In this document: positions 1-64,000 of the stretch, in pieces
Numbering within the stretch: position 1 is the first letter of the stretch
How the letters are laid out: each line of letters begins with the position of its first letter
From: Nesterenkonia sp. LB17
Lineage (GTDB): Bacteria > Actinomycetota > Actinomycetes > Actinomycetales > Micrococcaceae
NCBI RefSeq assembly: GCF_022565915.1
Contig: NZ_JAJOYX010000003.1
Location: 62,001-126,000 of the forward strand
Reading direction: 5' to 3'
DNA length: 64,000 nt
Notes under the pieces: model-generated
The model's database searches: none
Seen by the model: only the letters and a program-made list of their open reading frames with translations
What the model was told of the DNA's origin: nothing
Program-made: the position numbers and the translations under genes

Positions 1-174
1 CTGCTGGCCGGGCATGCCGTACTGGGCGGCGAAGGGCTGGCCCTGCGCGGGGCTCTGCTGGCGCGACTGCTCGGTCACGCCGCCCTGGTCATTCATGTAG
101 AACCGGCGCCGCTCGCGCTTCTTCTCGCTGAACTGGTCAGGGAAGGCACCGGTGTTGAAGATCGGGTTGGACAT
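1..174 (-). CDS. N-terminal fragment of a possible Bax inhibitor-1/YccA-family membrane protein
   Basis: The first 58 codons of a gene that continues beyond the left edge. It begins MSNPIFNTGAFPDQ and is rich in Gln, Arg and Gly; no membrane segment falls inside the visible part. Actinobacterial Bax inhibitor-1/YccA proteins commonly start with a short [A/S]NPxFN-type motif and a hydrophilic leader before their seven helices, which is the only reason for the name. The ATG at 174 follows an AGGAGT ribosome site at proper spacing, so the start is solid while the product is tentative. It diverges from bioY across about 190 bp. A TAGAAT on the minus strand (275-280) could be its -10. Confidence 0.45.
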   Translation of the reverse strand, partial: MSNPIFNTGAFPDQFSEKKRERRRFYMNDQGGVTEQSRQQSPAQGQPFAAQYGMPGQQ

Positions 175-353
175 GTGTGACCGCACTCCTATCGGTGCTC
201 GGGTGGATGTCTCATCGTCTGTCCCCGCAGGTCACGGCCGTCCGGCCGATCTCATGAGGGACGAGTCCCTGAATATTCTAGCGTCCTCGCCCCGCCGCAG
301 CTGGAGATTACCTGGAAATCTGCCACCGGCGGACGGCGAGCGGCCTCAGGCGC

Positions 354-373
354 TATATTTGAACGGTGTTCAA
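354..373 (+). promoter_or_regulatory. bioY promoter -10 box and BioQ-like operator at a leaderless GTG start
   Basis: TATATT at 354-359 sits seven bases upstream of the bioY GTG (366), so the predicted transcription start is the first base of the start codon, i.e. a leaderless message. A perfect inverted repeat TTGAAC-GGT-GTTCAA spans 359-373, overlapping both the -10 and the start codon. It resembles the published BioQ operator of Corynebacterium (TGAAC-N3-GTTAC), a TetR-type repressor of biotin genes. No good -35 is visible. Confidence 0.6.
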
Positions 374-995
374 TAATTCTCCAGCCCCGCCCGCCTCGGT
401 GACGCCAGGCGCCACCGCACCCGCCGCTCCCAGCACCGCAGTGCGCAGCATCGCCCAGATGGCGATGTTCGCAGCACTTGTCGCAGTCCTGGGCCAGCTT
501 CCGGCCATCCCCCTGGCCGGGGGCGTGCCGATCACGCTGCAGACCCTCGGAGTCATGCTCGCCGGCGCAGTGCTGGGACCGTGGCGCGGCGCCGGGGCCA
601 TCGTGCTGCTCCATCTGCTCGTCGCAGCAGGACTGCCGCTGCTCGCCCACGGCTCAGGGGGTCTGGGCGCCTTCGCCGGGCCCAGCGCCGGTTTCGCGCT
701 GGGCTGGATCCCTGGAGCCTTCGTGGTGGGACTCATCACCCAGGCCTCCTGGCCGCTGCGACTCTGGCGCACCATCACCGGCACGGTGCTCGGTGGGATC
801 CTGGTCGTCTATGCCTGCGGGATGCCGGTCATGGCGTTCCAGATGGGACTCACCATGGAGCAGGCGGCGCTGATCAACCTGGCCTTCCTTCCCGGCGATC
901 TCCTCAAGGCGGCCATCGCGGTGGCGCTGACCCACTCGCTGGCACGCGCCTACCCTGCCCCGTTCAGCCACGCCCGCTCGCGCCGACGCACCTGA
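366..995 (+). CDS. bioY: BioY, biotin-binding S component of an ECF transporter
   Basis: A 209-residue integral membrane protein that captures biotin for import through an energy-coupling-factor transporter. After about 28 Ala/Pro-rich residues come roughly six hydrophobic helices. The family-typical GVPITLQTLGVMLAGA stretch lies near residue 57 and PGDLLKAAIAV near residue 178. The GTG start has no Shine-Dalgarno sequence; it is chosen because the -10 box lies exactly at leaderless spacing. The ecfT gene follows 40 bp downstream on the same strand. The normal ATPase (BioM) is not between them. Expression is probably repressed at high biotin by a BioQ-type regulator. Confidence 0.9.
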   Translation: MFNNSPAPPASVTPGATAPAAPSTAVRSIAQMAMFAALVAVLGQLPAIPLAGGVPITLQTLGVMLAGAVLGPWRGAGAIVLLHLLVAAGLPLLAHGSGGLGAFAGPSAGFALGWIPGAFVVGLITQASWPLRLWRTITGTVLGGILVVYACGMPVMAFQMGLTMEQAALINLAFLPGDLLKAAIAVALTHSLARAYPAPFSHARSRRRT

Positions 996-1035
996 TGCCG
1001 TCCCACGTGACACCGCACGTGATGACGCTGCTGCG

Positions 1036-1644
1036 GTGATCCCGCTCTACCGCCCGGGCACCTCGTACCTGCACCGCATGCCGGTGGGTGCGAAGTTCCT
1101 CGGGATCTTCCTGGCCGCCCTCGCGGCCTCGATCTTTCGCGAGAACCTCGGGGTGCTGCTGGGCATCTGGGCCGTGACCCTCCTCGGCTTCCGGTTCTCC
1201 GGGATCGGGCTTCGCGGCCTGGTCGCCCAGCTCTGGCGGCTGAAATGGCTGGTGGTGGTGCTGACCATCCCCCAGCTGATCTTCCTGACCCCCGCCGAGG
1301 CGGGCTTCAACGTGGCGCGCGTGCTCGCCGTCGTGCTGCTGGCCGCACTGTTCACCCTGACCACGGCGACCTCGGACATCCTCTCCAGCTTCGAGCGGGT
1401 CCTGCGACCGTTGGATCCGCTGCTGCTGCGCCTGGGGCTCAGCGCCGAACGGATCTCGCTGGCTCTGTCCTTGACCATCCGCTCGGTGCCGGTGATCCTG
1501 TCCTTCTATGCAGACATCCGTGAGGCCCAGCGGGCGCGCGGAATGCGGCCCGCTCCGCGCGCCACGGTGCTTCCGCTGCTGGTGATGAGTCTGCGCCACG
1601 CGGAGGAGACCGCCGAGGCTCTGGCGGCGCGCGGGGTGCGCTGA
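1036..1644 (+). CDS. bioN: EcfT/BioN-type transmembrane component of an ECF transporter
   Basis: A 202-residue membrane protein that couples the S component BioY to an ATPase. The N-terminal YRPGTSYLHRMPVGAKFL region and two Ala-Arg-Gly signatures (AQRARGMR near residue 168, ALAARGVR at the extreme C-terminus) are the coupling-helix motifs of EcfT proteins. The GTG at 1036 is the first usable in-frame start after bioY; no strong ribosome site precedes it, so translational coupling to bioY is likely. Actinobacterial loci usually read bioY-bioM-bioN. Here bioM is missing, so the complex must borrow an ATPase encoded elsewhere or work without one. Confidence 0.85.
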   Translation: MIPLYRPGTSYLHRMPVGAKFLGIFLAALAASIFRENLGVLLGIWAVTLLGFRFSGIGLRGLVAQLWRLKWLVVVLTIPQLIFLTPAEAGFNVARVLAVVLLAALFTLTTATSDILSSFERVLRPLDPLLLRLGLSAERISLALSLTIRSVPVILSFYADIREAQRARGMRPAPRATVLPLLVMSLRHAEETAEALAARGVR

Positions 1645-1833
1645 GCCGGGATACACCCAGCACGGTTCCCACCGTCGGGCCCTGATCCGCCCCGCCTCAG
1701 CCTGGTCTGGGTGCGGGTGAGCTGCCCGAGGACTTCTCCCGGGATCGACATCACCGGTTTCGCGGACCCCTCCGCGGCCGGGCAGCGGGCGCCTGGGCCG
1801 GCCACCTGCGCTGGCGCGCGCCGGGATCATCGG

Positions 1834-1907
1834 TGCCCCCAGTGGGACTCGAACCCACACTGGACCGATTTTAAGTCGGTTGCCTCTGCCGATTGGGCTA
1901 TGGGGGC
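1834..1907 (-). tRNA. tRNA-Leu (anticodon TAA) without a long variable arm
   Basis: A cloverleaf can be folded by hand: acceptor GCCCCCA/TGGGGGC with discriminator A, a D-arm of leucine style (AATCGGCAGAGGC), anticodon stem ACCGA/TCGGT enclosing the loop CTTAAAA (anticodon TAA, reading the rare codon UUA), and T-arm GTGGG/CCCAC with loop TTCGAGT. The variable region is only CCAGT, five bases, unlike the long arm of textbook tRNA-Leu. CCA is not fully encoded (ACCG follows). It sits between the biotin operon and ndh, pointing left. Confidence 0.85.
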
Positions 1908-1966
1908 AGAAAGCGGACTGTCACTGACAGCCCGCTCTCTAGTTCTGCCTCACGAATGTTCCGAGG

Positions 1967-3358
1967 TCAGCCCTTGGCCGGCTCCTTGGGCTTGACTCCG
2001 CCGGCAGCTTCCTGAAACTGCCGGTACGGGCTCTCGAGATCGCGCACCGGAGTGTAGTCGCGGCCCAGCACGAGCTCGGAGACCCATCCACCGATCACGC
2101 GGACCTTGCGCTCCACGGTGGGGATCGCCAGCGCGTGGTAGCCGCGGTGGGCCATCCAGGCGGGGAACCCGTTGATCTTGATCTTCAGCGGGTTGCCGAC
2201 GCCCTGGAACATGCCCAGTCCGGCGACGGCCCCGAGGGAGTCGTGCTTGTACTCGCTGAGCTGGCCCTGGCCGAAGCTGGCCGCCAGCACGTTCTTCGCG
2301 AGCACCTTGGCCTGGCGGGAGGCGTGCTGCGCGTTGGGCACGCAGGTGCCGTCGGGCAGCCCGCCGCCGCTGAGGTCGGGGATCGCGGAGATGTCACCGG
2401 CGGTCCAGGCGTTCTGGAGCACCCTGCCGTCTTCGTCGGCGATCTGCAGGGTGGCGGTGCCGGTGACGCGGCCACGCGGGTCCACCGGGAAGCCGGACTT
2501 CTTGGCCACGACGTTGGCGGCGACGCCGGCGGTCCAGACCAGGGTGTCGGAGTCGAAGCGGTCGGCCTCGGACTTGTCCTTCATATTGATCAGTCGCATC
2601 TCACCGTCCACGACGGAGCCGAGCGAGGTGTTCAGCAGGACCTCGATGCCGCGGCCGCGCAGGTGCTCGACGACGCCGACGGCCTGGTCCTCGGTGACCT
2701 CGGGCATGACCCGGCCCATGGCCTCGACCATCACGATGCGCACATCGGTCTGACCGATGCGCGGGTTCACGGCCACTGCGGCCCGGATGATGTCTTCCAT
2801 CTCCGCGACGGTCTCGATGCCGGCGAAGCCGCCGCCGACCACGGTGAAGGTCAGGGCGCGGGACTTGGCCACTTCGTCAGTCATCACCGAGGCGGACTCG
2901 ATGCGCTCGAGGATGTGGTTGCGCAGCGTCAGCGCCTCTTCGATGGTCTTCAGACCGATGCCGTGCTCGGCGAGGCCCTCGATCGGGAAGGTCTTCGTGG
3001 TCGCGCCGGCGGCCATGATGATGTCCTGGTAGGGCAGCTCGACGGTCTCGCCCTGGGAGAGCTCCACGGTGGCGGTGCGGCCGTCGTGATCCACGGCGCT
3101 GACCTTGCCCGTGATGATCTCGGAGTCCTTGAGGTGGCGGCGGTGCGAGACCACCGCGTGGCGGGCCTCGATGTGGCCGCCGACGACCTCGGGGAGGAAG
3201 GGCTGGTAGGTCATGTACGGCATGGGGTCGACGACGGTCACGATCCCGCCGGCGGCCTTCACCTTCTTCTGGAGCAGCTGTGCGGTGGTGAGACCGACGT
3301 AGCCGCCGCCGACGATGAGGATACGGGGTTTCGCGGAAAGCGTCTGTGGAATAGCCAT
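1967..3358 (-). CDS. ndh: Type II NADH dehydrogenase (NDH-2)
   Basis: A single-subunit, membrane-peripheral flavoprotein of about 463 residues that passes electrons from NADH to menaquinone without pumping protons. The FAD-binding dinucleotide fold GGGYVG is at residues 17-22 and a second Rossmann motif VVGGGFAG lies near residue 180. GTCVPNAQHASRQAK near residue 340 is typical of the family. The start at 3358 is preferred over ATGs at 3364 and 3367 because TAGGATGATG then serves as ribosome site at normal spacing. It is last in a minus-strand series, 72 bp behind the protease gene. An expected role is as a main respiratory entry point beside SdhCDAB. Confidence 0.9.
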   Translation of the reverse strand: MAIPQTLSAKPRILIVGGGYVGLTTAQLLQKKVKAAGGIVTVVDPMPYMTYQPFLPEVVGGHIEARHAVVSHRRHLKDSEIITGKVSAVDHDGRTATVELSQGETVELPYQDIIMAAGATTKTFPIEGLAEHGIGLKTIEEALTLRNHILERIESASVMTDEVAKSRALTFTVVGGGFAGIETVAEMEDIIRAAVAVNPRIGQTDVRIVMVEAMGRVMPEVTEDQAVGVVEHLRGRGIEVLLNTSLGSVVDGEMRLINMKDKSEADRFDSDTLVWTAGVAANVVAKKSGFPVDPRGRVTGTATLQIADEDGRVLQNAWTAGDISAIPDLSGGGLPDGTCVPNAQHASRQAKVLAKNVLAASFGQGQLSEYKHDSLGAVAGLGMFQGVGNPLKIKINGFPAWMAHRGYHALAIPTVERKVRVIGGWVSELVLGRDYTPVRDLESPYRQFQEAAGGVKPKEPAKG

Positions 3359-3430
3359 ATGCATCATCCTATACGGTGCTCGATGGTGGGTGGTGAGGTC
3401 TGCTCGGGCCGGAGGAGCCGAGTGGATCGC

Positions 3431-4888
3431 TCAGCTCCGATCGCGGCGACGGGCGCGATGCAGGTGGATCGCGGCCATGCTGAGCACGGCCACCACGAGC
3501 AGCGCGGCGGCGCCGACTGCTGCGGGCCCGGCCCAGTCCTGCGCGGTGCCCGGCTGGGCCGCCTCGGGCATGGCGCGGGGCTCACCTTCGGGGCCGGCCA
3601 CGACCCCGGCGTCCTCGGGGATCTCGTTCGTGTCGGTCTCTTCGACCTCGCCCCGCCGATGGACTCGCACCCATTCGGCCAGCGTCGAAGACTGCGAGGC
3701 GTCGAACGCGGGGGCGTCGCCGGCGACCGCCTCGGCCACGTCGAGCACTCCATGTCCGTACTCAGAGTCCACACCGTCGGCTCCTTCTGAATCCGCGGTG
3801 GAGAGCATCCGGTGCTTGACCTCTTGGGCGCTGAGCTCCGGGTGGGCGGCCCAGACGAGTGCGGCGGCTCCGGCGACGATCGGGGAGGCTCCCGAAGTGC
3901 CGTTCCACTGGATGTAGCCCCCACCGGGCATGGCGCCGACCAGGGGTTCGGAGGCGGCGGCGATGCCGATGGCGATGCCCTGGGAGGAGGAGTCTGCGCT
4001 GATGCTGCGGGCCTGGTCGACCCCGGCCACGGCGAGCACTCCCGGGATGGTGGCGGGCGCGCCCACCGAGAGGTGTCCGGAGGCGCGGTTGCCGGAGGCG
4101 GCCACGACGAGCACGTCGTTGTTCTCGGCGTGGAGGAAGGCCTCGTCCCAGGCTTCGGGCCATTCCTGGAAGCCCGAGCCCAGGGACATGTTGATGATGT
4201 CGGCGCCGTTGTCCACCGCCCAGATCACGGCCTCGGCGATCTGTTCCTCGGTGCCGCCGCCGTAGGGGTTGGGGTCTTGGAGCAGCAGCGAGACCGAGAG
4301 GAGGGACGCTTCGGGGGCGACTCCGACCACGCCGTCGTCGGGATCGTCATCCTGGGTCAGCTCCCGAGGCGCAGTGCGGGTCTGCTCGAACTCCGCGAGG
4401 GCGTCGGCGTCGACGTCGTCCTGCCAGTCCTCGCCGTAGATGTCCTCGAGCGAGGTCTCGAAGTCCTCCCACCAGTCTTCCCATTCGTCGTCGTCGAGCT
4501 CTTGGATGTCCTCGTCCACCAGTCCGGCGACCGCTGAAGCCTCCGCGGAGGTGCCCCGGCCGACGGCCAGGGACGCCACCAGCGTGCCGTGCTCGGTCGC
4601 GACCTGATCCACCGGGGCGCCGCCGTCACCGGCGCCGGACACGTCGGTCCCGCCGACGACCGCGCCGGAGAGGGTGGGGTGGCTGGAGTCCACGCCGGTG
4701 TCGATGACGGCGATGGTCTTGCCCTCCCCGCGGGTGGTCTCCCAGGCCTCGGTGATGCCGTAGTCCTCGAGCCAGTACTGCTGGTCGCGCCACTCATCGG
4801 CGTGGGCTGCCGGCGCGGCGAGGATCGCGCCGCTCAGACCCAGTCCGGCGGCGAGCCCTGCTCCGAGGGCGCGTGAGCCTGCTGTCAT
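3431..4888 (-). CDS. Mycosin-like subtilisin-family serine protease with acidic insert and C-terminal anchor
   Basis: A 485-residue S8 peptidase. A signal peptide ends at AAPAAHA (residue 30), then the catalytic triad D63 (VIDTGVD), H100 (HGTLVAS) and S332 (GTSGASP), with oxyanion N267 (SGN). Residues about 122-187 form a very acidic, Trp-rich insertion between the His and Asn motifs. A single membrane helix at about 452-474 and a basic tail anchor it, the layout of type VII secretion mycosins (MycP). No ESX genes are visible nearby. Its ATG overlaps the stop codon of ppx by four bases (ATGA), implying translational coupling. Substrates are unknown. Confidence 0.8.
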   Translation of the reverse strand: MTAGSRALGAGLAAGLGLSGAILAAPAAHADEWRDQQYWLEDYGITEAWETTRGEGKTIAVIDTGVDSSHPTLSGAVVGGTDVSGAGDGGAPVDQVATEHGTLVASLAVGRGTSAEASAVAGLVDEDIQELDDDEWEDWWEDFETSLEDIYGEDWQDDVDADALAEFEQTRTAPRELTQDDDPDDGVVGVAPEASLLSVSLLLQDPNPYGGGTEEQIAEAVIWAVDNGADIINMSLGSGFQEWPEAWDEAFLHAENNDVLVVAASGNRASGHLSVGAPATIPGVLAVAGVDQARSISADSSSQGIAIGIAAASEPLVGAMPGGGYIQWNGTSGASPIVAGAAALVWAAHPELSAQEVKHRMLSTADSEGADGVDSEYGHGVLDVAEAVAGDAPAFDASQSSTLAEWVRVHRRGEVEETDTNEIPEDAGVVAGPEGEPRAMPEAAQPGTAQDWAGPAAVGAAALLVVAVLSMAAIHLHRARRRDRS

Positions 4889-5868
4889 CTCTGCGGCTCC
4901 GCTCCCAGCTGTGAATGCTCGCGCGACTGGGAGTGTGCCAGGGACATCGCGATGCCGTCGAGGATGTCGTGCTCGGAGGCGACCGCCGAGATGATCCGCC
5001 CGTGGGTGACCTTGTTCAGGTAGTCCAGGATCGTGCCCCAGATCAGCGCGCCGGCGCCGATCACGTCCACCCTGCCGGGGTGCATGATCGGCATCTGGGC
5101 GCGGGCGTCCCGGGTGGAGTGGACCAGCTGATCCACCGACTGGTGCAGGGTGTCGAGGTCGATCTCCGCGCCGTGGATCAGGTCAGGTTCGTAGTCCTCG
5201 AGCTTCAGCGCGTGCGCGGCCACCGTGGTGACGGTGCCGGCCACCCCGATGACCACCTCTGCCTCGTGCAGCGGCATCACCTCGGAGACGTTCTCCAGGA
5301 AGGACAGCGTCTCGAAGCTGGTCATCGAGGTCTCGGTGTCGGTGGGCGGGTCGCTGCGCATATGCCGCTCGGTGAAGCGCACACATCCCATGTCGGTGGA
5401 GATGGCGTGCTCGACCCCGGCGGAGGTGCCGAGCACGAATTCGGTGGATCCGCCGCCGAGATCCACGACCAGGATCTTGCGCTCGGCGTCCCAGTCCAGG
5501 ACTGAGGCGGCGCCGGCGAAGGACAGTCCTGCCTCCTCGCTGCCACGGATGACCTCGGGCTCCACACCGAGCCGGTGTTCGACCCCGGCGATGAACACAT
5601 CGCGGTTGGCCACGTCCCGGGACGCCGAGGTGGCGACGAAGCGCACGGCCTCGACGTGGTGCCTGCGGATGAGTGCGCCGTAGCGGTCCACCGCGGCGAA
5701 GGTCCGATCCAACGCTCCGGCCGAGAACTCGCCGGTCTCGTCCACGCCCTCGCCCAGGCGGACGACGGTCATCTGTCGCACCACATCGTTGACCCGGCCG
5801 CTGTCTTCGACATCGGCGATCAGCAGCCGGATGGAGTTGGTTCCGCAGTCGATGGCAGCAACTCTCAT
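4885..5868 (-). CDS. ppx: Ppx/GppA family exopolyphosphatase/guanosine pentaphosphatase
   Basis: A 327-residue cytoplasmic enzyme of the actin-like ATPase fold that trims polyphosphate or converts pppGpp to ppGpp. Phosphate-loop motifs IDCGTNSIRLL (residue 6 on), VDLGGGSTEF (mid-protein) and GVAGTVTTVAA are all present. The ATG at 5868 is preceded by GAGAAGGA at about eight bases; a longer open frame upstream is not supported. It follows DUF501 in the eno-ftsB-DUF501-ppx order common in actinobacteria. It overlaps the protease gene downstream. It lacks the C-terminal HD extension of long GppA proteins. Confidence 0.88.
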   Translation of the reverse strand: MRVAAIDCGTNSIRLLIADVEDSGRVNDVVRQMTVVRLGEGVDETGEFSAGALDRTFAAVDRYGALIRRHHVEAVRFVATSASRDVANRDVFIAGVEHRLGVEPEVIRGSEEAGLSFAGAASVLDWDAERKILVVDLGGGSTEFVLGTSAGVEHAISTDMGCVRFTERHMRSDPPTDTETSMTSFETLSFLENVSEVMPLHEAEVVIGVAGTVTTVAAHALKLEDYEPDLIHGAEIDLDTLHQSVDQLVHSTRDARAQMPIMHPGRVDVIGAGALIWGTILDYLNKVTHGRIISAVASEHDILDGIAMSLAHSQSREHSQLGAEPQR

Positions 5869-5944
5869 GGGGGTGTCCTTCTCCTCGCCGGTGTTCGTGA
5901 GCGGGCGACGGGCTGGCCGTCCCGCGGGGGTCCTTGCCAGCACT

Positions 5945-6595
5945 CTATGCGGTCTCTTCGGGGTCCTGCGAGACGGGGCCCTCGGCGTCCGCGTTCTCCT
6001 GCCGGGCGAACCCCTGGTTCTTGCGGCGCACGTGACGACTGAGATCACGCTGCGGAACCGCGGCGTCGTGGTCCCAGGATGCGGCGCAGATGCAGGTCTG
6101 CGGGGTGAACTCGTCGGCGATGCGTTCCAGCGTCTCATCGCCGAGCGGGTTGATGCCTGGTCCGACCGCAAGCGAGTGCCCGACGAGCACGTGCAGGCAC
6201 TTGACCCGATCGGGCATCCCCCCGGCGCTGACGCCCTCGATCTCCCAGACCGGGTCAAGCCCGGCGACGCCGCGGATCCGTTCGCGCTCGGCGAGGTAGT
6301 TCTCGTGGGCTCTCCGATGGGCCGCGGCGAGCTCGGCGTCGGTGGTGAGCCGTCGGCTCATCTCGGCCATGAGACCTGCGGCCTCCAGCCGAGAGACGGC
6401 TGCGGTCGCGGCGGGGTGGGTGAGGTAGAAGGTGGTCGGGAAGGGAATCCCGTTGCTCAGCCGTGGCGCCGTGGCTGCCACCAGGGGGTTTCCGCAGGCG
6501 CAGCGGGCTGGGATCTCGACGACGTCGCGCACTGGCCTGCTCAGCTGCAGGCTCAGGGTGTCCAGATCGCTGGGGTGCGGGGTAGTCGAGTTCAC
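5945..6595 (-). CDS. DUF501 domain protein
   Basis: A 216-residue soluble protein of unknown function found next to ftsB and ppx in most actinobacteria. It carries a CACGNP motif near residue 33, a CLHVLVGHSLAVGPGINP core near residue 133, and a TPQTCICAAS motif near residue 164. The paired cysteines suggest metal or redox chemistry, which is inference only. The ATG follows CTCCCGTGAA with no classical ribosome site, so the start is less certain. The last 30 residues are charged and probably disordered. Synteny is the strongest evidence for the name. Confidence 0.82.
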   Translation of the reverse strand: MNSTTPHPSDLDTLSLQLSRPVRDVVEIPARCACGNPLVAATAPRLSNGIPFPTTFYLTHPAATAAVSRLEAAGLMAEMSRRLTTDAELAAAHRRAHENYLAERERIRGVAGLDPVWEIEGVSAGGMPDRVKCLHVLVGHSLAVGPGINPLGDETLERIADEFTPQTCICAASWDHDAAVPQRDLSRHVRRKNQGFARQENADAEGPVSQDPEETA

Positions 6596-6648
6596 GGGAG
6601 CCGAGTTTACTCCACTGCTGCGGCCAGCCGGCCCCGTGTGCTGTCGGA

Positions 6649-7218
6649 TCAGTCTTCGGCGGCGGAGCGGACCAGGGAGTCCCAGAGCGCCTCGGCCCAG
6701 GGGAGGTCGTGGCGGACCTCGCTGGAGTCCAGCGGCTGGATCTCCTCGGTGTTCCCCTCGGGATCACCCATGACCTGGTAGCGGCGCTCCCCCGGCATGA
6801 CCAGGTTGATCCGTTCGCGGGCCTGCTGGCGGACGAAGTCTGGATCGTCCCAGCGCACCAGCTCCGACTGCAGCTGCGCCTGCTCCTCCTGCTCAGCGGC
6901 GATCTGAGACTGAAGCTCGTTGATCTCCGAGCGCTGCTGGAAGAAGCTGTTCACGGTGGGGACCAGGAAGGAGATGACGACCAGGACCACGATGCTCAGC
7001 AGGATCATCCGGCCGGGGAAGGTCCGTTCGGGGACCGTCGTGGCGGCACTGACCGGGGTCTTCGCCGATCCGGAAGGGCTGGAGCTGCGCGTCTTGCGCC
7101 GGGCGGTGATGTCGGCGGGAGTCCGGATCTCGCCGGAGACCTGCTCGCGCTCGGCCAGCCGACGAGCCTGGGCCGCGCGCGCTTTGACCTCCGCTGAAGA
7201 AGCACGTCTGCTCGGCAC
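6649..7218 (-). CDS. Septum formation initiator, FtsB/DivIC family
   Basis: A 189-residue bitopic divisome protein. It has a basic, disordered cytoplasmic N-terminus (residues 1-68), one membrane helix at about 70-92 (ILLSIVVLVVISFLVPTVNSFF), then a short coiled coil rich in Gln and Glu, and an extracytoplasmic tail with the ARERINLVMPGE motif that marks this family. It would join FtsQ and FtsL homologues at the septum. It is located between enolase and DUF501, exactly as in related actinobacteria. The extended N-terminus is usual for Micrococcales. Confidence 0.87.
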   Translation of the reverse strand: MPSRRASSAEVKARAAQARRLAEREQVSGEIRTPADITARRKTRSSSPSGSAKTPVSAATTVPERTFPGRMILLSIVVLVVISFLVPTVNSFFQQRSEINELQSQIAAEQEEQAQLQSELVRWDDPDFVRQQARERINLVMPGERRYQVMGDPEGNTEEIQPLDSSEVRHDLPWAEALWDSLVRSAAED

Positions 7219-7415
7219 GAGATGTCACCGCCTTGAGGGGGAAGAGGGGAAGTAGGGGTGGCCTCTGAGGATATCTGCCGCGAGCCCCGCGGCTGGGATC
7301 TGACACGCGACGAGGCCGAGCGTGAGCAGAAGCTTCACCGCCGGAACAGGAGGGGGCGCCAGGCAGCTCGGCCTCTGGTCGCGACCAGGACCGGTGAGCC
7401 TGACACCCCGTCCCG

Positions 7416-7435
7416 CCGGCGTTCATGTACGCCGG
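7416..7435 (-). terminator. Hairpin downstream of enolase
   Basis: Inverted repeat CCGGCGT / ACGCCGG with a six-base loop, 14 bp beyond the enolase stop. It has no T-run, so it is a weak or Rho-assisted terminator at best. The rest of the 230-bp gap between eno and ftsB shows nothing else that I recognise. Confidence 0.35.
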
Positions 7436-7448
7436 GGAGCTGCCGAGA

Positions 7449-8816
<1,368 letters not shown>

Positions 8817-8838
8817 TCAGCGCTCCTGCTGATCAGGC

Positions 8839-9633
8839 TCAGGTCATGCGGTTCAGGTGGCGGCGCAGCGCCCGCTCCGGGTCCTGCCCGTTCCCGCGTG
8901 CGGTGCGCACCACAGCAAAGAGTAGTTCACCGAGCTCCTCCTCGTCAGCCGCCGCCAGCGTGGCCGATTCAGTGTTGGGGAGATGTTCACCGCGCTCCCG
9001 GCCGAGCCGGTCGATGACCTTGGCGGCCTTCGCGAGCGCTGGCAGGTGAGCCGGAAGCGAGCCGACGACGCCGGCCAGGTGTGTGCCGCCGCCGTCGTCG
9101 GCTGCGTTCACGGCCGTTCCGTTTCCAGCCGTTCCGAGCTCAGCCGTTCCGATCTCAGCCGCTGCGTTGTCAGCGGCCTTCTCCTCGGCCTTGATCCGGG
9201 TCCAGGCGGCCTCCACCTGCTCGATGGTCGCGTTTGCATCCACGGCCAGGCGGCCCTCTGCGGTGAAGACATGCGGGCTGCGGCGCACCAGCTTCGCGGT
9301 GATGGCCTGGGCCACCCCGTCGAGGTCGAAGCTGCCGCGCTCCTGGGCCAGCTGGGCGTGCAGGGCGACCTGGAAGAGCAGATCCCCCATCTCCTTGCGC
9401 AGCCCCTCGTCAAGGCTGCCGGCCTCGATCTCTTCGAGCACCTCGTAGGCCTCTTCGACGAGGTATTCGGTGAGATCGCCGTGAGTCAGCTGAGAGGTCC
9501 AGGGGCAGTGCTCGCGTAGCCGCGCGATGACCCAGCGCAGCATCGCGATCTGGTCATTGCCCGCGGGATCAACCCTGGTCAGACCGGAGTGGGACGGACC
9601 AGCGCTGACCTGTTGGCCGCGGCTCATCTTCAC
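8839..9633 (-). CDS. mazG: MazG family nucleoside triphosphate pyrophosphohydrolase
   Basis: A 264-residue house-cleaning enzyme that hydrolyses non-canonical or excess NTPs. One MazG domain spans about residues 28-130, with CPWTSQLTHGDLTEYLVEEAYEVLEEI and KEMGDLLFQVALHAQ carrying the E-x-x-E and E-x-x-D metal ligands. A low-complexity Ala/Gly/Thr linker (about residues 150-185) encoded by 15-bp repeats precedes a degenerate C-terminal half (DEEELGELLFAVV). The GTG at 9633 overlaps the ada stop as GTGA; an ATG at 9627 is an alternative. It is coupled to adenosine deaminase in a nucleotide-sanitation group. Confidence 0.9.
   Translation of the reverse strand: MKMSRGQQVSAGPSHSGLTRVDPAGNDQIAMLRWVIARLREHCPWTSQLTHGDLTEYLVEEAYEVLEEIEAGSLDEGLRKEMGDLLFQVALHAQLAQERGSFDLDGVAQAITAKLVRRSPHVFTAEGRLAVDANATIEQVEAAWTRIKAEEKAADNAAAEIGTAELGTAGNGTAVNAADDGGGTHLAGVVGSLPAHLPALAKAAKVIDRLGRERGEHLPNTESATLAAADEEELGELLFAVVRTARGNGQDPERALRRHLNRMT
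9111..9170. repeat. Four 15-bp tandem units inside mazG
   Basis: Degenerate tandem repeat, the middle copies being CAGCCGTTCCGAGCT (9126) and CAGCCGTTCCGATCT (9141). It encodes the flexible linker between the two halves of MazG as repeating Thr-Ala-Glu-like pentapeptides. The 15-bp period keeps the frame, so copy number can vary harmlessly. Confidence 0.7.
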
Positions 9634-10781
9634 TGCCAGGCTTCGAGGATCATCCCTGCCAGGGCCTCGCGCTCCTCATGACCGAGGAACGAGGACTCCA
9701 GCGCGTTGACCTGGAAGTCGGCGAGCTCACCGAGGCCGTAGTCGAAGGTGCTGGCGATCAGCGCGAGCTCTCCGGAGAGGGTCACCCCGGAGACCAGTCG
9801 GTTGTCGGTGTTGACGCCGACGTTGAAGCCCAGCTGGTAGAGCATGTCGAAGGGGTGGTCGCTGAGTTCCGGCGGCTGGCCCTGGGCGAATCCGGCGATC
9901 GCGCCGGTCTGCACGTTCGAGGTGGGGCTGACCTCGAGGTGGATCTGGCGGTCGCGGACCCAGCGGGCCACGGGGCCGAGCTCCACCTGGAAGACCTCTT
10001 CCCCGGCCTCGGAGTCCACATCGCCCTCGATGACGCTGATGTCCTCGGCGACGCGGACGCCGTGGCCCAGGCGCTGGGCGCGGCCGGAGACCAGCGCGTC
10101 GCGGACGGATTCGATGCCGTCGCCCTCACCGGCGTGGACCGTGGTGGGGAACATCTCGGTGGCGAGCCGGGTGAAGGCATCGGCGAAGCGGCTCGGCGGG
10201 AAGCCGGCCTCGGGTCCGGCGATGTCGAAGCCGACGACGCCCTTGTCCCGGTGGCGCAGCGCGACCTCGACGATCTCATCGGCACGGTCGGACTGCCGCA
10301 TGGCGGAGACCAGCTGGCCGACGACGATGACGCCGTCCTGCTCCGCGACGGTCTCCATGCCCTGGTTCAGTCCTTCCTGGACGGCCTCGACGGCCTCGTC
10401 CAGGCTCAGGCCCTGCTCCTGATGCTGCTCAGGCGCCCAGCGAACCTCGGAGTAGATGATCCCGTCGGCGGCGAGGTCCTCGACGTATTCCTTGGCGACC
10501 CGGCGCAGGTTCTGCGGGGTCTGCATCACGGCGGTGGTGTGCGCGAAGGCCTCCAGGTACTTCTCCAGGGATCCGGAGTTCGCGTTCTGCCGGAAGCGCT
10601 CGGCGAGCTCCTCGGAGTCCTGGCTGGGAAGTTCGTGGCCGATCTCCGCGGCAAGCTCGATCAGGGTCTCTGGGCGGAGCGAGCCGTCCAGGTGATCGTG
10701 CAGGGAGACCTTGGGCAGATTGCGCAGCTGCTCTTCGAGCTTTGCGGCGGCGGTGCGGACATCAGCAGCAGTAGAAGTCAT
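9630..10781 (-). CDS. add: Adenosine deaminase
   Basis: A 383-residue zinc enzyme deaminating adenosine or deoxyadenosine to inosine. The motifs are in order: SLHDHLDGSLRPETL (zinc HxH), VHAGEGDG (zinc His plus catalytic region), RLGHGV, and NTDNRLVSGVTLS at the C-terminal end, all diagnostic of the family. Length is slightly above the usual 340-350. It lies 60 bp after dedA and is translationally coupled to mazG. With deoA and cdd it forms a purine/pyrimidine salvage group on one strand. Confidence 0.95.
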   Translation of the reverse strand: MTSTAADVRTAAAKLEEQLRNLPKVSLHDHLDGSLRPETLIELAAEIGHELPSQDSEELAERFRQNANSGSLEKYLEAFAHTTAVMQTPQNLRRVAKEYVEDLAADGIIYSEVRWAPEQHQEQGLSLDEAVEAVQEGLNQGMETVAEQDGVIVVGQLVSAMRQSDRADEIVEVALRHRDKGVVGFDIAGPEAGFPPSRFADAFTRLATEMFPTTVHAGEGDGIESVRDALVSGRAQRLGHGVRVAEDISVIEGDVDSEAGEEVFQVELGPVARWVRDRQIHLEVSPTSNVQTGAIAGFAQGQPPELSDHPFDMLYQLGFNVGVNTDNRLVSGVTLSGELALIASTFDYGLGELADFQVNALESSFLGHEEREALAGMILEAWQ

Positions 10782-10841
10782 AGGAGCGAGTCTATCCAGG
10801 ACCGGGAAGGAAGTCGCCCGAGGTCGTCGAGCCCGCGCACC

Positions 10842-11591
10842 TCAGCGCGTGGGGTGTTCGTGATCTCCGTCCTGGTCTGCGTCATGATCTCCGCGGTCGC
10901 GGTGCAGCCGCAGCGGGGGCTCCACGGGCAGCGCCGCGGTGTCCAGATACCCCTTCGGGTCGATGTGCACGCCCCTGCGGTCCAGCCACGAGGCGAAGAG
11001 CCTGAAGAGCCGGTCGAAGATCCAGCCCAGCAGCACCGCCCCGGTGATCGAGACGGTCATCGCCACCAGGACCGAGTCGAAGATGTTCGCGCTGATCGCG
11101 CCGATCCCCACCGAGTACGAGGCCCAGACGAGCGAGGCGAACGCGTCGATCACCAGGAACCGGCGGATGGAGAACCCGGTGGTGCCGGCGACGAAGTTGA
11201 TCGCCACTCGAGCTCCGGGGATGAACCGTCCCACGAAGATCAGCAGCACCCCGCGCTTGTCCAGCTCATGACGAGCCCAGATCAGCGTGCGCTGAGGCGC
11301 GGGTCGGCGCATCCAGCCGAAGCGCATCGGGCCGATCGCCCGGCCGATCCGGTAGGCGATGAAGTCCCCGAGCAGCGCCCCGGAGGCGGCGACCAGGACC
11401 ACCCAGAGCAGGAACGGAGTGCCCGGCTCTCCCGAGAGCGACCCCAGGCCGACCACCAGCGAGTCCGAGGGCACGATCGGGAAGAACCCATCGACCATGC
11501 AGAGCACGAAGAGGCCCACCAAGGTCCACCATCCGGAGGCCGCCTCCAGGATGGTCTGGTTGATGGCGTCAAGGATCTGCCCGGGACTCAT
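10842..11591 (-). CDS. DedA family membrane protein
   Basis: A 249-residue integral membrane protein of the DedA/SNARE-associated family, now linked to lipid-carrier flipping. The family core DGFFPIVPSDSLVVGLGSL lies near residue 35, and RFIPGARVAINFVAG near residue 122 holds the conserved Arg/Pro of the re-entrant loop. About five hydrophobic segments are visible. The C-terminus is basic and histidine/aspartate-rich (HRDRGDHDADQDGDHEH). It starts 10 bp after the deoA stop, so it belongs to the same transcript. Its substrate cannot be told from the sequence. Confidence 0.85.
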   Translation of the reverse strand: MSPGQILDAINQTILEAASGWWTLVGLFVLCMVDGFFPIVPSDSLVVGLGSLSGEPGTPFLLWVVLVAASGALLGDFIAYRIGRAIGPMRFGWMRRPAPQRTLIWARHELDKRGVLLIFVGRFIPGARVAINFVAGTTGFSIRRFLVIDAFASLVWASYSVGIGAISANIFDSVLVAMTVSITGAVLLGWIFDRLFRLFASWLDRRGVHIDPKGYLDTAALPVEPPLRLHRDRGDHDADQDGDHEHPTR

Positions 11592-11601
11592 CCGCGTGGC
11601 C

Positions 11602-12951
11602 TCAGTCGGTCAGGTCTGCCGCGCTGATGCGGTCAAAGACCAGATCAGGAGTCTCATGCGGGCCGCCCTCGACGTCGACGTCCACGGCGCGCTCCAACGA
11701 CTGCTGCGCCCGGGTGATCCGGTGCTCATCATCGGTGAGCAGGGTGAACAGAGGCTGACCTGCGGTGATGAAGTCACCCGGTTTGGCGTGCATGCGCACC
11801 CCGGCTCCGGCCTGCACGGAGTCCTGCTTCCGCGCCCGCCCGGCGCCGAGCCGCCAGGCGGCGAGCCCCACAGCCATGGCGTCCATCCGGGTCACGGTGC
11901 CGGAGACCCCGGCGCTGATCGTATGGCTGTGCACCGCCTGCGGCAGGGCCGCATCCGGGTTCCCGCGCTGCGCGGCGATCATGCGACGCCAGGAGTCCAT
12001 CGCGCGTCCGTTGCGCAGGTTCTCGGCCGGGTCGACTCCGCTGATGCCCACGGCGGTGAGCATCTCAGCCGCCAGCGCCACGGTGAGCTCGACGACGTCG
12101 GCCGGCCCACCTCCGGCGAGGACCTCCACCGACTCCTGGACCTCGATGGCGTTGCCCGCGGTGAGTCCCAGCGGGGTGTCCATATCGGTGAGCAGCGCCG
12201 AGGTCTTCACACCGGCGTCGGTGCCCAGGGCGACCATGGTGCGGGCCAGCTCCGCGGCGTCGGCCCGGGACTTCATGAAGGCGCCGGAACCTGCCTTCAC
12301 ATCCAGGACCAGCGCGTCGGTGCCCTCGGCGATCTTCTTGGACATGATCGAGGAGGCGATCAGCGGGATCGCCTCCACCGTGCCGGTGACGTCACGCAGC
12401 GCGTAGAGCTTCTTGTCCGCCGGGGCCAGCCCGGGGCCGGCCGCGCAGATCACGGCGTTGACCTCATCGAGCTGGCGCAGCAGGGCGTCATTGCTCAGAT
12501 CCGCCTGCCAGCCTTCAACGGCTTCAAGCTTGTCCAGGGTGCCGCCGGTATGGCCGAGTCCACGGCCGGAGAGCTGCGGGACGGGCACGCCGAAGCTCGC
12601 GACGAGCGGTGCCAGTGGGAGGGTGATCTTGTCTCCGACTCCCCCGGTGGAGTGCTTGTCTGCGGTGAGCCGGCGCCCGCCCTCGGGCGTGCGCAGGGAG
12701 GAGAAGTCCATCCGCTCGCCCGAGGCGATCATCGCCGCGGTCCAGTGACCGATCTCCTCCCGGGTCATCCCGTTGAGCAGGATCGCCATCGCCAGTGCAG
12801 CCATCTGCTCGTCGCCGACGAACCCGTCGGTGTAGGCGGCGATCAGCCATCGGATCTGCTCCTGGGAGAGTCGTCCGTGGTCTCGCTTGATCCGGATCAG
12901 CTCGACGGCGTCGTGGGCCGAGCGGTCATAGGTCGCACCGGCAGCGGTCAT
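11602..12951 (-). CDS. deoA: Thymidine phosphorylase
   Basis: A 449-residue cytoplasmic enzyme splitting thymidine, and often uridine, into base and (deoxy)ribose-1-phosphate. Motifs include IRWLIAAYTDGF, DKHSTGGVGDK (phosphate binding, near residue 96), SGRGLGHTGGTLDKLEA and DVKAGSGAFMK, all family-defining. The ATG overlaps the cdd stop as ATGA, and dedA follows at 10 bp. It works with cytidine deaminase in pyrimidine nucleoside catabolism. Confidence 0.96.
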   Translation of the reverse strand: MTAAGATYDRSAHDAVELIRIKRDHGRLSQEQIRWLIAAYTDGFVGDEQMAALAMAILLNGMTREEIGHWTAAMIASGERMDFSSLRTPEGGRRLTADKHSTGGVGDKITLPLAPLVASFGVPVPQLSGRGLGHTGGTLDKLEAVEGWQADLSNDALLRQLDEVNAVICAAGPGLAPADKKLYALRDVTGTVEAIPLIASSIMSKKIAEGTDALVLDVKAGSGAFMKSRADAAELARTMVALGTDAGVKTSALLTDMDTPLGLTAGNAIEVQESVEVLAGGGPADVVELTVALAAEMLTAVGISGVDPAENLRNGRAMDSWRRMIAAQRGNPDAALPQAVHSHTISAGVSGTVTRMDAMAVGLAAWRLGAGRARKQDSVQAGAGVRMHAKPGDFITAGQPLFTLLTDDEHRITRAQQSLERAVDVDVEGGPHETPDLVFDRISAADLTD

Positions 12952-13412
12952 CGCTTCTCCAAGTCGTTGATCTCAAGATCGCGGGGGCCGAAGGCTTCCG
13001 GCAGCAGGGCGGCCAGGGTGGTGGCGCCCCGGGCGGTGCGCACGTGCATGGTGGGGGCGGAGAACTCCAGCAGCAGCTGCCGGCAGCGGCCGCAGGGGGT
13101 GATGTACTCGCCCTGCCGATTCACGCAGGTGAACGCGACGATCTTGCCTCCGCCGGCCATCTGCAGCGCCCCGATCATGGTGCACTCCGCGCAGAGGGTG
13201 AGCCCATAGGAGGCGTTCTCCACGTTGCACCCGGAGATGATCGATCCATCCTCGAGCAGCGCGGCGGCGCCGACCGGATAGTCCGAGTAGGGCACGTAGG
13301 CCCGGGTCATCGCGATCCTGGCCTGGGTGGTGAGGCGCTCCCAGTCGGCATCGTGGTCCGGAACGGGGATCCGTGCGATCCGTCCGGTCAGAAAGTCATC
13401 GTCCTGAGTCAT
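12948..13412 (-). CDS. cdd: Cytidine deaminase
   Basis: A 154-residue zinc enzyme deaminating cytidine or deoxycytidine. CNVENASYG (substrate binding) at residue 62, zinc ligands C74 with catalytic E76 (CAEC), then C107 and C110 (PCGRC). The ATG at 13412 is chosen because TAGGATGG precedes it at good spacing; an ATG at 13421 would place that ribosome site over the start. It is first gene of the cdd-deoA-dedA-add-mazG run, with the M20 gene stop 71 bp upstream. Length is a little above the 130-residue norm because of a 20-residue N-terminal addition. Confidence 0.94.
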   Translation of the reverse strand: MTQDDDFLTGRIARIPVPDHDADWERLTTQARIAMTRAYVPYSDYPVGAAALLEDGSIISGCNVENASYGLTLCAECTMIGALQMAGGGKIVAFTCVNRQGEYITPCGRCRQLLLEFSAPTMHVRTARGATTLAALLPEAFGPRDLEINDLEKR

Positions 13413-13483
13413 AGGGGCCATCCTACGAGGCCACCCGCATGCGCGGGTGCCAATGTCGCAGGCGCAGGCGAGTCGGGAGGAGG

Positions 13484-14731
13484 CTAGTCCCGGCGGAGCT
13501 CGTTGATCGCGCTGAGCGCCGTGGTGACCATGATCTTGGTGCCGTAGCCGATGCATCGCTCGTCCGGGACGTAGTCGCCGCGGTGCAGATCGAAGTCGAT
13601 GCCGCCCGGGGTCTTCGTCCCGAGCCGGAACATCGCCCCGGGAAGCTCCTGGGTCATCCAGGCGAAGTCCTCCCCGCCCATGGACTGCGGGGCCAGCTCC
13701 AGTCCCTCGGAGCCCAGCACCTCGCGGCCGGCGTGCTCCAGCAGTGTGGTCTCGCGCTCGTTGTTGATCACCGGAGGCACGCCGCGGATGTGCTCCAGCT
13801 CCACGTCCACCCCCCAGGGGGCGGCGACCTGCTCGACGATCTCATCGAGGAGCTTGCCGGCGTCGCGCCAGGCCTCGGCGTCGAGGATCCGCATGGTCCC
13901 GACCAGGGTGCCGCTGGAGGGGATCGCGTTGTGCGCGCTGCCGGCCTCGATCTGGCCCCAGACCAGCGAGACCGCGGAGCGCACGTCCACGCGGCGGGAG
14001 AGCACGGCGGGGACGGTGGAGGCGATGTGCGCCAGGGCGGAGACCATGTCCTCGGTCAGGTGCGGCCGGGAGGTGTGACCCCCGCGGCCGGTGACGTTGA
14101 TCCGGACCACGTCGGCAGCGGAGGTGATCGCGCCGATGCGGGTCCCGATCATGCCGACCTCGATGCGCGGGTCGCAGTGCAGCGCGAAGATCCGGGGCAG
14201 CGGTTCCAGCACGCCTTGGCGCACCATCTCCAGAGCACCTCCGGGCATGGTCTCTTCGGCGGGCTGGAAGATGACGCGGACCTTGGCGCCCAGACCCGCC
14301 GGGTCGCCGTCGGTGATCCGGTGCTGGTGCAGCTGCTGCAGGCTCAGCGCGACGCCGAGTGCGACGGTGGTGTGGATGTCGTGGCCGCAGGCGTGGGTGA
14401 CGCCCGGGTGGGTGGAGGCGAAGGGCAGGTCGGTGAGCTCGCCGACCGGCAGCGCGTCGATGTCCCCGCGGAATCCGGCAGCGAACTCGCCGGCGCCGAC
14501 GTCCACGTAGAGCCCGGTGGTCTCTGGCATCAGCTCCGGCTCCAGCCCGACGGCGCGCAGCGCGGCGGCGAGCTTCTCCGTGGTGCGCTCTTCCTTCCAG
14601 GACAGCTCGGGATGGGCGTGCAGGTCCCGACGCATCGCGACCAGCGTCGCTTCGAGATCATCGACGACCTCGGCGGCCGAGGCGTGGGCGGCTTTGAGCA
14701 TCACCGTGCGGCGAGCAGGCTCAGAGGACAT
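13484..14731 (-). CDS. M20 family metallo-amidohydrolase
   Basis: A 415-residue enzyme of the hippurate/N-acyl-amino-acid hydrolase type. Zinc-binding ACGHDIHTT lies near residue 113, FRGDIDALPVGEL near residue 87 and FQPAEETMPGG near residue 153, with a dimerisation domain between and a C-terminal SMGGEDFAWM. The actual amide substrate is not predictable; carboxypeptidase- and indole-acyl hydrolases share this pattern. The ATG overlaps the end of the mannosyl-phosphate gene by 11 bases, so the two are co-transcribed. Confidence 0.85.
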   Translation of the reverse strand: MSSEPARRTVMLKAAHASAAEVVDDLEATLVAMRRDLHAHPELSWKEERTTEKLAAALRAVGLEPELMPETTGLYVDVGAGEFAAGFRGDIDALPVGELTDLPFASTHPGVTHACGHDIHTTVALGVALSLQQLHQHRITDGDPAGLGAKVRVIFQPAEETMPGGALEMVRQGVLEPLPRIFALHCDPRIEVGMIGTRIGAITSAADVVRINVTGRGGHTSRPHLTEDMVSALAHIASTVPAVLSRRVDVRSAVSLVWGQIEAGSAHNAIPSSGTLVGTMRILDAEAWRDAGKLLDEIVEQVAAPWGVDVELEHIRGVPPVINNERETTLLEHAGREVLGSEGLELAPQSMGGEDFAWMTQELPGAMFRLGTKTPGGIDFDLHRGDYVPDERCIGYGTKIMVTTALSAINELRRD

Positions 14732-15851
14732 CGGATTCTCCCTGCGCTCTGAGCGCCTCCACGGCCTGCTTGACCGACTGCGCGTGGTCGGTGGTGGTGA
14801 CCAGCAGCGCGTCGGGGGTGTCCACCACGACGATGTTCTCGACTCCGATCAGGGCCACCACGCGCTGGGTGTCAGAGACGACGACGCCGGAGGACTGGTC
14901 CGAGTAGACCCGGGCCTTCTCCCCCAGCACGGTCATCGACTCCTGCTCCCGTGCCGGGTTCAGCCGGGCGATGGCGGCGAAGTCCCCGACGTCGTCCCAG
15001 GTGAAGTTCCCGGGGATCACGGCCACATCGCCGGCGGCCGCGGCGGGCTCGGCCACGGCGTAGTCGATGGCGATCTTGGGAAGCTCGGGCCAGACCCGCG
15101 CGGTGACCTCGGTCTGCTGCGGTGTTCCCCAGGCCGCGGCGATCTCGATGAGGCCCGCGTAGAGCGTCGGCTCCGCCCGAGCGAGATGGTCCAGCAGCAG
15201 CGCAACCGGGGCCACGAACATCCCGGCGTTCCACAGGTACTCTCCGGAGTCGACATACTTCTCGGCGAGCTCCTGGCCGGGCTTCTCGACGAACTCCGCG
15301 ACGTCCCGGGCGTTCGGGGCGTCCTGGATCGGGGCGCCGTCGACCTTCAGAGCGGCGCCGCGGCGGATATAGCCGAAGCCGGTGGAGGGGTGGGTGGGGG
15401 CGATGCCGATGGTGACGATCTTGCCTGTCGCAGCGGTGGCCACGGCCTCGCGCACAGCCTCCTGGAAGATCTCCACCGGGGCGATGACCTGGTCGGCGGC
15501 GAAGGAGCCCATGATGATCTCGGGGTCACGCAGGTGCAGGATGGCCGCGGCCAGCCCGATGGCGGCGGCGGAGTCCTTGGGCTCGGATTCGAGCACGAGG
15601 TCGTTCTCATCGAGCTCGGGGATCTGCACCCGCACGGCTTCACGGTGTGACTCTCCGGTGACCACCATCACGCGCCTGCCGGTCAGCGGCGCGAGCCGCT
15701 CGTAGGTCCCGCGGATCAGCGTGGTGCCCGAGCCGGTGAGGTCGTGGAGGAATTTCGGGGCGCTGGCCCGCGAGAGCGGCCACAGTCGCGTGCCCACTCC
15801 GCCCGCGGGGATCACCGTGTAGAACTTGTCCAAAGCTGCCTGTGAAGTCAC
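14721..15851 (-). CDS. manC: Mannose-1-phosphate guanylyltransferase
   Basis: A 376-residue nucleotidyltransferase making GDP-mannose for glycans and lipoglycans. The N-terminal pyrophosphorylase signature IPAGGVGTRLWPLSRASAPKFL starts near residue 12, and VGENIVVVDTPDALLVTT is the C-terminal landmark (the sequence reads IGVENIVVVD). No isomerase domain is fused. The GTG at 15851 is picked because the product then starts VTSQAALDKFY, like related enzymes; the GGGGAG ribosome site abuts the codon unusually closely. It shares 11 bp with the M20 gene. Confidence 0.88.
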   Translation of the reverse strand: MTSQAALDKFYTVIPAGGVGTRLWPLSRASAPKFLHDLTGSGTTLIRGTYERLAPLTGRRVMVVTGESHREAVRVQIPELDENDLVLESEPKDSAAAIGLAAAILHLRDPEIIMGSFAADQVIAPVEIFQEAVREAVATAATGKIVTIGIAPTHPSTGFGYIRRGAALKVDGAPIQDAPNARDVAEFVEKPGQELAEKYVDSGEYLWNAGMFVAPVALLLDHLARAEPTLYAGLIEIAAAWGTPQQTEVTARVWPELPKIAIDYAVAEPAAAAGDVAVIPGNFTWDDVGDFAAIARLNPAREQESMTVLGEKARVYSDQSSGVVVSDTQRVVALIGVENIVVVDTPDALLVTTTDHAQSVKQAVEALRAQGESDVL

Positions 15852-15898
15852 CTCCCCAGGGTAGACCCATCGGCCGCTCAGCCAGGCCAGCCGCGCAG

Positions 15899-15932
15899 CG
15901 GGTGCGCGGTCGGGTGCGCGTCGGGTGCGCCT
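15899..15932. repeat. Three-copy 11-12 bp tandem repeat
   Basis: Units CGGGTGCGCGGT, CGGGTGCGCGT and CGGGTGCGCCT in direct succession just upstream of manC. Function unknown; probably simple slippage. Confidence 0.65.
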
Positions 15933-16084
15933 CGGGGACGCACCGGCCCGCCCGCGGAGCCTGCGAGAGAAGCTGCGCGGGGAGCCGCGAGACGAGCTGC
16001 GAGACGGCATGCGGTCAGGGCGACGAGACTCGCGTCCGCTGGCCTGAGAGCTCATTTCGGAATTGCGTCCTCACATTGCGGCTT

Positions 16085-16101
16085 TTCTACACGTTGTAGA
16101 A
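16085..16101. promoter_or_regulatory. Perfect palindrome upstream of sdhCDAB, candidate operator
   Basis: TTCTACA-CGT-TGTAGAA, seven-base arms with a three-base spacer, in a locally AT-rich patch about 240 bp before sdhC. The symmetry is that of a dimeric repressor site. No regulator gene lies adjacent, and I do not recognise the motif. Confidence 0.5.
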
Positions 16102-16338
16102 GTCATTTGGATCGGACTGTCATTTCGCCTCCGAGCCTGGATCAGGTGTGCGCCGAGCCGCGCAACAAAGCCTCCTGGAGCGCACCACGAGCCGCATCGG
16201 CTGCCGCGGTGCTCTAGTCTGGTAACTGACAACAGACTCGCGCCGGCGTCACGGTTTCCGCACCGCCGCAGCGAAGAACATACGTACGTAACTGTGCGGC
16301 GCGGAACGCCATGCAACGATGCAGGGAGGTAATGACAG

Positions 16339-16725
16339 GTGACGCAGACAAAGGGCACCCTCTATAAAGGCCGGGAAGGTATGTGGTCCTGGGTAGGACA
16401 CCGGATCACGGGTGTCGGGATCTTCTTCTTCCTCCTGGTCCACGTACTCGACACGTCTCTCGTGCGAGTATCGCCAGAGGCCTACGACGCGGTGATCGGC
16501 GCGTATAAGAACCCGATCATGATCGTCGGTGAGATCGGCCTCGTCGGCGCGATCGTCTTCCACGCTTTCAACGGTCTGCGGATCATCCTGGTCGACTTCT
16601 GGTCCCAGGGCACCCGCTACCACCGCCAGATGCTGTGGACCGTGATGGGCCTCTGGGTCATCACGATGATCGGATTCACCGTCCGCCACTTGATGCTGTT
16701 CTTCGAAGGCTGGGGAGGGTTCTGA
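16339..16725 (+). CDS. sdhC: Succinate dehydrogenase cytochrome b556 subunit
   Basis: A 128-residue membrane anchor of complex II with three hydrophobic segments. HRITGVGIFFFLLVHVLD (residues about 21-38) and FHAFNGLRIILVDF (about 73-86) carry the conserved Arg and His used for quinone and haem contacts. A GTG start with ribosome site GGGAGG ten bases before is preferred; an ATG at 16332 is out of frame. It is first of the sdhCDAB operon and ends two bases before sdhD. Confidence 0.93.
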   Translation: MTQTKGTLYKGREGMWSWVGHRITGVGIFFFLLVHVLDTSLVRVSPEAYDAVIGAYKNPIMIVGEIGLVGAIVFHAFNGLRIILVDFWSQGTRYHRQMLWTVMGLWVITMIGFTVRHLMLFFEGWGGF

Positions 16726-16727
16726 AA

Positions 16728-17234
16728 ATGACCACCACTAAATCTGACGCCCTCCTGCCCGCCCAGGGCATCGAGGCTCCCCGCTCCGGGCGGATCGACC
16801 CCAAGTACCTGCGCAGCGGGTCCTCGAAGTCCGGCAGCTTCGAGATGGCCGCTTGGGTCTTCATGCGCGTCTCCGGCGCCGCTCTCGTGGTGTTGATCTT
16901 CGTCCACCTTGCAGTGAACCTGCTGGTCGGCGAGGGCATCCACCAGATCGACTTCGGCTTCGTCGCGGGCAAGTGGGCAAACCCGGTCTGGCAGTTCTGG
17001 GACCTGGCCATGCTCTGGCTGGCGATGCTCCATGGCGGCAACGGCATGCGCACCATCATCAATGACTATGCCGAGAAGGACTCCACGCGGATGTGGCTGA
17101 AGTCCATCCTCTACCTCTCGGTGATCGTCATCATCGTGCTGGGCACCATGGTCATCTTCACCTTCGAGCCCTGCCTGCTCGACAACTCCGGCCAGCTCCT
17201 CGAGTCGTCACCCTCCTTCTGCCAGAACGTCTGA
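16728..17234 (+). CDS. sdhD: Succinate dehydrogenase hydrophobic membrane anchor subunit
   Basis: A 168-residue second membrane subunit. A hydrophilic N-terminus of about 40 residues precedes three helices. The first (FMRVSGAALVVLIFVHLAV) and the LAMLHGGNGMRTIINDY segment match the actinobacterial SdhD pattern, including the His that ligates haem. The ATG at 16728 follows GGGGAGGG; a longer in-frame extension into sdhC is rejected. The tail ends LLESSPSFCQNV outside the last helix. An 79-bp gap leads to sdhA. Confidence 0.92.
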   Translation: MTTTKSDALLPAQGIEAPRSGRIDPKYLRSGSSKSGSFEMAAWVFMRVSGAALVVLIFVHLAVNLLVGEGIHQIDFGFVAGKWANPVWQFWDLAMLWLAMLHGGNGMRTIINDYAEKDSTRMWLKSILYLSVIVIIVLGTMVIFTFEPCLLDNSGQLLESSPSFCQNV

Positions 17235-17313
17235 TGCCGACCGGGTCCACCCCGGTGCGCACCTCTGCGCGTTCTCATGCTTCCGAACACCAAGAAAAGA
17301 GAGCCACAAGCTG

Positions 17314-19101
17314 ATGCAGGTTCACAAGTACGACGTCGTCATCGTCGGCGCCGGCGGCGCCGGAATGCGCGCGGCCATCGAGTCCGGCCAGCGCGCCCAC
17401 ACTGCCGTGCTGACCAAGCTCTACCCCACCCGGTCCCACACCGGCGCGGCACAGGGCGGCATGTGCGCCGCACTGGCCAACGTCGAAGAGGACAACTGGG
17501 AGTGGCACACCTTTGACACCGTCAAGGGCGGGGACTATCTGGTGGACCAGGATGCAGCCGAGGTCATGGCCAAAGAGGCCATCGACGCCGTGCTCGACCT
17601 GGAGAAGATGGGCCTGCCCTTCAACCGCACCCCCGAGGGCAAGATCGACCAGCGCCGCTTCGGCGGGCACACCCGCGACCACGGCAAAGCCGCCGTGCGC
17701 CGCGCCTGCTACGCCGCTGACCGCACCGGTCACATGATCCTGCAGACGCTGTATCAGAACTGCGTGAAGCACAACGTCGAGTTCTACAACGAGTACTACG
17801 TGCTCGATCTGCTCACCGTGGACGAAGAGGTGACCCGTGAAGACGGCACCACCTACACGCAGAAGAAGACGGCCGGCGTCGTCTCCTATGATCTGGCCAA
17901 CGGTGAGATCCACGTCTTCCAGGCCAAGTCCGTGGTCTTCGCCACCGGCGGTCTGGGCAAGATCTTCAAGACCACCTCCAACGCGCACACGCTGACCGCC
18001 GACGGCATGGCCCTGGCCTACCGCGCAGGCATCCCGCTGGAGGACATGGAGTTCGTGCAGTTCCACCCGACCGGCCTCGCCGGGCTGGGGATCCTGCTCT
18101 CCGAAGCCGCTCGCGGCGAGGGAGGCATCCTGCGCAACTCCGAGGGTGAGCGCTTCATGGAGCGCTACGCCCCCACGATCAAGGACCTCGCTCCGCGTGA
18201 CATCGTCGCCCGGTCGATGGCCAACGAGGTGCGTGAAGGCCGCGGCGCCGGTCCGAACAAGGACTACGTGCTGCTGGACCTGACCCACCTGGAGCCGGCG
18301 CACATCGATGCGAAGCTTCCCGACATCACCGAGTTCGCCCGCACCTACCTCGGCGTGGAGCCCTACACCGAGCCGGTGCCGGTCTTCCCGACCTGCCACT
18401 ACGCCATGGGCGGTGTGCCCACCACGGTGAAGTCTGAGGTCCTGCAGGACAACGACACCATCGTGCCCGGCCTCTTCGCCGCCGGCGAGGTCGCCTGCGT
18501 CTCGGTGCATGGCTCCAACCGCCTGGGCACCAACTCGCTGCTGGACATCAACGTGTTCGGCAAGCGCGCCGGCCTGGCCGCCGCCGAGTACGCCGCCACC
18601 GCTGAGTTCGTGGAGCTGCCGGAGAACCCGACGGCGTTCACCGAGAACCAGCTCAACGCGATGCGTGCCAGCACCGGCGGAGAGCGCGTCTCCACCCTGC
18701 GCTCTGAGCTGCAGGAGACCATGGACGCGAACATGCAGGTGTTCCGCTCCGAGGACACCATCAAGGAAGCCCTCGCGGTCATCGCTGACCTGCGCGAACG
18801 CTATAAGGGCGTGCAGATCCAGGACAAGGGCAAGCGATTCAACCTCGACCTGCTCGAGGCCGTGGAGCTCGGCTTCCTGCTGGACATGGCCGAGGTCATG
18901 ACCGTGGCAGCCCTGCACCGCAAGGAATCCCGCGGCGGACACTACCGCGAGGACTTCCCGGAGCGTGATGACGAGAACTTCATGCTCCACTCGATGATGT
19001 ACCTGGATACCGAGTCCTCGACTGAGGGCACGCACGGGATCCGCGCCGACACCAAGCCGGTCGTCTTCACCCGTTACGAGCCGATGGAGCGTAAGTACTG
19101 A
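17314..19101 (+). CDS. sdhA: Succinate dehydrogenase flavoprotein subunit
   Basis: A 595-residue catalytic subunit with covalent FAD, oxidising succinate to fumarate. VIVGAGGAGMRAA is the FAD fold (residue 10 on), RSHTGAAQGG carries the flavinylated His near residue 44, HPTGLAGLGIL and RGEGG form the substrate site, and SNRLGTNSLLD is near residue 407. The stop overlaps the sdhB ATG (TGATG), ensuring equal translation of the soluble subunits. Confidence 0.98.
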   Translation: MQVHKYDVVIVGAGGAGMRAAIESGQRAHTAVLTKLYPTRSHTGAAQGGMCAALANVEEDNWEWHTFDTVKGGDYLVDQDAAEVMAKEAIDAVLDLEKMGLPFNRTPEGKIDQRRFGGHTRDHGKAAVRRACYAADRTGHMILQTLYQNCVKHNVEFYNEYYVLDLLTVDEEVTREDGTTYTQKKTAGVVSYDLANGEIHVFQAKSVVFATGGLGKIFKTTSNAHTLTADGMALAYRAGIPLEDMEFVQFHPTGLAGLGILLSEAARGEGGILRNSEGERFMERYAPTIKDLAPRDIVARSMANEVREGRGAGPNKDYVLLDLTHLEPAHIDAKLPDITEFARTYLGVEPYTEPVPVFPTCHYAMGGVPTTVKSEVLQDNDTIVPGLFAAGEVACVSVHGSNRLGTNSLLDINVFGKRAGLAAAEYAATAEFVELPENPTAFTENQLNAMRASTGGERVSTLRSELQETMDANMQVFRSEDTIKEALAVIADLRERYKGVQIQDKGKRFNLDLLEAVELGFLLDMAEVMTVAALHRKESRGGHYREDFPERDDENFMLHSMMYLDTESSTEGTHGIRADTKPVVFTRYEPMERKY

Positions 19102-19889
19102 TGAGCACCCCCACCACAGAAGCCGCAGAGCCCGCTTCCAAGATCGACCTGGCCCAGAGCACCGGCGGCGGGGAGGTCCCCAGCTTTGACGTGACTCTGC
19201 AGGTGCGCCGCTATGACCCGGAGTTCTCCGACGACGCCCGCTGGGACGAATGGACGATCACCATGTACGGCACCGACCGTGTGCTGGACGCCCTGCACAA
19301 GGTCAAGTGGGAGATCGACGGATCCCTGACGTTCCGCCGGTCCTGCGCCCACGGCGTCTGCGGCTCCGATGCCATGCGCATCAACGGTCGCAACCGGCTG
19401 GCCTGCAAGGTGCTGCTCAAGGACCTGGACACCTCCAAGCCGATCCTGGTCGAGCCGATCAAGGGTCTTCCCGTGGAGAAGGACCTGATCGTGGACATGG
19501 AGCCCTTCTTCCAGTCCTACCGCGAGATCATGCCCTTCATGGTGAACAACTCCCCGGCCCCGACCGGCGAGCGGATCCAGTCCCCGGAGGAGCGCGAGCG
19601 CTTCGACGACACCACCAAGTGCATCCTCTGCGCCGCCTGCACCTCCTCCTGCCCGGTCTTCTGGACCGATGGACAGTACTTCGGTCCGGCGGCCATCGTC
19701 AACGCACACCGGTTCATCTTCGACTCCCGCGACGACGCCGGCGACATGCGCCTGGAGGTCCTCAACGACAAAGAGGGCGTGTGGCGCTGCCGCACCACCT
19801 TCAACTGCACCGACGCCTGCCCCCGCGGCATCGAGGTCACCAAGGCCATCCAAGAGGTCAAGCGTGCGGTGCTGACCCGCAGCATGTAG
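19101..19889 (+). CDS. sdhB: Succinate dehydrogenase iron-sulfur subunit
   Basis: A 262-residue subunit carrying three Fe-S clusters. CAHGVCGSDAM plus a downstream Cys (LACK) bind the 2Fe-2S centre; CILCAACTSSCP and CTDACPRGI bind the 4Fe-4S and 3Fe-4S centres. The N-terminus has about 25 extra Thr/Ala/Glu-rich residues. It is the last gene of the operon, closed by a strong terminator 13 bp after the stop. Confidence 0.98.
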   Translation: MSTPTTEAAEPASKIDLAQSTGGGEVPSFDVTLQVRRYDPEFSDDARWDEWTITMYGTDRVLDALHKVKWEIDGSLTFRRSCAHGVCGSDAMRINGRNRLACKVLLKDLDTSKPILVEPIKGLPVEKDLIVDMEPFFQSYREIMPFMVNNSPAPTGERIQSPEERERFDDTTKCILCAACTSSCPVFWTDGQYFGPAAIVNAHRFIFDSRDDAGDMRLEVLNDKEGVWRCRTTFNCTDACPRGIEVTKAIQEVKRAVLTRSM

Positions 19890-19901
19890 TACCCGCTCAT
19901 C

Positions 19902-19953
19902 AAGAGGTGGGGTGGCGGGCGCGGTCGATGCGCCCTCTGCCCCACCTCTTTTT
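19902..19953 (+). terminator. Strong intrinsic terminator after sdhCDAB
   Basis: Stem AAGAGGTGGGG (19902-19912) pairs perfectly with CCCCACCTCTT (19940-19950), followed by a run of five T. The GC-rich loop is 27 bases. This is the clearest Rho-independent terminator in the window. Confidence 0.92.
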
Positions 19954-19978
19954 GCATCCCCCTCCCGGAACCGGTTAG

Positions 19979-20988
19979 GTGAGCTCACGGACAGATACGA
20001 CGAGGCCGCCCGACATCTGATCGATGTCGGAGTGGGCCGGACGAACTTCACGAACATCGTCGTGGCCGCGGAGGCCCTGGACCGTGGCATCACCGTGCGC
20101 AGGGCCACCAGCAGCAGCCGGATGGTGCTGGAGCACCAGGGGCGCATGCGCACCTGGGCCGGCGGAAGCACGAACCACAACGATGACCTGCTCAAGAAGA
20201 TCGCCTCCTACAAGGACGTGGCCAGCCGTCTCTTCCGCGACCTCAAGATCAGCGCCCCGGAGAACGCGGTCTTCGGCGTCTCGGAGTCTGCGCGCGCCTG
20301 GGCCTGGGCGTCGCCCTTCACCAGGAGCGTGATCAAGCCGCACAACGGTCGGCAGGGCCAGAACGTCCACGCCGGCATCGCGACCGAGGAAGAGTTTCAC
20401 ACGGCCTTCCACCGGGTCGCCGCAGCGAGCAGCCAGATCCTGGTGGAGGAGTTCTACACCGGAGTGGAGCACCGCTGCCTGGTGGTCGAGGGCAGCCTGG
20501 TGGCTGCGACCCAGCGCCGGCCCGCAAGCGTGCTCGGCCACGGGCGCACCAGCATCAGCGACCTGGTCAGGGCGAAGAACCGCGACCGCGGCCCGATCCA
20601 CAAGGACCTGGTCATCGACGCCGTCGCGCGCGAGTACCTGGACCGCCACGGCTACCGGCCCGACACGGTCCCGAGGGCGGCGGAGCGCGTCTACCTGAGA
20701 AGCACCTCTAACCTGCATACGGGAGGAGACGCGGTCGACGCCACGGACGAGATTCGCGACGAGGAGCGTGAACTCGTGGAGCGCGCGGCGCGGGCTCTGC
20801 GCGGGCTCCGCATCGTCGGATTCGACGTGCTGCTGCCCCGCGGTGACGGCGACGTCCACGCAGCCTCGGTGCTCGAGATCAACGCCAGCCCGATGGTCTC
20901 GATGCACCACTTCCCCTGGTCAGGTGAGCCCCGGGACGCGGCTCGCCACGTGGTCGATTCGCTCTTCCCGCGCACCGTCCGGCGCTGA
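19979..20988 (+). CDS. ATP-grasp protein, cyanophycin-synthetase/glutathione-synthetase-like; start uncertain
   Basis: An approximately 320-330-residue carboxylate-amine ligase fold. VASRLFRDLKISAPEN and VIKPHNGRQGQNVHAG form the ATP-binding lobe, ILVEEFYTGVEHRCLVV continues it, and LEINASPMVSMHHFP gives the Mg-binding Asn/Glu. The pattern resembles the ATP-grasp part of cyanophycin synthetase and GshF. The longest frame would begin at GTG 19912 inside the sdh terminator stem, which is implausible. The next in-frame GTG is 20032, and GTG 19979 lies in another frame, so a frameshift or unusual start is possible. The coordinate given is only approximate. Substrate unknown. Confidence 0.65.
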
Positions 20989-21005
20989 AGCACCCCTGCG
21001 CCGCC

Positions 21006-22115
21006 TCAGCGGGCGGCCGCGACGGGTCCGAGACGGCGGCTGCGGGCATCGGTGGCCAGCGCCGCCCAGGACGCGCAGAGCAGATAGATCAGACTGAGCA
21101 GGAAGAAGTAGATGAAGAAGCCCAGCACTGTGGCGAAGGATGACACGATCAGGTTTCCGCCTTCGACCCCGCTGAGCAGGAACGTGGAGAGCTGGCGCAG
21201 CATCGAGGAGCCGACGGCGGCGAGCAGCGCCGCCCGCCAGAGCACCGAGACCGGCATCACCACTCGTGAGGCCACGCGGAAGATCAGGATCGCGACCAGC
21301 ACGTCGAGGATCAGCGGCACGGCCAGTGTGATCACGGTGCCGACCAGTCCTTGAAGCACGTTCAGGTTCCAGCCCAGCACCCGCTCGCTGAACTCCAGCA
21401 CCGATTCTGAGATCAGGCTGGTGGCTGTGGCGGCCAACAGCATGGTGCCCAGCAGCAGCATCACCCCGAGGTCCCGAGACTTGACCACCAGCACGTTCTC
21501 ATCCATGAGCGGACGGTCGAAGATGCTTCGGATCCCGGAACGCAGCCCGTTGATCCAGCTCAGCGAGGCCACCATCGCCACCAGCAGCGAGACCACCAGG
21601 GTGAGGCCGAAGCCTCCGGTGTCGAAGAGCTGTTCCTGCGTGGCAAGCCCGTCTTCGCCGATCAGCCCGGGCAACGCATCATTGGTCAGATCCACGATCG
21701 TGTTCTGCAGCTCCTTGTTCCCGCCGATGACGAGGCCCGCCACGGAGAACCCGGCCACCAGCGCGGCCGAGACGGAGAAGAACATCATGTACGCCGCACC
21801 GGCGGCCATCACCGTTCCGTAGTGGAACAGGAAGAGGTTCAGGATCCGCATCCCGCGGGTGGTGTCGAGTCGGGTGAGCCCCCAGAACACGGTCGGCCCG
21901 AACATGGATGCGCGGCCGCGACCCTCCCTGCGGGCGTGGCCCCGGGCGCGTCGGGCCTTGACCTCGCGACGCCGCAGAGCCTCGAGGTCCAGCGGGTTGA
22001 CCATCCCCGAGACCTCCTCGCGATCATTCATCGCCTTCGCGGCGGCTCGCGCGTGTCCGGCGATCAGACCGTGCCCGCCGGTCCGTGGTCGCAGCCTGGA
22101 GGGGTCCTCGTTCAC
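21006..22115 (-). CDS. YihY/virulence factor BrkB family membrane protein
   Basis: A 369-residue membrane protein with about six helices between residues 90 and 340. The YhjD/YihY landmarks are GTVMAAGAAYMMFFSVSAAL near residue 100, the SWINGLRSGIRSIFD segment, and a long C-terminal FFIYFFLLSLIYLLCASWAAL helix. A basic N-terminus of about 80 residues lies before the core. The GTG at 22115 is only 18 bp after the trpS stop, so the two genes are co-transcribed; starts further downstream (for example ATG near FGPTVFWG) are possible. It converges with the ATP-grasp gene. Confidence 0.8.
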   Translation of the reverse strand: MNEDPSRLRPRTGGHGLIAGHARAAAKAMNDREEVSGMVNPLDLEALRRREVKARRARGHARREGRGRASMFGPTVFWGLTRLDTTRGMRILNLFLFHYGTVMAAGAAYMMFFSVSAALVAGFSVAGLVIGGNKELQNTIVDLTNDALPGLIGEDGLATQEQLFDTGGFGLTLVVSLLVAMVASLSWINGLRSGIRSIFDRPLMDENVLVVKSRDLGVMLLLGTMLLAATATSLISESVLEFSERVLGWNLNVLQGLVGTVITLAVPLILDVLVAILIFRVASRVVMPVSVLWRAALLAAVGSSMLRQLSTFLLSGVEGGNLIVSSFATVLGFFIYFFLLSLIYLLCASWAALATDARSRRLGPVAAAR

Positions 22116-22133
22116 CGCAGGCTCACTGTCGGC

Positions 22134-23141
22134 TCACTGCGGGCTCGCCGGGAGGAAGCCGACCTTGTCGTACACCTCGGCGAGGGTCTCCCCCGCCACG
22201 GCCCGCGCCTTCGCGGCGCCGGTGGCCAGCAGCGCGTCGAGCTGCGCCGGATCTTCGAGCAGCTCCTCGGTGCGGTCACGGATCGGGCCGAGCTTCGCCA
22301 CGACCACCTCGGCCAGCTCTACCTTCAGATGGCCGTACATCCGGCCCTGATACTCCTCGACGATCTCAAGCACCGGGCGGTCGGTGAGCGCGGAATAGAT
22401 GCTCAACAGATTCGAGACCCCCGGCTTCTCGGCCTGGTCGAAACGGATCTCGGTGCCGTCGTCGGTCACTGCTGACTTGATCTTCTTCGCGATCTGCTTG
22501 TCGGTGTCCATGAGGTTCAGCAGCCCGGCGGGCGAGGCGGCGGACTTGGACATCTTCGCAGTGGGATTCTGCAGGTCATAGATCCGCGCCCCGGCGTCCG
22601 GGATCAGCGGCTCCGGCACCCGGAAGGTCTCCCCATAGCGGTGGTTGAAGCGCTGGGCCAGGTTCCGCGAGAGCTCCACATGCTGCTTCTGGTCCTGCCC
22701 GACCGGCACCCCGTGGGGCTGGTAGAGCAGGATGTCTGCCGCCTGCAGCATCGGGTAGGTGAAGAGCCCGACGCCGGCCGCGTCGGCACCCTCTCTGGCC
22801 GACTTGTCCTTGAACTGGGTCATCCGCGCGGCCTCCCCCATTCCGGTCAGGCAGGTCATGATCCAGCCCAGCTGGGCGTGTTGGGGAACATGGGACTGCA
22901 CGAAGACCGTGGAGCGCTCGACGTCGAGGCCCCCGGCGATGTACTGGGCCGCGGTCCGGCGCACCCGGGTGCGCAGCTCGGCCGGGTCCTGGTGCACGGT
23001 GATCGCGTGCATGTCCGGGATGAAGAAGAAGGCGTCGTAGCGCTCCTGCATCTTCACCCAGTTGACCAGCGCTCCCAGATAGTTTCCCAGGTGCAGGGAG
23101 TCAGCCGAGGGCTGCATCCCGGAGAGTACGCGCTCAGTCAC
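22134..23141 (-). CDS. trpS: Tryptophanyl-tRNA synthetase
   Basis: A 335-residue class I aminoacyl-tRNA synthetase charging tRNA-Trp. [14 protein letters not shown] is the HIGH-type motif (residue 15 on) and KMSKS the second signature near residue 197; [22 protein letters not shown] fits the family. The GTG at 23141 with AAGGAA seven bases upstream is preferred over longer alternatives, giving the conventional N-terminus [12 protein letters not shown]. Confidence 0.96.
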
Positions 23142-23278
23142 AGCAGTTCCTTCGTGTCGTCGGGAAGAGTGTCGTGCCGCAGAGTGTCGGGTCACGAGTC
23201 AGGCTAGCGGCTTGTCCGCCGCAATGCGGGAAGCGGGCTCACCGTGGCCGGAAGAGCCCTGGATCGTGCAGCCCGGCG

Positions 23279-24190
23279 TCAGGGCAGCTTGTAGTCCACC
23301 ACCAGCGGGGCATGGTCGGACCAGCGCAGCGAGTAGTCCTGCGCCCGGTCGACCTGCAGGTTGCCGGCCAGCTCGGCGAGGCCCGGGGTGGCCATGTGGT
23401 AATCGATCCGCCATCCGGTGTCGTTGTCGAAGGCCTTCCCGCGGTAGGACCACCAGGTGTAGGGCCCCTCGACCTCGCCGGCCAGGGAACGGGCGACGTC
23501 GCAGAAGCCGAGCTCACCGAAATAGGCATCGAAGTAGGCGCGCTCCTCGGGCAGGAAGCCGGAGTTCTTCACGTTGCCCTTCCAGTTCCTGATGTCCAGC
23601 TCACGGTGGCCCACGTTGAGGTCTCCCATCACCAGCAGGTGATCGGTGCGCTGGGCCAGCTTCGGCAGGTACTCGGTCATGTACTGCAGGAACCGCATCT
23701 TGTGCTCCTGCTTGGTGGTGCCCACCTCGCCGGAGTGCACGTAGACGCTGACCACGGTCAGCGTGGAGCCGTCGCCGAGCTCATAGTCGGCTTCGATCCA
23801 GCGGCCGTCGTCCTCGGGATGCCCCTCGCCGATGCCGTTGCGGGTGGCGATCGGTGCGTTGCGCGAGATGATCGCGACGCCGGCCCGACCCTTGTCGGCG
23901 GCCTCATATTCGTGGACGTGCCAGGTCTCCCCCAGGGGCTTGGTCATGTCGGTGACGAGTTTGGTGAGGATCTCCTCGTCGGCCCGGACCTCTTGGAGCG
24001 CGAGGATGTCGATCTCGCGCTCTGCCAGCCATTCACCCATGCCCTTGCGGTGCGCCGCGCGGATCCCGTTGACGTTGACCGAGGCGATCCGGGTCTGCTG
24101 GTCGGGCTTGGGATCGACGATGCGGTGCGGGTGCTCACCGAAGTCTGGTGCTTCTGCGGAAGTCGCTGCGCCGTTGGAAGTCTCGGTCAC
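23279..24190 (-). CDS. xth: Exodeoxyribonuclease III
   Basis: A 303-residue AP endonuclease / 3'-5' exonuclease of base-excision repair. Metal and catalytic motifs are all present: SVNVNGIRAA, LQEVRADEE, YVHSGEVG, GDLNVGHRELD, WRIDYHMATPGL and WSDHAPLVVDY. The N-terminal 30 residues are an acidic, Ala-rich addition. It follows the 211-residue membrane-protein gene by 11 bp and is probably co-transcribed with it. Confidence 0.95.
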   Translation of the reverse strand: MTETSNGAATSAEAPDFGEHPHRIVDPKPDQQTRIASVNVNGIRAAHRKGMGEWLAEREIDILALQEVRADEEILTKLVTDMTKPLGETWHVHEYEAADKGRAGVAIISRNAPIATRNGIGEGHPEDDGRWIEADYELGDGSTLTVVSVYVHSGEVGTTKQEHKMRFLQYMTEYLPKLAQRTDHLLVMGDLNVGHRELDIRNWKGNVKNSGFLPEERAYFDAYFGELGFCDVARSLAGEVEGPYTWWSYRGKAFDNDTGWRIDYHMATPGLAELAGNLQVDRAQDYSLRWSDHAPLVVDYKLP

Positions 24191-24201
24191 GTCGGGTCCT
24201 T

Positions 24202-24837
24202 TCAGTTGACGATCTCGCCGGTGATGGGCCGGTCGTCGTCGTTGTTGCGGTTCTTCGCGCGGCGTGCGTCGCCTTCGCGATGCTGACTGGACCCGCCGCG
24301 GTGATCCTGCCCGGTGTCGCCTGCGCCGCGGCCGACGTGTTCGGAGAGCATGTCTCGGCCGTTGCCGGCGGTCATCTCGATGGTGTCCAGCGCCCGGTCC
24401 ACCATCGCCAGGTCAGCCTCGCCACCCTTGGCGAGCTCCTGGGTGATGACCCGCTTCTGCACCTGGACGATCTTGAAGGAGTGATCGAGCTTCAGGTTCC
24501 GCGCGTGGGTGTCCTCGTCGACCACGGCGGTGCCGCCGAGCGTGTCGGCACGGCGGGAGGCCGCGTCGGCGCGCGCCGAGTCCAGCGTCTGGCCGAACTT
24601 CTTGGCTCCGGTGCGCACCGAGATCACCAGCACGGTGGCCAGAAGCAGCCAGCCTCCGGCGATGACGGCGATGATCCAGCCGATCACGTCGTTCTGGTTC
24701 GCGGCGAAGACCAGCGCCACCAGCAGCACGGTGATCATCACCGCGAAGCTGATGCCGGAGGTGCGCCGGCCGAAGTTTTTGAGGGTTTCTTGCGCGCCAG
24801 ATGCGCCGCCTGTGGGCAGTGACTGCTGAGAACTCAT
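24202..24837 (-). CDS. Two-helix membrane protein of unknown function
   Basis: A 211-residue protein. Two hydrophobic segments, at about residues 29-46 and 51-73 (ISFAVMITVLLVALVFAAN and IGWIIAVIAGGWLLLATVLVISV), precede a long charged cytoplasmic tail rich in Ala, Asp, Arg and Asn that ends NNDDDRPITGEIVN. The tail includes a possible helical region (LKLDHSFKIVQVQKRVITQELAK). I recognise no family. It sits directly before xth on the same strand. The ATG at 24837 is used; the ribosome site is weak (CAGG). Confidence 0.7.
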   Translation of the reverse strand: MSSQQSLPTGGASGAQETLKNFGRRTSGISFAVMITVLLVALVFAANQNDVIGWIIAVIAGGWLLLATVLVISVRTGAKKFGQTLDSARADAASRRADTLGGTAVVDEDTHARNLKLDHSFKIVQVQKRVITQELAKGGEADLAMVDRALDTIEMTAGNGRDMLSEHVGRGAGDTGQDHRGGSSQHREGDARRAKNRNNDDDRPITGEIVN

Positions 24838-25003
24838 GCGCCTGATTATCCCTGCGATCACGGCGTCATGGCGAATCGCCCTCGTCCTGGCACAGGTTTC
24901 CTGCCGCAGACCGGGTGAAACCTGATCATCCGAGCGTCGCTCACGTCTGAAATGATGGTCAGGAACGTCGCCCAGAGCTGTCCCAACGATCCAGGAGGAC
25001 CTG

Positions 25004-25345
25004 ATGGCCGCACAACCCGAGACTTCCCGCCCCGCGGATGCACCCGAGCGCACCACATACATGCGCCGCTACGCGCTGGACCCGGCGCTGGCGCAGGAGT
25101 TCGTCAGCTTCCTGACCAAGAAGGTCATTCCGGCGCGGGAGGAGCGCGGGTTCACGGTGGAGTCGATCTGGCTCTCCGACGGCATGGACGAGCTGACCTG
25201 GTTCGTCAGCCGCTTCGGTGATCGTGAGGAGTTCGCGCAGGCGGAGCAGGCCTGGGAGGACTCCCCCGAGCGCGCCGAGATCTTCGCGGGCGCCCCGGCC
25301 TATGTGACCGGCAAGGATCTGCGCCCGGTCACCCGCCTGCGCTGA
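25004..25345 (+). CDS. Small NIPSNAP/ABM-like alpha-beta barrel protein
   Basis: A 113-residue soluble protein with an excellent ribosome site (AGGAGG). After a disordered N-terminus, YMRRYALDPALAQEFVSFLTKKVIPAREERGFTVESIWLSDGMDELTWFV reads like the ferredoxin-like dimeric alpha-beta barrel of NIPSNAP or antibiotic-monooxygenase relatives, with the characteristic EFxxFxxxxVIPARE helix and a WEDSPERAE segment. No catalytic residues are evident. It stands alone and overlaps the convergent MFS gene by 17 bases. Confidence 0.7.
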   Translation: MAAQPETSRPADAPERTTYMRRYALDPALAQEFVSFLTKKVIPAREERGFTVESIWLSDGMDELTWFVSRFGDREEFAQAEQAWEDSPERAEIFAGAPAYVTGKDLRPVTRLR

Positions 25346-26846
25346 CCGGGTTCTCCAGCGCCTGCCGGGCCCGCCGGGCGGCGAAGAGCGCAGCCGCCAC
25401 CGAGGTCAGCATCAGTCCGGCGATCACCAGGGAGCTGGTGACGATTGCTGACTGGTGGCCCTGCTCGGCGCTGACCGAGAAGTAGACGCCGGTGACCACC
25501 GCGATGCCGATCGCGGTGGACACCCGCTGCGCCGTCTGCGCCACGCCCCCGGCGGCTCCCGCCATGGACTCTGGAACCTCCCGCATCGAGAGCGTCTGTG
25601 CACTGGGGATGATCAGCGCCTGGGAGAGCCCGACGACCGCCAGCGCTGCCCCGATCAGCCACAGCGACCCGTAGGGGGTCACCATCAGTGCGGCGGCGCC
25701 CGCCAGTGAGAGCATCGCGACGACGCCGGAGATGGTCCCGCTGACCAGCATGCGGGGGCCCTTGCGGTCCACCGCCTGGCCCACCCGCGAGGAGAGCAGC
25801 ATGACCATCACGGCGCTGGGCAGCGTGACCAGCCCGGCGATCAGCGCACCCTCCCCGCGGCCCTGCTGCACGTAGACCGCGACCACCGCCCAGGTGGCCG
25901 GCATGCCCGCGAAGTACAGGCCCAGCACCAGCGAGTTCAACGTGTAGCTGGGCAGGGTGAACAGCGACAGATTGACCATCGGGGCTGCTGCGTCGCGGCG
26001 GCCGAGCCTGCGCTCCCAGAGCGCCCACAGCACCAGCACGCCGAGGCCGGCCACGGCCAGAAGCCCGCCGAGCAGGCTGCGGAACGCGATGAAGGGCAGC
26101 ATCAGCAGCAGCACCGCGATGCTGAGCAGCACCACTCCTAGCGGGTCCAGCCGTGCGATGCCTCGGGCGGCCGACACGGGGCTGGCGGCCCCCGGCGCGG
26201 CGGGCCCAGGTCGCTCGGCAGGATCGGGGAGATCAGCGGGGCTGAGCGCCTCGGCGTCGTCCAGGGTCTTCGGGAGCCAGCGCACGATGGCGATCAGCGC
26301 GATGACGGTGACCGGGACGTTGATCAGGAAGGTCATCCGCCAGCCGAGGTCTGACCCGGTGGTGTCGATGATCAGTCCGCCCAGCGCGGGCCCCGCAGCT
26401 ACTGCGACCCCGATGATGGTGCCCATCATCCCGTAGGCCCGCCCGCGCGCGGGTCCGGTGAAGAGACGTTGGATCATCCCGATGATCTGCGGGGTCAGGA
26501 TGCCCGCTGCGAACCCCATGAAGACCCGGGCAAGGTTGAGCACCAGCGGGTTCATCGCCAGCGCGGCGCCCAGGGAGGCGGCGCCGAAGAGCACCACGCC
26601 GAACATGAAGAGGCCGCGTCGGCCCCAGATGTCTCCCGCGCGGCCTGCAGGGACCAGCGCCATGCCGAAGGCCAGCGCGTAGCCGGAGAGCACCCACTGC
26701 AGATCCGCCGAGGTGGCGCTGAGGCTCTCCTCGATGGCGGGCAGGGCGACGTTGACGATGCTGATGCTCAGCAGCGCCGCGAAGAGCGGCAGGAACATCG
26801 CCGTCATCATGCGGCGCGAGCTGCCCATGGCAGAGGTCTGATTCAC
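25329..26846 (-). CDS. MFS exporter, DHA2 (EmrB/QacA) type
   Basis: A 505-residue transporter with about 14 membrane helices. Motif A-like GRAGDIWGRRGLFMFG lies near residue 68, ALGGLIIDTTGSDLGWRMTFLINVPV (motif C and its extension) near residue 155, and LQWVLSGYALAFG near helix 2; the last is typical of 14-helix drug:proton antiporters. A Pro/Ala-rich loop of about 30 residues splits the two halves. It probably exports toxic or amphipathic compounds; no adjacent TetR or MarR regulator indicates a specific substrate. The start region (two ATGs within the first seven codons) is slightly uncertain. Confidence 0.85.
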   Translation of the reverse strand: MNQTSAMGSSRRMMTAMFLPLFAALLSISIVNVALPAIEESLSATSADLQWVLSGYALAFGMALVPAGRAGDIWGRRGLFMFGVVLFGAASLGAALAMNPLVLNLARVFMGFAAGILTPQIIGMIQRLFTGPARGRAYGMMGTIIGVAVAAGPALGGLIIDTTGSDLGWRMTFLINVPVTVIALIAIVRWLPKTLDDAEALSPADLPDPAERPGPAAPGAASPVSAARGIARLDPLGVVLLSIAVLLLMLPFIAFRSLLGGLLAVAGLGVLVLWALWERRLGRRDAAAPMVNLSLFTLPSYTLNSLVLGLYFAGMPATWAVVAVYVQQGRGEGALIAGLVTLPSAVMVMLLSSRVGQAVDRKGPRMLVSGTISGVVAMLSLAGAAALMVTPYGSLWLIGAALAVVGLSQALIIPSAQTLSMREVPESMAGAAGGVAQTAQRVSTAIGIAVVTGVYFSVSAEQGHQSAIVTSSLVIAGLMLTSVAAALFAARRARQALENPVSAGG

Positions 26847-26919
26847 CCGTTCACCCTATCGCCGCAACACTCTCGCGACTCGCCCTCGAGGTGTCCCGTG
26901 ACATGCCCGCTGACGCAGA

Positions 26920-26951
26920 GCGGGGGCGCCCCCGTGAAGGAGCGCCCCCGC
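26920..26951. terminator. GC-rich hairpin between the DUF4870-like gene and the MFS gene
   Basis: Perfect ten-base arms GCGGGGGCGC / GCGCCCCCGC separated by 12 bases, 17 bp after the end of the upstream minus-strand gene. No T-run follows, so termination efficiency is uncertain. Confidence 0.6.
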
Positions 26952-26968
26952 AGAGCGAGAAGTGATGA

Positions 26969-27604
26969 CTACCGGCGGAACTGTGCCAGGTAGGTCTTGA
27001 CCTCGGTGCTGAAGGCCAGCACCAGCCAGTAGACGGCGACGCCCACGTGGACCAGCACGAGCACCAGTGTCAGCAGGTCGGCGCCGATGACGCCGAACAG
27101 GGTGAACAGGATGCCGAGGATCGCGAAGACGATGCCGGTGATCCGTGCCCAGTTCTTGTTCTTCCTGAGTCCGAAGAACACCAGCAGGTACAGCCCGACG
27201 CCGATGATCAGTGTGACCCAGACGAGGGCCGTGGTGAGGCCCAGCATCATCTCGGCCAAGTCCGCGGCTTCCTGCCCGGTCGCCCCCTGCTGCTCGGCGG
27301 TGTTCATCAGTTCCTGCCGGAGCAGGTCGTCGCTCATGAACAGCCCCGGCAGCGCGCTCAGCACATAGATCGCGAGCGAGACCAGGGTCAGGGTCTTGAG
27401 CAGGCTGTACTTCCTGGGCTCCGCGATCGGCCCGCCGTAGGCGCCGGGCGCATAGGGGTCGGTGCCGTACTTCGAGGTGGGCTCACCACCGGGGAAGCCG
27501 CCGGGCTGGTTGCCGCCGTAACCGCCGGGCTGGCTGCCCGGCTGGCTGCCCGGCTCATTGCCGGGGAAGCCGGCGGGCTGGTCTCCGTAGGGAGGGTTGC
27601 TCAT
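26969..27604 (-). CDS. Gly/Pro/Gln-rich tetraspan membrane protein
   Basis: A 211-residue protein. Residues 1-60 are a disordered Gly-Pro-Gln-Asn-rich tail with short repeats (GSQPGSQPGGYGG) encoded partly by a 12-bp duplication at 27529-27552. Four hydrophobic segments follow, a plan seen in many actinobacterial proteins of the DUF4064/DUF4870 kind, with function unknown. The ATG at 27604 has ribosome site AAGGAG; a longer frame is not supported. It lies 58 bp after the MacB-like permease and may be on the same transcript. Confidence 0.7.
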   Translation of the reverse strand: MSNPPYGDQPAGFPGNEPGSQPGSQPGGYGGNQPGGFPGGEPTSKYGTDPYAPGAYGGPIAEPRKYSLLKTLTLVSLAIYVLSALPGLFMSDDLLRQELMNTAEQQGATGQEAADLAEMMLGLTTALVWVTLIIGVGLYLLVFFGLRKNKNWARITGIVFAILGILFTLFGVIGADLLTLVLVLVHVGVAVYWLVLAFSTEVKTYLAQFRR

Positions 27605-27662
27605 ATCTGCTCCTTGTTCACAGTTTGTGTTCACGACTCACCTTAGGCCCAGCGGGCCGTCG

Positions 27663-28958
27663 TCACTCGTACCGAAGCGCCTCGATCGGGTCCTTCTTCG
27701 CCGCCCTCGCGGCGGGAAGCGTGCCTGCCAGGAAGGCGATGAAGACGATCAGCGCGATGATCCCGGCGATGGCCAGCGGATCCACCGCGAAGAGCGTCAG
27801 TCCGGCCACTGCTCCCAGCGGGCCGCCGTCACCGGTGAGCCAGGCGTTGCCGAGAATCCCGGCCCCGAGTCCGAGCACCACGCCGATGATCGAACCCAGG
27901 ATGCCGATGACCACGGCCTCCATGGAGAAGAGCCCGAAGACCTTTCCGCTGGACATGCCCATCGCCTTCATCAGACCGATCTCGCGGGTGCGTTCCTGCA
28001 CCGACATCAGCAGCGTGTTCACGATGCCGAAGCTTGCCGCGAGCAGCGCGATCAGGCCGAATCCGGAGAGCACCCAGGAGACGGCGTCGATCACGCCCTG
28101 GACGGCGCCGATCTGGTCCTCCACGGTCAGTCCGAGGAGGTCCTGCTCGGTGAGCGCGTCCTTGATGCCCTGCTCATTGGCCTCGAGGTCGTCCACGTCG
28201 ACCACCGCCATCGTGTAGGCGTTCTGGGCCTGGCCCTCGTAGCCCTCCATGGAGAGGTCGTTGAGCTCCTGGTTCAGCTCCCGTGAGGGCATGGGGGTGG
28301 CTCCGATCCCGGAGAGCGCCTCCTCGGAGACTCCGACGATCTCGGCCTCCACCGCGGTCTGCTCACCGGTCACATTGCTGATGCCGATCTGCACTGTCTC
28401 GCCAAGGACCTGTTCGGCGTCCTCGGTGTCGAAGATGGTGAGCCACTCGGCCGGGATGCTGAGCTCCATCCCGTCCTCACCGGGCGCCTCGCCGGCTTCA
28501 AGCTCGAGTCCCAGCGCATTCGCTGGCACGTCGAGCTCCATGGCGTACTGCGCACCGTCGGGCGTCTCGAGGTAGTCAGGTGAGACGAAGACCATCGGGT
28601 CGACGGCTGAGACGTTGTCGATCTCCTCGATCGACTCGATGTCAGAGTCGGTGAGCACACCACCGCCGGAACCCGGTCCGAACATGCCGCCGGAACTTGC
28701 TGCGGCCTCCGGGTCGTATTCGGCCGGACCATCGGTCGGCGCGGCGTCAGAGGCGCCGGTGCTCATGACGAACATCTGCGAAGAGCCGCCGAAGCCGGCG
28801 ACCACCGTGTCCACATACTTGTTGACTCCCGCGCCCAGCCCCGAGGTCAGGGTCAGGGTGAAGGAGCCGATGACGATGGCGACCACCGTCAGGGCGGTGC
28901 GCAGCTTCGAGCGGAAGGTGTTGCCCAGCGCGGTGCGTGCGACGTCGACTGACCTCAT
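27663..28958 (-). CDS. ABC transporter permease, MacB/FtsX type
   Basis: A 431-residue permease with one N-terminal helix (TALTVVAIVIGSFTLTLTSG, residues about 22-41), a roughly 240-residue extracytoplasmic domain and three C-terminal helices. The motifs RTALTVVAIVIG, QERTREIGLMKAMG and the closing AARAAKKDPIEALRYE identify the MacB/FtsX family. The periplasm-equivalent domain is strongly acidic. Its ATG overlaps the ATPase stop by four bases. Likely role: mechanotransmission or export of a lipid, peptide or drug; the substrate is not evident. Confidence 0.9.
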   Translation of the reverse strand: MRSVDVARTALGNTFRSKLRTALTVVAIVIGSFTLTLTSGLGAGVNKYVDTVVAGFGGSSQMFVMSTGASDAAPTDGPAEYDPEAAASSGGMFGPGSGGGVLTDSDIESIEEIDNVSAVDPMVFVSPDYLETPDGAQYAMELDVPANALGLELEAGEAPGEDGMELSIPAEWLTIFDTEDAEQVLGETVQIGISNVTGEQTAVEAEIVGVSEEALSGIGATPMPSRELNQELNDLSMEGYEGQAQNAYTMAVVDVDDLEANEQGIKDALTEQDLLGLTVEDQIGAVQGVIDAVSWVLSGFGLIALLAASFGIVNTLLMSVQERTREIGLMKAMGMSSGKVFGLFSMEAVVIGILGSIIGVVLGLGAGILGNAWLTGDGGPLGAVAGLTLFAVDPLAIAGIIALIVFIAFLAGTLPAARAAKKDPIEALRYE

Positions 28959-29662
28959 GCGTGCACCCCCGTGGCGCCGTGCTCTTCGGCGACGATCTCG
29001 CCGTCCTGCATCATGAGCCGGCGCTGGCACTTCGCGGCCAGGTCCTCATCGTGGGTGACGACCACCAGGGTGATGCCGTGATCACGGTGCAGCCCGAAGA
29101 GGATGTCTTCGACGATCTCCGAGGTGACGGTGTCCAGGTTGCCGGTTGGCTCATCGGCGAAGAGCACCGCGGGCCTGTTGACCAGGGCGCGGGCGATGCA
29201 GGCCCGCTGCTTCTGGCCGCCGGAGAGGTTGGTCGCCTTGTTCTTGGCCTTGTCGGCCATGTCCAGCTGCTCCAGCACCTCCATGCCGCGACGGTTGCGC
29301 TCAGACTTGCCCATCCCGGCGATCTTCAGCGGCAGGGTGATGTTCTCCAGCACCGTCTGGTTGGGGTTGAGGAAGAACTGCTGGAACACGAACCCGAAGG
29401 ACTCGTTGCGCAGCTGGGAGACCTTCTTGGGCTTCAGCGCGGTCACCGGCTCACCGCCCAGCGCGACGACTCCGGAGGTGGGCTCATCGAGAAGCGCCAG
29501 CAGATGCATGAGAGTGGACTTGCCGGAACCTGACTTGCCCACGATGGCAACAGATTCGCCCTCGTGGATCTCGAAGGTCAGGCCCTTGAGCGCGTCGAAA
29601 CGGGTTGCGCCCTTGCCGTAGACCTTGACGAGGTTCTCGGTCTCGAGAACTGGGGTGGACAT
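28955..29662 (-). CDS. ABC transporter ATP-binding protein, MacB/LolD type
   Basis: A 235-residue ATPase partner of the FtsX-like permease. Walker A GKSGSGKST (residue 42 on), Q-loop FQQFFL, signature LSGGQKQR, Walker B VLFADEPTGNLD and switch His VVTHD. The ADEPTGNLD form is typical of LolD/MacB proteins. It has an ATG start and is the first gene of a two-gene (perhaps three-gene) operon. It diverges from the ABC-2 exporter across 208 bp. Confidence 0.93.
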   Translation of the reverse strand: MSTPVLETENLVKVYGKGATRFDALKGLTFEIHEGESVAIVGKSGSGKSTLMHLLALLDEPTSGVVALGGEPVTALKPKKVSQLRNESFGFVFQQFFLNPNQTVLENITLPLKIAGMGKSERNRRGMEVLEQLDMADKAKNKATNLSGGQKQRACIARALVNRPAVLFADEPTGNLDTVTSEIVEDILFGLHRDHGITLVVVTHDEDLAAKCQRRLMMQDGEIVAEEHGATGVHA

Positions 29663-29870
29663 TGATGGCCTTTCATCGTGCTCAGAGGTGCTGGGCAGAC
29701 CTGCCGCGAAGAGGACCTGCCGCGAGAAGTTGGAACTACCTGTTCATTCTCGCGGATGACACTGCCCGAGACATCGGCCCAAAGGATGAACCTCTCCGGG
29801 GCACAGACTCTGCGACAATGCGCCGATCGCGCTCTCACCAGGGATCTTCACCACGAGTACACTGCCTTTC

Positions 29871-30878
29871 ATGCCCGTCGAACATGCGATCCGCGCCACA
29901 GGTCTGACCAAACGTTACGGCGATTTCACCGCCGTGGACGGCATCGATTTCACGGTGAATCGGGGGGAGTCCTTCGGCCTGCTCGGACCCAACGGCGCAG
30001 GCAAGTCCACCACCATGCGGATGATCGCCGCCGTGGCCTCGCGCAGCGCCGGCACGATGTCCGTGGCCGGGCTGGATCCGGAGAAGAACGGACCTGAGGT
30101 CCGGGCACGACTGGGGGTGATCCCGCAGCAGGACAACCTGGACGAGGAGCTCAGCGTCCGGGAGAACATCATCATGTATGGCCGCTATTTCGGGCTGCCG
30201 CGCCGCTGGCTCAGCGCCAAGACCGAAGAGCTGCTCGAGTTCGCCCAGCTCACCCATAAGGCGACCTCCCGGGTGGAGGACCTCTCCGGCGGCATGAAGC
30301 GCCGGTTGACCATCGCCCGCGCGCTGGTCAACGAGCCGGAGATCCTGCTGCTCGATGAGCCCACCACCGGACTGGACCCGCAGGCGCGGCACATCCTCTG
30401 GGACCGGCTCTTCCGGCTGCGCGAATCCGGGACCACGCTGGTGCTCACCACCCACCATATGGATGAGGCCGAACAGCTCTGCGAGCGCCTGATCGTGGTG
30501 GATGAGGGACGGATCATGGCGGAGGGCTCCCCCGCTGGGCTGATCCGTGACCATTCGACCCGTGAGGTGCTCGAGCTGCGCTTCGGCATGGACCGCAACC
30601 AGGAGCAGGCCCAGCAGCTCACCACGCTGCTCGGCTCCCCCGGTCCTGCGTCTTCGAACGACCCGGTGTCTTCGAATGGATCCGCGACCGCGGGTCGCGA
30701 CGTCGGCTTCAGCCATGTGGAGGTGCTGCCCGACCGGCTGCTCGTCTACGCCGGCTCGGCCGAATCTGCGCTGGAGCAGATCCACGCCGCAGGTCTGCGT
30801 CCGATGACGTCTCTGGTGCGCCGCTCCTCCCTGGAGGATGTCTTCCTGCGACTGACCGGGAGGACCCTTGTCGACTGA
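29871..30878 (+). CDS. ABC-2 type exporter ATP-binding protein (DrrA/NodI-like)
   Basis: A 335-residue ATPase. GPNGAGKSTTMRMI (Walker A, residue 41 on), LSGGMKRRLTIARAL, LLLDEPTTGLDPQ and the C-terminal extension with LEDVFLRLTGRTLVD mark the DrrA/NodI subfamily of drug, lipid and polysaccharide exporters. A Ser/Asn/Pro-rich insert (near residues 257-275) breaks the C-terminal domain. It overlaps the permease gene by 11 bases. There is no local regulator. Confidence 0.92.
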   Translation: MPVEHAIRATGLTKRYGDFTAVDGIDFTVNRGESFGLLGPNGAGKSTTMRMIAAVASRSAGTMSVAGLDPEKNGPEVRARLGVIPQQDNLDEELSVRENIIMYGRYFGLPRRWLSAKTEELLEFAQLTHKATSRVEDLSGGMKRRLTIARALVNEPEILLLDEPTTGLDPQARHILWDRLFRLRESGTTLVLTTHHMDEAEQLCERLIVVDEGRIMAEGSPAGLIRDHSTREVLELRFGMDRNQEQAQQLTTLLGSPGPASSNDPVSSNGSATAGRDVGFSHVEVLPDRLLVYAGSAESALEQIHAAGLRPMTSLVRRSSLEDVFLRLTGRTLVD

Positions 30879-32688
30879 TCCCCTGACCGCGGACCCCGCG
30901 CTGAAGGGCCCAGCCAGCCCCGCCGCGGACAAGCAGGCGATGGCCGGCAGAGCCCGCCGCTTCGGCGCGCTGCACCAGGCCGAGCGCACGCTGCGCAGCA
31001 TGCGGGCCTATGGCACCGTGATCATCTTCTCCTCGGTGAGCCAGCCGATCATGTACATCCTGGCCATGGGCCTGGGCCTCGGCGTGCTGGTGGGCGAGGG
31101 CGGCGACTTCGCCGAGTACGGCGCGAGCAGCTACCTGATGTACATCGCCCCGGCGATCCTCGCCTCCACCGTGGCCATGGCCGCAGGCATCGAGTTCACC
31201 TTCCCGGTGATGGAAGGGTTCAAATGGCGGCGCCTCTACTACGGCGCCCAGGCCTCCCCGTTGAGCCCGGGCCAGATCGCCTCGGGCCACATCCTGGCGG
31301 TCAGCGTGCGCTTCGGCATCCACGCGGCGGTCTTCACGGTGGTGCTCTACCTCTTCGGCGCCATCAGCTCCCCGCTGGGAGTGCTGATGATCGTCAGCGC
31401 GATGCTGGGCGGGCTGGCGATCGGGCTGCCGATCATGGCGTACGTGTCCACGCTGCGCGATGAGAAGGGGCAGATGTCGCTGATCCAGCGGTTCGTCATC
31501 ATGCCGCTCTTCCTGTTCTCCGGCACCTTCTATCCGCTGACGAACCTTCCGGGCTTCCTGCAGGTCCTCGGCTGGTTCTCCCCCATCTGGCACGCCAATG
31601 AGCTGGGCCGGTTGCTCGCCTTCGGCCAGCCCACGCCGGCCTGGCTGATCGTGGTCCATGTGCTCTACCTGCTGGGCATCACCGTGACAGCCTGGCTGGT
31701 GACGGTGCGGATCTTCACCCGCCGGCTGGGCCTGGAGGAGTGGCGGGGCCGGACCCCCGGTGCCAAGGCCGACGCCAGGCGCCAGGACCGGCTCGCTGTG
31801 AAGGACGCGTCCGACGTCGCACGCTCGGCTGCCGCTGAGACCGCTCCTGCGTCACGCGGCGAGCTCCCGCGGATCTCGTTTCGCCGCGGGTTCGGCGCGA
31901 ACTACTACTCCGGCAACATCCGCGCGGTGTTCGGCCGCGGCCTGACCGCGATCCGGAACAACCGCGGGGTCATCTTCCTCTCCGGCCTGCTCGAGCCGGT
32001 GCTGTTCCTGACCTCCTTCGGCCTGGGGATCTCCCCGATGATCGCCGGGGTCGACGCCGAGCAGGTGGGACTCAGCGGCGGCGGGACGATCAGCTATGCC
32101 GCGTTCATCGCCCCGGCGCTGCTTGCGGTCTCGGCGATGAACGGCGCGATCTTCGACTCCACCTGGAACGTGTTCTTCAAGCTCAAGATCACCAAGCTCT
32201 ACCGCACCATGATGTCCACCTCGCTGGGCCCGGTGGATGTGGCAGTGGGCGAGATCTGCCTGGCGCTCTTCCGCGGCGGGCTCTACGCGCTGGGCTTCCT
32301 CGGCGTGCTGCTGGTCGGCGGACTGGTGGACCCGCTGGCCGCGGTGCTGATGTGGTTCACCGCGCTCTTCGTCGCCCTGGGCTTCGCCTCGGTCGGGATG
32401 GCGGTGACCTCGTTCATGACCCGGTTCCAGCAGATGGACTGGATGATGATGGTGCTGATGCCGATGTTCCTCTTCTCGGCCACGCTGTTTCCGATCAGCG
32501 TCTACCCCGTCGGGGTCCAGGCGTTCATCCAGGCGCTGCCGCTGTGGCACGCGGTGGAGCTGATGCGCGACATCGCCTTCTGGGACTTCAGCGGCCTGAC
32601 CCTGGTGCACATCGGCTACTACCTGGTGATGATCGTCGCCGGGCTGGCGCTGACCACGTACCGGATGAAGAAGCTCTTCCTCCGCTGA
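30868..32688 (+). CDS. Fused double ABC-2 permease
   Basis: A 606-residue membrane protein made of two NodJ/DrrB-like permease domains in tandem. The first spans about residues 30-290 (VIIFSSVSQPIMYILAMGLGLG ... LFLFSGTFYPLTNLPGFLQ), then a linker of about 40 charged residues, then the second, 345-606 (GVIFLSGLLEPVLFLTSFGLGI ... MFLFSATLFPISVYP). Each half has about six helices and repeats the SGTFYPL/SATLFPI landmark. Relatives encode these as two genes. The TTG start has an ideal GGGAGG site. With the upstream ATPase it would form a complete exporter from a single permease chain. Confidence 0.88.
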   Translation: MSTDPLTADPALKGPASPAADKQAMAGRARRFGALHQAERTLRSMRAYGTVIIFSSVSQPIMYILAMGLGLGVLVGEGGDFAEYGASSYLMYIAPAILASTVAMAAGIEFTFPVMEGFKWRRLYYGAQASPLSPGQIASGHILAVSVRFGIHAAVFTVVLYLFGAISSPLGVLMIVSAMLGGLAIGLPIMAYVSTLRDEKGQMSLIQRFVIMPLFLFSGTFYPLTNLPGFLQVLGWFSPIWHANELGRLLAFGQPTPAWLIVVHVLYLLGITVTAWLVTVRIFTRRLGLEEWRGRTPGAKADARRQDRLAVKDASDVARSAAAETAPASRGELPRISFRRGFGANYYSGNIRAVFGRGLTAIRNNRGVIFLSGLLEPVLFLTSFGLGISPMIAGVDAEQVGLSGGGTISYAAFIAPALLAVSAMNGAIFDSTWNVFFKLKITKLYRTMMSTSLGPVDVAVGEICLALFRGGLYALGFLGVLLVGGLVDPLAAVLMWFTALFVALGFASVGMAVTSFMTRFQQMDWMMMVLMPMFLFSATLFPISVYPVGVQAFIQALPLWHAVELMRDIAFWDFSGLTLVHIGYYLVMIVAGLALTTYRMKKLFLR

Positions 32689-32695
32689 CCCCCTG

Positions 32696-32713
32696 ACCCA
32701 AAGCCCGTTGGGT
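32696..32713 (+). terminator. Small hairpin after the ABC-2 exporter
   Basis: ACCCAA-N6-TTGGGT immediately after the permease stop, without a T-run. A weak transcript boundary before the catabolic island. Confidence 0.35.
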
Positions 32714-32727
32714 GGCAGGCAGCGTCC

Positions 32728-32746
32728 TTGAGAATCTCAATCATTG
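32728..32746. promoter_or_regulatory. Candidate MarR (PhdR) operator before the importer
   Basis: Perfect palindrome TTGAGA-A-TCTCAA at 32728-32740 followed by AATCATTG (32739-32746). The same AATCATTG and the TCTCAA/TGAGA half-sites recur between the MarR gene and the SDR gene near 36231-36263. Shared words in the two promoters suggest one local regulator, inferred to be the MarR protein. Confidence 0.45.
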
Positions 32747-32751
32747 TTTTC

Positions 32752-32804
32752 TTGAACTATTGACGTAGGAGGCCTATCCTGACTGTGATGTGTTCTGCAT
32801 CACA
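32752..32804 (+). promoter_or_regulatory. Promoter of the aromatic-acid ABC importer with CRP/GlxR-like site
   Basis: -35 TTGAAC (32752-32757), 17-bp spacer, -10 TATCCT (32775-32780); predicted start near 32787. A CRP/GlxR-like box TGTGT-TCTGCA-TCACA occupies 32789-32804, just downstream of that start, and it is embedded in a larger inverted repeat with nine-base arms (32782-32790 / 32798-32806). A site there would be expected to repress. Confidence 0.55.
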
Positions 32805-32857
32805 GTGCGAGTGATCTCATTGTGGTGATCCGAGCAACCTTGCACAAGGAGTCATAG

Positions 32858-33907
32858 ATGACTGATGAGAGCTCGCGCCCGGGGCCGGACCCTCGCGGCA
32901 AAGCCCCAAGAACCCGCGAGGAGGAGGTCCACCGGCTGCACCGCTGGGAATCCTCCGCCGCCGCGGACCGCCGAGGCGGTGACCTCCGCCGACACACCGA
33001 CGTGTCCAGCTCGGCTGCCCTGGACATCGCCACCCGTCCGGACCCTGCCGCGCCGCTGACCTCGATCGCGCAGAGCGGCGCCACCGGTCGCGCCACGACC
33101 TCGGGACCAGGACGGGCCCGCCGACGACCGCGGCGCGGCTGGGACACCAAGCTTCTCGGCGCCGCCGGGGTCGTGGGCCTGTTGCTGACCTGGGAGATCG
33201 TTCCACGCATCGGACTGGTCAACGAACGGTTCATGCCCCCGGCCTCAGAGGCCATCGGCGGACTGATCACGAACTTCGGACTGGCCGACTTCTGGGTCGC
33301 GGTGTTCGACACCATGCACGCCTGGGCCCTGGGCATGATCATCGCGGTGGTGCTGGCCACGGTGCTGGGCTTCATCATCGGCTCCTCGACCTTCCTGCGC
33401 CGCTTCACGAACTCCACGATCGAGTTCCTGCGCCCGGTCCCCTCGGTGGCGCTGATCCCCCTGGCGGTCCTGCTCTTCGGCGTGGGCATCGAGTCCTCGC
33501 TGATGCTCATCGTCTACGCCTGCTTCTGGCAGGTGCTCATCCAGGTGCTCTACGGGGTGGCCGACGTCGACTCGGTCGCGATGAACACCGCACGGTCCTA
33601 CGGACTGGGACCGATGGCGCGGATGCGCTACGTCACCTTCCCGACCGCACTGCCCTACATCATGACCGGTGTGCGCCTGGCCGCCGCCGTGGCGCTGATC
33701 CTCGCGGTCACCGCCCAGCTGATCATCGGCACCCCCGGCCTGGGGGCCGAGATCAGCAGGGCCCAGTCCGGAGGCAACTACGTCTCCATGTACGCCCTCG
33801 TGCTGGCAACCGGCCTGCTCGGGGTTCTGATCAACCTGGTCATGCGGATGATCGAGCGCAAGGTCCTCTCCTGGCACTCCTCGGTCCGCACGGAGGTGGC
33901 GGCATGA
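32858..33907 (+). CDS. NitT/TauT-type ABC importer permease 1, with long N-terminal extension
   Basis: A 349-residue inner-membrane permease. The first 90 residues are hydrophilic, Arg- and Pro-rich and ordinarily absent from this family; six helices follow from about residue 95. The EAA loop (SYGLGPMARMRYVTFPTALPYIMTGVRL, near residue 247 on) contacts the ATPase. The ATG has AAGGAGTC upstream. It overlaps permease 2 by four bases. With the second permease, ATPase and two lipoprotein receptors of the island it is inferred to import an aromatic acid; the family itself also covers sulfonates and nitrate. Confidence 0.88.
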   Translation: MTDESSRPGPDPRGKAPRTREEEVHRLHRWESSAAADRRGGDLRRHTDVSSSAALDIATRPDPAAPLTSIAQSGATGRATTSGPGRARRRPRRGWDTKLLGAAGVVGLLLTWEIVPRIGLVNERFMPPASEAIGGLITNFGLADFWVAVFDTMHAWALGMIIAVVLATVLGFIIGSSTFLRRFTNSTIEFLRPVPSVALIPLAVLLFGVGIESSLMLIVYACFWQVLIQVLYGVADVDSVAMNTARSYGLGPMARMRYVTFPTALPYIMTGVRLAAAVALILAVTAQLIIGTPGLGAEISRAQSGGNYVSMYALVLATGLLGVLINLVMRMIERKVLSWHSSVRTEVAA

Positions 33908-34677
33908 CTTATATCCGGAGTTTCCTCAACATCGTGGCCCTGCCGCTGATCCTGCTGTTCATCTGGTTCCTGGCCACACTCGGGGAGGCGAGCTTCTTCG
34001 TCCCCACCCCGCAGCTGCTGGTCGAGACCTTCATCAACACCTGGACCGCGGAACGCTTCGCCGGCGACGTCTTCCCCTCGCTGGGACGGCTCATGGTGGG
34101 CATCGCGCTCTCCATCGTGATCGGCATCGTGGGCGGCCTGCTGATCGGCTCCTTCCGCTGGCTGCGCGCCCTGCTGGAACCCACCCTGGAGTTCTTCCGC
34201 GCAATCCCGCCCACGGTGCTGATCCCGGTGCTGATGCTGCTGGTCGGCATCGGCGACGAGATGAAGGTCTCGGTGATCGTGCTCGGCGCCGTCTGGCCGA
34301 TCCTGCTCAACACCATCGAAGGTGTGCGTTCGATGGACGAGGTGCTCGCCGACACCAGCCGCACCTACGGGATGAACAAGGTCAACACCGTCCGGTATCT
34401 GATCCTGCCCTCGGCCATGCCGCAGATCATGGCCGGCATCCGCCAGTCGCTCTCGATCGCGCTGATCCTGATGGTGATCTCGGAGATGTTCGCCTCCACC
34501 GAAGGGCTGGGCTTCACCATCGTGCAGTTCCAGCGCTCCTTCGCCATCCCAGAGATGTGGTCGGGGATCGTCCTGCTGGGACTCATCGGCGTGGTGCTCT
34601 CGTTCATCTTCCAGCTCGCCGAGCGCTGGATCCTGGGCTGGTACCACGGGCTGCGCGAGATCGAGCAGTCAGCCTGA
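33904..34677 (+). CDS. NitT/TauT-type ABC importer permease 2
   Basis: A 257-residue SsuC/TauC-like permease with six helices and no extension. The EAA loop TYGMNKVNTVRYLILPSAMPQIMAGIRQS is near residue 155, and the sequence LLVGIGDEMKVSVIVLGAVWPILLNT precedes it. The start overlaps permease 1 (ATGA). Two non-identical permeases imply a heterodimeric channel, which is less usual for this family, where homodimers are common. Confidence 0.9.
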   Translation: MTYIRSFLNIVALPLILLFIWFLATLGEASFFVPTPQLLVETFINTWTAERFAGDVFPSLGRLMVGIALSIVIGIVGGLLIGSFRWLRALLEPTLEFFRAIPPTVLIPVLMLLVGIGDEMKVSVIVLGAVWPILLNTIEGVRSMDEVLADTSRTYGMNKVNTVRYLILPSAMPQIMAGIRQSLSIALILMVISEMFASTEGLGFTIVQFQRSFAIPEMWSGIVLLGLIGVVLSFIFQLAERWILGWYHGLREIEQSA

Positions 34678-34740
34678 GCCTGCCGCACCCCGGCCACCAC
34701 ACCACTTCACACGCGCGACTTCCAGAGAAGGGACCCGGAG

Positions 34741-35649
34741 ATGACCTCCGCACACTCACAGCCCACAAACCCCGTGATCAGCCAGTCCAGCATCCAGGAC
34801 ACACCGGACGGCAGGATCCCCGTCGGGCGGACCATGCCCGATGAACAGCCGATGCTCTCGGTGCAGAATCTGAAGAAGGTCTATCACACCGACGGCGGAG
34901 ACATCGAAGCGGTCAGGAACCTGACCTTCGACCTTCCCAAGGGTCAGCTGGCCTGCCTGGTGGGACCTTCCGGATCGGGCAAGACCACGCTGCTCAAGTG
35001 CATCTCAGGGCTCATGGCGCCCAGCGCCGGCGAGGTCACCCTGCACGGGCAGAAGGTCACCGGGCCGCCGAAGTCGATGGCCGTGGTCTTCCAGGAGTAC
35101 GGCCGCTCACTGTTCCCCTGGCTGCGGGTGGCAGAGAACGTCGAGCTTCCGCTGAAGAACCAGGGGATGGACAAGTCCGCCCGCAAGGATGCGGTGGAAC
35201 AGGCGCTGGAGGCCGTGGGCCTGGCCCACGTGCCGAAGTCATACCCCTGGCAGCTCTCCGGCGGCATGCAGCAGCGTGTGGCGATCGCCCGCGCCGTGGC
35301 GTACCAGCCGGAGGTCCTGCTGATGGATGAGCCCTTTGCCGCCGTGGACGCGCAGACCCGCGCCGATCTCGAGGACCTGGTCCGCGGCATCTGGAAGAAG
35401 CTGGGCGTCTCGGTGCTCTTCGTGACCCACGACATCGATGAGTCCGTCTACCTGGGCGAGCGGGTCATCATCCTGTCCTCCTCACCGACGATCATCCAGG
35501 AGGACGTGCTGGTGGACCTTCCGGCGGACCGCGATCAGCTTGAGACCCGATCCTCGCAGCGCTTCGCCGAGCTGCGTCACCACGTCTACGAGCAGATCCA
35601 GCTGGCGAAGAAGGGCTTCCGACCCGAGGACGCCGTGGCGATGAAGTAG
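34741..35649 (+). CDS. NitT/TauT-type ABC importer ATP-binding protein
   Basis: A 302-residue ATPase powering the importer. Walker A GPSGSGKTT, Q-loop FQEYGRSLFPWL, signature LSGGMQQRV, Walker B LLMDEPFAAVD and switch FVTHDIDE are the SsuB/TauB pattern. An N-terminal tail of about 35 residues precedes the domain. The ATG follows AGAAGGGACCCGGAG. It is the last gene of the permease transcript; the receptors are encoded 4.5 kb further on. Confidence 0.92.
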   Translation: MTSAHSQPTNPVISQSSIQDTPDGRIPVGRTMPDEQPMLSVQNLKKVYHTDGGDIEAVRNLTFDLPKGQLACLVGPSGSGKTTLLKCISGLMAPSAGEVTLHGQKVTGPPKSMAVVFQEYGRSLFPWLRVAENVELPLKNQGMDKSARKDAVEQALEAVGLAHVPKSYPWQLSGGMQQRVAIARAVAYQPEVLLMDEPFAAVDAQTRADLEDLVRGIWKKLGVSVLFVTHDIDESVYLGERVIILSSSPTIIQEDVLVDLPADRDQLETRSSQRFAELRHHVYEQIQLAKKGFRPEDAVAMK

Positions 35650-35652
35650 GCC

Positions 35653-35673
35653 CGCAGCGAGTGTGGAGCTGCG
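35653..35673. terminator. Hairpin between convergent ATPase and MarR genes
   Basis: CGCAGC / GCTGCG arms with a nine-base loop in the 28-bp gap between the two stops. No T-run. Could serve both strands weakly. Confidence 0.35.
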
Positions 35674-35677
35674 CGCC

Positions 35678-36178
35678 TCAGAAGACGATCTTGGCGAGCA
35701 GCACGCGCAGCTGATCCCGCTCCGCGGGACTCAGCGCCTGCAGGGTCTGCTCCTCGGCCTCGCGGGTGCGCTGCGCCGCCTGGGCGTAGAGCTCGTGGCC
35801 GGCTTCGGTGGCGACCAGGATCTTGGAGCGACGGTCCCGCGGATCGGGCTCCCGCCGGATCGCGCCGCGGTCTTCGAGGATGTCGACGAGGGCGACGACC
35901 TGGCTGGGGTCGAGGTCCAGGAATCCGCCCAGCTCGCGCTGCGAGGGGTTGGTCCCGGAGCACGCCATGGCCAGCACGGAGAAATGGCGCACCTTGAGGT
36001 CCAGGTCGGCCAGCAGCTGATTGGCCAGGGCATTGCCCCGGCCTCGGGCACGCGCGGTGAGGAAGGCGACTTCACGTGCCAGGGCGGAGTCCTGGAAGCG
36101 CTCCTCGCTTTCCTCACTTCTCGCCTGCTTCGCGGGAGACGGTGCGCTCGCCGCGGCGGCGGGGGTCGAGGGGGGCAT
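35678..36178 (-). CDS. phdR: MarR family regulator, probable PhdR
   Basis: A 166-residue winged-helix repressor. The core LGGFLDLDPSQVVALVDILEDRGAIRREPDPRDRRSKILVATEAG shows the recognition helix and the DxRDRR wing of MarR proteins. The N-terminus is Ala/Ser/Pro-rich. It is divergent from the SDR gene with 132 bp between them, the position of phdR in Corynebacterium glutamicum, where the MarR protein represses phenylpropanoid genes and responds to CoA-thioester intermediates. Function here is inferred from synteny. The ATG at 36178 is followed by the basic start MPPSTPAAAAS. Confidence 0.82.
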   Translation of the reverse strand: MPPSTPAAAASAPSPAKQARSEESEERFQDSALAREVAFLTARARGRGNALANQLLADLDLKVRHFSVLAMACSGTNPSQRELGGFLDLDPSQVVALVDILEDRGAIRREPDPRDRRSKILVATEAGHELYAQAAQRTREAEEQTLQALSPAERDQLRVLLAKIVF

Positions 36179-36230
36179 GGATTCTCCTAGCAGCGGTTCC
36201 CGAGTGCGGGATTGAACGGATGAGAAGACA

Positions 36231-36272
36231 AATCATTGACTTTCTCAATATTATCAAGTGAGATGTATCACA
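36231..36272. promoter_or_regulatory. phdR-phdB intergenic control region with CRP/GlxR-like site
   Basis: An AT-rich stretch in otherwise GC-rich DNA. AATCATTG (36231-36238, shared with the importer promoter) overlaps TTGACT, a possible -35; TCTCAA (36243-36248) and TGAGA (36259-36263) are inverted half-sites. A CRP/GlxR-like box AGTGA-GATGTA-TCACA lies at 36257-36272. Confidence 0.5.
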
Positions 36273-36310
36273 GTAAGCATAGGCCGCGTGGCCCTACAGA
36301 AGGAGAGACT

Positions 36311-37234
36311 ATGTCGTTGCAAGGCAAGGTTGCCATCGTGACAGGCTCCGGAGCGGGCTTGGGACTGGCGTATGCCCAGGAGCTCGCCGCCCAGGGCGCC
36401 GCCGTCGTCATCAACGACGTGGATCAGGCCCACGCTGATGCCGCCGTGGCGGCCATCGAAGCCGCCGGCGGCCGAGCAGTCGCCGTGGTGGCCCCGGTGG
36501 GGTCCACCGAGACCGCAGAACAGCTCGTCGAGACCGCCGTGACCAGCTTCGGAGGTCTCGACATCCTGGTCACCAACGCTGGGATCCTGCGCGACAAGTC
36601 GCTGCTGAAGATGTCCGACGACGACTTCGACGCCGTGATCAACGTCCACCTCAAGGGCACCTTCACCTGTGTCCGGGCCGCGTTCAAGCACTTCAAGACC
36701 GAAGGCGTGGCCGGGCGGATCGTCTGCATCGGCTCCCCCACCGGTCAGCGCGGAAACTTCGGGCAGACCAACTACGCCGCCGCCAAGGCTGGCATCGTGG
36801 GCATGGTGCGGACCTGGGCGCTGGAGTTCAAGCGCGCCGGAGTCAGCGTCAACGCCGTGATCCCGGTGGCCGCCACCGCGATGACCAAGACCGTGCCCTA
36901 CTTCCAGAAGGCCGTGGAGGCCGACGAGCAGGGGCAGCCCATGCCCGACTTCTTCCGCAAGGGGCTCGGCTTCGGCACCGCGCAGGACGCCGCCGGCGTC
37001 GTCGCCTTCCTCTCCTCCGACGCCGTGGAAGGCATCACCGGACAGGTCATCGGCGCGGGCGGAGACCGGCTGCAGGTCTGGAGCCACCCCGAGCCGGTGG
37101 TCGAAGAGTTCCACGACGGCGGCTGGGACTACGCGACGCTGCAGACCCAGGGCCGCGACATCCTCGGCGCCCACCTGCAGTCGGTGGGCGAGTCCATGCC
37201 GGAGCTTCCCGCCGAGCTGCAGCCCACCGCCTAG
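36311..37234 (+). CDS. phdB: Short-chain dehydrogenase, probable 3-hydroxyacyl-CoA dehydrogenase (PhdB)
   Basis: A 307-residue SDR. NAD(P) motif TGSGAGLG (residues 11-18), NAG at 89-91, and catalytic S142, Y155 and K159 (NYAAAKAG). It is longer than classical SDRs by about 55 C-terminal residues, like the dehydrogenase domain of multifunctional beta-oxidation enzymes. In the phd pathway it would oxidise the 3-hydroxy-3-arylpropanoyl-CoA to the keto thioester. The ATG at 36311 follows AGGAGAGACT. First of a run phdB-phdC-phdD-phdE. Confidence 0.85.
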   Translation: MSLQGKVAIVTGSGAGLGLAYAQELAAQGAAVVINDVDQAHADAAVAAIEAAGGRAVAVVAPVGSTETAEQLVETAVTSFGGLDILVTNAGILRDKSLLKMSDDDFDAVINVHLKGTFTCVRAAFKHFKTEGVAGRIVCIGSPTGQRGNFGQTNYAAAKAGIVGMVRTWALEFKRAGVSVNAVIPVAATAMTKTVPYFQKAVEADEQGQPMPDFFRKGLGFGTAQDAAGVVAFLSSDAVEGITGQVIGAGGDRLQVWSHPEPVVEEFHDGGWDYATLQTQGRDILGAHLQSVGESMPELPAELQPTA

Positions 37235-37293
37235 GCCGCACAGAACACATGCCCAGGACAGCCCGGACAGCCCGAGCAGGAGAGGATCCCCCG

Positions 37294-38268
37294 ATGCGAT
37301 ACCGATCTGCCATCGACGTACATGCCATCGAGGCGGTGGACACCCACGTCCACCTGGAGCTGGACTCGCACGGACACCGCGCGCTGCCCGAGCTGTTCTT
37401 CGACGCCTCGGCGAAGTACTTCAAGACCACCGAGCGCACACCCTCGATCGATCGCATCGCGGAGGTGTACCGGGCGCACCGGATGGCGGCGGTGGTCTTC
37501 ACCGTGGATGCCCGGACCCAGATGCAGCACGCGCCGAACTCCATCGATGATCTGGTGGCGGGGTGCCTGCGCAACAGCGACGTGCTGCTGCCCTTCGGCT
37601 CGGTGGATCCTCGCACCGGACCCGCGGCCCTCGTGGAGGCTCGGCGGCAGGCCGAGGAGCTGGGCGTCCGCGGCTTCAAGTTCCACCCCACCGTGCAGGG
37701 CTTCGACCCCTCGGATCAGCAGTTCTACCCGCTGTGGGAGACCCTGCAGGAGATCGGCCTGCCGCTGATCTTCCACACCGGACAGAACGGCATGGGGGCC
37801 GGCACCCCCGGCGGAGCAGGGTTGAAGCTGAAGTACTCCAATCCGCTGCTCCTCGACGACGTCGCCGCAGACTTCCCCGGGCTGCCGATCATCATGGCGC
37901 ACCCCTCGGTGCCCTGGCAGGACGAGGCGATCTCCATCGCCACGCACAAGTCCAACGTCTACATCGACCTCTCCGGGTGGTCCCCGAAGTACTTCCCTGA
38001 CAATCTGGTCCGCAGCGCGAACAACATCCTCTCGGCCAAGCTGCTCTTCGGCACCGACTATCCGCTGATCACCCCGGAGAAGTGGTTGGACGCCTTCGCG
38101 GATCTGCCGATCAAGGACGAGGTCCGGCCCAGGATCCTCAAGCACAACGCGGTCGCGCTGCTCGGACTCGAGGCGCCTTCAACGGTCCCCGGTGCCACGA
38201 CCACAGACCCCACGACCACAGACCCCACGACATCCGACCCCGTGACACCCGGAGCCCACGATGCGTGA
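37294..38268 (+). CDS. phdC: TIM-barrel metal-dependent hydrolase, amidohydrolase_2 type (PhdC)
   Basis: A 324-residue hydrolase. DTHVHLELD (metal HxH, near residue 17), FKFHPTVQG, LIFHTGQNG, IMAHPS and LLFGTDYPLI give the amidohydrolase-2/ACMSD metal ligands in order. Corynebacterium glutamicum places the same type of gene between the SDR and acyl-CoA dehydrogenase; as no thiolase occurs in either cluster, hydrolytic cleavage of the beta-keto thioester is the inferred role. The C-terminus carries a disordered Thr-Asp-Pro repeat from a 15-bp tandem DNA repeat. It overlaps the next gene by eight bases. The ATG at 37294 follows AGGAGAGG. Confidence 0.82.
   Translation: MRYRSAIDVHAIEAVDTHVHLELDSHGHRALPELFFDASAKYFKTTERTPSIDRIAEVYRAHRMAAVVFTVDARTQMQHAPNSIDDLVAGCLRNSDVLLPFGSVDPRTGPAALVEARRQAEELGVRGFKFHPTVQGFDPSDQQFYPLWETLQEIGLPLIFHTGQNGMGAGTPGGAGLKLKYSNPLLLDDVAADFPGLPIIMAHPSVPWQDEAISIATHKSNVYIDLSGWSPKYFPDNLVRSANNILSAKLLFGTDYPLITPEKWLDAFADLPIKDEVRPRILKHNAVALLGLEAPSTVPGATTTDPTTTDPTTSDPVTPGAHDA
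38196..38240. repeat. Three 15-bp tandem units at the 3' end of phdC
   Basis: CACGACCACAGACCC repeated at 38196 and 38211, with a diverged third copy at 38226. It encodes a TTDPT-type tail outside the catalytic barrel; in-frame copy-number change would be tolerated. Confidence 0.85.
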
Positions 38269-39457
38269 ACCAGCCAACGGCACGGTCATCCCCTCGGACC
38301 TCTACGGCTTCGCCGAGCGGCTCACCACGGCCGAGCGCAGCGTGATCACCGGACTGCGCGAGGTGCTCGCCGCACAGGTCCACCCCCACCTCAATGCCGC
38401 CTGGGATGAGGCGCGCTTCCCGGAGGAGATCATCGCCCCGCTGCGCAGCCTGAACCTGATGGACCCGCCTGCCCTGCGCGAGGCCGGAGAACCGATCCGC
38501 GACATCTTCCTCGGCTTCCGGAACTTCGAACTCACCCGCTGCGACATCAACGTGGCCACCTACTACAACGCCCAGGCCAGCCTGTTCCGCACGGTCTGCA
38601 CCGTGGGCGGCTCCGCCGAGCAGGCGCGTGAGCTCGACGCGAAGATCGTCTCCCATGAACTCACCGGAGTCTTCGGACTGACCGAACCCGAGCACGGCTC
38701 CGACGTCGCCGGAGGCCTCGCCACCGCAGCAACCCAGGACCCGCAGACCGGGGACTGGATCATCGACGGCGCCAAACGCTGGATCGGCGGCGCCACCGCG
38801 GCCGACGTCGTGGCGACCTTCGCTCGCGACACCGCGGACGGTCAGGTGAAGTGCTTCCTGGTCCCTACTTCGGCCCCGGGTGTCTCCATGGAGGTCATTC
38901 CGCGCAAAGCCTCGCTGCGGATCATGCAGAACGCCGACATCACCTACCGGCAGGTCCGCGTCCCGGAGAGCGCCCGACTGCAGCAGATCAACAGCTTCTC
39001 CGACGTCGCCGGCTGCCTGCGCCGGATGCGTTCCGATGTGGCCTGGATGGCCACCGGAGCCATGGCCGGCGCCTACGAGGCCGCCCTGGCCTACGTCCGG
39101 CACCGGGAGCAGTTCGGCCGCCCCATCGCCGGATTCCAACTGGTCCAGGAGAAGCTCGCGATGATGCTGGGCAACCTCACCGCCTCGCTGGGCATGGTCG
39201 TCCAGCTCACCGAGCAGCAGGCCGCCGGGATCTACCGGGATGAGAACTCCGCGCTGGCGAAGATGTACACCTCGCTGCGGCTGCGCGAGACCGTGGCGCT
39301 GGCCCGCGAGGTCTGCGGCGGCAACGGAATCACGCTGGACACCGACGTGGCCCGGTTCCACGCCGACGCCGAGGCGATCTACTCCTACGAAGGCACCCAC
39401 GAGATCAATGCGCTCATCGTCGGACGGGCCGTCACCGGGGTGGGAGCCTTCACCTAG
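38261..39457 (+). CDS. phdD: Acyl-CoA dehydrogenase, glutaryl-CoA-dehydrogenase-like (PhdD)
   Basis: A 398-residue flavoenzyme. FGLTEPEHGSDVAG (FAD/substrate), RWIGGATAADVVATFAR, the REQFGRPIAGFQLVQEKLAMM helix and SYEGTHEINALIVGRAVTG with the catalytic Glu characterise the glutaryl-CoA branch of the family. In a phenylpropanoid pathway it would introduce the double bond into saturated side chains such as 3-(4-hydroxyphenyl)propanoyl-CoA. It overlaps phdC by eight bases, so is co-translated. Confidence 0.87.
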   Translation: MREPANGTVIPSDLYGFAERLTTAERSVITGLREVLAAQVHPHLNAAWDEARFPEEIIAPLRSLNLMDPPALREAGEPIRDIFLGFRNFELTRCDINVATYYNAQASLFRTVCTVGGSAEQARELDAKIVSHELTGVFGLTEPEHGSDVAGGLATAATQDPQTGDWIIDGAKRWIGGATAADVVATFARDTADGQVKCFLVPTSAPGVSMEVIPRKASLRIMQNADITYRQVRVPESARLQQINSFSDVAGCLRRMRSDVAWMATGAMAGAYEAALAYVRHREQFGRPIAGFQLVQEKLAMMLGNLTASLGMVVQLTEQQAAGIYRDENSALAKMYTSLRLRETVALAREVCGGNGITLDTDVARFHADAEAIYSYEGTHEINALIVGRAVTGVGAFT

Positions 39458-39508
39458 CCCTTCTCACCCATGACTCTTCACCCGGGCAGACGCCTATCAA
39501 AAAACAGA

Positions 39509-39524
39509 TGTGACGCAGACCACA
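39509..39524. promoter_or_regulatory. CRP/GlxR-like site upstream of phdE
   Basis: TGTGA-CGCAGA-CCACA, one mismatch from the palindromic TGTGA-N6-TCACA consensus, in the 114-bp gap between phdD and phdE. It suggests that phdE and the receptor gene have their own catabolite-controlled promoter. No clear -10/-35 pair was seen. Confidence 0.55.
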
Positions 39525-39571
39525 CCCGACGACCCGCGCACTCAGAATCACCCGCCACCTCAAGGAGCAGC

Positions 39572-40045
39572 ATGACCGACACCGACACCGCCCGCACCGT
39601 CGTCTCGTTCGAGGACGCACGCACGATGGCCGGCACCGACCTGGGCGAGACCGCCTGGCGCGAGATCACCCAGGAGATGATCAACACCTTCGCCGATGCC
39701 ACCGATGATCACCAGTGGATCCACGTGGACCCCGAGCGGGCCAAGGACGGACCCTTCGGAGCGCCCATCGCGCACGGCTTCCTGACCCTGTCCCTGATCA
39801 TTCCGTTCTGGGGCGAGCTCTTCGACGTCACCGATGTCAGCACGAAGCTCAACTACGGCCTGGACAAGGTCCGCTTCACGGCACCGGTGAAGGTCGGATC
39901 CAAGGTACGGATGCGCGGCACCATCAGCGCCGTCGAAGAGGTCAAGGGCGGAGGCCTCCACCTGGTCGTGGACGCGACCTTCGAGGTCGAGGGACAGGAG
40001 CGACCCGCCGTCGTGGCCACCTTTCTGGCCCGCTTCTACCCCTGA
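39572..40045 (+). CDS. phdE: MaoC-like enoyl-CoA hydratase (PhdE)
   Basis: A 157-residue hot-dog-fold hydratase. The hydratase-2 signature with catalytic Asp and His is seen in FADATDDHQWIHVDPERA and GAPIAHGFLTLSL. It would add water across the cinnamoyl-CoA double bond. A strong AAGGAGCAGC site precedes the ATG at 39572; the identical AAGGAGCAG precedes the next gene. It is last in the phdBCDE order and is followed after 97 bp by the first substrate-binding protein. Confidence 0.88.
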   Translation: MTDTDTARTVVSFEDARTMAGTDLGETAWREITQEMINTFADATDDHQWIHVDPERAKDGPFGAPIAHGFLTLSLIIPFWGELFDVTDVSTKLNYGLDKVRFTAPVKVGSKVRMRGTISAVEEVKGGGLHLVVDATFEVEGQERPAVVATFLARFYP

Positions 40046-40142
40046 CCCGAGCCGAGCAGCTGCTGTTGAACCCACTCCTCCACCGTCACGCCACACCCAC
40101 CGAGGGCCGCCGTTCTGCGGCCCCGCACCTCAAGGAGCAGTC

Positions 40143-41147
40143 ATGAAGAAGAACATCGCATCCATCACCGGACTCGCCGCGGTCAGCATCCTGGCACTGG
40201 GCGCCTGCGGCTCGGGGTCTCCGGCCGGGGATGAGGAAGACGGCAATGGCGCCGACACCGCGAGCGAGAACGGCGAGCTGACCGAGATCACCGTCGGCGT
40301 GCTCCCCATCGCCCCCTCGGTCGGGATCTACTACGGCATCGAGAACGGCATCTTCGAGGAGCACGGGCTCGACGTCGAGCTCTCCACCTCCAACGCCGGC
40401 GCCGCCATGCTCCCCGCCGTGAACACCCAGCAGCTCGAGTTCGGCATCGGCAACCCCAACTCGGTGCTCAACGCCAACGACCGCGGACTGGACATGCGGA
40501 TCGTCACCGGGTACTCCAACTCGCTGGCCGAGGGCGACGACATCGCCGGCGTGGTCTCCACCGTGGAGAGCGGCATCGATGACTGGACCGGACTCGAGGG
40601 CAACACCGTCTCGGTCAATGCGCTGCAGACCCAGGGCGATCTGACCATCATGGAGGCCGTGGAGCAGGCCGGCGGCGACCCCGAAGCCGTCGAATTCTCC
40701 GAGATGCCCTTCCCCGACATGCAGGCCCAGCTGGAGCAGGGCAACACCGACGCCATCTGGGTGCCCGAGCCCTTCCTGAGCAACGCGCTGGCCGATGAGG
40801 CGAACCAGCTGGTCGGATACTCCTTCCAGGACGCCATCGCCGGAATGCCCACCATGGTGAGCTTCAGCTCCGGAGAGTACGTCGACGAGAACCCGGAGGT
40901 GGCCCAGGCCTTCAGCGACGCGATGAACGAGTCGCTGCAGGCGGCCGAGGAGGACGAGGAAGGCGTGCGCGCACTCCTTCCCGAGTTCATCGACCTGCCC
41001 GAAGAGGCAGCCGAGAACCTCCGCATGGAGGAGCTCGACGGCGAGATCCGCACCGAGCAGATCGAGGAGGCCGGGGCGCTGATGGTGAAGTTCGACTTCA
41101 TCAGCGACGAGCCGGACACCTCCACGCTGTACTTCGAAGGCGAGTGA
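40143..41147 (+). CDS. ABC importer substrate-binding lipoprotein 1 (NitT/TauT family)
   Basis: A 334-residue lipoprotein. Lipobox LGAC places the acylated Cys at residue 22, followed by an acidic Asp/Glu/Asn linker. The binding fold begins ITVGVLPIAPSVGIYYGIENGIFEEHGLDVEL, the SsuA/NrtA/TauA pattern, and ends near EEAGALMVKFDFISDEPD. It is inferred to capture a hydroxycinnamate or benzoate-type acid for the permeases at 32.9-34.7 kb. A hairpin follows 22 bp after the stop. It is a paralogue of the next gene. Confidence 0.9.
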   Translation: MKKNIASITGLAAVSILALGACGSGSPAGDEEDGNGADTASENGELTEITVGVLPIAPSVGIYYGIENGIFEEHGLDVELSTSNAGAAMLPAVNTQQLEFGIGNPNSVLNANDRGLDMRIVTGYSNSLAEGDDIAGVVSTVESGIDDWTGLEGNTVSVNALQTQGDLTIMEAVEQAGGDPEAVEFSEMPFPDMQAQLEQGNTDAIWVPEPFLSNALADEANQLVGYSFQDAIAGMPTMVSFSSGEYVDENPEVAQAFSDAMNESLQAAEEDEEGVRALLPEFIDLPEEAAENLRMEELDGEIRTEQIEEAGALMVKFDFISDEPDTSTLYFEGE

Positions 41148-41169
41148 GCCCCACGCAGCCGACTGCGCC

Positions 41170-41203
41170 GGTGGGCGGGAGCGGAGCACCCCTTCCGCCC
41201 ACC
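41170..41203. terminator. Hairpin between the two receptor genes
   Basis: GGTGGGCGG pairs with CCGCCCACC around a 16-base loop, just after receptor gene 1. No T-run. It probably ends or attenuates the phdE-receptor transcript. Confidence 0.5.
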
Positions 41204-41226
41204 ACCGCTGACTCACACCCTGACTC

Positions 41227-41254
41227 TTGACATCCCTGACTTCATTCCTATACA
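41227..41254 (+). promoter_or_regulatory. Near-consensus sigma-70-type promoter for receptor 2
   Basis: -35 TTGACA (41227-41232), 16-bp spacer, -10 TATACA (41249-41254), ten bases before the ribosome site GGAG. This is the best-matching promoter seen in the window; the predicted start at about 41261 falls within the ribosome site, so the real start may be shifted by a few bases or the message nearly leaderless. Confidence 0.6.
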
Positions 41255-41269
41255 CATCGGAGAACCACC

Positions 41270-42274
41270 ATGAAACACCTGTCTCGCGGGACCTTCGCCC
41301 TCTGCGCCGTCCTTGCCCTCTCAGCCTGCGGAAGCGGCTCCCCCTCCGGCGACGCCGATGGCGAACCGGCCGACGATGACGCCCAAGCCGAGGGCGGCGA
41401 GCTCACCGAGGTCGAGGTCGGCCTGATTCCGATCGTCGACGTCGCCTCGATCTACCTCGGGGACCGGGAGGGGATCTTTGAAGAACACGGGCTTGACCTG
41501 ACGCTGACTCTGGCCCAGGGCGGCGCCGCCATCATCCCCGCCGTGTCCACAGGAGACTTCGACTTCGGCTTCTCCAACGTGACCTCCCTGCTCGTCGCGG
41601 CCGACAGCGGGCTGCCGCTGCAGACCGTGGCCGCAGGTCCGCAGACCACGGGCGACTCCGAGAATGACTTCTCAGCGATCCTGGTCAAACCGGACTCCGG
41701 CATCGAAACCGTCGCGGACCTCGAAGGCCAGCGTGTGGCCGTCAACACGCTCAACAACATCTCCGACTCGATGATCTCCGAAGGCGTGCTCGAAGCCGGT
41801 GGCGAGCCGTCGAACGTCGACTTCGTGGAGGTCGCCTTCCCCGACATGCTCGCCCAGCTCGAAGCGGACAATGTCGACGCCATCTTCGCGGTGGACCCCT
41901 TCGCGAGCATCGCCGACAACGAGGGTTACGACCGGGTCTTCGCGCCCTTCGCCGATGTGGTCGACGAGCTGGGTGTGGGCACCTACTTCGCCTCGCAGCA
42001 GCTGGTCGACGAGGACCCGGAACTGGTGGAGAGCTTCCACGCCGCGGTCCAGGAGTCTCAGGCCTACGCCGAGGAGAACCCCGAGGCGGTGCGCGAGGTG
42101 CTGCTCGAGTACACGACCATCGATGAATCTCTGCTGAGCGAGATCACGATCCCCGCATTCCCTGAGGAGGTCAATATGGACTCGCTCCAGCAGGTCGCGG
42201 AGATCTCTGAACGCCACGGACTCATCGGTGAGGTCCCGAACGTCGAGGACCTGGTCTGGGAGGGCGCTCGATGA
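41270..42274 (+). CDS. ABC importer substrate-binding lipoprotein 2 (NitT/TauT family)
   Basis: A 334-residue lipoprotein of exactly the same length as its upstream paralogue. Lipobox LSAC with acylated Cys20, an acidic linker, then VEVGLIPIVDVASIYLGDREGIFEEHGLDL. The GGAAIIPAVSTGDFDFGFSNVTSLLVA region aligns with receptor 1 but ligand-site residues differ, suggesting a different aromatic ligand. Its stop overlaps the CoA-ligase start (ATGA), tying uptake of one ligand to its activation. Confidence 0.9.
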   Translation: MKHLSRGTFALCAVLALSACGSGSPSGDADGEPADDDAQAEGGELTEVEVGLIPIVDVASIYLGDREGIFEEHGLDLTLTLAQGGAAIIPAVSTGDFDFGFSNVTSLLVAADSGLPLQTVAAGPQTTGDSENDFSAILVKPDSGIETVADLEGQRVAVNTLNNISDSMISEGVLEAGGEPSNVDFVEVAFPDMLAQLEADNVDAIFAVDPFASIADNEGYDRVFAPFADVVDELGVGTYFASQQLVDEDPELVESFHAAVQESQAYAEENPEAVREVLLEYTTIDESLLSEITIPAFPEEVNMDSLQQVAEISERHGLIGEVPNVEDLVWEGAR

Positions 42275-43827
42275 AGAATCACGGACTGGGCGACTGGATC
42301 CACCGACGACGGGTGCGATCCTGCGGCCAGACCGCGCTGATCAGCGCCGGTGGAGAACAGACCTATGACCAGCTGGCACAGCGCATCGACAAGCTCGCCA
42401 ACGCCCTGACCGACCGCGGGATCAGCTCCGGTGACCGAGTGGCGTATCTGGGCGAGAACTCCGCGGCGTTTCTCGAGACGCTCTTCGCCGCGGGAAGTCT
42501 CGGCGCGGTGTTCGTCCCGCTGAACACCCGGCTGGCACCGCCCGAGGTCCAGTTCGCGCTGCAGGACTCGGGGGCCCGGCTGCTGGTCACCTCACATCCG
42601 CTGACACCGGTCGCCGCGCCGGCCTGCCGGGACACCGCCGTGGAGCAGGTGCTGATCGTGGTCGAGGGAGCGGCTCCACCCGAGGAGCCTGCAGCATTTC
42701 CGGTGCCCACGGAGACGTTCGAAGCGGTGCTGGCCTCAGGAGCCGAGCAGCGGCCGGACGTCGCGGTGGAGCTGGAGGATCTCGCGGTGATCCTCTACAC
42801 CTCCGGCACCACCGGGAGCCCCAAGGGCGCCATGCTCAGCCACGGGAACCTGACCTGGAACGCCATCAACGTGCTCACCGACTTCGACCTCTCCAGCAAG
42901 GACGTCGCGCTGATGATCGCGCCGCTGTTCCACGTCGCCGCCCTGGGACAGGGCGCGCTGCCGGTGCTGCTCAAGGGCGGGAGCATCCTCCTGGAGCAGC
43001 GTTTCGAGCCGGGGCGGGTGCTGTCGCTGATCGAGGAACACCGGGTCACCAACATCTCCGGGGTGCCCACCACGTTCCAGCTGATCTGTGAGCATCCACA
43101 GTGGGAGAGCACCGACATCTCCTCGCTGCGCAACCTCACCTGCGGCGGCTCCGCGGTGCCGATGCGGGTCCTCGACGCCTATGAGAGCCGCGGGCTCGCG
43201 TTCACCATGGGATACGGGATGACGGAGACCTCACCGGGCGCCACGACCCTGCCTCCGGCCTATTCACGGACGAAGCAGGGCTCCGGGGGGCTCCCGCACT
43301 TCCACACCGACGTCAGAGTGGTGGACCCGGCGGACCGGCCCTGCCCGATGGGCGAGGTGGGCGAGATCCAGGTGCACGGACCCAACGTGATCGCCGAATA
43401 CTGGAACCGGCCCGAGGCCACCGCCGGCTCCTTCGTGCACGAAGAAGATGGCCTCTGGCTCAAGACCGGGGATATGGGCTACTTCGATGAGGACGGCTTC
43501 CTGTTCATCTCCGACCGGCTCAAGGACATGATCATCTCCGGCGGGGAGAACATCTACCCGGCGCAGGTGGAGCAGCAGATCGCAGCGTTGGAGGCCGTCG
43601 CCGCCGTGGCTGTCATCGGGGTAGAGGATGCCCGCTGGGGCGAGGTCCCGCGCGCGGTCATCGTGGTGCGCGATGGCCACGCGCTGACCGAGGAGCAGGT
43701 GCTGCACCACCTCCACGGCAAGCTCGCCCGGTACAAGATCCCGAAGTCGGTGGTCTTCGTGGAATCGATGCCGCGCACCGCCTCGGGCAAGATCCGCAAA
43801 CCCGACCTGCGCCGACAATATGCCTAG
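42271..43827 (+). CDS. phdA: Acyl-CoA ligase, probable hydroxycinnamate-CoA ligase (PhdA)
   Basis: A 518-residue adenylate-forming enzyme. LYTSGTTGSPKGAMLSH (P-loop, near residue 177), GYGMTETSP, KTGDMGYFDEDGFLFISDRLKDMIISGGENIYP and the C-terminal lysine motif PRTASGKIRKPDLR are complete. The natural substrate cannot be read off, but context with phdBCDE and van genes makes a phenylpropanoid acid most likely. It is translationally coupled to receptor 2. It converges with the PadR gene. Confidence 0.85.
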   Translation: MKNHGLGDWIHRRRVRSCGQTALISAGGEQTYDQLAQRIDKLANALTDRGISSGDRVAYLGENSAAFLETLFAAGSLGAVFVPLNTRLAPPEVQFALQDSGARLLVTSHPLTPVAAPACRDTAVEQVLIVVEGAAPPEEPAAFPVPTETFEAVLASGAEQRPDVAVELEDLAVILYTSGTTGSPKGAMLSHGNLTWNAINVLTDFDLSSKDVALMIAPLFHVAALGQGALPVLLKGGSILLEQRFEPGRVLSLIEEHRVTNISGVPTTFQLICEHPQWESTDISSLRNLTCGGSAVPMRVLDAYESRGLAFTMGYGMTETSPGATTLPPAYSRTKQGSGGLPHFHTDVRVVDPADRPCPMGEVGEIQVHGPNVIAEYWNRPEATAGSFVHEEDGLWLKTGDMGYFDEDGFLFISDRLKDMIISGGENIYPAQVEQQIAALEAVAAVAVIGVEDARWGEVPRAVIVVRDGHALTEEQVLHHLHGKLARYKIPKSVVFVESMPRTASGKIRKPDLRRQYA

Positions 43828-43829
43828 GC

Positions 43830-43852
43830 GCTGAACATCGGAGCCGTTCAGC
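43830..43852. terminator. Hairpin between convergent phdA and PadR genes
   Basis: GCTGAAC / GTTCAGC around a nine-base loop, overlapping the PadR stop codon. No T-run; weak evidence. Confidence 0.35.
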
Positions 43853-44483
43853 CCTGGAGGTCGGGGGCGGCGTCGACGTCGGGGGTCGGCGCGGCGTCGT
43901 CGTGCTGCTCGAGCTGCTCGAGCAGCTCCAGGCCGCTGTGCGCCCAGTCCACCTCGGCCTGGGCCAGCCGGATCAGTCCGTCGTAGGCGAACGCCTTGAA
44001 GGCGACGATGCGCTCATGCTGCTCGGCGGGATAGCGCTCCAGCCGGGCGGCGATCATCGGGTGCTCGTGGGATTCGATCGCCTGGATCTGGCTGCTCCAC
44101 TGCGCGATCTGCTCGTTGTAGTGCGCGGCGTGCTTCTGCAGGTGCATCCGCACATTCTCAGGATCGGTCCATTCAAAATACGCGGCCTGCATATGGGCCA
44201 CATCGCGCCAGGGCGCGTACTTCAACGGAGTGGCCATCCACTCACGGAACGCCGCTTCCCCGGCCGCAGTGATGTAGTACCTGGTCTTGGTGCTGTTCGG
44301 GCCCCAGCGCTCCTCACGGCCCTCCACCAGCACCTCCGTCTCCATCCGCCGGAGCTCGGGATAGATCTGCGAATCCGGGGCGTGCCAGACGTGCCCCACC
44401 GAACCCTCGAAGCGCTTGGCGGTCTCATAACCGGTCAGCGGGGCCGCGGTGAGGATCGCCAGGATGGCGTAGCGCAGGCTCAA
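43848..44483 (-). CDS. vanR: PadR family regulator, probable VanR
   Basis: A 211-residue PadR subfamily regulator. The winged helix is at the N-terminus: YAILAILTAAPLTGYETAKRFEGSVGHVWHAPDSQIYPELRRME, with the wing RYYITAAGEAAFREWM. A helical C-terminal dimerisation domain follows, and the tail is Asp/Ala-rich. A TTG start at 44483 has GAGAGG upstream. It is divergent from vanA, as the PadR-type VanR repressor of vanillate genes sits near vanA in Corynebacterium. Vanillate as effector is inferred. A TATAGT on the minus strand (44525-44530) may be its -10. Confidence 0.83.
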   Translation of the reverse strand: MSLRYAILAILTAAPLTGYETAKRFEGSVGHVWHAPDSQIYPELRRMETEVLVEGREERWGPNSTKTRYYITAAGEAAFREWMATPLKYAPWRDVAHMQAAYFEWTDPENVRMHLQKHAAHYNEQIAQWSSQIQAIESHEHPMIAARLERYPAEQHERIVAFKAFAYDGLIRLAQAEVDWAHSGLELLEQLEQHDDAAPTPDVDAAPDLQG

Positions 44484-44543
44484 GGCGTTGGAACCTCTCG
44501 AAAAGGGGCAGGTGCTTGCCCTCCACTATATCCAGAGCTATTC

Positions 44544-44578
44544 TGTGACCCACAGCACATATAACTATGTAGATAGCT
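44544..44578. promoter_or_regulatory. vanR-vanA control region: CRP/GlxR-like box and candidate PadR operator
   Basis: TGTGA-CCCACA-GCACA at 44544-44559 resembles a CRP/GlxR site. Overlapping it, ACATA-TAAC-TATGT at 44557-44570 is an inverted repeat of the kind bound by PadR proteins, and AGCTA (44536-44540) pairs with TAGCT (44574-44578) outside it. CTGTGA (44543) and TATGTA (44566) could act as -35 and -10 at 17-bp spacing. Confidence 0.5.
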
Positions 44579-44641
44579 AGTGGCGTCGACGAGCGGACCG
44601 AGACCGGTCTCCACGGCGTCCTCGAGTCCCAGGAGGCGGAC

Positions 44642-45760
44642 ATGACAGATCTCAGCCCGAGCGGCGCCACCGCGAAGAACATGGCCTATCCGCTCAACGC
44701 CTGGTATGTGGCCGGATGGGATCATGAGGTCAATCGGAAGAAGATCCTCTCCCGGAAGATCGCCGACCGCCCCATGGCGCTCTACCGCACCGAGGAGGGC
44801 CGGCCCGTCGCGCTGACCGACGCCTGCTGGCACCGACTCGCCCCCCTCTCCATGGGCTCCCTGGTGGGTCCGGACGGAGTCCAGTGTCCGTATCACGGCC
44901 TGCAGTACAACTCCGCTGGTCGTTGCACCTTCATGCCGGCGCAGAAGACGATCAACCCCTCGGCGATGGTGAACTCCTTCCCCGTGGTGGAGCGGCACCG
45001 CTTCATCTGGGTCTGGCCCGGAGACCCGATGCTCGCCGACGCCGCCCTGATCCCGGACATGCACCAGATGGGCTCCGACGAGTGGGCCGGCGACGGCAAG
45101 ACCATCGATGTGCGCGCGAACTATCAGCTGGTGCTGGACAACCTGATGGACCTCACCCATGAGGAGTTCCTGCACTCCTCCTCGATCGGGCAGAAGGAGC
45201 TCAGCGAGTCCGATATCGAGGTCACCCACGACGACCGCACGGTCACCGTGACCCGGTTCATGGAGAACATCGACGCCCCACCGTTCTGGCTGAAGAACAT
45301 GCGAGACAAGTTCCCAGACTTCGAAGGCAAGGTCGACCGCTGGCAGATCATCGAGTTCCAGATGCCCTCCACGATCTGCATCGATGTCGGGGTGGCCAAG
45401 GCGGGCACGGGCGGGCTCACCGGTGATCGCAGCCAGGGTGTGAACGGGTACGTGATGAACACGATCTCCCCGGTCGATCAGGCCAACGCGATGTACTACT
45501 GGGCCTTCATGCGCAACTACCGGCTGGAGAGCCAGCGGATCACCACCGAGCTGCGCGACGGCGTGCACGGGGTCTTCGCCGAGGACGAGGAGATGCTCAC
45601 CGCCCAGCAGCAGGCGATCGTGGACAACCCGGACCACGAGTTCTACAACCTCAACATCGACGCCGGCGGCATGTGGGTGCGCCGGCTGATCCAGCGCGCC
45701 GTGGAGGCCGAGCGCACGATGCTCGCCTCCGACGCCGACCTCTCCGACGCCAAGGGCTGA
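44642..45760 (+). CDS. vanA: Rieske-type vanillate O-demethylase oxygenase subunit
   Basis: A 372-residue terminal oxygenase. The Rieske 2Fe-2S ligands are C62, H64, C82 and H85 (CWH ... CPYH); the mononuclear iron site follows with D170, H173 and H178 (DLTHEEFLH). It lacks the large beta-subunit dependence of dioxygenases. It converts vanillate to protocatechuate and formaldehyde, taking electrons from the adjacent reductase. Related enzymes demethylate other methoxybenzoates, so the exact substrate is inferred from the phd context. The upstream gap carries overlapping CRP-like and PadR-like boxes. Confidence 0.88.
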   Translation: MTDLSPSGATAKNMAYPLNAWYVAGWDHEVNRKKILSRKIADRPMALYRTEEGRPVALTDACWHRLAPLSMGSLVGPDGVQCPYHGLQYNSAGRCTFMPAQKTINPSAMVNSFPVVERHRFIWVWPGDPMLADAALIPDMHQMGSDEWAGDGKTIDVRANYQLVLDNLMDLTHEEFLHSSSIGQKELSESDIEVTHDDRTVTVTRFMENIDAPPFWLKNMRDKFPDFEGKVDRWQIIEFQMPSTICIDVGVAKAGTGGLTGDRSQGVNGYVMNTISPVDQANAMYYWAFMRNYRLESQRITTELRDGVHGVFAEDEEMLTAQQQAIVDNPDHEFYNLNIDAGGMWVRRLIQRAVEAERTMLASDADLSDAKG

Positions 45761-45766
45761 TGCCAG

Positions 45767-46774
45767 GTGTCACAGGGAACCCAGCTGCACTGGCAGCGAG
45801 CCGTGGTGAAGTCGCGCCGCGCCGCCGCCGATGAGATCGCCGAGATCGTCCTCGCCGGGGAACGACCGCTGTTCACCGAGCCTGGCGCGCATATCGACGT
45901 GCGCATCGCCCCGGACATGGTCCGCTCCTACTCGGTGGTCGAGGGCGCGGTGGACGGAAGCTGGGTGAAGATCGGGGTGCGCCGCTCCCCCACCTCGCGC
46001 GGCGGATCACGGTTCATGCACGCCCTTGAACCCGGTGATCACCTCGAGGTCACCTCGCCGCTGCAGAACTTCCCGCTGCGAGTGGGCGCGCCGCGCTACG
46101 TGCTCCTCGCCGGCGGAGTGGGCATCACGGCGATCCACTCGATGGCCCGGGTGCTCAAGCGGCTCGGCGCGGACTACCAGCTGATCTTCGTCGGCCGCTC
46201 CCGCCCGGCCATGGCCTTCCTCGACGAGCTGCATCGCGAGCACGGACCGCGGCTGAGGCTCTCGGTCGATGACGAGGGCGACGTCCTCGACGTCAAGGGG
46301 CTTCTCGGGCAGGTGGATCACTCCACCGAGTTCTACATGTGTGGTCCCATCCGACTGATGGACGCCGTGCGGAGGGCCTGGATCGAGCGCGAGCTGCCGA
46401 TGCCGAACCTTCGCTACGAGACCTTCGGCAACAGCGGCTGGTTCGACCCGGAGGAGTTCGAGCTGCGGATCCGCGGCTCCGAGCGCCACACGGTCGTCTC
46501 TCCGGACGAGTCCATCCTGGAGGCGCTGGAGCGGGTCGGCGTGGAGGCCATGTACGACTGCCGCAAGGGCGAATGCGGGCTGTGCGTGGTCAAGGCCGAG
46601 CAGCTGAACGGCGTCATCGACCACCGTGATGTGTTCTTCAGCGAGGCGGAGAAGAGCACCGACACCAAGCTCTGCGTCTGCGTCTCCCGGGTGGCCTCCT
46701 GCGCGAACTCAGCGGGAGCCGGTGCCGAGGATTCAGCCTCGACGCGGGCTACGCTGACCCTCGACTTTCCCTGA
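45767..46774 (+). CDS. vanB: Vanillate O-demethylase reductase subunit
   Basis: A 335-residue class IA reductase. An FMN/NAD ferredoxin-reductase module occupies about residues 8-225, with RSYSVVEG (flavin), LLAGGVGITAIHSMARVL (NAD) and FYMCGP. A C-terminal plant-type 2Fe-2S domain has C265, C270, C273 and C303. It supplies electrons to VanA. The GTG is six bases after the vanA stop; AAGG in the vanA end is a plausible ribosome site. It ends with a disordered Ala/Ser tail. Confidence 0.88.
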   Translation: MSQGTQLHWQRAVVKSRRAAADEIAEIVLAGERPLFTEPGAHIDVRIAPDMVRSYSVVEGAVDGSWVKIGVRRSPTSRGGSRFMHALEPGDHLEVTSPLQNFPLRVGAPRYVLLAGGVGITAIHSMARVLKRLGADYQLIFVGRSRPAMAFLDELHREHGPRLRLSVDDEGDVLDVKGLLGQVDHSTEFYMCGPIRLMDAVRRAWIERELPMPNLRYETFGNSGWFDPEEFELRIRGSERHTVVSPDESILEALERVGVEAMYDCRKGECGLCVVKAEQLNGVIDHRDVFFSEAEKSTDTKLCVCVSRVASCANSAGAGAEDSASTRATLTLDFP

Positions 46775-46790
46775 TCCCCCACCGTTGAGG

Positions 46791-46848
46791 GGCGGCTTCT
46801 CCGGACATCTCATGGGCCGAGAGGCCGCAGCTGTTCGGAGAATCCGCC
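46791..46848. terminator. Large hairpin between convergent vanB and LLM oxidoreductase genes
   Basis: Seventeen-base arms (46791-46807 and 46832-46848) with two mismatches, core TTCTCCG / CGGAGAA, around a 24-base loop that itself contains GGCC-GAGA-GGCC. No T-run, but stability should be high. It closes the catabolic island. Confidence 0.65.
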
Positions 46849-46869
46849 GCTCGACGCGTCAGGTGGGTC

Positions 46870-47892
46870 TTACTTCCAGCCCAGCGGCTTGGCCACGTGC
46901 TCGACCAGGGATTCAAGGATGTGGGCGTTGTAGTCCACGCCGAGCTGATTGGGCACGGTCACCAGCACCGTGTCCGCGGCCTGGACTGCCTCGTCCTTGG
47001 CGAGCTCCTCGACGAGCACCTCGGGTTCCGCAGTGAAGCTGCGTCCGAAGATCGCGCGGGTCTTCTCGTCGATCATGCCGATCTGGTCCTTGGAGTCGCG
47101 CTGGCCCAGGAAGTAGGCCCGGTCCTGGTCCGAGACGATGGGCAGGATCGAACGCGAGACCGAGACCCTGGGAGCGAAGCCGTGGTCGTGCTTGGCCCAT
47201 TCATCACGGAAGGCCTGGATCTGCTTGGCCTGCTGGATGTGGAACGGCTCGCCGGTCTCGTCGTCCTTCAGCGTGGAGCTCATCAGGTTCATCCCGCGTG
47301 AGGCCGCCCAGCGCGCGGTGGCATCGGAACCGGCACCCCACCAGATGCGCTGACGCAGACCCTCGGAGTGTGGCTCCAGGCGCAGCAGCCCCGGCGGGTT
47401 GGGGAACATCGGTCGCGGGCTGGGCTCGGCGAAGCCCTGGCCGGAGAGCACCTGCAGCGCCACCTCGGTATGCCGGCGCCCCATGTCGGCGTCGGACTCG
47501 CCCTCGGCGGGCTGGTAGCCGAAGTGCCGCCAGCCTTCCACGGCCTGCTCCGGTGAGCCTCGGGAGATGCCGAGCTGCAGCCTGCCCTCGGCGATGAGAT
47601 CCGCGGCGCCGGCATCTTCGGCGAAGTAGAGCGGGTTCTCGTAGCGCATGTCGATCACGCCGGTGCCGATCTCGATGCGATCGGTCTTCGCGCCGACGGC
47701 GGCGAGCAGCGGGAACGGCGAGGCCAGCTGCCGGGCGAAGTGGTGCACCCGGTAGTAGGCGCCGTCGACGCCCAGCTCCTCAGCCGCAACGGCAAGGTCG
47801 ATGGACTGCAGCAACACATCAGAGGCAGAACGGGTCTGCGAATGCGGTGAGGGCGTCCAGTGTCCGAAGGAGAGAAATCCGATGTTCTTCAC
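46870..47892 (-). CDS. LLM class flavin-dependent oxidoreductase
   Basis: A 340-residue luciferase-like monooxygenase fold. The N-terminal strand IGFLSFGHWTPSPHSQTRSASDVLL, then GTGVIDMRYENPLYFAEDAGAADLI and LQLGISRGSPEQAVEGWRHFGY are typical of the bacterial-luciferase TIM barrel that binds FMN (or F420). No specific substrate motif is known to me. It stands alone between vanB and folD; a role in the aromatic island cannot be excluded but no shared regulatory site was seen. Confidence 0.85.
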   Translation of the reverse strand: MKNIGFLSFGHWTPSPHSQTRSASDVLLQSIDLAVAAEELGVDGAYYRVHHFARQLASPFPLLAAVGAKTDRIEIGTGVIDMRYENPLYFAEDAGAADLIAEGRLQLGISRGSPEQAVEGWRHFGYQPAEGESDADMGRRHTEVALQVLSGQGFAEPSPRPMFPNPPGLLRLEPHSEGLRQRIWWGAGSDATARWAASRGMNLMSSTLKDDETGEPFHIQQAKQIQAFRDEWAKHDHGFAPRVSVSRSILPIVSDQDRAYFLGQRDSKDQIGMIDEKTRAIFGRSFTAEPEVLVEELAKDEAVQAADTVLVTVPNQLGVDYNAHILESLVEHVAKPLGWK

Positions 47893-47943
47893 ATTTGAAG
47901 GAACACCCTCGGCGGCACCACTATTCCTGGCCTGCTGCGCGGA

Positions 47944-48873
47944 CTACTCCGCGAGCTGACGCTCCGCGGTGAGCACCACGTTGGCCAGCAGCTCTGCGCG
48001 GGTCATCGGGCCGACGCCGCCGGGGTTCGGTGAATACCAGGAGGCCACCGACTCGATGCCCGGAGCGAGGTCACCGTAGATCTTCGCCTTGCCGGTCTCC
48101 GGGTTCACCTCGCGGGTGACTCCAACGTCGAGCGCGATCACGCCGGGCTTCAGGTCCGCCGGATCGATCATGTGCTTGACCCCGGCGGCGGCGACGACGA
48201 CGTCGGCGCCGGCCAGGTGCGCGGCGAGATCTCTGGTCCCGGTGTGGCACAGGGTCACGGTGGCGTTGACGTCGCGCCGGGTCAGCAGCAGCCCGATCGG
48301 CCGACCGATGGTGACCCCGCGTCCGACGACGACGACGTGCTTGCCGCGCAGGTCCAGGCCGTAGCGGTCCAGGAGATCCACACAGCCCTTGGGCGTGCAC
48401 GGCAGCGGGGTGGTGATCTCCTCGTTGACGTTGGCGACCAGCCGGCCCAGGTTCATCGGGTGCAGGCCGTCGGCGTCCTTCTCCGGGGAGATCGCCTCGA
48501 GCACCTGCTGGGTGTTCAGCTGTTTGGGCAGCGGCAGCTGGACGATGTAGCCGGTGCAGGCCGGGTCCTCGTTGAGCTTCTCCAGCTCGGCGAGCAGCTG
48601 CTCCTGGGTGGTGTCGGCGTCGAGCTCCACCTGGATGGAGTTGATCCCCACCTCGGCGCAGTCGCGGTGCTTGCCCGCCACATAGGACTGGCTGCCGGCA
48701 TCGGCGCCGACCAGCACCGTGCCCAGCCCGGGGGTGACCCCGCGGGCCTTCAGCTTCGCGACCCGTTCGGCGAGGTCGGCCTTGAGCGCCTTGGCGGTGG
48801 CCCTGCCGTCGAGGATCTGCGCCTGCTGCGGAACCCGGGCCTGCTGCGGGGCGTCGCTCATCGGCGGGTTCAC
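47944..48873 (-). CDS. folD: Methylenetetrahydrofolate dehydrogenase/cyclohydrolase
   Basis: A 309-residue bifunctional one-carbon enzyme interconverting 5,10-methylene-, methenyl- and 10-formyl-tetrahydrofolate. [12 protein letters not shown] (with catalytic Lys), [21 protein letters not shown] and [16 protein letters not shown] are the family signatures. The GTG at 48873 overlaps the glyA stop (GTGA); an ATG at 48861 is the alternative start. Serine hydroxymethyltransferase immediately upstream makes its substrate, so the pair is a one-carbon operon. Confidence 0.95.
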
Positions 48874-50147
48874 CAGTCCTCGAGGCCTTCGTAGAGCGGG
48901 AAGTCCTTGGTCAGCGCGGCGACCCGGGACTTCAGCCCGTGCAGGTCCGCGTCAGGCTTGAGCGCCTCGGCGATGATGTCGGCGACCTCGCTGAATTCCT
49001 TCGCCGCGAAGCCGCGGGTGGCCAGGGCGGGGGTGCCGATGCGCAGGCCGGAGGTGGTCATCGGTGGGCGCGGGTCGTTCGGCACGGCATTGCGGTTGAC
49101 CGTGATGCCGACCTCGTGGAGCGTGTCCTCGGCCTGCTTCCCGTCGAGCTCGGAGTCGCGCAGGTCCACCAGCACCAGGTGCACGTCGGTGCCGCCGGTG
49201 AGCACCGAGACGCCATGCTCGGTCACATCCGGGGCGATCAGTCGCTTGGCCAGGATCTGGGCGCCTTCGATGGTGCGCTTCTGCCGCTCGGCGAACTCCT
49301 CGGTGCCGGCGATCTTGAAGGCGATGGCCTTGGCCGCGATGGCGTGCATCAGCGGGCCGCCCTGCTGGCCGGGGAAGACTGCGGAGTTGATCTTCTTCTT
49401 GTGCTCTTCCTTGGTCAGGATGATGCCTGACCGCGGGCCGGCGAGGGTCTTGTGCACGGTGGTGGTGACGACGTCGGCGTAGGGCACCGGGTTCGGGTGC
49501 AGTCCGGCGGCCACCAGGCCGGCGAAGTGAGCCATGTCCACCCAGAGGATCGCTCCGACCTCGTCGGCGATCTCGCGGAAGCGTGCGAAGTCGAGCTGGC
49601 GCGGGTAGGCGGACCAGCCGGCGACGATCATGTCGGGCTTCTCGGCGATGGCCTGCTCGCGGACCTTGTCCATGTCGATGATGCCGGTCTCGGCGTCGAC
49701 CTCATAGGCGGCGATCTCGTAGAACTTGCCGGAGAAGTTCAGCTTCATGCCGTGGGTGAGGTGCCCGCCGTGGGCCAGGGAGAGGCCCATCAGCTTGTCG
49801 CCCGGCTTCAGGAAGGCGGTCATCACGGCCACATTGGCCTGGGCGCCCGCGTGCGGCTGGACGTTGGCGTGGTCAGCCCCGAAGAGCGCCTTGGCGCGTT
49901 CGATCGCGAGGTTCTCTGCGACGTCGACGAATTCACAGCCGCCGTAGTAGCGCCGTCCCGGGTAGCCCTCGGCGTACTTGTTCGTCAGCACCGAGCCTTG
50001 GGCCTCGAGGACGGCGCGCGGGACGAAGTTCTCGCTGGCGATCATCTCGAGGGTGTCGCGCTGGCGTCCCAGCTCATCCGAGATCGCCTGAGCGATCTCT
50101 GGATCGACCTCGGCCAATGGGGCGTTGTTGATATCCGATGTGCTCAT
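48870..50147 (-). CDS. glyA: Serine hydroxymethyltransferase
   Basis: A 425-residue PLP enzyme converting serine and tetrahydrofolate to glycine and methylenetetrahydrofolate. The PLP lysine lies in [16 protein letters not shown] near residue 230; [34 protein letters not shown] at the N-terminus and HLVLVDLRD later confirm the family. The leader before the ATG is short (about 70 bp of free DNA) with an AAGGAG site and shows no glycine or purine riboswitch that I can recognise. Confidence 0.97.
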
Positions 50148-50311
50148 GCTCTGAAGCTCTCCTTGCGGATGAATACGTGGCAGCGTGAGCCAGTCTATCG
50201 CTCAGCCGGGTCGGCCCACGCCGGATGGCCGCGCTGGACTCCCGCCAGAACGGGGATGTGACACGCACCCGGTTTATTGTGAATGACTCATATGTGCGGC
50301 ACACTGGGAGC

Positions 50312-50767
50312 ATGACCTCCTCCGACTGGCCTGCCCGGCTGCGCGAACGCGGACTCCGCGTGACGCGCCAGCGCCTCGCAGTCCTGGAGGCAGTGTCCGC
50401 CCAGCCGCACAGACCGGCCGACGCGGTCCACGCCGCCGTCCGCGAACAGCTGCCCGAGATCACGGTGCAGTCGGTCTACACCGTGCTGCATGATCTCACC
50501 GCGCGCGAGCTGCTGCGCAGGTTCGACCCGCCGGGTTCACCGGCCTGTTACGAGACCCGCACCCACGACAACCATCACCACGCGATCTGCACCCGCTGCG
50601 GCCGGATCGAAGATGTCGAATGCGTCCATGGAGAGGCACCCTGCCTGCGGGCGCCTGCAAGCCTGGGAATGCAGATCCAGGTCGCCGACGTCGTCTTCCG
50701 CGGCGTGTGCCGCACCTGCACGGAAGGCTCGGAGGAGCTCGTCGGCTCCGGCTCCGCTGGAGCCTGA
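50312..50767 (+). CDS. Fur family transcriptional regulator
   Basis: A 151-residue ferric-uptake-type regulator. The DNA-binding half contains GLRVTRQRLAVLEAV and SVYTVLHDLTARELL. The metal half has TRTHDNHHHAICTRCG with C93-C96 and a second zinc pair C133-C136. It looks most like the FurA (peroxide-sensing) group, but no catalase gene is adjacent and a terminator follows. The ATG at 50312 follows GGGAGC. The AT-rich upstream segment (TTTATTGTGAATGACTCATATG) may hold its operator. Confidence 0.88.
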   Translation: MTSSDWPARLRERGLRVTRQRLAVLEAVSAQPHRPADAVHAAVREQLPEITVQSVYTVLHDLTARELLRRFDPPGSPACYETRTHDNHHHAICTRCGRIEDVECVHGEAPCLRAPASLGMQIQVADVVFRGVCRTCTEGSEELVGSGSAGA

Positions 50768-50828
50768 CATCTCCCGCCCGGCCCGACCGCTCCCCCGGCC
50801 CCTGACGCGTCCTGCCCACGCACAAGAA

Positions 50829-50868
50829 ACCCCCGCAGGGAACCGGGGTTCCTCGCGGGGGTGTCTTT
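50829..50868. terminator. Bidirectional terminator between the Fur and small lipoprotein genes
   Basis: ACCCCCGC pairs with GCGGGGGT, with an inner GGAACC/GGTTCC stem. The right side runs into GTCTTTG on the plus strand and the left side gives TTTCTTG on the minus strand, so it can stop transcription from both convergent genes. Confidence 0.8.
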
Positions 50869-50884
50869 GAAGAGAAGAAGTCGA

Positions 50885-51133
50885 TCAGACGTCGTCTTCT
50901 TCTTCCTCCATCGTCTCTTCCTCCATCGTCTCTTCTTCCATGGGCTCTTCTTCCATGGTGTCTTCCTCTGTGGTGTCTTCCTCTGTGCCCGGATCCTCGA
51001 CTTCGCCGTTCTCTGCCGGCTCTTCAGTGTCGGTTCCGCCATCGTCGCAGGCGGTGGCACCGAAGAGTGCCAGGGAGCCGATGCCGACGACGCCGGCCAG
51101 GGTGCGAAGCTTGCTTGTTTCGGTGGTAGCCAT
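50885..51133 (-). CDS. Small acidic repeat lipoprotein
   Basis: An 82-residue predicted lipoprotein. The signal peptide ends GATAC (acylated Cys29, an imperfect lipobox). The mature part is 53 residues, almost all Glu, Asp, Thr and Met, with pentapeptide repeats of the MEEET type encoded by six 15-bp DNA units. Predicted charge is extremely negative. A good GGAGGTAA ribosome site supports real translation. It is followed (minus direction) by a strong bidirectional terminator. Function unknown; a surface polyanion or ion-binding decoy is only a guess. Confidence 0.7.
   Translation of the reverse strand: MATTETSKLRTLAGVVGIGSLALFGATACDDGGTDTEEPAENGEVEDPGTEEDTTEEDTMEEEPMEEETMEEETMEEEEDDV
50902..50991. 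repeat. Six 15-bp tandem units in the small lipoprotein gene
   Basis: Units begin CTTCCTCCATCGTCT (two identical copies at 50902 and 50917) and decay to CTTCTTCCATGGGCT, CTTCTTCCATGGTGT, CTTCCTCTGTGGTGT and CTTCCTCTGTGCCCG. They encode the Glu-rich repeats; the exact copies indicate recent expansion. Confidence 0.9.
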
Positions 51134-51389
51134 AATTCGTTTACCTCCGTCATTTGCATCAGAAGATGCTGCGCGGTCTTTCCGCGGTCTGTCATCGTTG
51201 AGCGACCGTGTGAGATCCCCTAGATGACCTGCACCTAGTCTGCACAGACCGGACGCTTCAGCGAAAGCCTATTCGGCCATTCCGGCCTGATTCATGGGGA
51301 GCTCCTACCGGGCATGGAGCCGGCGTTGCTGTGGGCCGGCATTCCTGAATGGAAGCTGGGAGCCTGCCGGGGGTCCGCCGAGGGTCTGC

Positions 51390-51406
51390 CGGGCTGAACC
51401 AGCCCG
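51390..51406. terminator. Hairpin after the 308-residue lipoprotein gene
   Basis: Perfect seven-base arms CGGGCTG / CAGCCCG with loop AAC, ten bases beyond the minus-strand stop, no T-run. The remaining gap to 51133 (about 280 bp) holds the promoter of the small lipoprotein and no visible gene. Confidence 0.45.
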
Positions 51407-51416
51407 AATCCTGGGC

Positions 51417-52343
51417 TCAGACGAGATCGCTGAGAATCCCCTGCAGCTGCTCATCGTCGATGACCGCCTCATCCTCGGGCTCCTCCGGGGTCTCAGCCTC
51501 GTCCCAGTCCGTGACGGTGACCTCGAGGTCCTGGTCCTCACCGGGCAGGCGCAGACCCATCAGCTGCGGTGAACCCTCGTCGGCGAGCACCGCGAGCTCG
51601 ACGTCTTCATTGGAGTAGACCCAGACGTTCTGACCGTCCCGAGTGTCCAGCGACGAGTCCAGGTCGAGCTCGGCCAGGGAGTCGACGTCCAAGGTCTCGG
51701 TGACCTCGGCGCGCAGCAGCTCCAGCAGCGCGTCGGGGGTGCGCGGCACCGCGGGCTCGGCGTCGCTGACGTCGACCCATTCCCCTTCGGCGCTCAGGGC
51801 TGCGCTGAGCTCCTCGGCATCGACCTCTGGCTCCACCTCGGGCGGGACCTGCGCCTCGTAGTCGAAGACGAAGGCCTCCACGGACTGGAACGTGTCGTCG
51901 CCGAAGGTCAACACCTGGAAGTCGGGGCTGTAGTTCAGCTCGGTCGCAGCGTCTCCTTCGAGTTCTCCGGTGACCGAGAGCTCGAAGCCCTCGTCGTCGC
52001 CTTCGAAGAACTCCGGTGCGTATCCGAAGAGCTCATGGCCGCGCTCCAGCCCTGCCGCCATGGTGATGCTGACGCTCTCCTGCTCCAGGGAGGACTCCCA
52101 GACCTCGGTCTCGATCTCGGCGAGGTCCGCGACCTGCTCGTCGTCCTCATTCTCGGCGATCTCGTCTGAGGTGACTCCCTGGTCCTCCGCTCCGTCAGTG
52201 TCGACGTTCTCCTGCGGGTTCTCCGCTTCACGCGGATCTTCCTCACCGCAGCCGGCCAGTGCCAGGGCTGCGATGCTCAGCACCGCCGTGGTGGTGAATG
52301 CTCGCGTGACGGCCTTGGGGGACGTCTGGGTTCCGTTGCTCAT
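51417..52343 (-). CDS. Acidic lipoprotein, LppX/LprG-like fold suspected
   Basis: A 308-residue lipoprotein (lipobox LAGC, Cys32). The mature N-terminus is a Glu/Asp/Asn-rich linker of about 60 residues, then a domain with ESVSITMAAGLERG, LSVTGELEGDAATELNYS and, near the C-terminus, DTRDGQNVWVYSNEDVELAVLADEGSPQLMGLRL. The arrangement of repeated beta strands and the last motif match the downstream paralogue and resemble LppX/LprG-like lipid carriers. The ATG at 52343 follows GAAGGGAAAC. Function unknown. Confidence 0.75.
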   Translation of the reverse strand: MSNGTQTSPKAVTRAFTTTAVLSIAALALAGCGEEDPREAENPQENVDTDGAEDQGVTSDEIAENEDDEQVADLAEIETEVWESSLEQESVSITMAAGLERGHELFGYAPEFFEGDDEGFELSVTGELEGDAATELNYSPDFQVLTFGDDTFQSVEAFVFDYEAQVPPEVEPEVDAEELSAALSAEGEWVDVSDAEPAVPRTPDALLELLRAEVTETLDVDSLAELDLDSSLDTRDGQNVWVYSNEDVELAVLADEGSPQLMGLRLPGEDQDLEVTVTDWDEAETPEEPEDEAVIDDEQLQGILSDLV

Positions 52344-52438
52344 GGTGTTTCCCTTCGACTGTGTGACTGGGACCCCGGACTGATGTCCAGGCGTCCCGTT
52401 TCTGCACAACCCCCCGTTGTGTTGGTCTCTCGTGCCGC

Positions 52439-53281
52439 TCAGGCCTCGGCGTCGTCGTTGTTCTCGTCCTCGAGCTCCCCATCGAGTTCCTCTGTGGACC
52501 AGCCGTGCTCGGCGGCGATGGCCTCGAAGATCTCGTCCAAGGTCATCACGTTCTCCGGCTGGTCCGGGCGCTGGGTCTCGTTCCAGGCGCTGAAGACGTA
52601 GCTGGAGTCCTCGTCGCGCATCTGGACCAGGTAGGGGGCTCCGTCTGCGGCGACCACGAGCTCGGTGGAGCCGTCCTCGGTGGCGTAGACGTAGACCTGC
52701 GCGCCGTCACGGGTCTCTGCGGTGCCCTCGAGCCCGGCGATCTCCTGGCCCTCGAGCTCACGCTGCCAGGTGCTGATGAAGTCCTGGGCGGAGAAGACTG
52801 CGCCTGCGCCGTCGGTGCTGAACTGGACCCACTGCTCGACGACCACCGAGGTGATGAAGTCCTCTTCGATGAGGGCGGTGATCTCTTCGTCCATCTCGCT
52901 CATCAGCAGCGCGGCGAAGTCCTCCCCGCGGAAGTACTCCACCCCGTCGATGGCGCGCTGGGTGAAGGTGACGTCGCCAGCGGTGAAGGTCATCTCGGAG
53001 TCGCTGCCGTCCACGGCGCCGGTGATCAGCAGATCCCCGGTGTCGTCTTCGTCGATGTCTTGGAACATCTGGTCGACGTCGGCCTCGGCGGCTTCGATCT
53101 CGCCTTCGATGTTCACGGTGTCCGCGGTCAGCATCGCATCCCACATGCGGTCCTGGATCTGCCCGAAGCTCGGAACCTGGGGCTCGTCGTCCTCCGCATC
53201 GCCCGCGAAGGGGTTCCCGCCACAGCCGGCGAGCAGCACGACGGCGGCAGCAGCGCTGCCAGCCAGAGCCGAACGCTTCAT
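52439..53281 (-). CDS. Acidic lipoprotein, paralogue of the 308-residue neighbour
   Basis: A 280-residue lipoprotein with lipobox LAGC (Cys20). The domain begins with an acidic spacer, then VNIEGEIEAAEADVDQMFQDID, LLITGAVDGSDSEMTF, and ETRDGAQVYVYATEDGSTELVVAADGAPYLVQMRD, which parallels RDGQNVWVYSNEDVELAVLADEGSPQLM in the downstream gene. Unlike LprG, no signal for a lipid cavity can be read directly. The tail is Glu/Asp-rich. It is co-directional with the paralogue, 95 bp apart. Confidence 0.75.
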   Translation of the reverse strand: MKRSALAGSAAAAVVLLAGCGGNPFAGDAEDDEPQVPSFGQIQDRMWDAMLTADTVNIEGEIEAAEADVDQMFQDIDEDDTGDLLITGAVDGSDSEMTFTAGDVTFTQRAIDGVEYFRGEDFAALLMSEMDEEITALIEEDFITSVVVEQWVQFSTDGAGAVFSAQDFISTWQRELEGQEIAGLEGTAETRDGAQVYVYATEDGSTELVVAADGAPYLVQMRDEDSSYVFSAWNETQRPDQPENVMTLDEIFEAIAAEHGWSTEELDGELEDENNDDAEA

Positions 53282-53389
53282 GGGGCCTCCTTGGGGACAT
53301 ACACGGTGCAGGTCGACGAGCTGCGCGAGGGCGCGGCGCGGGTGGGACTCTTCAGCGTAGCGCCTCGCGCTCCACCCACGCCGTCGCGC

Positions 53390-55081
53390 TCAGAGAAGGC
53401 GCGGATCCCCGGGGCGCTTCACCCGCAGCCACCGGCAGCCATAGCCGTCCAGCGTGACTTCGGTGCGGTGTTCGGCATCGATGGCGCAGGCGCCGTCCTG
53501 AAGCAGGTCGATGAGCTCGGTGTCCTTCTCCTCGTCCTCCAGCATCAGCGGCACCACGAGGGACTTCGGTGAGAGGTTATGGATCAGGACCATGGACTGA
53601 TCGCCGCTGGTCATGCGATGCGCGAGCACTTCGTGGTGCGGCTGCTGAAGGATCGACAGCTCACCCCAGCCCAGCTCGGGGCAGTCGCGGTAGCGTCGGG
53701 CCAGACGGCTGACATGGTGGAGCAGCGAGTCCTCGTCCCGGCGGGCCTGTGCAGCGTTGACGTGTTCGGGCCCGAAGGGACCCTCCACGACCTTGCGTGC
53801 GAGCTTCGAGGGGCGGGCCGAGGAGAATCCGCCGTTCTTGTCCTGACTCCACTGCATCGGCGTTCGGACGGCCTCGCGTCCGGGCACTTCGAGGTTCTCC
53901 CCCATTCCGATCTCCTCGCCGTAGAAGAGCACCGGGGTGCCGGGCAGGGAGAACAGCAGCGAGTAGGCCATCTTGATCCGCCGCGGGTCACCGTCGAACA
54001 TGGCGGGCAGCCGACGACGCAGCCCACGGCCGGCGAATCGCATGTCCTCCTCGGGGGCGAAGGTGTCCAGCACCTCGTCGCGCTCTGCGGCGCTGAGCAG
54101 GTCCAGGGTGAGCTCGTCGTGGTTGCGCAGGAAGTTCGCGTACTGGGTCTCGGTGGGGAGGTTCTGCGGCCGCTGCGCCAGGGCTTCGGCGAGGGGCCGA
54201 GCGTCCTCGCGGGCGAAGGAGAGGAAGGCCTTCTGGTTCACGGTGAAGTCGAACTGCATGGTGAGCTGGTCACCGTCCTCCCCGCCGAAGAAGGCCAGCT
54301 GTTCCTGGTGTGGAAGGTTCACCTCGCCGAGGATCATCGCGGAGCTCGTTCCGGTGGAGCGGCGCTGCAGGAAGGCCCGCAGCGTGCGCAGGTAGTCGTG
54401 GGGTTCCACGAAGTCGTGCTGATCTGCCCCGGTGAGCGTGGTCTGGTTGATCGCGAAGGGCACCGCGTCCACCCGGAAGCCGTCCACCCCGAGCTGGAGC
54501 CAGAAGCCCATGGTCTTGGTGATCGCATCGCGGACCTGCGGATTGGAGGTGTTCAGGTCCGGCTGGGTGTGCAGGAAGTGGTGCAGGTACCACTCCTCGG
54601 TCTTCTCGTCGTGGGTCCAGATCCCGCCTTCCTGCCCGGGGAACATCGCCTCCTCGGAGGTGTCCGGCGGGGTGTCGCTGCGCCAGACGTAGAAGTCTCG
54701 GTAGGGGCTGTCCTTGGAGGCCCGCGAGCTGCGGAACCATGGGTGCTGGTCCGAGGTGTGATTGATGACCAGGTCCACGATGACTCGGATCCCACGGTCA
54801 TGGGCCACTCGGACCAGCTCGACGAAGTCCCCGTGATCGCCGTAGCGCCGATCGACCCCGAACATGTCAGAGATGTCGTAGCCGTTGTCCCGGCGGGGCG
54901 AGGGGTAGAAGGGCATGAGCCAGAGGCAGCTGACGCCGATGTCGGCGAGGTAGTCGATCCGCCGGGTCAGCCCCGGCAGGTCACCGATCCCGTCGCCGTC
55001 CGAGTCCAGGTAGGTCTCCAGGTCCACGCAGTAGATGACGGCGTTCTTGTACCAGAGGTCCGCGGTGTCGGTGATGCGCAT
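53390..55081 (-). CDS. GH13 alpha-amylase family enzyme, trehalose-synthase-like
   Basis: A 563-residue glycoside hydrolase family 13 protein. The catalytic nucleophile is D205 (GFRVDAVPF), acid/base E253 (LGEVN), transition-state Asp322 (NHDE), with the conserved IVDLVINHTSDQHPWF region at about 101-116. The N-terminal WYKNAVIYCVDLETYLDSDGDGIGDLPG is the trehalose synthase (maltose alpha-glucosyltransferase) opening. It could interconvert maltose and trehalose, an osmolyte. The ATG at 55081 shares a base with the LLM stop (TGATG). No maltokinase domain is fused. Confidence 0.87.
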   Translation of the reverse strand: MRITDTADLWYKNAVIYCVDLETYLDSDGDGIGDLPGLTRRIDYLADIGVSCLWLMPFYPSPRRDNGYDISDMFGVDRRYGDHGDFVELVRVAHDRGIRVIVDLVINHTSDQHPWFRSSRASKDSPYRDFYVWRSDTPPDTSEEAMFPGQEGGIWTHDEKTEEWYLHHFLHTQPDLNTSNPQVRDAITKTMGFWLQLGVDGFRVDAVPFAINQTTLTGADQHDFVEPHDYLRTLRAFLQRRSTGTSSAMILGEVNLPHQEQLAFFGGEDGDQLTMQFDFTVNQKAFLSFAREDARPLAEALAQRPQNLPTETQYANFLRNHDELTLDLLSAAERDEVLDTFAPEEDMRFAGRGLRRRLPAMFDGDPRRIKMAYSLLFSLPGTPVLFYGEEIGMGENLEVPGREAVRTPMQWSQDKNGGFSSARPSKLARKVVEGPFGPEHVNAAQARRDEDSLLHHVSRLARRYRDCPELGWGELSILQQPHHEVLAHRMTSGDQSMVLIHNLSPKSLVVPLMLEDEEKDTELIDLLQDGACAIDAEHRTEVTLDGYGCRWLRVKRPGDPRLL

Positions 55082-56046
55082 CAGGCGCCCTTCAGTTCGG
55101 GGAGGATCGACTCGCCGGCGAGGTCGAGCCAGGGTCGCTGCTCCTGGCCCACATGGTGGAGGTAGACCTGGTCGAAACCGGGCTGGACGGCGGCGTCGAT
55201 CCATTCGGCGAGCTGGCCGGGCTCCTCGGAGATCCACACCGCCTTCGCCACGGTCTCCAGGCTGACCTCCGCGGCGGCGGAGTCGAAATGTTCCGGGGTG
55301 GGCAGGTCCTGGTCCAGCGGTGAGCCGAAGACGTTGGTGCGCCATTGGTCGTGGGCGATGGCCTCGGCCTGCTCCCGTGTCTGCGCCCAGCTGAGGTGGA
55401 TCTGCAGCATGGCGGGCCCTTCCCCGCCGGCTTCGCGGTAGGCGGCGAGCACCTCGTTCTGCACATCCTCGGGCTGGTTCAGGGTGATCATGCCCTTGGC
55501 CCAGACAGCGGCGAGGCGAGCGGCGTCGGGGGTGATGCAGGTGGCGTAGAGCGGGATGGGCTCCTCGGGGCGGTCATAGAGGTAGGCGTCGTCCACGCTG
55601 ACGAAGCCGCGGTGGCTGATGATGCGCTCACCGCGGTGCAGCCGGGAGATGATGTCCGCACATTCGAGCAGCCGCCGTCGTCGGGTCTCCTTGTCCATCC
55701 AGAGCTCTCCGGTGACGTGTTCGTTCATCGCCTGTCCGGCACCCAGCGCGGCCCAGTACCTGCCGGGAAACATCTCACCCAGGGTGGCTGTGGCCTGCGC
55801 GACGATGGCGGGGTGATAGCGCTGGCCTGGAGCGATCACCGATCCGATGGGGAAGGCGGTGGTGGCCAGTGCGGCGCCGAGCCAGGAGAGGGTGAATCCC
55901 GAGTGGCCCTGCCGCTGCGACCAGGGCATGAAGTGGTCCGAGCTCATGGCGGCCTGGAATCCGACCGTCTCGGCGTGCTGGACGTCGCGCAGCAGCTGGG
56001 AGGGGGCGATCTGTTCCTGTGATGCGTGGAACCCGTAGATGGTCAT
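55081..56046 (-). CDS. LLM class oxidoreductase, TIGR03885-like
   Basis: A 321-residue luciferase-like protein related to F420-dependent glucose-6-phosphate dehydrogenase. IYGFHASQEQIAPSQLLRDVQHAETVGFQAAMSSDHFMPWSQRQGHSGF is the family opening; AALGAGQAMNEHVTG is the cofactor loop. It may use FMN or F420; the form often found beside alpha-amylase family genes in actinobacteria is thought to use FMN. The stop is shared with the GH13 start, so the two are translationally coupled. The ATG at 56046 has AGGCAG upstream. Confidence 0.82.
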   Translation of the reverse strand: MTIYGFHASQEQIAPSQLLRDVQHAETVGFQAAMSSDHFMPWSQRQGHSGFTLSWLGAALATTAFPIGSVIAPGQRYHPAIVAQATATLGEMFPGRYWAALGAGQAMNEHVTGELWMDKETRRRRLLECADIISRLHRGERIISHRGFVSVDDAYLYDRPEEPIPLYATCITPDAARLAAVWAKGMITLNQPEDVQNEVLAAYREAGGEGPAMLQIHLSWAQTREQAEAIAHDQWRTNVFGSPLDQDLPTPEHFDSAAAEVSLETVAKAVWISEEPGQLAEWIDAAVQPGFDQVYLHHVGQEQRPWLDLAGESILPELKGA

Positions 56047-56171
56047 GTGTGACTGCCTCTCGTCTCGTGTCCTTGACTGAAGGTTACTGAGAGTGCCCTG
56101 GTGACCACCTGGACGTAAGAGAACTGTTACCTCGGAATCTTGCTGACCCGGGGCGTCGAGAGTTCCCTGCG

Positions 56172-56705
56172 CTAACCCTCGATGACAGTGCCCTGGGCGG
56201 CGCGGTGGGCGTCCTTGTGACCCAGGTAGACCTCGGCGTTGCTGCGCAGCCCGGCGATCTCCTCCTCGGTGAGCTCGCGCCGGACCTTGGCGGGAACGCC
56301 GGCGACCAGGGACCGCGGCGGAACCTCGGTGCCCTCGAGCACCACGGCCCCGGCAGCGATGAGGCTCTGCTCGCCGATGACGGCGCCGTTCATGATGGTC
56401 GCACTCATCCCGATCAGCGAGCCGTCTCCCACGGTGCAGCCGTGGACCACTGCGGAGTGCCCGACGGAGATCCCGGCACCCAGGGTGCACGGGTGACCGG
56501 GATCGGCATGGAGCACCGCGTTGTCCTGCAGGTTGGTGCCCTCCCCCACCGAGATCGCCGCCGAATCGCCGCGGACCGAGACGCCGTAGAAGGCCGAGGA
56601 GTCCTTCGCCATGGTCACCTCCCCGGTGATCGCGGCGGTGGGGGCCAGGAACACGCCCTCACCGATCTGGGGCGTGTGTCCGCTGACGGTGAGCACATGT
56701 GCCAT
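56172..56705 (-). CDS. Gamma-carbonic anhydrase-like hexapeptide-repeat protein
   Basis: A 177-residue left-handed beta-helix protein. Hexapeptide repeats (IGEGVFLAPTAAITGEVTMAKDSSAFYGVSVRGD ... IGMSATIMNGAVIG) build the trimer; zinc histidines are plausible in VLHADPGHPCTLG and HSAVVHG. It is annotated across actinobacteria as gamma-carbonic anhydrase or transferase; true carbonic anhydrase activity is not certain. Single gene between the LLM gene and the D-2-hydroxyacid dehydrogenase. Confidence 0.85.
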   Translation of the reverse strand: MAHVLTVSGHTPQIGEGVFLAPTAAITGEVTMAKDSSAFYGVSVRGDSAAISVGEGTNLQDNAVLHADPGHPCTLGAGISVGHSAVVHGCTVGDGSLIGMSATIMNGAVIGEQSLIAAGAVVLEGTEVPPRSLVAGVPAKVRRELTEEEIAGLRSNAEVYLGHKDAHRAAQGTVIEG

Positions 56706-56804
56706 GAAGATTACTCCTGGGATCCGAAGGGGGTCGGGTCGTGCTGGGCGTGAAGGCAGTACTGGTGGTGAAGGTCGACCTGGTGGTGCGGGCTGGGGGT
56801 GTCC

Positions 56805-57719
56805 TCAGTATCCCTGGGCAGGATCCACCAGGCCCAGCATCGGTTCGCCGGCATGGAAGCGGCGGTGGTTCGCCAGGATCCGCTCCCGCAGCAGCGGCAC
56901 CACCATCTCCGTGGTGTCCGCGGTGTGCGGGGTGATCAGGCAGTTCTGGAGCGACCAGAGCGGGTCGGTCTCGGGAAGCGGCTCCGGCTCGGTGACGTCG
57001 AGACCGGCGCCGCGCAGGGCTCCGGTGCTCAGCGCCTCGACGAGCGCTGTCTGGTCCACCAGGCTGCCGCGGCCCACGTTGGCGACCACCGCGCCGTCGG
57101 CCAGCAGCGCCAGCCGGTCGGCGTTGAGCAGGTGCCGGGTGGCAGGAGTGGCCGCTGCTGCCAGCGCCACCACTTCGGCCCCGTCCAGCGCCTCATCGAG
57201 ACCCTCGAAGGCGACGGTGACATCGGCGTGCTCCACCGGTACGGCGGTCCGCCGGACGACGGTGACGTGGGTGTCGAAGGCCTTGTAGAGCCGGACGATC
57301 TCCGCCGCGACCCCACCTCCGCCGACGACGACGCAGCGCAGCCCGTTCAGCGAGATCCCGCCCTCGGTGCCCCAGCTGTTCGCCAGGGCCCGGGCCTTGA
57401 GTCCGCGCAGCGCCGCGAGGGTCAGCGCCAGCGCATGCTCCCCGACCGGTTTGGCGTAGGAGCCCTTCGCGGAGGTCCAGGTCAGTTCTGGGAACTGGGT
57501 GAGGATCTCCGCGTAGAGCTCGATGCCGGCGCTGGGCAGCTGCACCCAGCGCACCTGGGGATTGGCCTCGAGCACCTCGGCGAGGTTCAGCGTCTTGAAC
57601 ATCCCGGTGACGATGATGCCCTCGGGCTGTTCATCCTCACCGACGAGGACGGCGCCCTGCTGCCGCAGCCCCTCGCGGAGCGCAGCGTCGGCCTCGGGCC
57701 GGACGTGGAGCCGCGTCAT
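56805..57719 (-). CDS. D-2-hydroxyacid dehydrogenase
   Basis: A 304-residue NAD(P)-dependent dehydrogenase. The Rossmann loop is VVVGGGGVAAEIVRLYKAF (near residue 135); the substrate Arg lies in VANVGRGSLVDQTALVEAL, the catalytic Glu in GAGLDVTEPEPLPETDPLW and His in LITPHTADT. It is rather short and lacks a clear regulatory domain. Its substrate (glyoxylate, hydroxypyruvate or lactate-like) is unknown. It lies one base after the icd stop and is probably co-transcribed with it. Confidence 0.85.
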   Translation of the reverse strand: MTRLHVRPEADAALREGLRQQGAVLVGEDEQPEGIIVTGMFKTLNLAEVLEANPQVRWVQLPSAGIELYAEILTQFPELTWTSAKGSYAKPVGEHALALTLAALRGLKARALANSWGTEGGISLNGLRCVVVGGGGVAAEIVRLYKAFDTHVTVVRRTAVPVEHADVTVAFEGLDEALDGAEVVALAAAATPATRHLLNADRLALLADGAVVANVGRGSLVDQTALVEALSTGALRGAGLDVTEPEPLPETDPLWSLQNCLITPHTADTTEMVVPLLRERILANHRRFHAGEPMLGLVDPAQGY

Positions 57720-57720
57720 C

Positions 57721-59964
<2,244 letters not shown>

Positions 59965-60022
59965 TTATATGTTGTTTCCCTGATCACAAATCTACCCCAG
60001 ATGCTCCGGCTGGCCCGGGCAC

Positions 60023-61366
60023 TCAGATTCCCAGCACGGTGCGGGCGATCATGAAGTACACGATGAGTCCGGTGGCATCCACGAAGGTCGAGATGAACGG
60101 GTTGGCGAAGACTGCCGGGTCGGCGCCGAGCTTCTTGCCCAGCAGCGGCATCAGCCCGCCCACCGAGGCGGCCAGGGTGCAGATGGAGAGCAGGGTCAGC
60201 CCGATCACGGTGCCGATGTCCCAGCCGTAGAAAAGTCCGGCGACCAGGAAGCCCAGCACGCCGAGCGTGGCACCCAGGGTGATGCCCACCCGCACCTCGC
60301 GCCAGAGCACCTTGAACACGTCTCGGGTGCCCACGTCGCCCAGCGCCAGCGCGCGGACGACCGTGGTCGCTGCCTGGTTGCCGGTGTTGCCGCCGGTGCC
60401 GATCAGCAGCGGCACGAACAGGCTGAGCACCACCATGGATTCGATGGTGCCCTCGAAGACGTCGAGCACCTGGACGGTGAGCGCGGCACCCAGAGCCAGC
60501 ACCAGCAGCCACACCACGCGAGAGCGCATGATCTGCAGCACCGGGGTGGAGAGGTAGGGCCGGTTCAGCGGCTCGGCGCCACCGTGGCGGGCGGCGTCCT
60601 CGGATTCGGCGCGCTCGAGGATGTCGAGTGCGTCGTCGACCGTGAAGATCCCGACCACCCGGTGCTCGGAGTCGGTGACCGGCACGGCGAGGTGCTTGCG
60701 GTCGGCGCACATGCGAGCGGCGTCCTCGGCGTCGTGGTCGGCGTCCACCGAATCTGCCTCGCGCATCAGCTCCGCGATGAGTGTCTCGCCGCTGTTGCTG
60801 ACCAGGTCGCGCAGCGAGACCACGCCCTGCAGCAGCCGACCGGGGTCCACCACGGGCAGGGTGTAGAGCGTCTCCGCGTCCTCACCGGCCTTGCTGACCT
60901 TGTCCATCGCCTCGGCGACGGTCCAGTGCTCGGGGATCGCGACGAACTCGGGGCTCATCTGGCGCCCGATGGTGCCGCTGGGGTAGCCGAGCACGATGTT
61001 GGTCAGGCTGCGCTCACGCGGGTCCAGGTGGCGCATCATCCGGCGGGCGATCGAAGCCGGCATCTCGTCCATGAGCCGGACTCGGTCATCGGGGTCCAGG
61101 GACTCGAAGTAGTGCGCGACCTCGACGTCCTTGAGGCCCTCGATGATCTCGCCCTGCAGCGACTGGTCCAGCAGGTCGAAGGCTTCGACGGCGACGCCCT
61201 TGGAGAGCAGCCGGAAGGCCACCGCGCGGTTCTTGACGCCGAGGCGTTCCAGGAAGTCGACGATGTCACCCACGTTGAGCTCGTCCAGGGCGGAGCGCAG
61301 CTCCGTGAGGCGCTCCTCACGGATCATGTCTTCCAGCTCGTCAAGCAGTTCGTTCACGGGTTCCAC
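60023..61366 (-). CDS. mgtE: Magnesium transporter MgtE
   Basis: A 447-residue Mg channel. The cytoplasmic MgtE_N superhelical domain (to about residue 125) senses Mg, two CBS domains follow (about 130-255: SPEFVAIPEHWTVAEAMDKVSK and DDALDILERAESED), then five membrane helices from about residue 275 (VVWLLVLALGAALTVQVL, and VPLLIGTGGNTGNQAATTVVRALALGDV carrying the pore motif). The GTG at 61366 is used, but a GTG at 61357 has the better-placed AAAGGGTGG site. Expression may be constitutive; no Mg riboswitch seen. Confidence 0.93.
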   Translation of the reverse strand: MEPVNELLDELEDMIREERLTELRSALDELNVGDIVDFLERLGVKNRAVAFRLLSKGVAVEAFDLLDQSLQGEIIEGLKDVEVAHYFESLDPDDRVRLMDEMPASIARRMMRHLDPRERSLTNIVLGYPSGTIGRQMSPEFVAIPEHWTVAEAMDKVSKAGEDAETLYTLPVVDPGRLLQGVVSLRDLVSNSGETLIAELMREADSVDADHDAEDAARMCADRKHLAVPVTDSEHRVVGIFTVDDALDILERAESEDAARHGGAEPLNRPYLSTPVLQIMRSRVVWLLVLALGAALTVQVLDVFEGTIESMVVLSLFVPLLIGTGGNTGNQAATTVVRALALGDVGTRDVFKVLWREVRVGITLGATLGVLGFLVAGLFYGWDIGTVIGLTLLSICTLAASVGGLMPLLGKKLGADPAVFANPFISTFVDATGLIVYFMIARTVLGI

Positions 61367-61453
61367 CCTTTCAAGGGTGCCGAGCAGGCGTAGGGGCGAC
61401 CGGATCCGCGGGTGAGGTCCGCGGCTGCAGATCTGGTCAGTGGTGGTGGTCGA

Positions 61454-63151
61454 TCAGTGGAAGAAGTGGCGCGTTCCGGTGAGGTACATGGTCAGGCCGG
61501 CGTCGCGGGCTGCGGAGACGACCTCCTCGTCGCGCTGGGACCCGCCGGGCTGCACGACCGCGCGCACCCCGGCGGCGATCAGGCTCTGCAGCCCGTCGGC
61601 GAAGGGGAAGAAGGCGTCGGAGGCCGCGACGGACCCGCGGGCCCGCTCCACCCCGTCACCGGCGAGCGTGTTCGCGCGCTGCACAGCGAGCCGGCAGGAG
61701 TCGAGCCGGTTGACCTGACCCATGCCGATCCCCACGGTGGCCTGGTTCTTCGCCAGCAGGATCGCGTTGGACTTCACCGAGCGGATCGCCCGCCAGGCGA
61801 AGTCGAGGTCGGCGAGCATGTCGACGTCGGCGGCTTCCCCGGAGACCAGCTTCCAGCCGGAGGTGGTGTCACCCTCGGCGTCGACCGCGTCGGAGGCCTG
61901 GAGCAGCATGCCTCCGGAGATCTGCTTGTATTCCACCCGGTCGCGCCGGTGGCCTTCGGGCAGGCGCAGCAGCCGGATGTTCTTCTTCCTGGTCAGGATC
62001 GCCAGCGCCTCCTCCTCGAAGGCCGGGGCGACGACGACTTCGGTGAAGATCTCCGAGACGGTCTTGGCCATCTCCGCGGTGACGGTGCGGTTGGCGGCGA
62101 TGACACCGCCGAAGGCCGAGAGCGGGTCGCAGGCGTGGGCGGTGCGGTGGGCCTCGGCCACGGTGGCGCCCACGGCCACACCGCAGGGGTTGGCGTGCTT
62201 GATGATCGCCACGGCGGGCTGGGCGAAGTCGAAGGCGGTGCGCACTGCGGCGTCGGCGTCGACATAGTTGTTGTAGCTCATCGCCTTGCCGTGCAGCGTC
62301 TGGGCCTGGGCCAGGCCGGGGCGGGCGCTGGAGTCGGCGTACAGTGCGGCGGGCTGGTGCGCGTTCTCGCCGTAGCGCAGGGTGTCCAGGCGCTGCAGCG
62401 CGAGCCCGGCGTAGGGCGGGAAGTTCAGCTTCTTCTCGGTGCGGCTCAGCGGCGAGGCGGGCACCGAGGCGGCGTCGAAGTCGTCGTCGAACTGCTGGGA
62501 GGTCCAGCGCGCCACGGCGGTGTCGTAGGCGGCCGTGTGGGCGAAGGCCAGGGCGGCCAGGCGCTGCCGGGCGGTGAGCGTGAAGCCTCCGGCGGAGGCC
62601 GCGGAGATGATGTCGTGATAGCGCAGCGGATCGACCACCACAGCGACGGAGGCGTGGTTCTTGGCGGCGGCGCGGACCATGGAGGGTCCGCCGATGTCGA
62701 TCTGTTCGACGATCTGGTCCTCCGCGGCGCCGGAGGCGACGGTGTCGGCGAAGGGGTAGAGGTTCACCACGACCAGGTCGAAGGGTTCGATCTGAAGCTC
62801 CTCGAGCTGGGCCCGGTGGTCTTCGCGGCGACGGTCCGCCAAGATGCCGGCGTGCACCCGGGGGTGCAGGGTCTTCACCCGGCCGTCCAGGCACTCCGCG
62901 AAGCCGGTGACCTCGGAGACCTCGATGACAGGGACCCCGGCGGCGGCGATGCGCTTGGCGGTGGAGCCGGTGGAGACGATCTCGACGCCGGCGGCGTGCA
63001 GTCCCGCGGCGAGGTCCTCCAGCCCGGTCTTGTCATAGACCGAGATCAGGGCGCGCCGGATCGGCTGGCGCGAGGCGGCGCCGGAGGTGCCGGAGGCGCC
63101 GGGGGCAGCCGCGGTGGTGTTCTGCGCTGCGGAATCGCTGACGGTGCTCAT
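61454..63151 (-). CDS. purH: Bifunctional AICAR transformylase/IMP cyclohydrolase
   Basis: A 565-residue enzyme catalysing the last two steps of IMP synthesis. The N-terminal MGS-like domain ([38 protein letters not shown]) performs the cyclohydrolase step; the C-terminal transformylase has [25 protein letters not shown], and [25 protein letters not shown]. The 25-residue Ala/Ser/Thr N-terminus is typical of actinobacteria. The ATG at 63151 with AGGAG five bases before is preferred over the GTG at 63157. No purine riboswitch is visible in the short leader. Confidence 0.97.
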
Positions 63152-63209
63152 GCACACTCCTGTGAGGGGGACGACGCTTCGGGGACCTGGGCCAGTCTAC
63201 CGACCCGGT

Positions 63210-63890
63210 TCAGGACTCAAATTTGTAGCCCAGCCCGCGGACGGTGATCAGGAACTCCGGGCGTGACGGGTCGGGTTCGATCTTGGCGCGGAGTCGCTTG
63301 ACGTGGACGTCGAGGGTCTTGGTGTCTCCGACATAGTCCGATCCCCAGACCCGATCGATGAGCTGGCCCCGGGTGAGCACCCGCCCGGCGTTGCGCAGCA
63401 GCATCTCCAGCAGCTCGAACTCCTTCAGCGGCAGGCTCAGCGGTGCGCCCTTGACCTCCACGGTGTGGCGTTCGATGTCCATGCTGACCGGTCCCGCGAT
63501 GACCATCGAGCCGTCGTCCACCTCGGTCTCGACCCGCCGGCGCAGCACCGCTCGGACTCGGGCGAGCAGCTCCCGGGAGGAGTAGGGCTTGGTGACGTAG
63601 TCATCGGCGCCGAGCTCCAGGCCCACGACCTTGTCGATCTCGGAGTCCTTGGCCGTGAGCATGATCACCGGAACATTGGACTGCAGCCGGATCTGGCGGC
63701 ACACCTCGGTGCCGGACTGCCCGGGGAGCATCAGGTCCAGCAGGACCAGATCTGCTCCTTCACGGGTGAATATCTCGACGGCGTCGAGGCCGTTCTCCGC
63801 GACGACGACGTCGTACCCCTCCTTCTCGAGGGCATAGGACAGTGCTTCTGAGAATGAGGGCTCATCCTCGACGAGCAGAATTCTGGTCAC
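63210..63890 (-). CDS. regX3: OmpR/PhoB-type response regulator, RegX3-like
   Basis: A 226-residue two-component response regulator. Receiver domain at residues 1-118: phospho-acceptor D52 (VLLDLML), acidic pocket E8-D9-E10, and K101 (VTKPYS). Winged-helix DNA-binding domain from about 130 with SLPLKEFELLEMLLRNAGRVLTRGQLIDRVWG and LDVHVKRLRAKIEPDPSRPEFLITVRGLGYKFE. The strong similarity in pattern to RegX3 of the SenX3-RegX3 phosphate system is the reason for the symbol; the sensor kinase is expected just beyond the right edge. Confidence 0.85.
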   Translation of the reverse strand: MTRILLVEDEPSFSEALSYALEKEGYDVVVAENGLDAVEIFTREGADLVLLDLMLPGQSGTEVCRQIRLQSNVPVIMLTAKDSEIDKVVGLELGADDYVTKPYSSRELLARVRAVLRRRVETEVDDGSMVIAGPVSMDIERHTVEVKGAPLSLPLKEFELLEMLLRNAGRVLTRGQLIDRVWGSDYVGDTKTLDVHVKRLRAKIEPDPSRPEFLITVRGLGYKFES

Positions 63891-64000
63891 GCGTTTCCTC
63901 CTTCGCCGGCCCTGGTGGGTGCCGGGTTCGCTGCACTGTGACGCGATGCAGCACCATGTGGGGCGGTGCGAACTGATGCTTGGCCGAGCCCGGCCGCACC

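Follow-up and report, generated by a model that had tools for sequence, protein, structure and literature searches.

Described phenylpropanoid pathways and the Nesterenkonia locus

The phd cluster of Corynebacterium glutamicum (phdA-E, phdT and phdR) has its enzyme genes in the same order as the locus described here; PhdR is a MarR-type repressor, PhdD a dehydrogenase and PhdT a carrier of the MFS, as is CouT of Rhodococcus jostii RHA1. Kallscheuer 2016 is reportedly the primary paper on this cluster. Known ligands of NitT/TauT-type receptors include sulfonates, nitrate, pyrimidines, thiamin, PQQ and others. PhdA is the ligase of the phd cluster and PhdT its permease (PMC10576375), and its enzyme set and hydrolytic cleavage of the 3-oxoacyl-CoA are like those proposed here (PMC5479773). 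The cou pathway of RHA1 likewise forms a CoA thioester before beta-oxidative removal of the side chain, and shares with this locus a CouR-like repressor, the core of its operator box and an amidohydrolase, CouO (PMC4737184). In addition, the vanR-vanABK genes of C. glutamicum combine a PadR-type repressor with vanAB (PMC8358305). ABC uptake of hydroxycinnamates is already known from Rhodopseudomonas palustris, in which CouPSTU is controlled by a CouR that senses p-coumaroyl-CoA (PMC3610893), and TauT-family importers with aromatic substrates include OphFGH (phthalate) and SsuABC (aromatic sulfonate) (PMC3223731).

The window, which is the whole stretch of 64,000 nt analysed from contig NZ_JAJOYX010000003.1 of Nesterenkonia sp. 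LB17 and provides the numbering used throughout, contains 14 intact open reading frames at 32858-46774. These encode a NitT/TauT-type ABC importer, a MarR, five side-chain enzymes, a PadR, VanA and VanB. Unlike the C. glutamicum phd cluster, this block carries the ABC importer instead of PhdT and is adjoined by vanAB, and unlike in the RHA1 cou system, the box core precedes an ABC permease operon. Whereas CouP of the proteobacterium R. palustris is LivK-type and serves a non-beta-oxidative pathway, the importer here is NitT/TauT-type, actinobacterial and equipped with two receptors. In contrast to C. glutamicum vanABK, a vanK-like carrier is missing from the block, and the van genes are fused to the phenylpropanoid island. 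No NitT/TauT-type hydroxycinnamate importer was found in the open-licence literature, covered mainly as titles and the starts of abstracts. The features are listed below; NCBIfam names for the block proteins are below cut-off or generic.

32728-32740, no strand: CouR-box core TTGAGAATCTCAA upstream of the permease operon, a sequence pattern only
32858-33907, plus: permease 1 of the NitT/TauT-type ABC importer, PF00528 (BPD_transp_1)
33904-34677, plus: permease 2, PF00528 (BPD_transp_1), overlapping permease 1 by 4 bases
34741-35649, plus: ATPase of the importer, PF00005 (ABC_tran)
35678-36178, minus: MarR-type repressor, CouR/PhdR-like, solved matches 3FM5 and 5CYV
36236-36248, no strand: CouR-box core TTGACTTTCTCAA in the MarR-SDR gap, likewise a pattern
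36311-37234, plus: SDR, proposed 3-hydroxyacyl-CoA dehydrogenase (PhdB-like), PF00106
37294-38268, plus: amidohydrolase, proposed 3-oxoacyl-CoA ketohydrolase (PhdC/CouO-like), PF04909 (Amidohydro_2) and family alignment
38261-39457, plus: acyl-CoA dehydrogenase (PhdD-like), PF00441/PF02770
39572-40045, plus: MaoC-type enoyl-CoA hydratase (PhdE-like), PF01575
40143-41147, plus: receptor lipoprotein SBP1 (receptor 1), PF09084, NMT1 family, AlphaFold2 pLDDT 88.0, receptor-1 clade
41270-42274, plus: receptor lipoprotein SBP2 (receptor 2), PF09084, NMT1 family, AlphaFold2 pLDDT 89.0
42271-43827, plus: proposed hydroxycinnamate-CoA ligase (PhdA-like), PF00501, solved match 8WEV
43848-44483, minus: PadR-type repressor, VanR-like, PF03551, solved matches 6LG2 and 5Z7B
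44642-45760, plus: VanA-like Rieske oxygenase, proposed vanillate O-demethylase, PF00355 and PF19112 (Rieske and VanA_C)
45767-46774, plus: VanB-like reductase, PF00111 above cut-off, NAD-binding domain below cut-off, NCBIfam reductase models

The block is likely a phd/cou-type beta-oxidative phenylpropanoid island whose carrier is the NitT/TauT-family ABC importer. Hydroxycinnamates and related aromatic acids would be bound extracellularly by receptor 1, probably also by receptor 2, and then imported through a channel of two permeases and one ATPase. The ligase would then form the CoA thioester, and the acyl-CoA dehydrogenase, which would act on saturated side chains, would together with MaoC, the SDR and the amidohydrolase cut the side chain back hydrolytically to leave a benzoate. 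VanAB would demethylate vanillate to protocatechuate, which would enter the chromosomal pca pathway. The MarR may repress both the catabolic and the permease operon through CouR-type boxes, and be released by hydroxycinnamoyl-CoA, the product of the ligase. If so, the CouR-type regulon of actinobacteria would include an ATP-driven route for hydroxycinnamates that depends on binding proteins, offering genes for engineering lignin-aromatic uptake at low concentration and a likely ligand class for receptors annotated only as taurine- or nitrate-like.

Side-chain enzymes and the vanillate module

All genes named in the original prediction are found as intact reading frames with the expected Pfam domains, and none of the 14 block proteins matches a thiolase family, as it had claimed. 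The block thus holds the phd/cou enzyme set of CoA ligase, SDR, amidohydrolase, MaoC and acyl-CoA dehydrogenase without a thiolase. Its vanillate module comprises an oxygenase with Rieske and VanA_C domains, a 2Fe-2S reductase and a divergent VanR-like PadR. The closest solved matches of the PadR, 6LG2 (E 6e-55) and 5Z7B (7e-55), span residues 1-190 of 211 and are presumably VanR of C. glutamicum; that of VanA is the dicamba O-demethylase DdmC. Elsewhere, the same genome encodes pcaH (protocatechuate dioxygenase) and a pobA-like gene.

The closest solved match of the ligase is 8WEV, named feruloyl-CoA synthetase (E 6e-150). By contrast, the NCBIfam matches of the SDR, acyl-CoA dehydrogenase and MaoC are all below cut-off, and the amidohydrolase has none, as might be expected if the enzymes served another aryl- or alkyl-CoA class, such as steroid or terpenoid side chains, and the phenylpropanoid label were borrowed from C. 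glutamicum. This is very improbable in view of the ligase match, the CouR-like regulator with its box cores, the adjoining VanA, VanB and PadR, and an enzyme set that agrees with the published description of PhdA, B, C and E (PMC5479773). The predicted assignment of phd/cou enzymes, hydrolytic side-chain removal, VanAB and a VanR-like PadR is consistent with the sequence tests made, and the reading of the block as a phenylpropanoid-to-vanillate island with an ABC importer is supported, and strengthened, at this level.

The MarR regulator and its candidate operator

The closest solved homologues of the MarR are 3FM5 (E 7e-21) and 5CYV (E 7.7e-21), both of which are CouR of R. jostii (PMC4737184). 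As read from the alignment with CouR, it has a lysine at Arg36 and an arginine at Arg38, a basic residue at either or both positions being the mark of the CouR type; the homologues from C. glutamicum and Arthrobacter likewise have a lysine at Arg36 (PMC4737184). The published CouR box is cATTGA-N5-TCAATg, with the core TTGA-N5-TCAA (PMC4737184). This core occurs both in the MarR-SDR gap, where it is kept in all nine genus relatives, and before the permease operon, where it is exact at the same place in eight of the nine and has one mismatch in the other (L084). The presence of the core at both promoters places the importer and the breakdown genes in one likely regulon.

The window holds four cores where 0.17 would be expected, and none of 100 shuffles reached four; two of the four lie beyond the island. 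The whole 2.82-Mb genome has 16, and three of the backwards-read pattern. Across 80 named actinobacterial loci, 58 cores lie in 39.9 kb of promoter zones and 16 in the other 1.44 Mb, an approximately 130-fold higher density at cluster promoters that holds for the 5-base spacer only, with just 0-3 occurrences in the zones when the half-sites are 2-4 or 6-9 bases apart. One half of the core overlaps the promoter element TTGAC, and the zones are about 2-fold richer in TTGAC/GTCAA by itself (108 occurrences in 39.9 kb, compared with 1733 in 1.44 Mb). Nine of the 58 zone cores belong to promoter zones that serve only transport or ligase genes, five before receptors (three of these in Microbacterium receptor-permease-ATPase operons) and four before ligases. 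Of the 16 named loci in which NitT/TauT permeases occur, an importer gene is immediately preceded by an exact core in only five, and ten have none there; in the sixth with a core (L169), it precedes the MaoC of an apparent single operon that includes the importer. In Micrococcus terreus, a core lies 221 bases before a separate receptor-permease-ATPase operon; of the four unlinked importer loci fetched, only one has a core.

The importer and its receptors

The NMT1-type receptors, BPD_transp_1 permeases and ABC_tran ATPase identify a NitT/TauT importer by Pfam and by receptor fold. The complete importer predicted to flank the enzymes is there in all its components, but in a different layout, as it is split in two: the permeases and ATPase are upstream of the MarR, while both receptors are within the catabolic operon between MaoC and the ligase, the end of receptor 2 overlapping the ligase start by 4 bases. 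The receptor lipobox cysteine is invariant in an alignment of 20 rows. A Pfam search of the 14 block genes revealed no MFS carrier such as CouT or PhdT, the ABC importer standing in its stead. However, a PcaK-like MFS is encoded outside the block, beside pcaH and the pobA-like gene, so that the predicted replacement of the MFS carrier applies to this cluster and not to the organism. Mutual exclusion of the importer and the PcaK-like MFS within the genus was considered and rejected, as several genomes hold both.

Were the importer merely a neighbour of the catabolic genes, transporting something unrelated to them (a sulfonate, nitrate or thiamine precursor), this would be in keeping with the receptor family names and with the folds nearest to the predicted structures, which are binders of taurine, alkanesulfonate, formylaminopyrimidine and thiamin. 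Structure prediction confirmed the expected fold of both receptors and singled out no ligand. Similarly, the five targets of this receptor class (COG0715) in a screen of R. palustris bound multi-carboxyl or multi-amino compounds and no aromatic acids (PMC3223731). Nevertheless, both receptors are far below the cut-offs of the SsuA model (TIGR01728; 96.1 and 109.3 against 163.5 bits) and the taurine model (TIGR01729; 40.2 and 49.0 against 304.25 bits). With the receptors inside the catabolic operon, receptor 2 overlapping the ligase, a box core kept in the genus before the permease operon and NitT/TauT permeases recurring beside such clusters, an unrelated ligand is quite unlikely. Sulfonate or taurine import in particular is thought unlikely from the curated cut-offs, operon coupling and operator.

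Alternatively, the importer could serve mainly vanillate and hydroxybenzoates, with hydroxycinnamates entering through the PcaK-like MFS that this genome encodes; a gene named pcaK was upregulated by FA in Kocuria strains (PMC12343579). In some sister genomes, receptors sharing about 50% identity with receptor 2 have pca, pob or van genes nearby; in G302:C2, for instance, pcaH is at 69380 and a pobA-like gene at 80990, with ABC genes between them at about 74.7-78.1 kb. This arrangement of roles is improbable, since receptor 1 is found in phd-type operons even where this VanA is missing, four cluster-bearing genomes without VanA retain the importer, and the operator type answers to hydroxycinnamoyl-CoA (PMC4737184).

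Returning to hydroxycinnamate import, the receptor tree, from which matches below 30% identity, of 60 bits or fewer, or shorter than 240 residues were omitted, ties the receptor-1 clade to phd-type clusters. This tie arises partly by selection, as loci L091-L170 were chosen for holding the amidohydrolase; only one set of 20 regions was chosen by receptor. Receptor 2 is not firmly grouped in this tree with the pca- or van-linked receptors of G302 and G297. VanAB presence was rejected as a guide to the role of receptor 2, since the two do not co-vary: receptor 2 persists without VanAB in the genus loci L075-L077, and neither is present in L084.

Distribution and exchange of carriers

The block is present in at least 10 of 30 genus genomes (20 fetched regions mapped), and its recurrence in nine others, with proteins 72-98% identical, indicates that it is not a chance arrangement. 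In 15 of 16 genomes without the block there, its flanks are 1.3-3.9 kb apart, which marks it as a discrete insert. VanAB is its least stable part, with no match to this VanA in 4 of the 10 cluster-bearing genus genomes.

This strain is not alone in having the arrangement, which recurs in actinobacteria. NitT/TauT permeases adjoin the cluster in 16 of the 80 named loci, while 23 have an MFS alone and 35 have neither carrier type within reach, nine of these being cut by contig ends. MFS and receptor alternate in the same operon slot, that between MaoC and the ligase, which holds an MFS in 18 and a receptor in 13 of 65 loci (counting both L082 and L090, which overlap). Such natural exchange at one slot amounts to a clean experiment. 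More tentatively, there may be an actinobacteria-wide family of NitT/TauT phenylpropanoid importers, repeatedly swapped with MFS carriers in CouR-type regulons, whose receptors divide the labour on one channel, receptor 1 taking hydroxycinnamates and receptor 2 the benzoates made by the pathway (vanillate, hydroxybenzoate). This extension is doubtful, as receptor 2 does not group firmly with the pca- and van-linked receptors.

On the amidohydrolase tree, from which L082 is omitted for its overlap with L090, the carrier labels change 28 times over all 113 rows and three labels, of which 'none' may hide carriers beyond the fetched stretch, and nine times for ABC- or MFS-labelled loci alone. MFS labels were assigned by tblastn with seven representatives. 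A Pfam check of ten membrane proteins identified four as other transporters and six as MFS, the latter being six of the representatives; the seventh, from L138, is a putative MFS.

Gene organization of the island

The domains named in the original prediction were all recovered, in 14 intact genes at 32858-46774. The importer genes are split: an upstream run comprises two NitT/TauT-type permease genes (perm1 and perm2) and the ATPase gene, followed by a MarR gene on the opposite strand. Next comes a one-strand run of SDR, amidohydrolase, acyl-CoA dehydrogenase, MaoC, receptor 1, receptor 2 and CoA ligase genes, in which no gap exceeds 122 bases and two pairs overlap (amidohydrolase/dehydrogenase and receptor 2/ligase). 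A PadR gene is divergent from vanA-vanB. Both receptors carry a lipobox, the cysteine of which is invariant across 20 aligned receptors.

The surrounding genome comprises 2.82 Mb in 10 contigs. Among the matches listed, the closest named amidohydrolase is that of Micrococcus terreus (80%), followed by those of Paeniglutamicibacter and Citricoccus (76%). In Corynebacterium glutamicum, the use of ferulate is described as requiring a beta-oxidative route to vanillate, which is then converted to protocatechuate (PMC8358305). Three genes of the onward pathway are found on contig C4:

C4:492346-492996, pcaH, above the family cut-off
C4:494211, PcaK-like MFS carrier, 341 bits, below the cut-off of 419
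C4:496488, pobA-like gene, 366 bits vs a cut-off of 539

A second, weaker match adjoining pcaH is presumably pcaG. Protocatechuate therefore has an outlet in this genome, and one for 4-hydroxybenzoate is likely encoded as well.

A CouR-like regulator and its candidate sites

Among solved structures, the MarR protein best matches 3FM5 (E 7e-21) and 5CYV (E 7.7e-21), which are Rhodococcus jostii RHA1 CouR without and with p-coumaroyl-CoA, respectively (PMC4737184). The residues aligned to CouR Arg36 and Arg38 are lysine and arginine, and lysine at the Arg36 position is also reported for C. glutamicum and Arthrobacter homologues (PMC4737184). The published CouR box, cATTGA-N5-TCAATg, lies over the -35 element (PMC4737184), and two similar sequences are present here:

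32728-32740 (core), before perm1: CCTTGAGAATCTCAATC
36236-36248 (core), in the MarR-SDR gap: CATTGACTTTCTCAATA

The core, TTGA-N5-TCAA, occurs four times in the window vs 0.17 expected, and 16 times in the whole genome vs three for the pattern read backwards. Two of the four window cores lie outside the island, at 11560 and 17513. Among nine mapped cluster-bearing relatives in the genus, the core is found between MarR and SDR in all nine and before perm1 in eight, the remaining locus (L084) having a one-mismatch form. Downstream of the core before perm1 is a perfect palindrome, ACTGTGATG-N7-CATCACAGT (32782-32806), largely conserved in the genus, and a GTGA-N6-TCAC site (36258-36271) follows the core in the MarR-SDR gap. 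Both may be sites of a second, CRP/GlxR-like regulator.

Across 80 named actinobacterial loci, the best 80 of at least 591 stretches matched by the amidohydrolase profile, 58 cores fall in 39.9 kb of promoter zones (stretches before cluster genes) vs 16 in the remaining 1.44 Mb. Control spacers of 2-4 and 6-9 bases gave 0-3 in these zones and reversed half-sites gave one, while TTGAC/GTCAA alone was only about 2-fold denser there. Nine zone cores belong to zones of transport or ligase genes only, where control spacers gave 0 or 1; four precede ligases and five precede receptors (L092, L106 and the Microbacterium loci L139, L141 and L147, in which receptor, permease and ATPase genes form one run). 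In locus L169, the core precedes the MaoC gene of a run MaoC-receptor-ligase-permeases-ATPase. Counting against this pattern, the exact core is absent before the importer genes in 10 of the 16 named loci with NitT/TauT permeases. In M. terreus, the genes for a receptor-2-like protein, permease and ATPase are separate from the cluster and are preceded by a core at a distance of 221 bases; three other unlinked importer loci (L188, L189 and L190) have no core in this position.

Apparent exchange of carriers

NitT/TauT permeases lie near the cluster in 16 of the 80 named loci and a receptor without permeases in six, two loci of each group also having an MFS carrier. Another 23 loci have MFS only, and 35 have neither type, nine of these being ended by contig ends. 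When 40 other loci were included, MaoC and ligase genes were found to share a strand, no more than 4 kb apart, in 65 of 120. The slot between them holds MFS (18), receptor 1 alone (5), both receptors (8), SDR (7) or something else (1), and is empty in 26. On a tree of 113 amidohydrolase rows built by a quick method, the ABC-or-receptor label requires 19 changes, at least 14 of them by starred branches. Given these label changes and varied carriers, such clusters appear to have switched carrier on many occasions, the window being one such case.

In Corynebacterium hylobatis (L114), an amidohydrolase of 68% identity has an MFS gene close by, and tblastn detected none of the other cluster enzymes in 20.9 kb. 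A second, divergent cluster type (L082/L090 of genome G301, L057, L059, L145, L151 and L157) usually has the order MaoC-SDR-(weak ligase match)-amidohydrolase-dehydrogenase. NitT/TauT genes adjoin some of these clusters, and a search of these loci for the exact core returned none.

Two distinct receptors

Receptor 1 falls in a 34-row clade (SH-aLRT 99) spanning Micrococcaceae, Microbacterium, Micromonospora, Geodermatophilus and others, most of its loci having been selected for the amidohydrolase. Receptor 2 lies outside this clade, and five sister genomes encode receptor-2-like proteins (49-51% identical). Their ABC genes are flanked by pcaHG on one side and a pobA-like gene on the other in G302, about 5 kb away from vanAB in G297, about 12 kb away from fragments of pcaH in G311 (a 62% complete genome with broken frames), and near other phd-kind clusters in G304 and G301. 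In the receptor tree, receptor 2 joins its counterparts from G311, G304 and G301 (support 92, not starred), with G302 and G297 apart. These locations and groupings suggest that receptors 1 and 2 may divide labour. AlphaFold2 models of the two (pLDDT 88 and 89) have pyrimidine, thiamin, taurine and alkanesulfonate binders as first structural matches. In G302, the stretch with pcaHG, the NitT/TauT importer and the pobA-like gene is C2:69380-82180, and no TIGR00895 match was found in the genome at E 1e-40, as if the importer had replaced PcaK.

Relation to known systems

Hydroxycinnamate uptake by an ABC system under CouR is established in Rhodopseudomonas palustris (PMC3610893), although that importer has a LivK-type receptor, unlike the NitT/TauT type of the window. 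The TauT family includes aromatic members, although the COG0715 receptors screened in the study that describes them apparently bound no aromatic acid (PMC3223731). Searches of open-licence papers turned up no NitT/TauT importer described for a beta-oxidative phenylpropanoid pathway. The predicted pairing of this importer type with the pathway would therefore be new, and ABC uptake of hydroxycinnamates as such is not.

Island boundaries and variation in VanAB

The island is flanked by an ABC-2 exporter gene and folD. In the 25 of 30 genus genomes that could be judged, these flanks are 13.1-22.5 kb apart in the nine that carry the cluster here. In the other 16, where a single contig bears both flanks, the distance is 1.3-3.9 kb in 15, the exception being G071 (11.8 kb). 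G303 has a short gap (2.7 kb) at the usual site and its cluster on another contig; this orthologous cluster (C31, L084) has receptor 1 only and no VanAB. VanA is matched at E 1e-60 in seven of the 30 genomes. Three genomes (G305, G321 and G320; L075-L077) keep a VanR-like PadR (86% identical) without VanAB, and in L076 apparent transposase ORFs were seen by eye in the VanAB gap, at 13675-16225.
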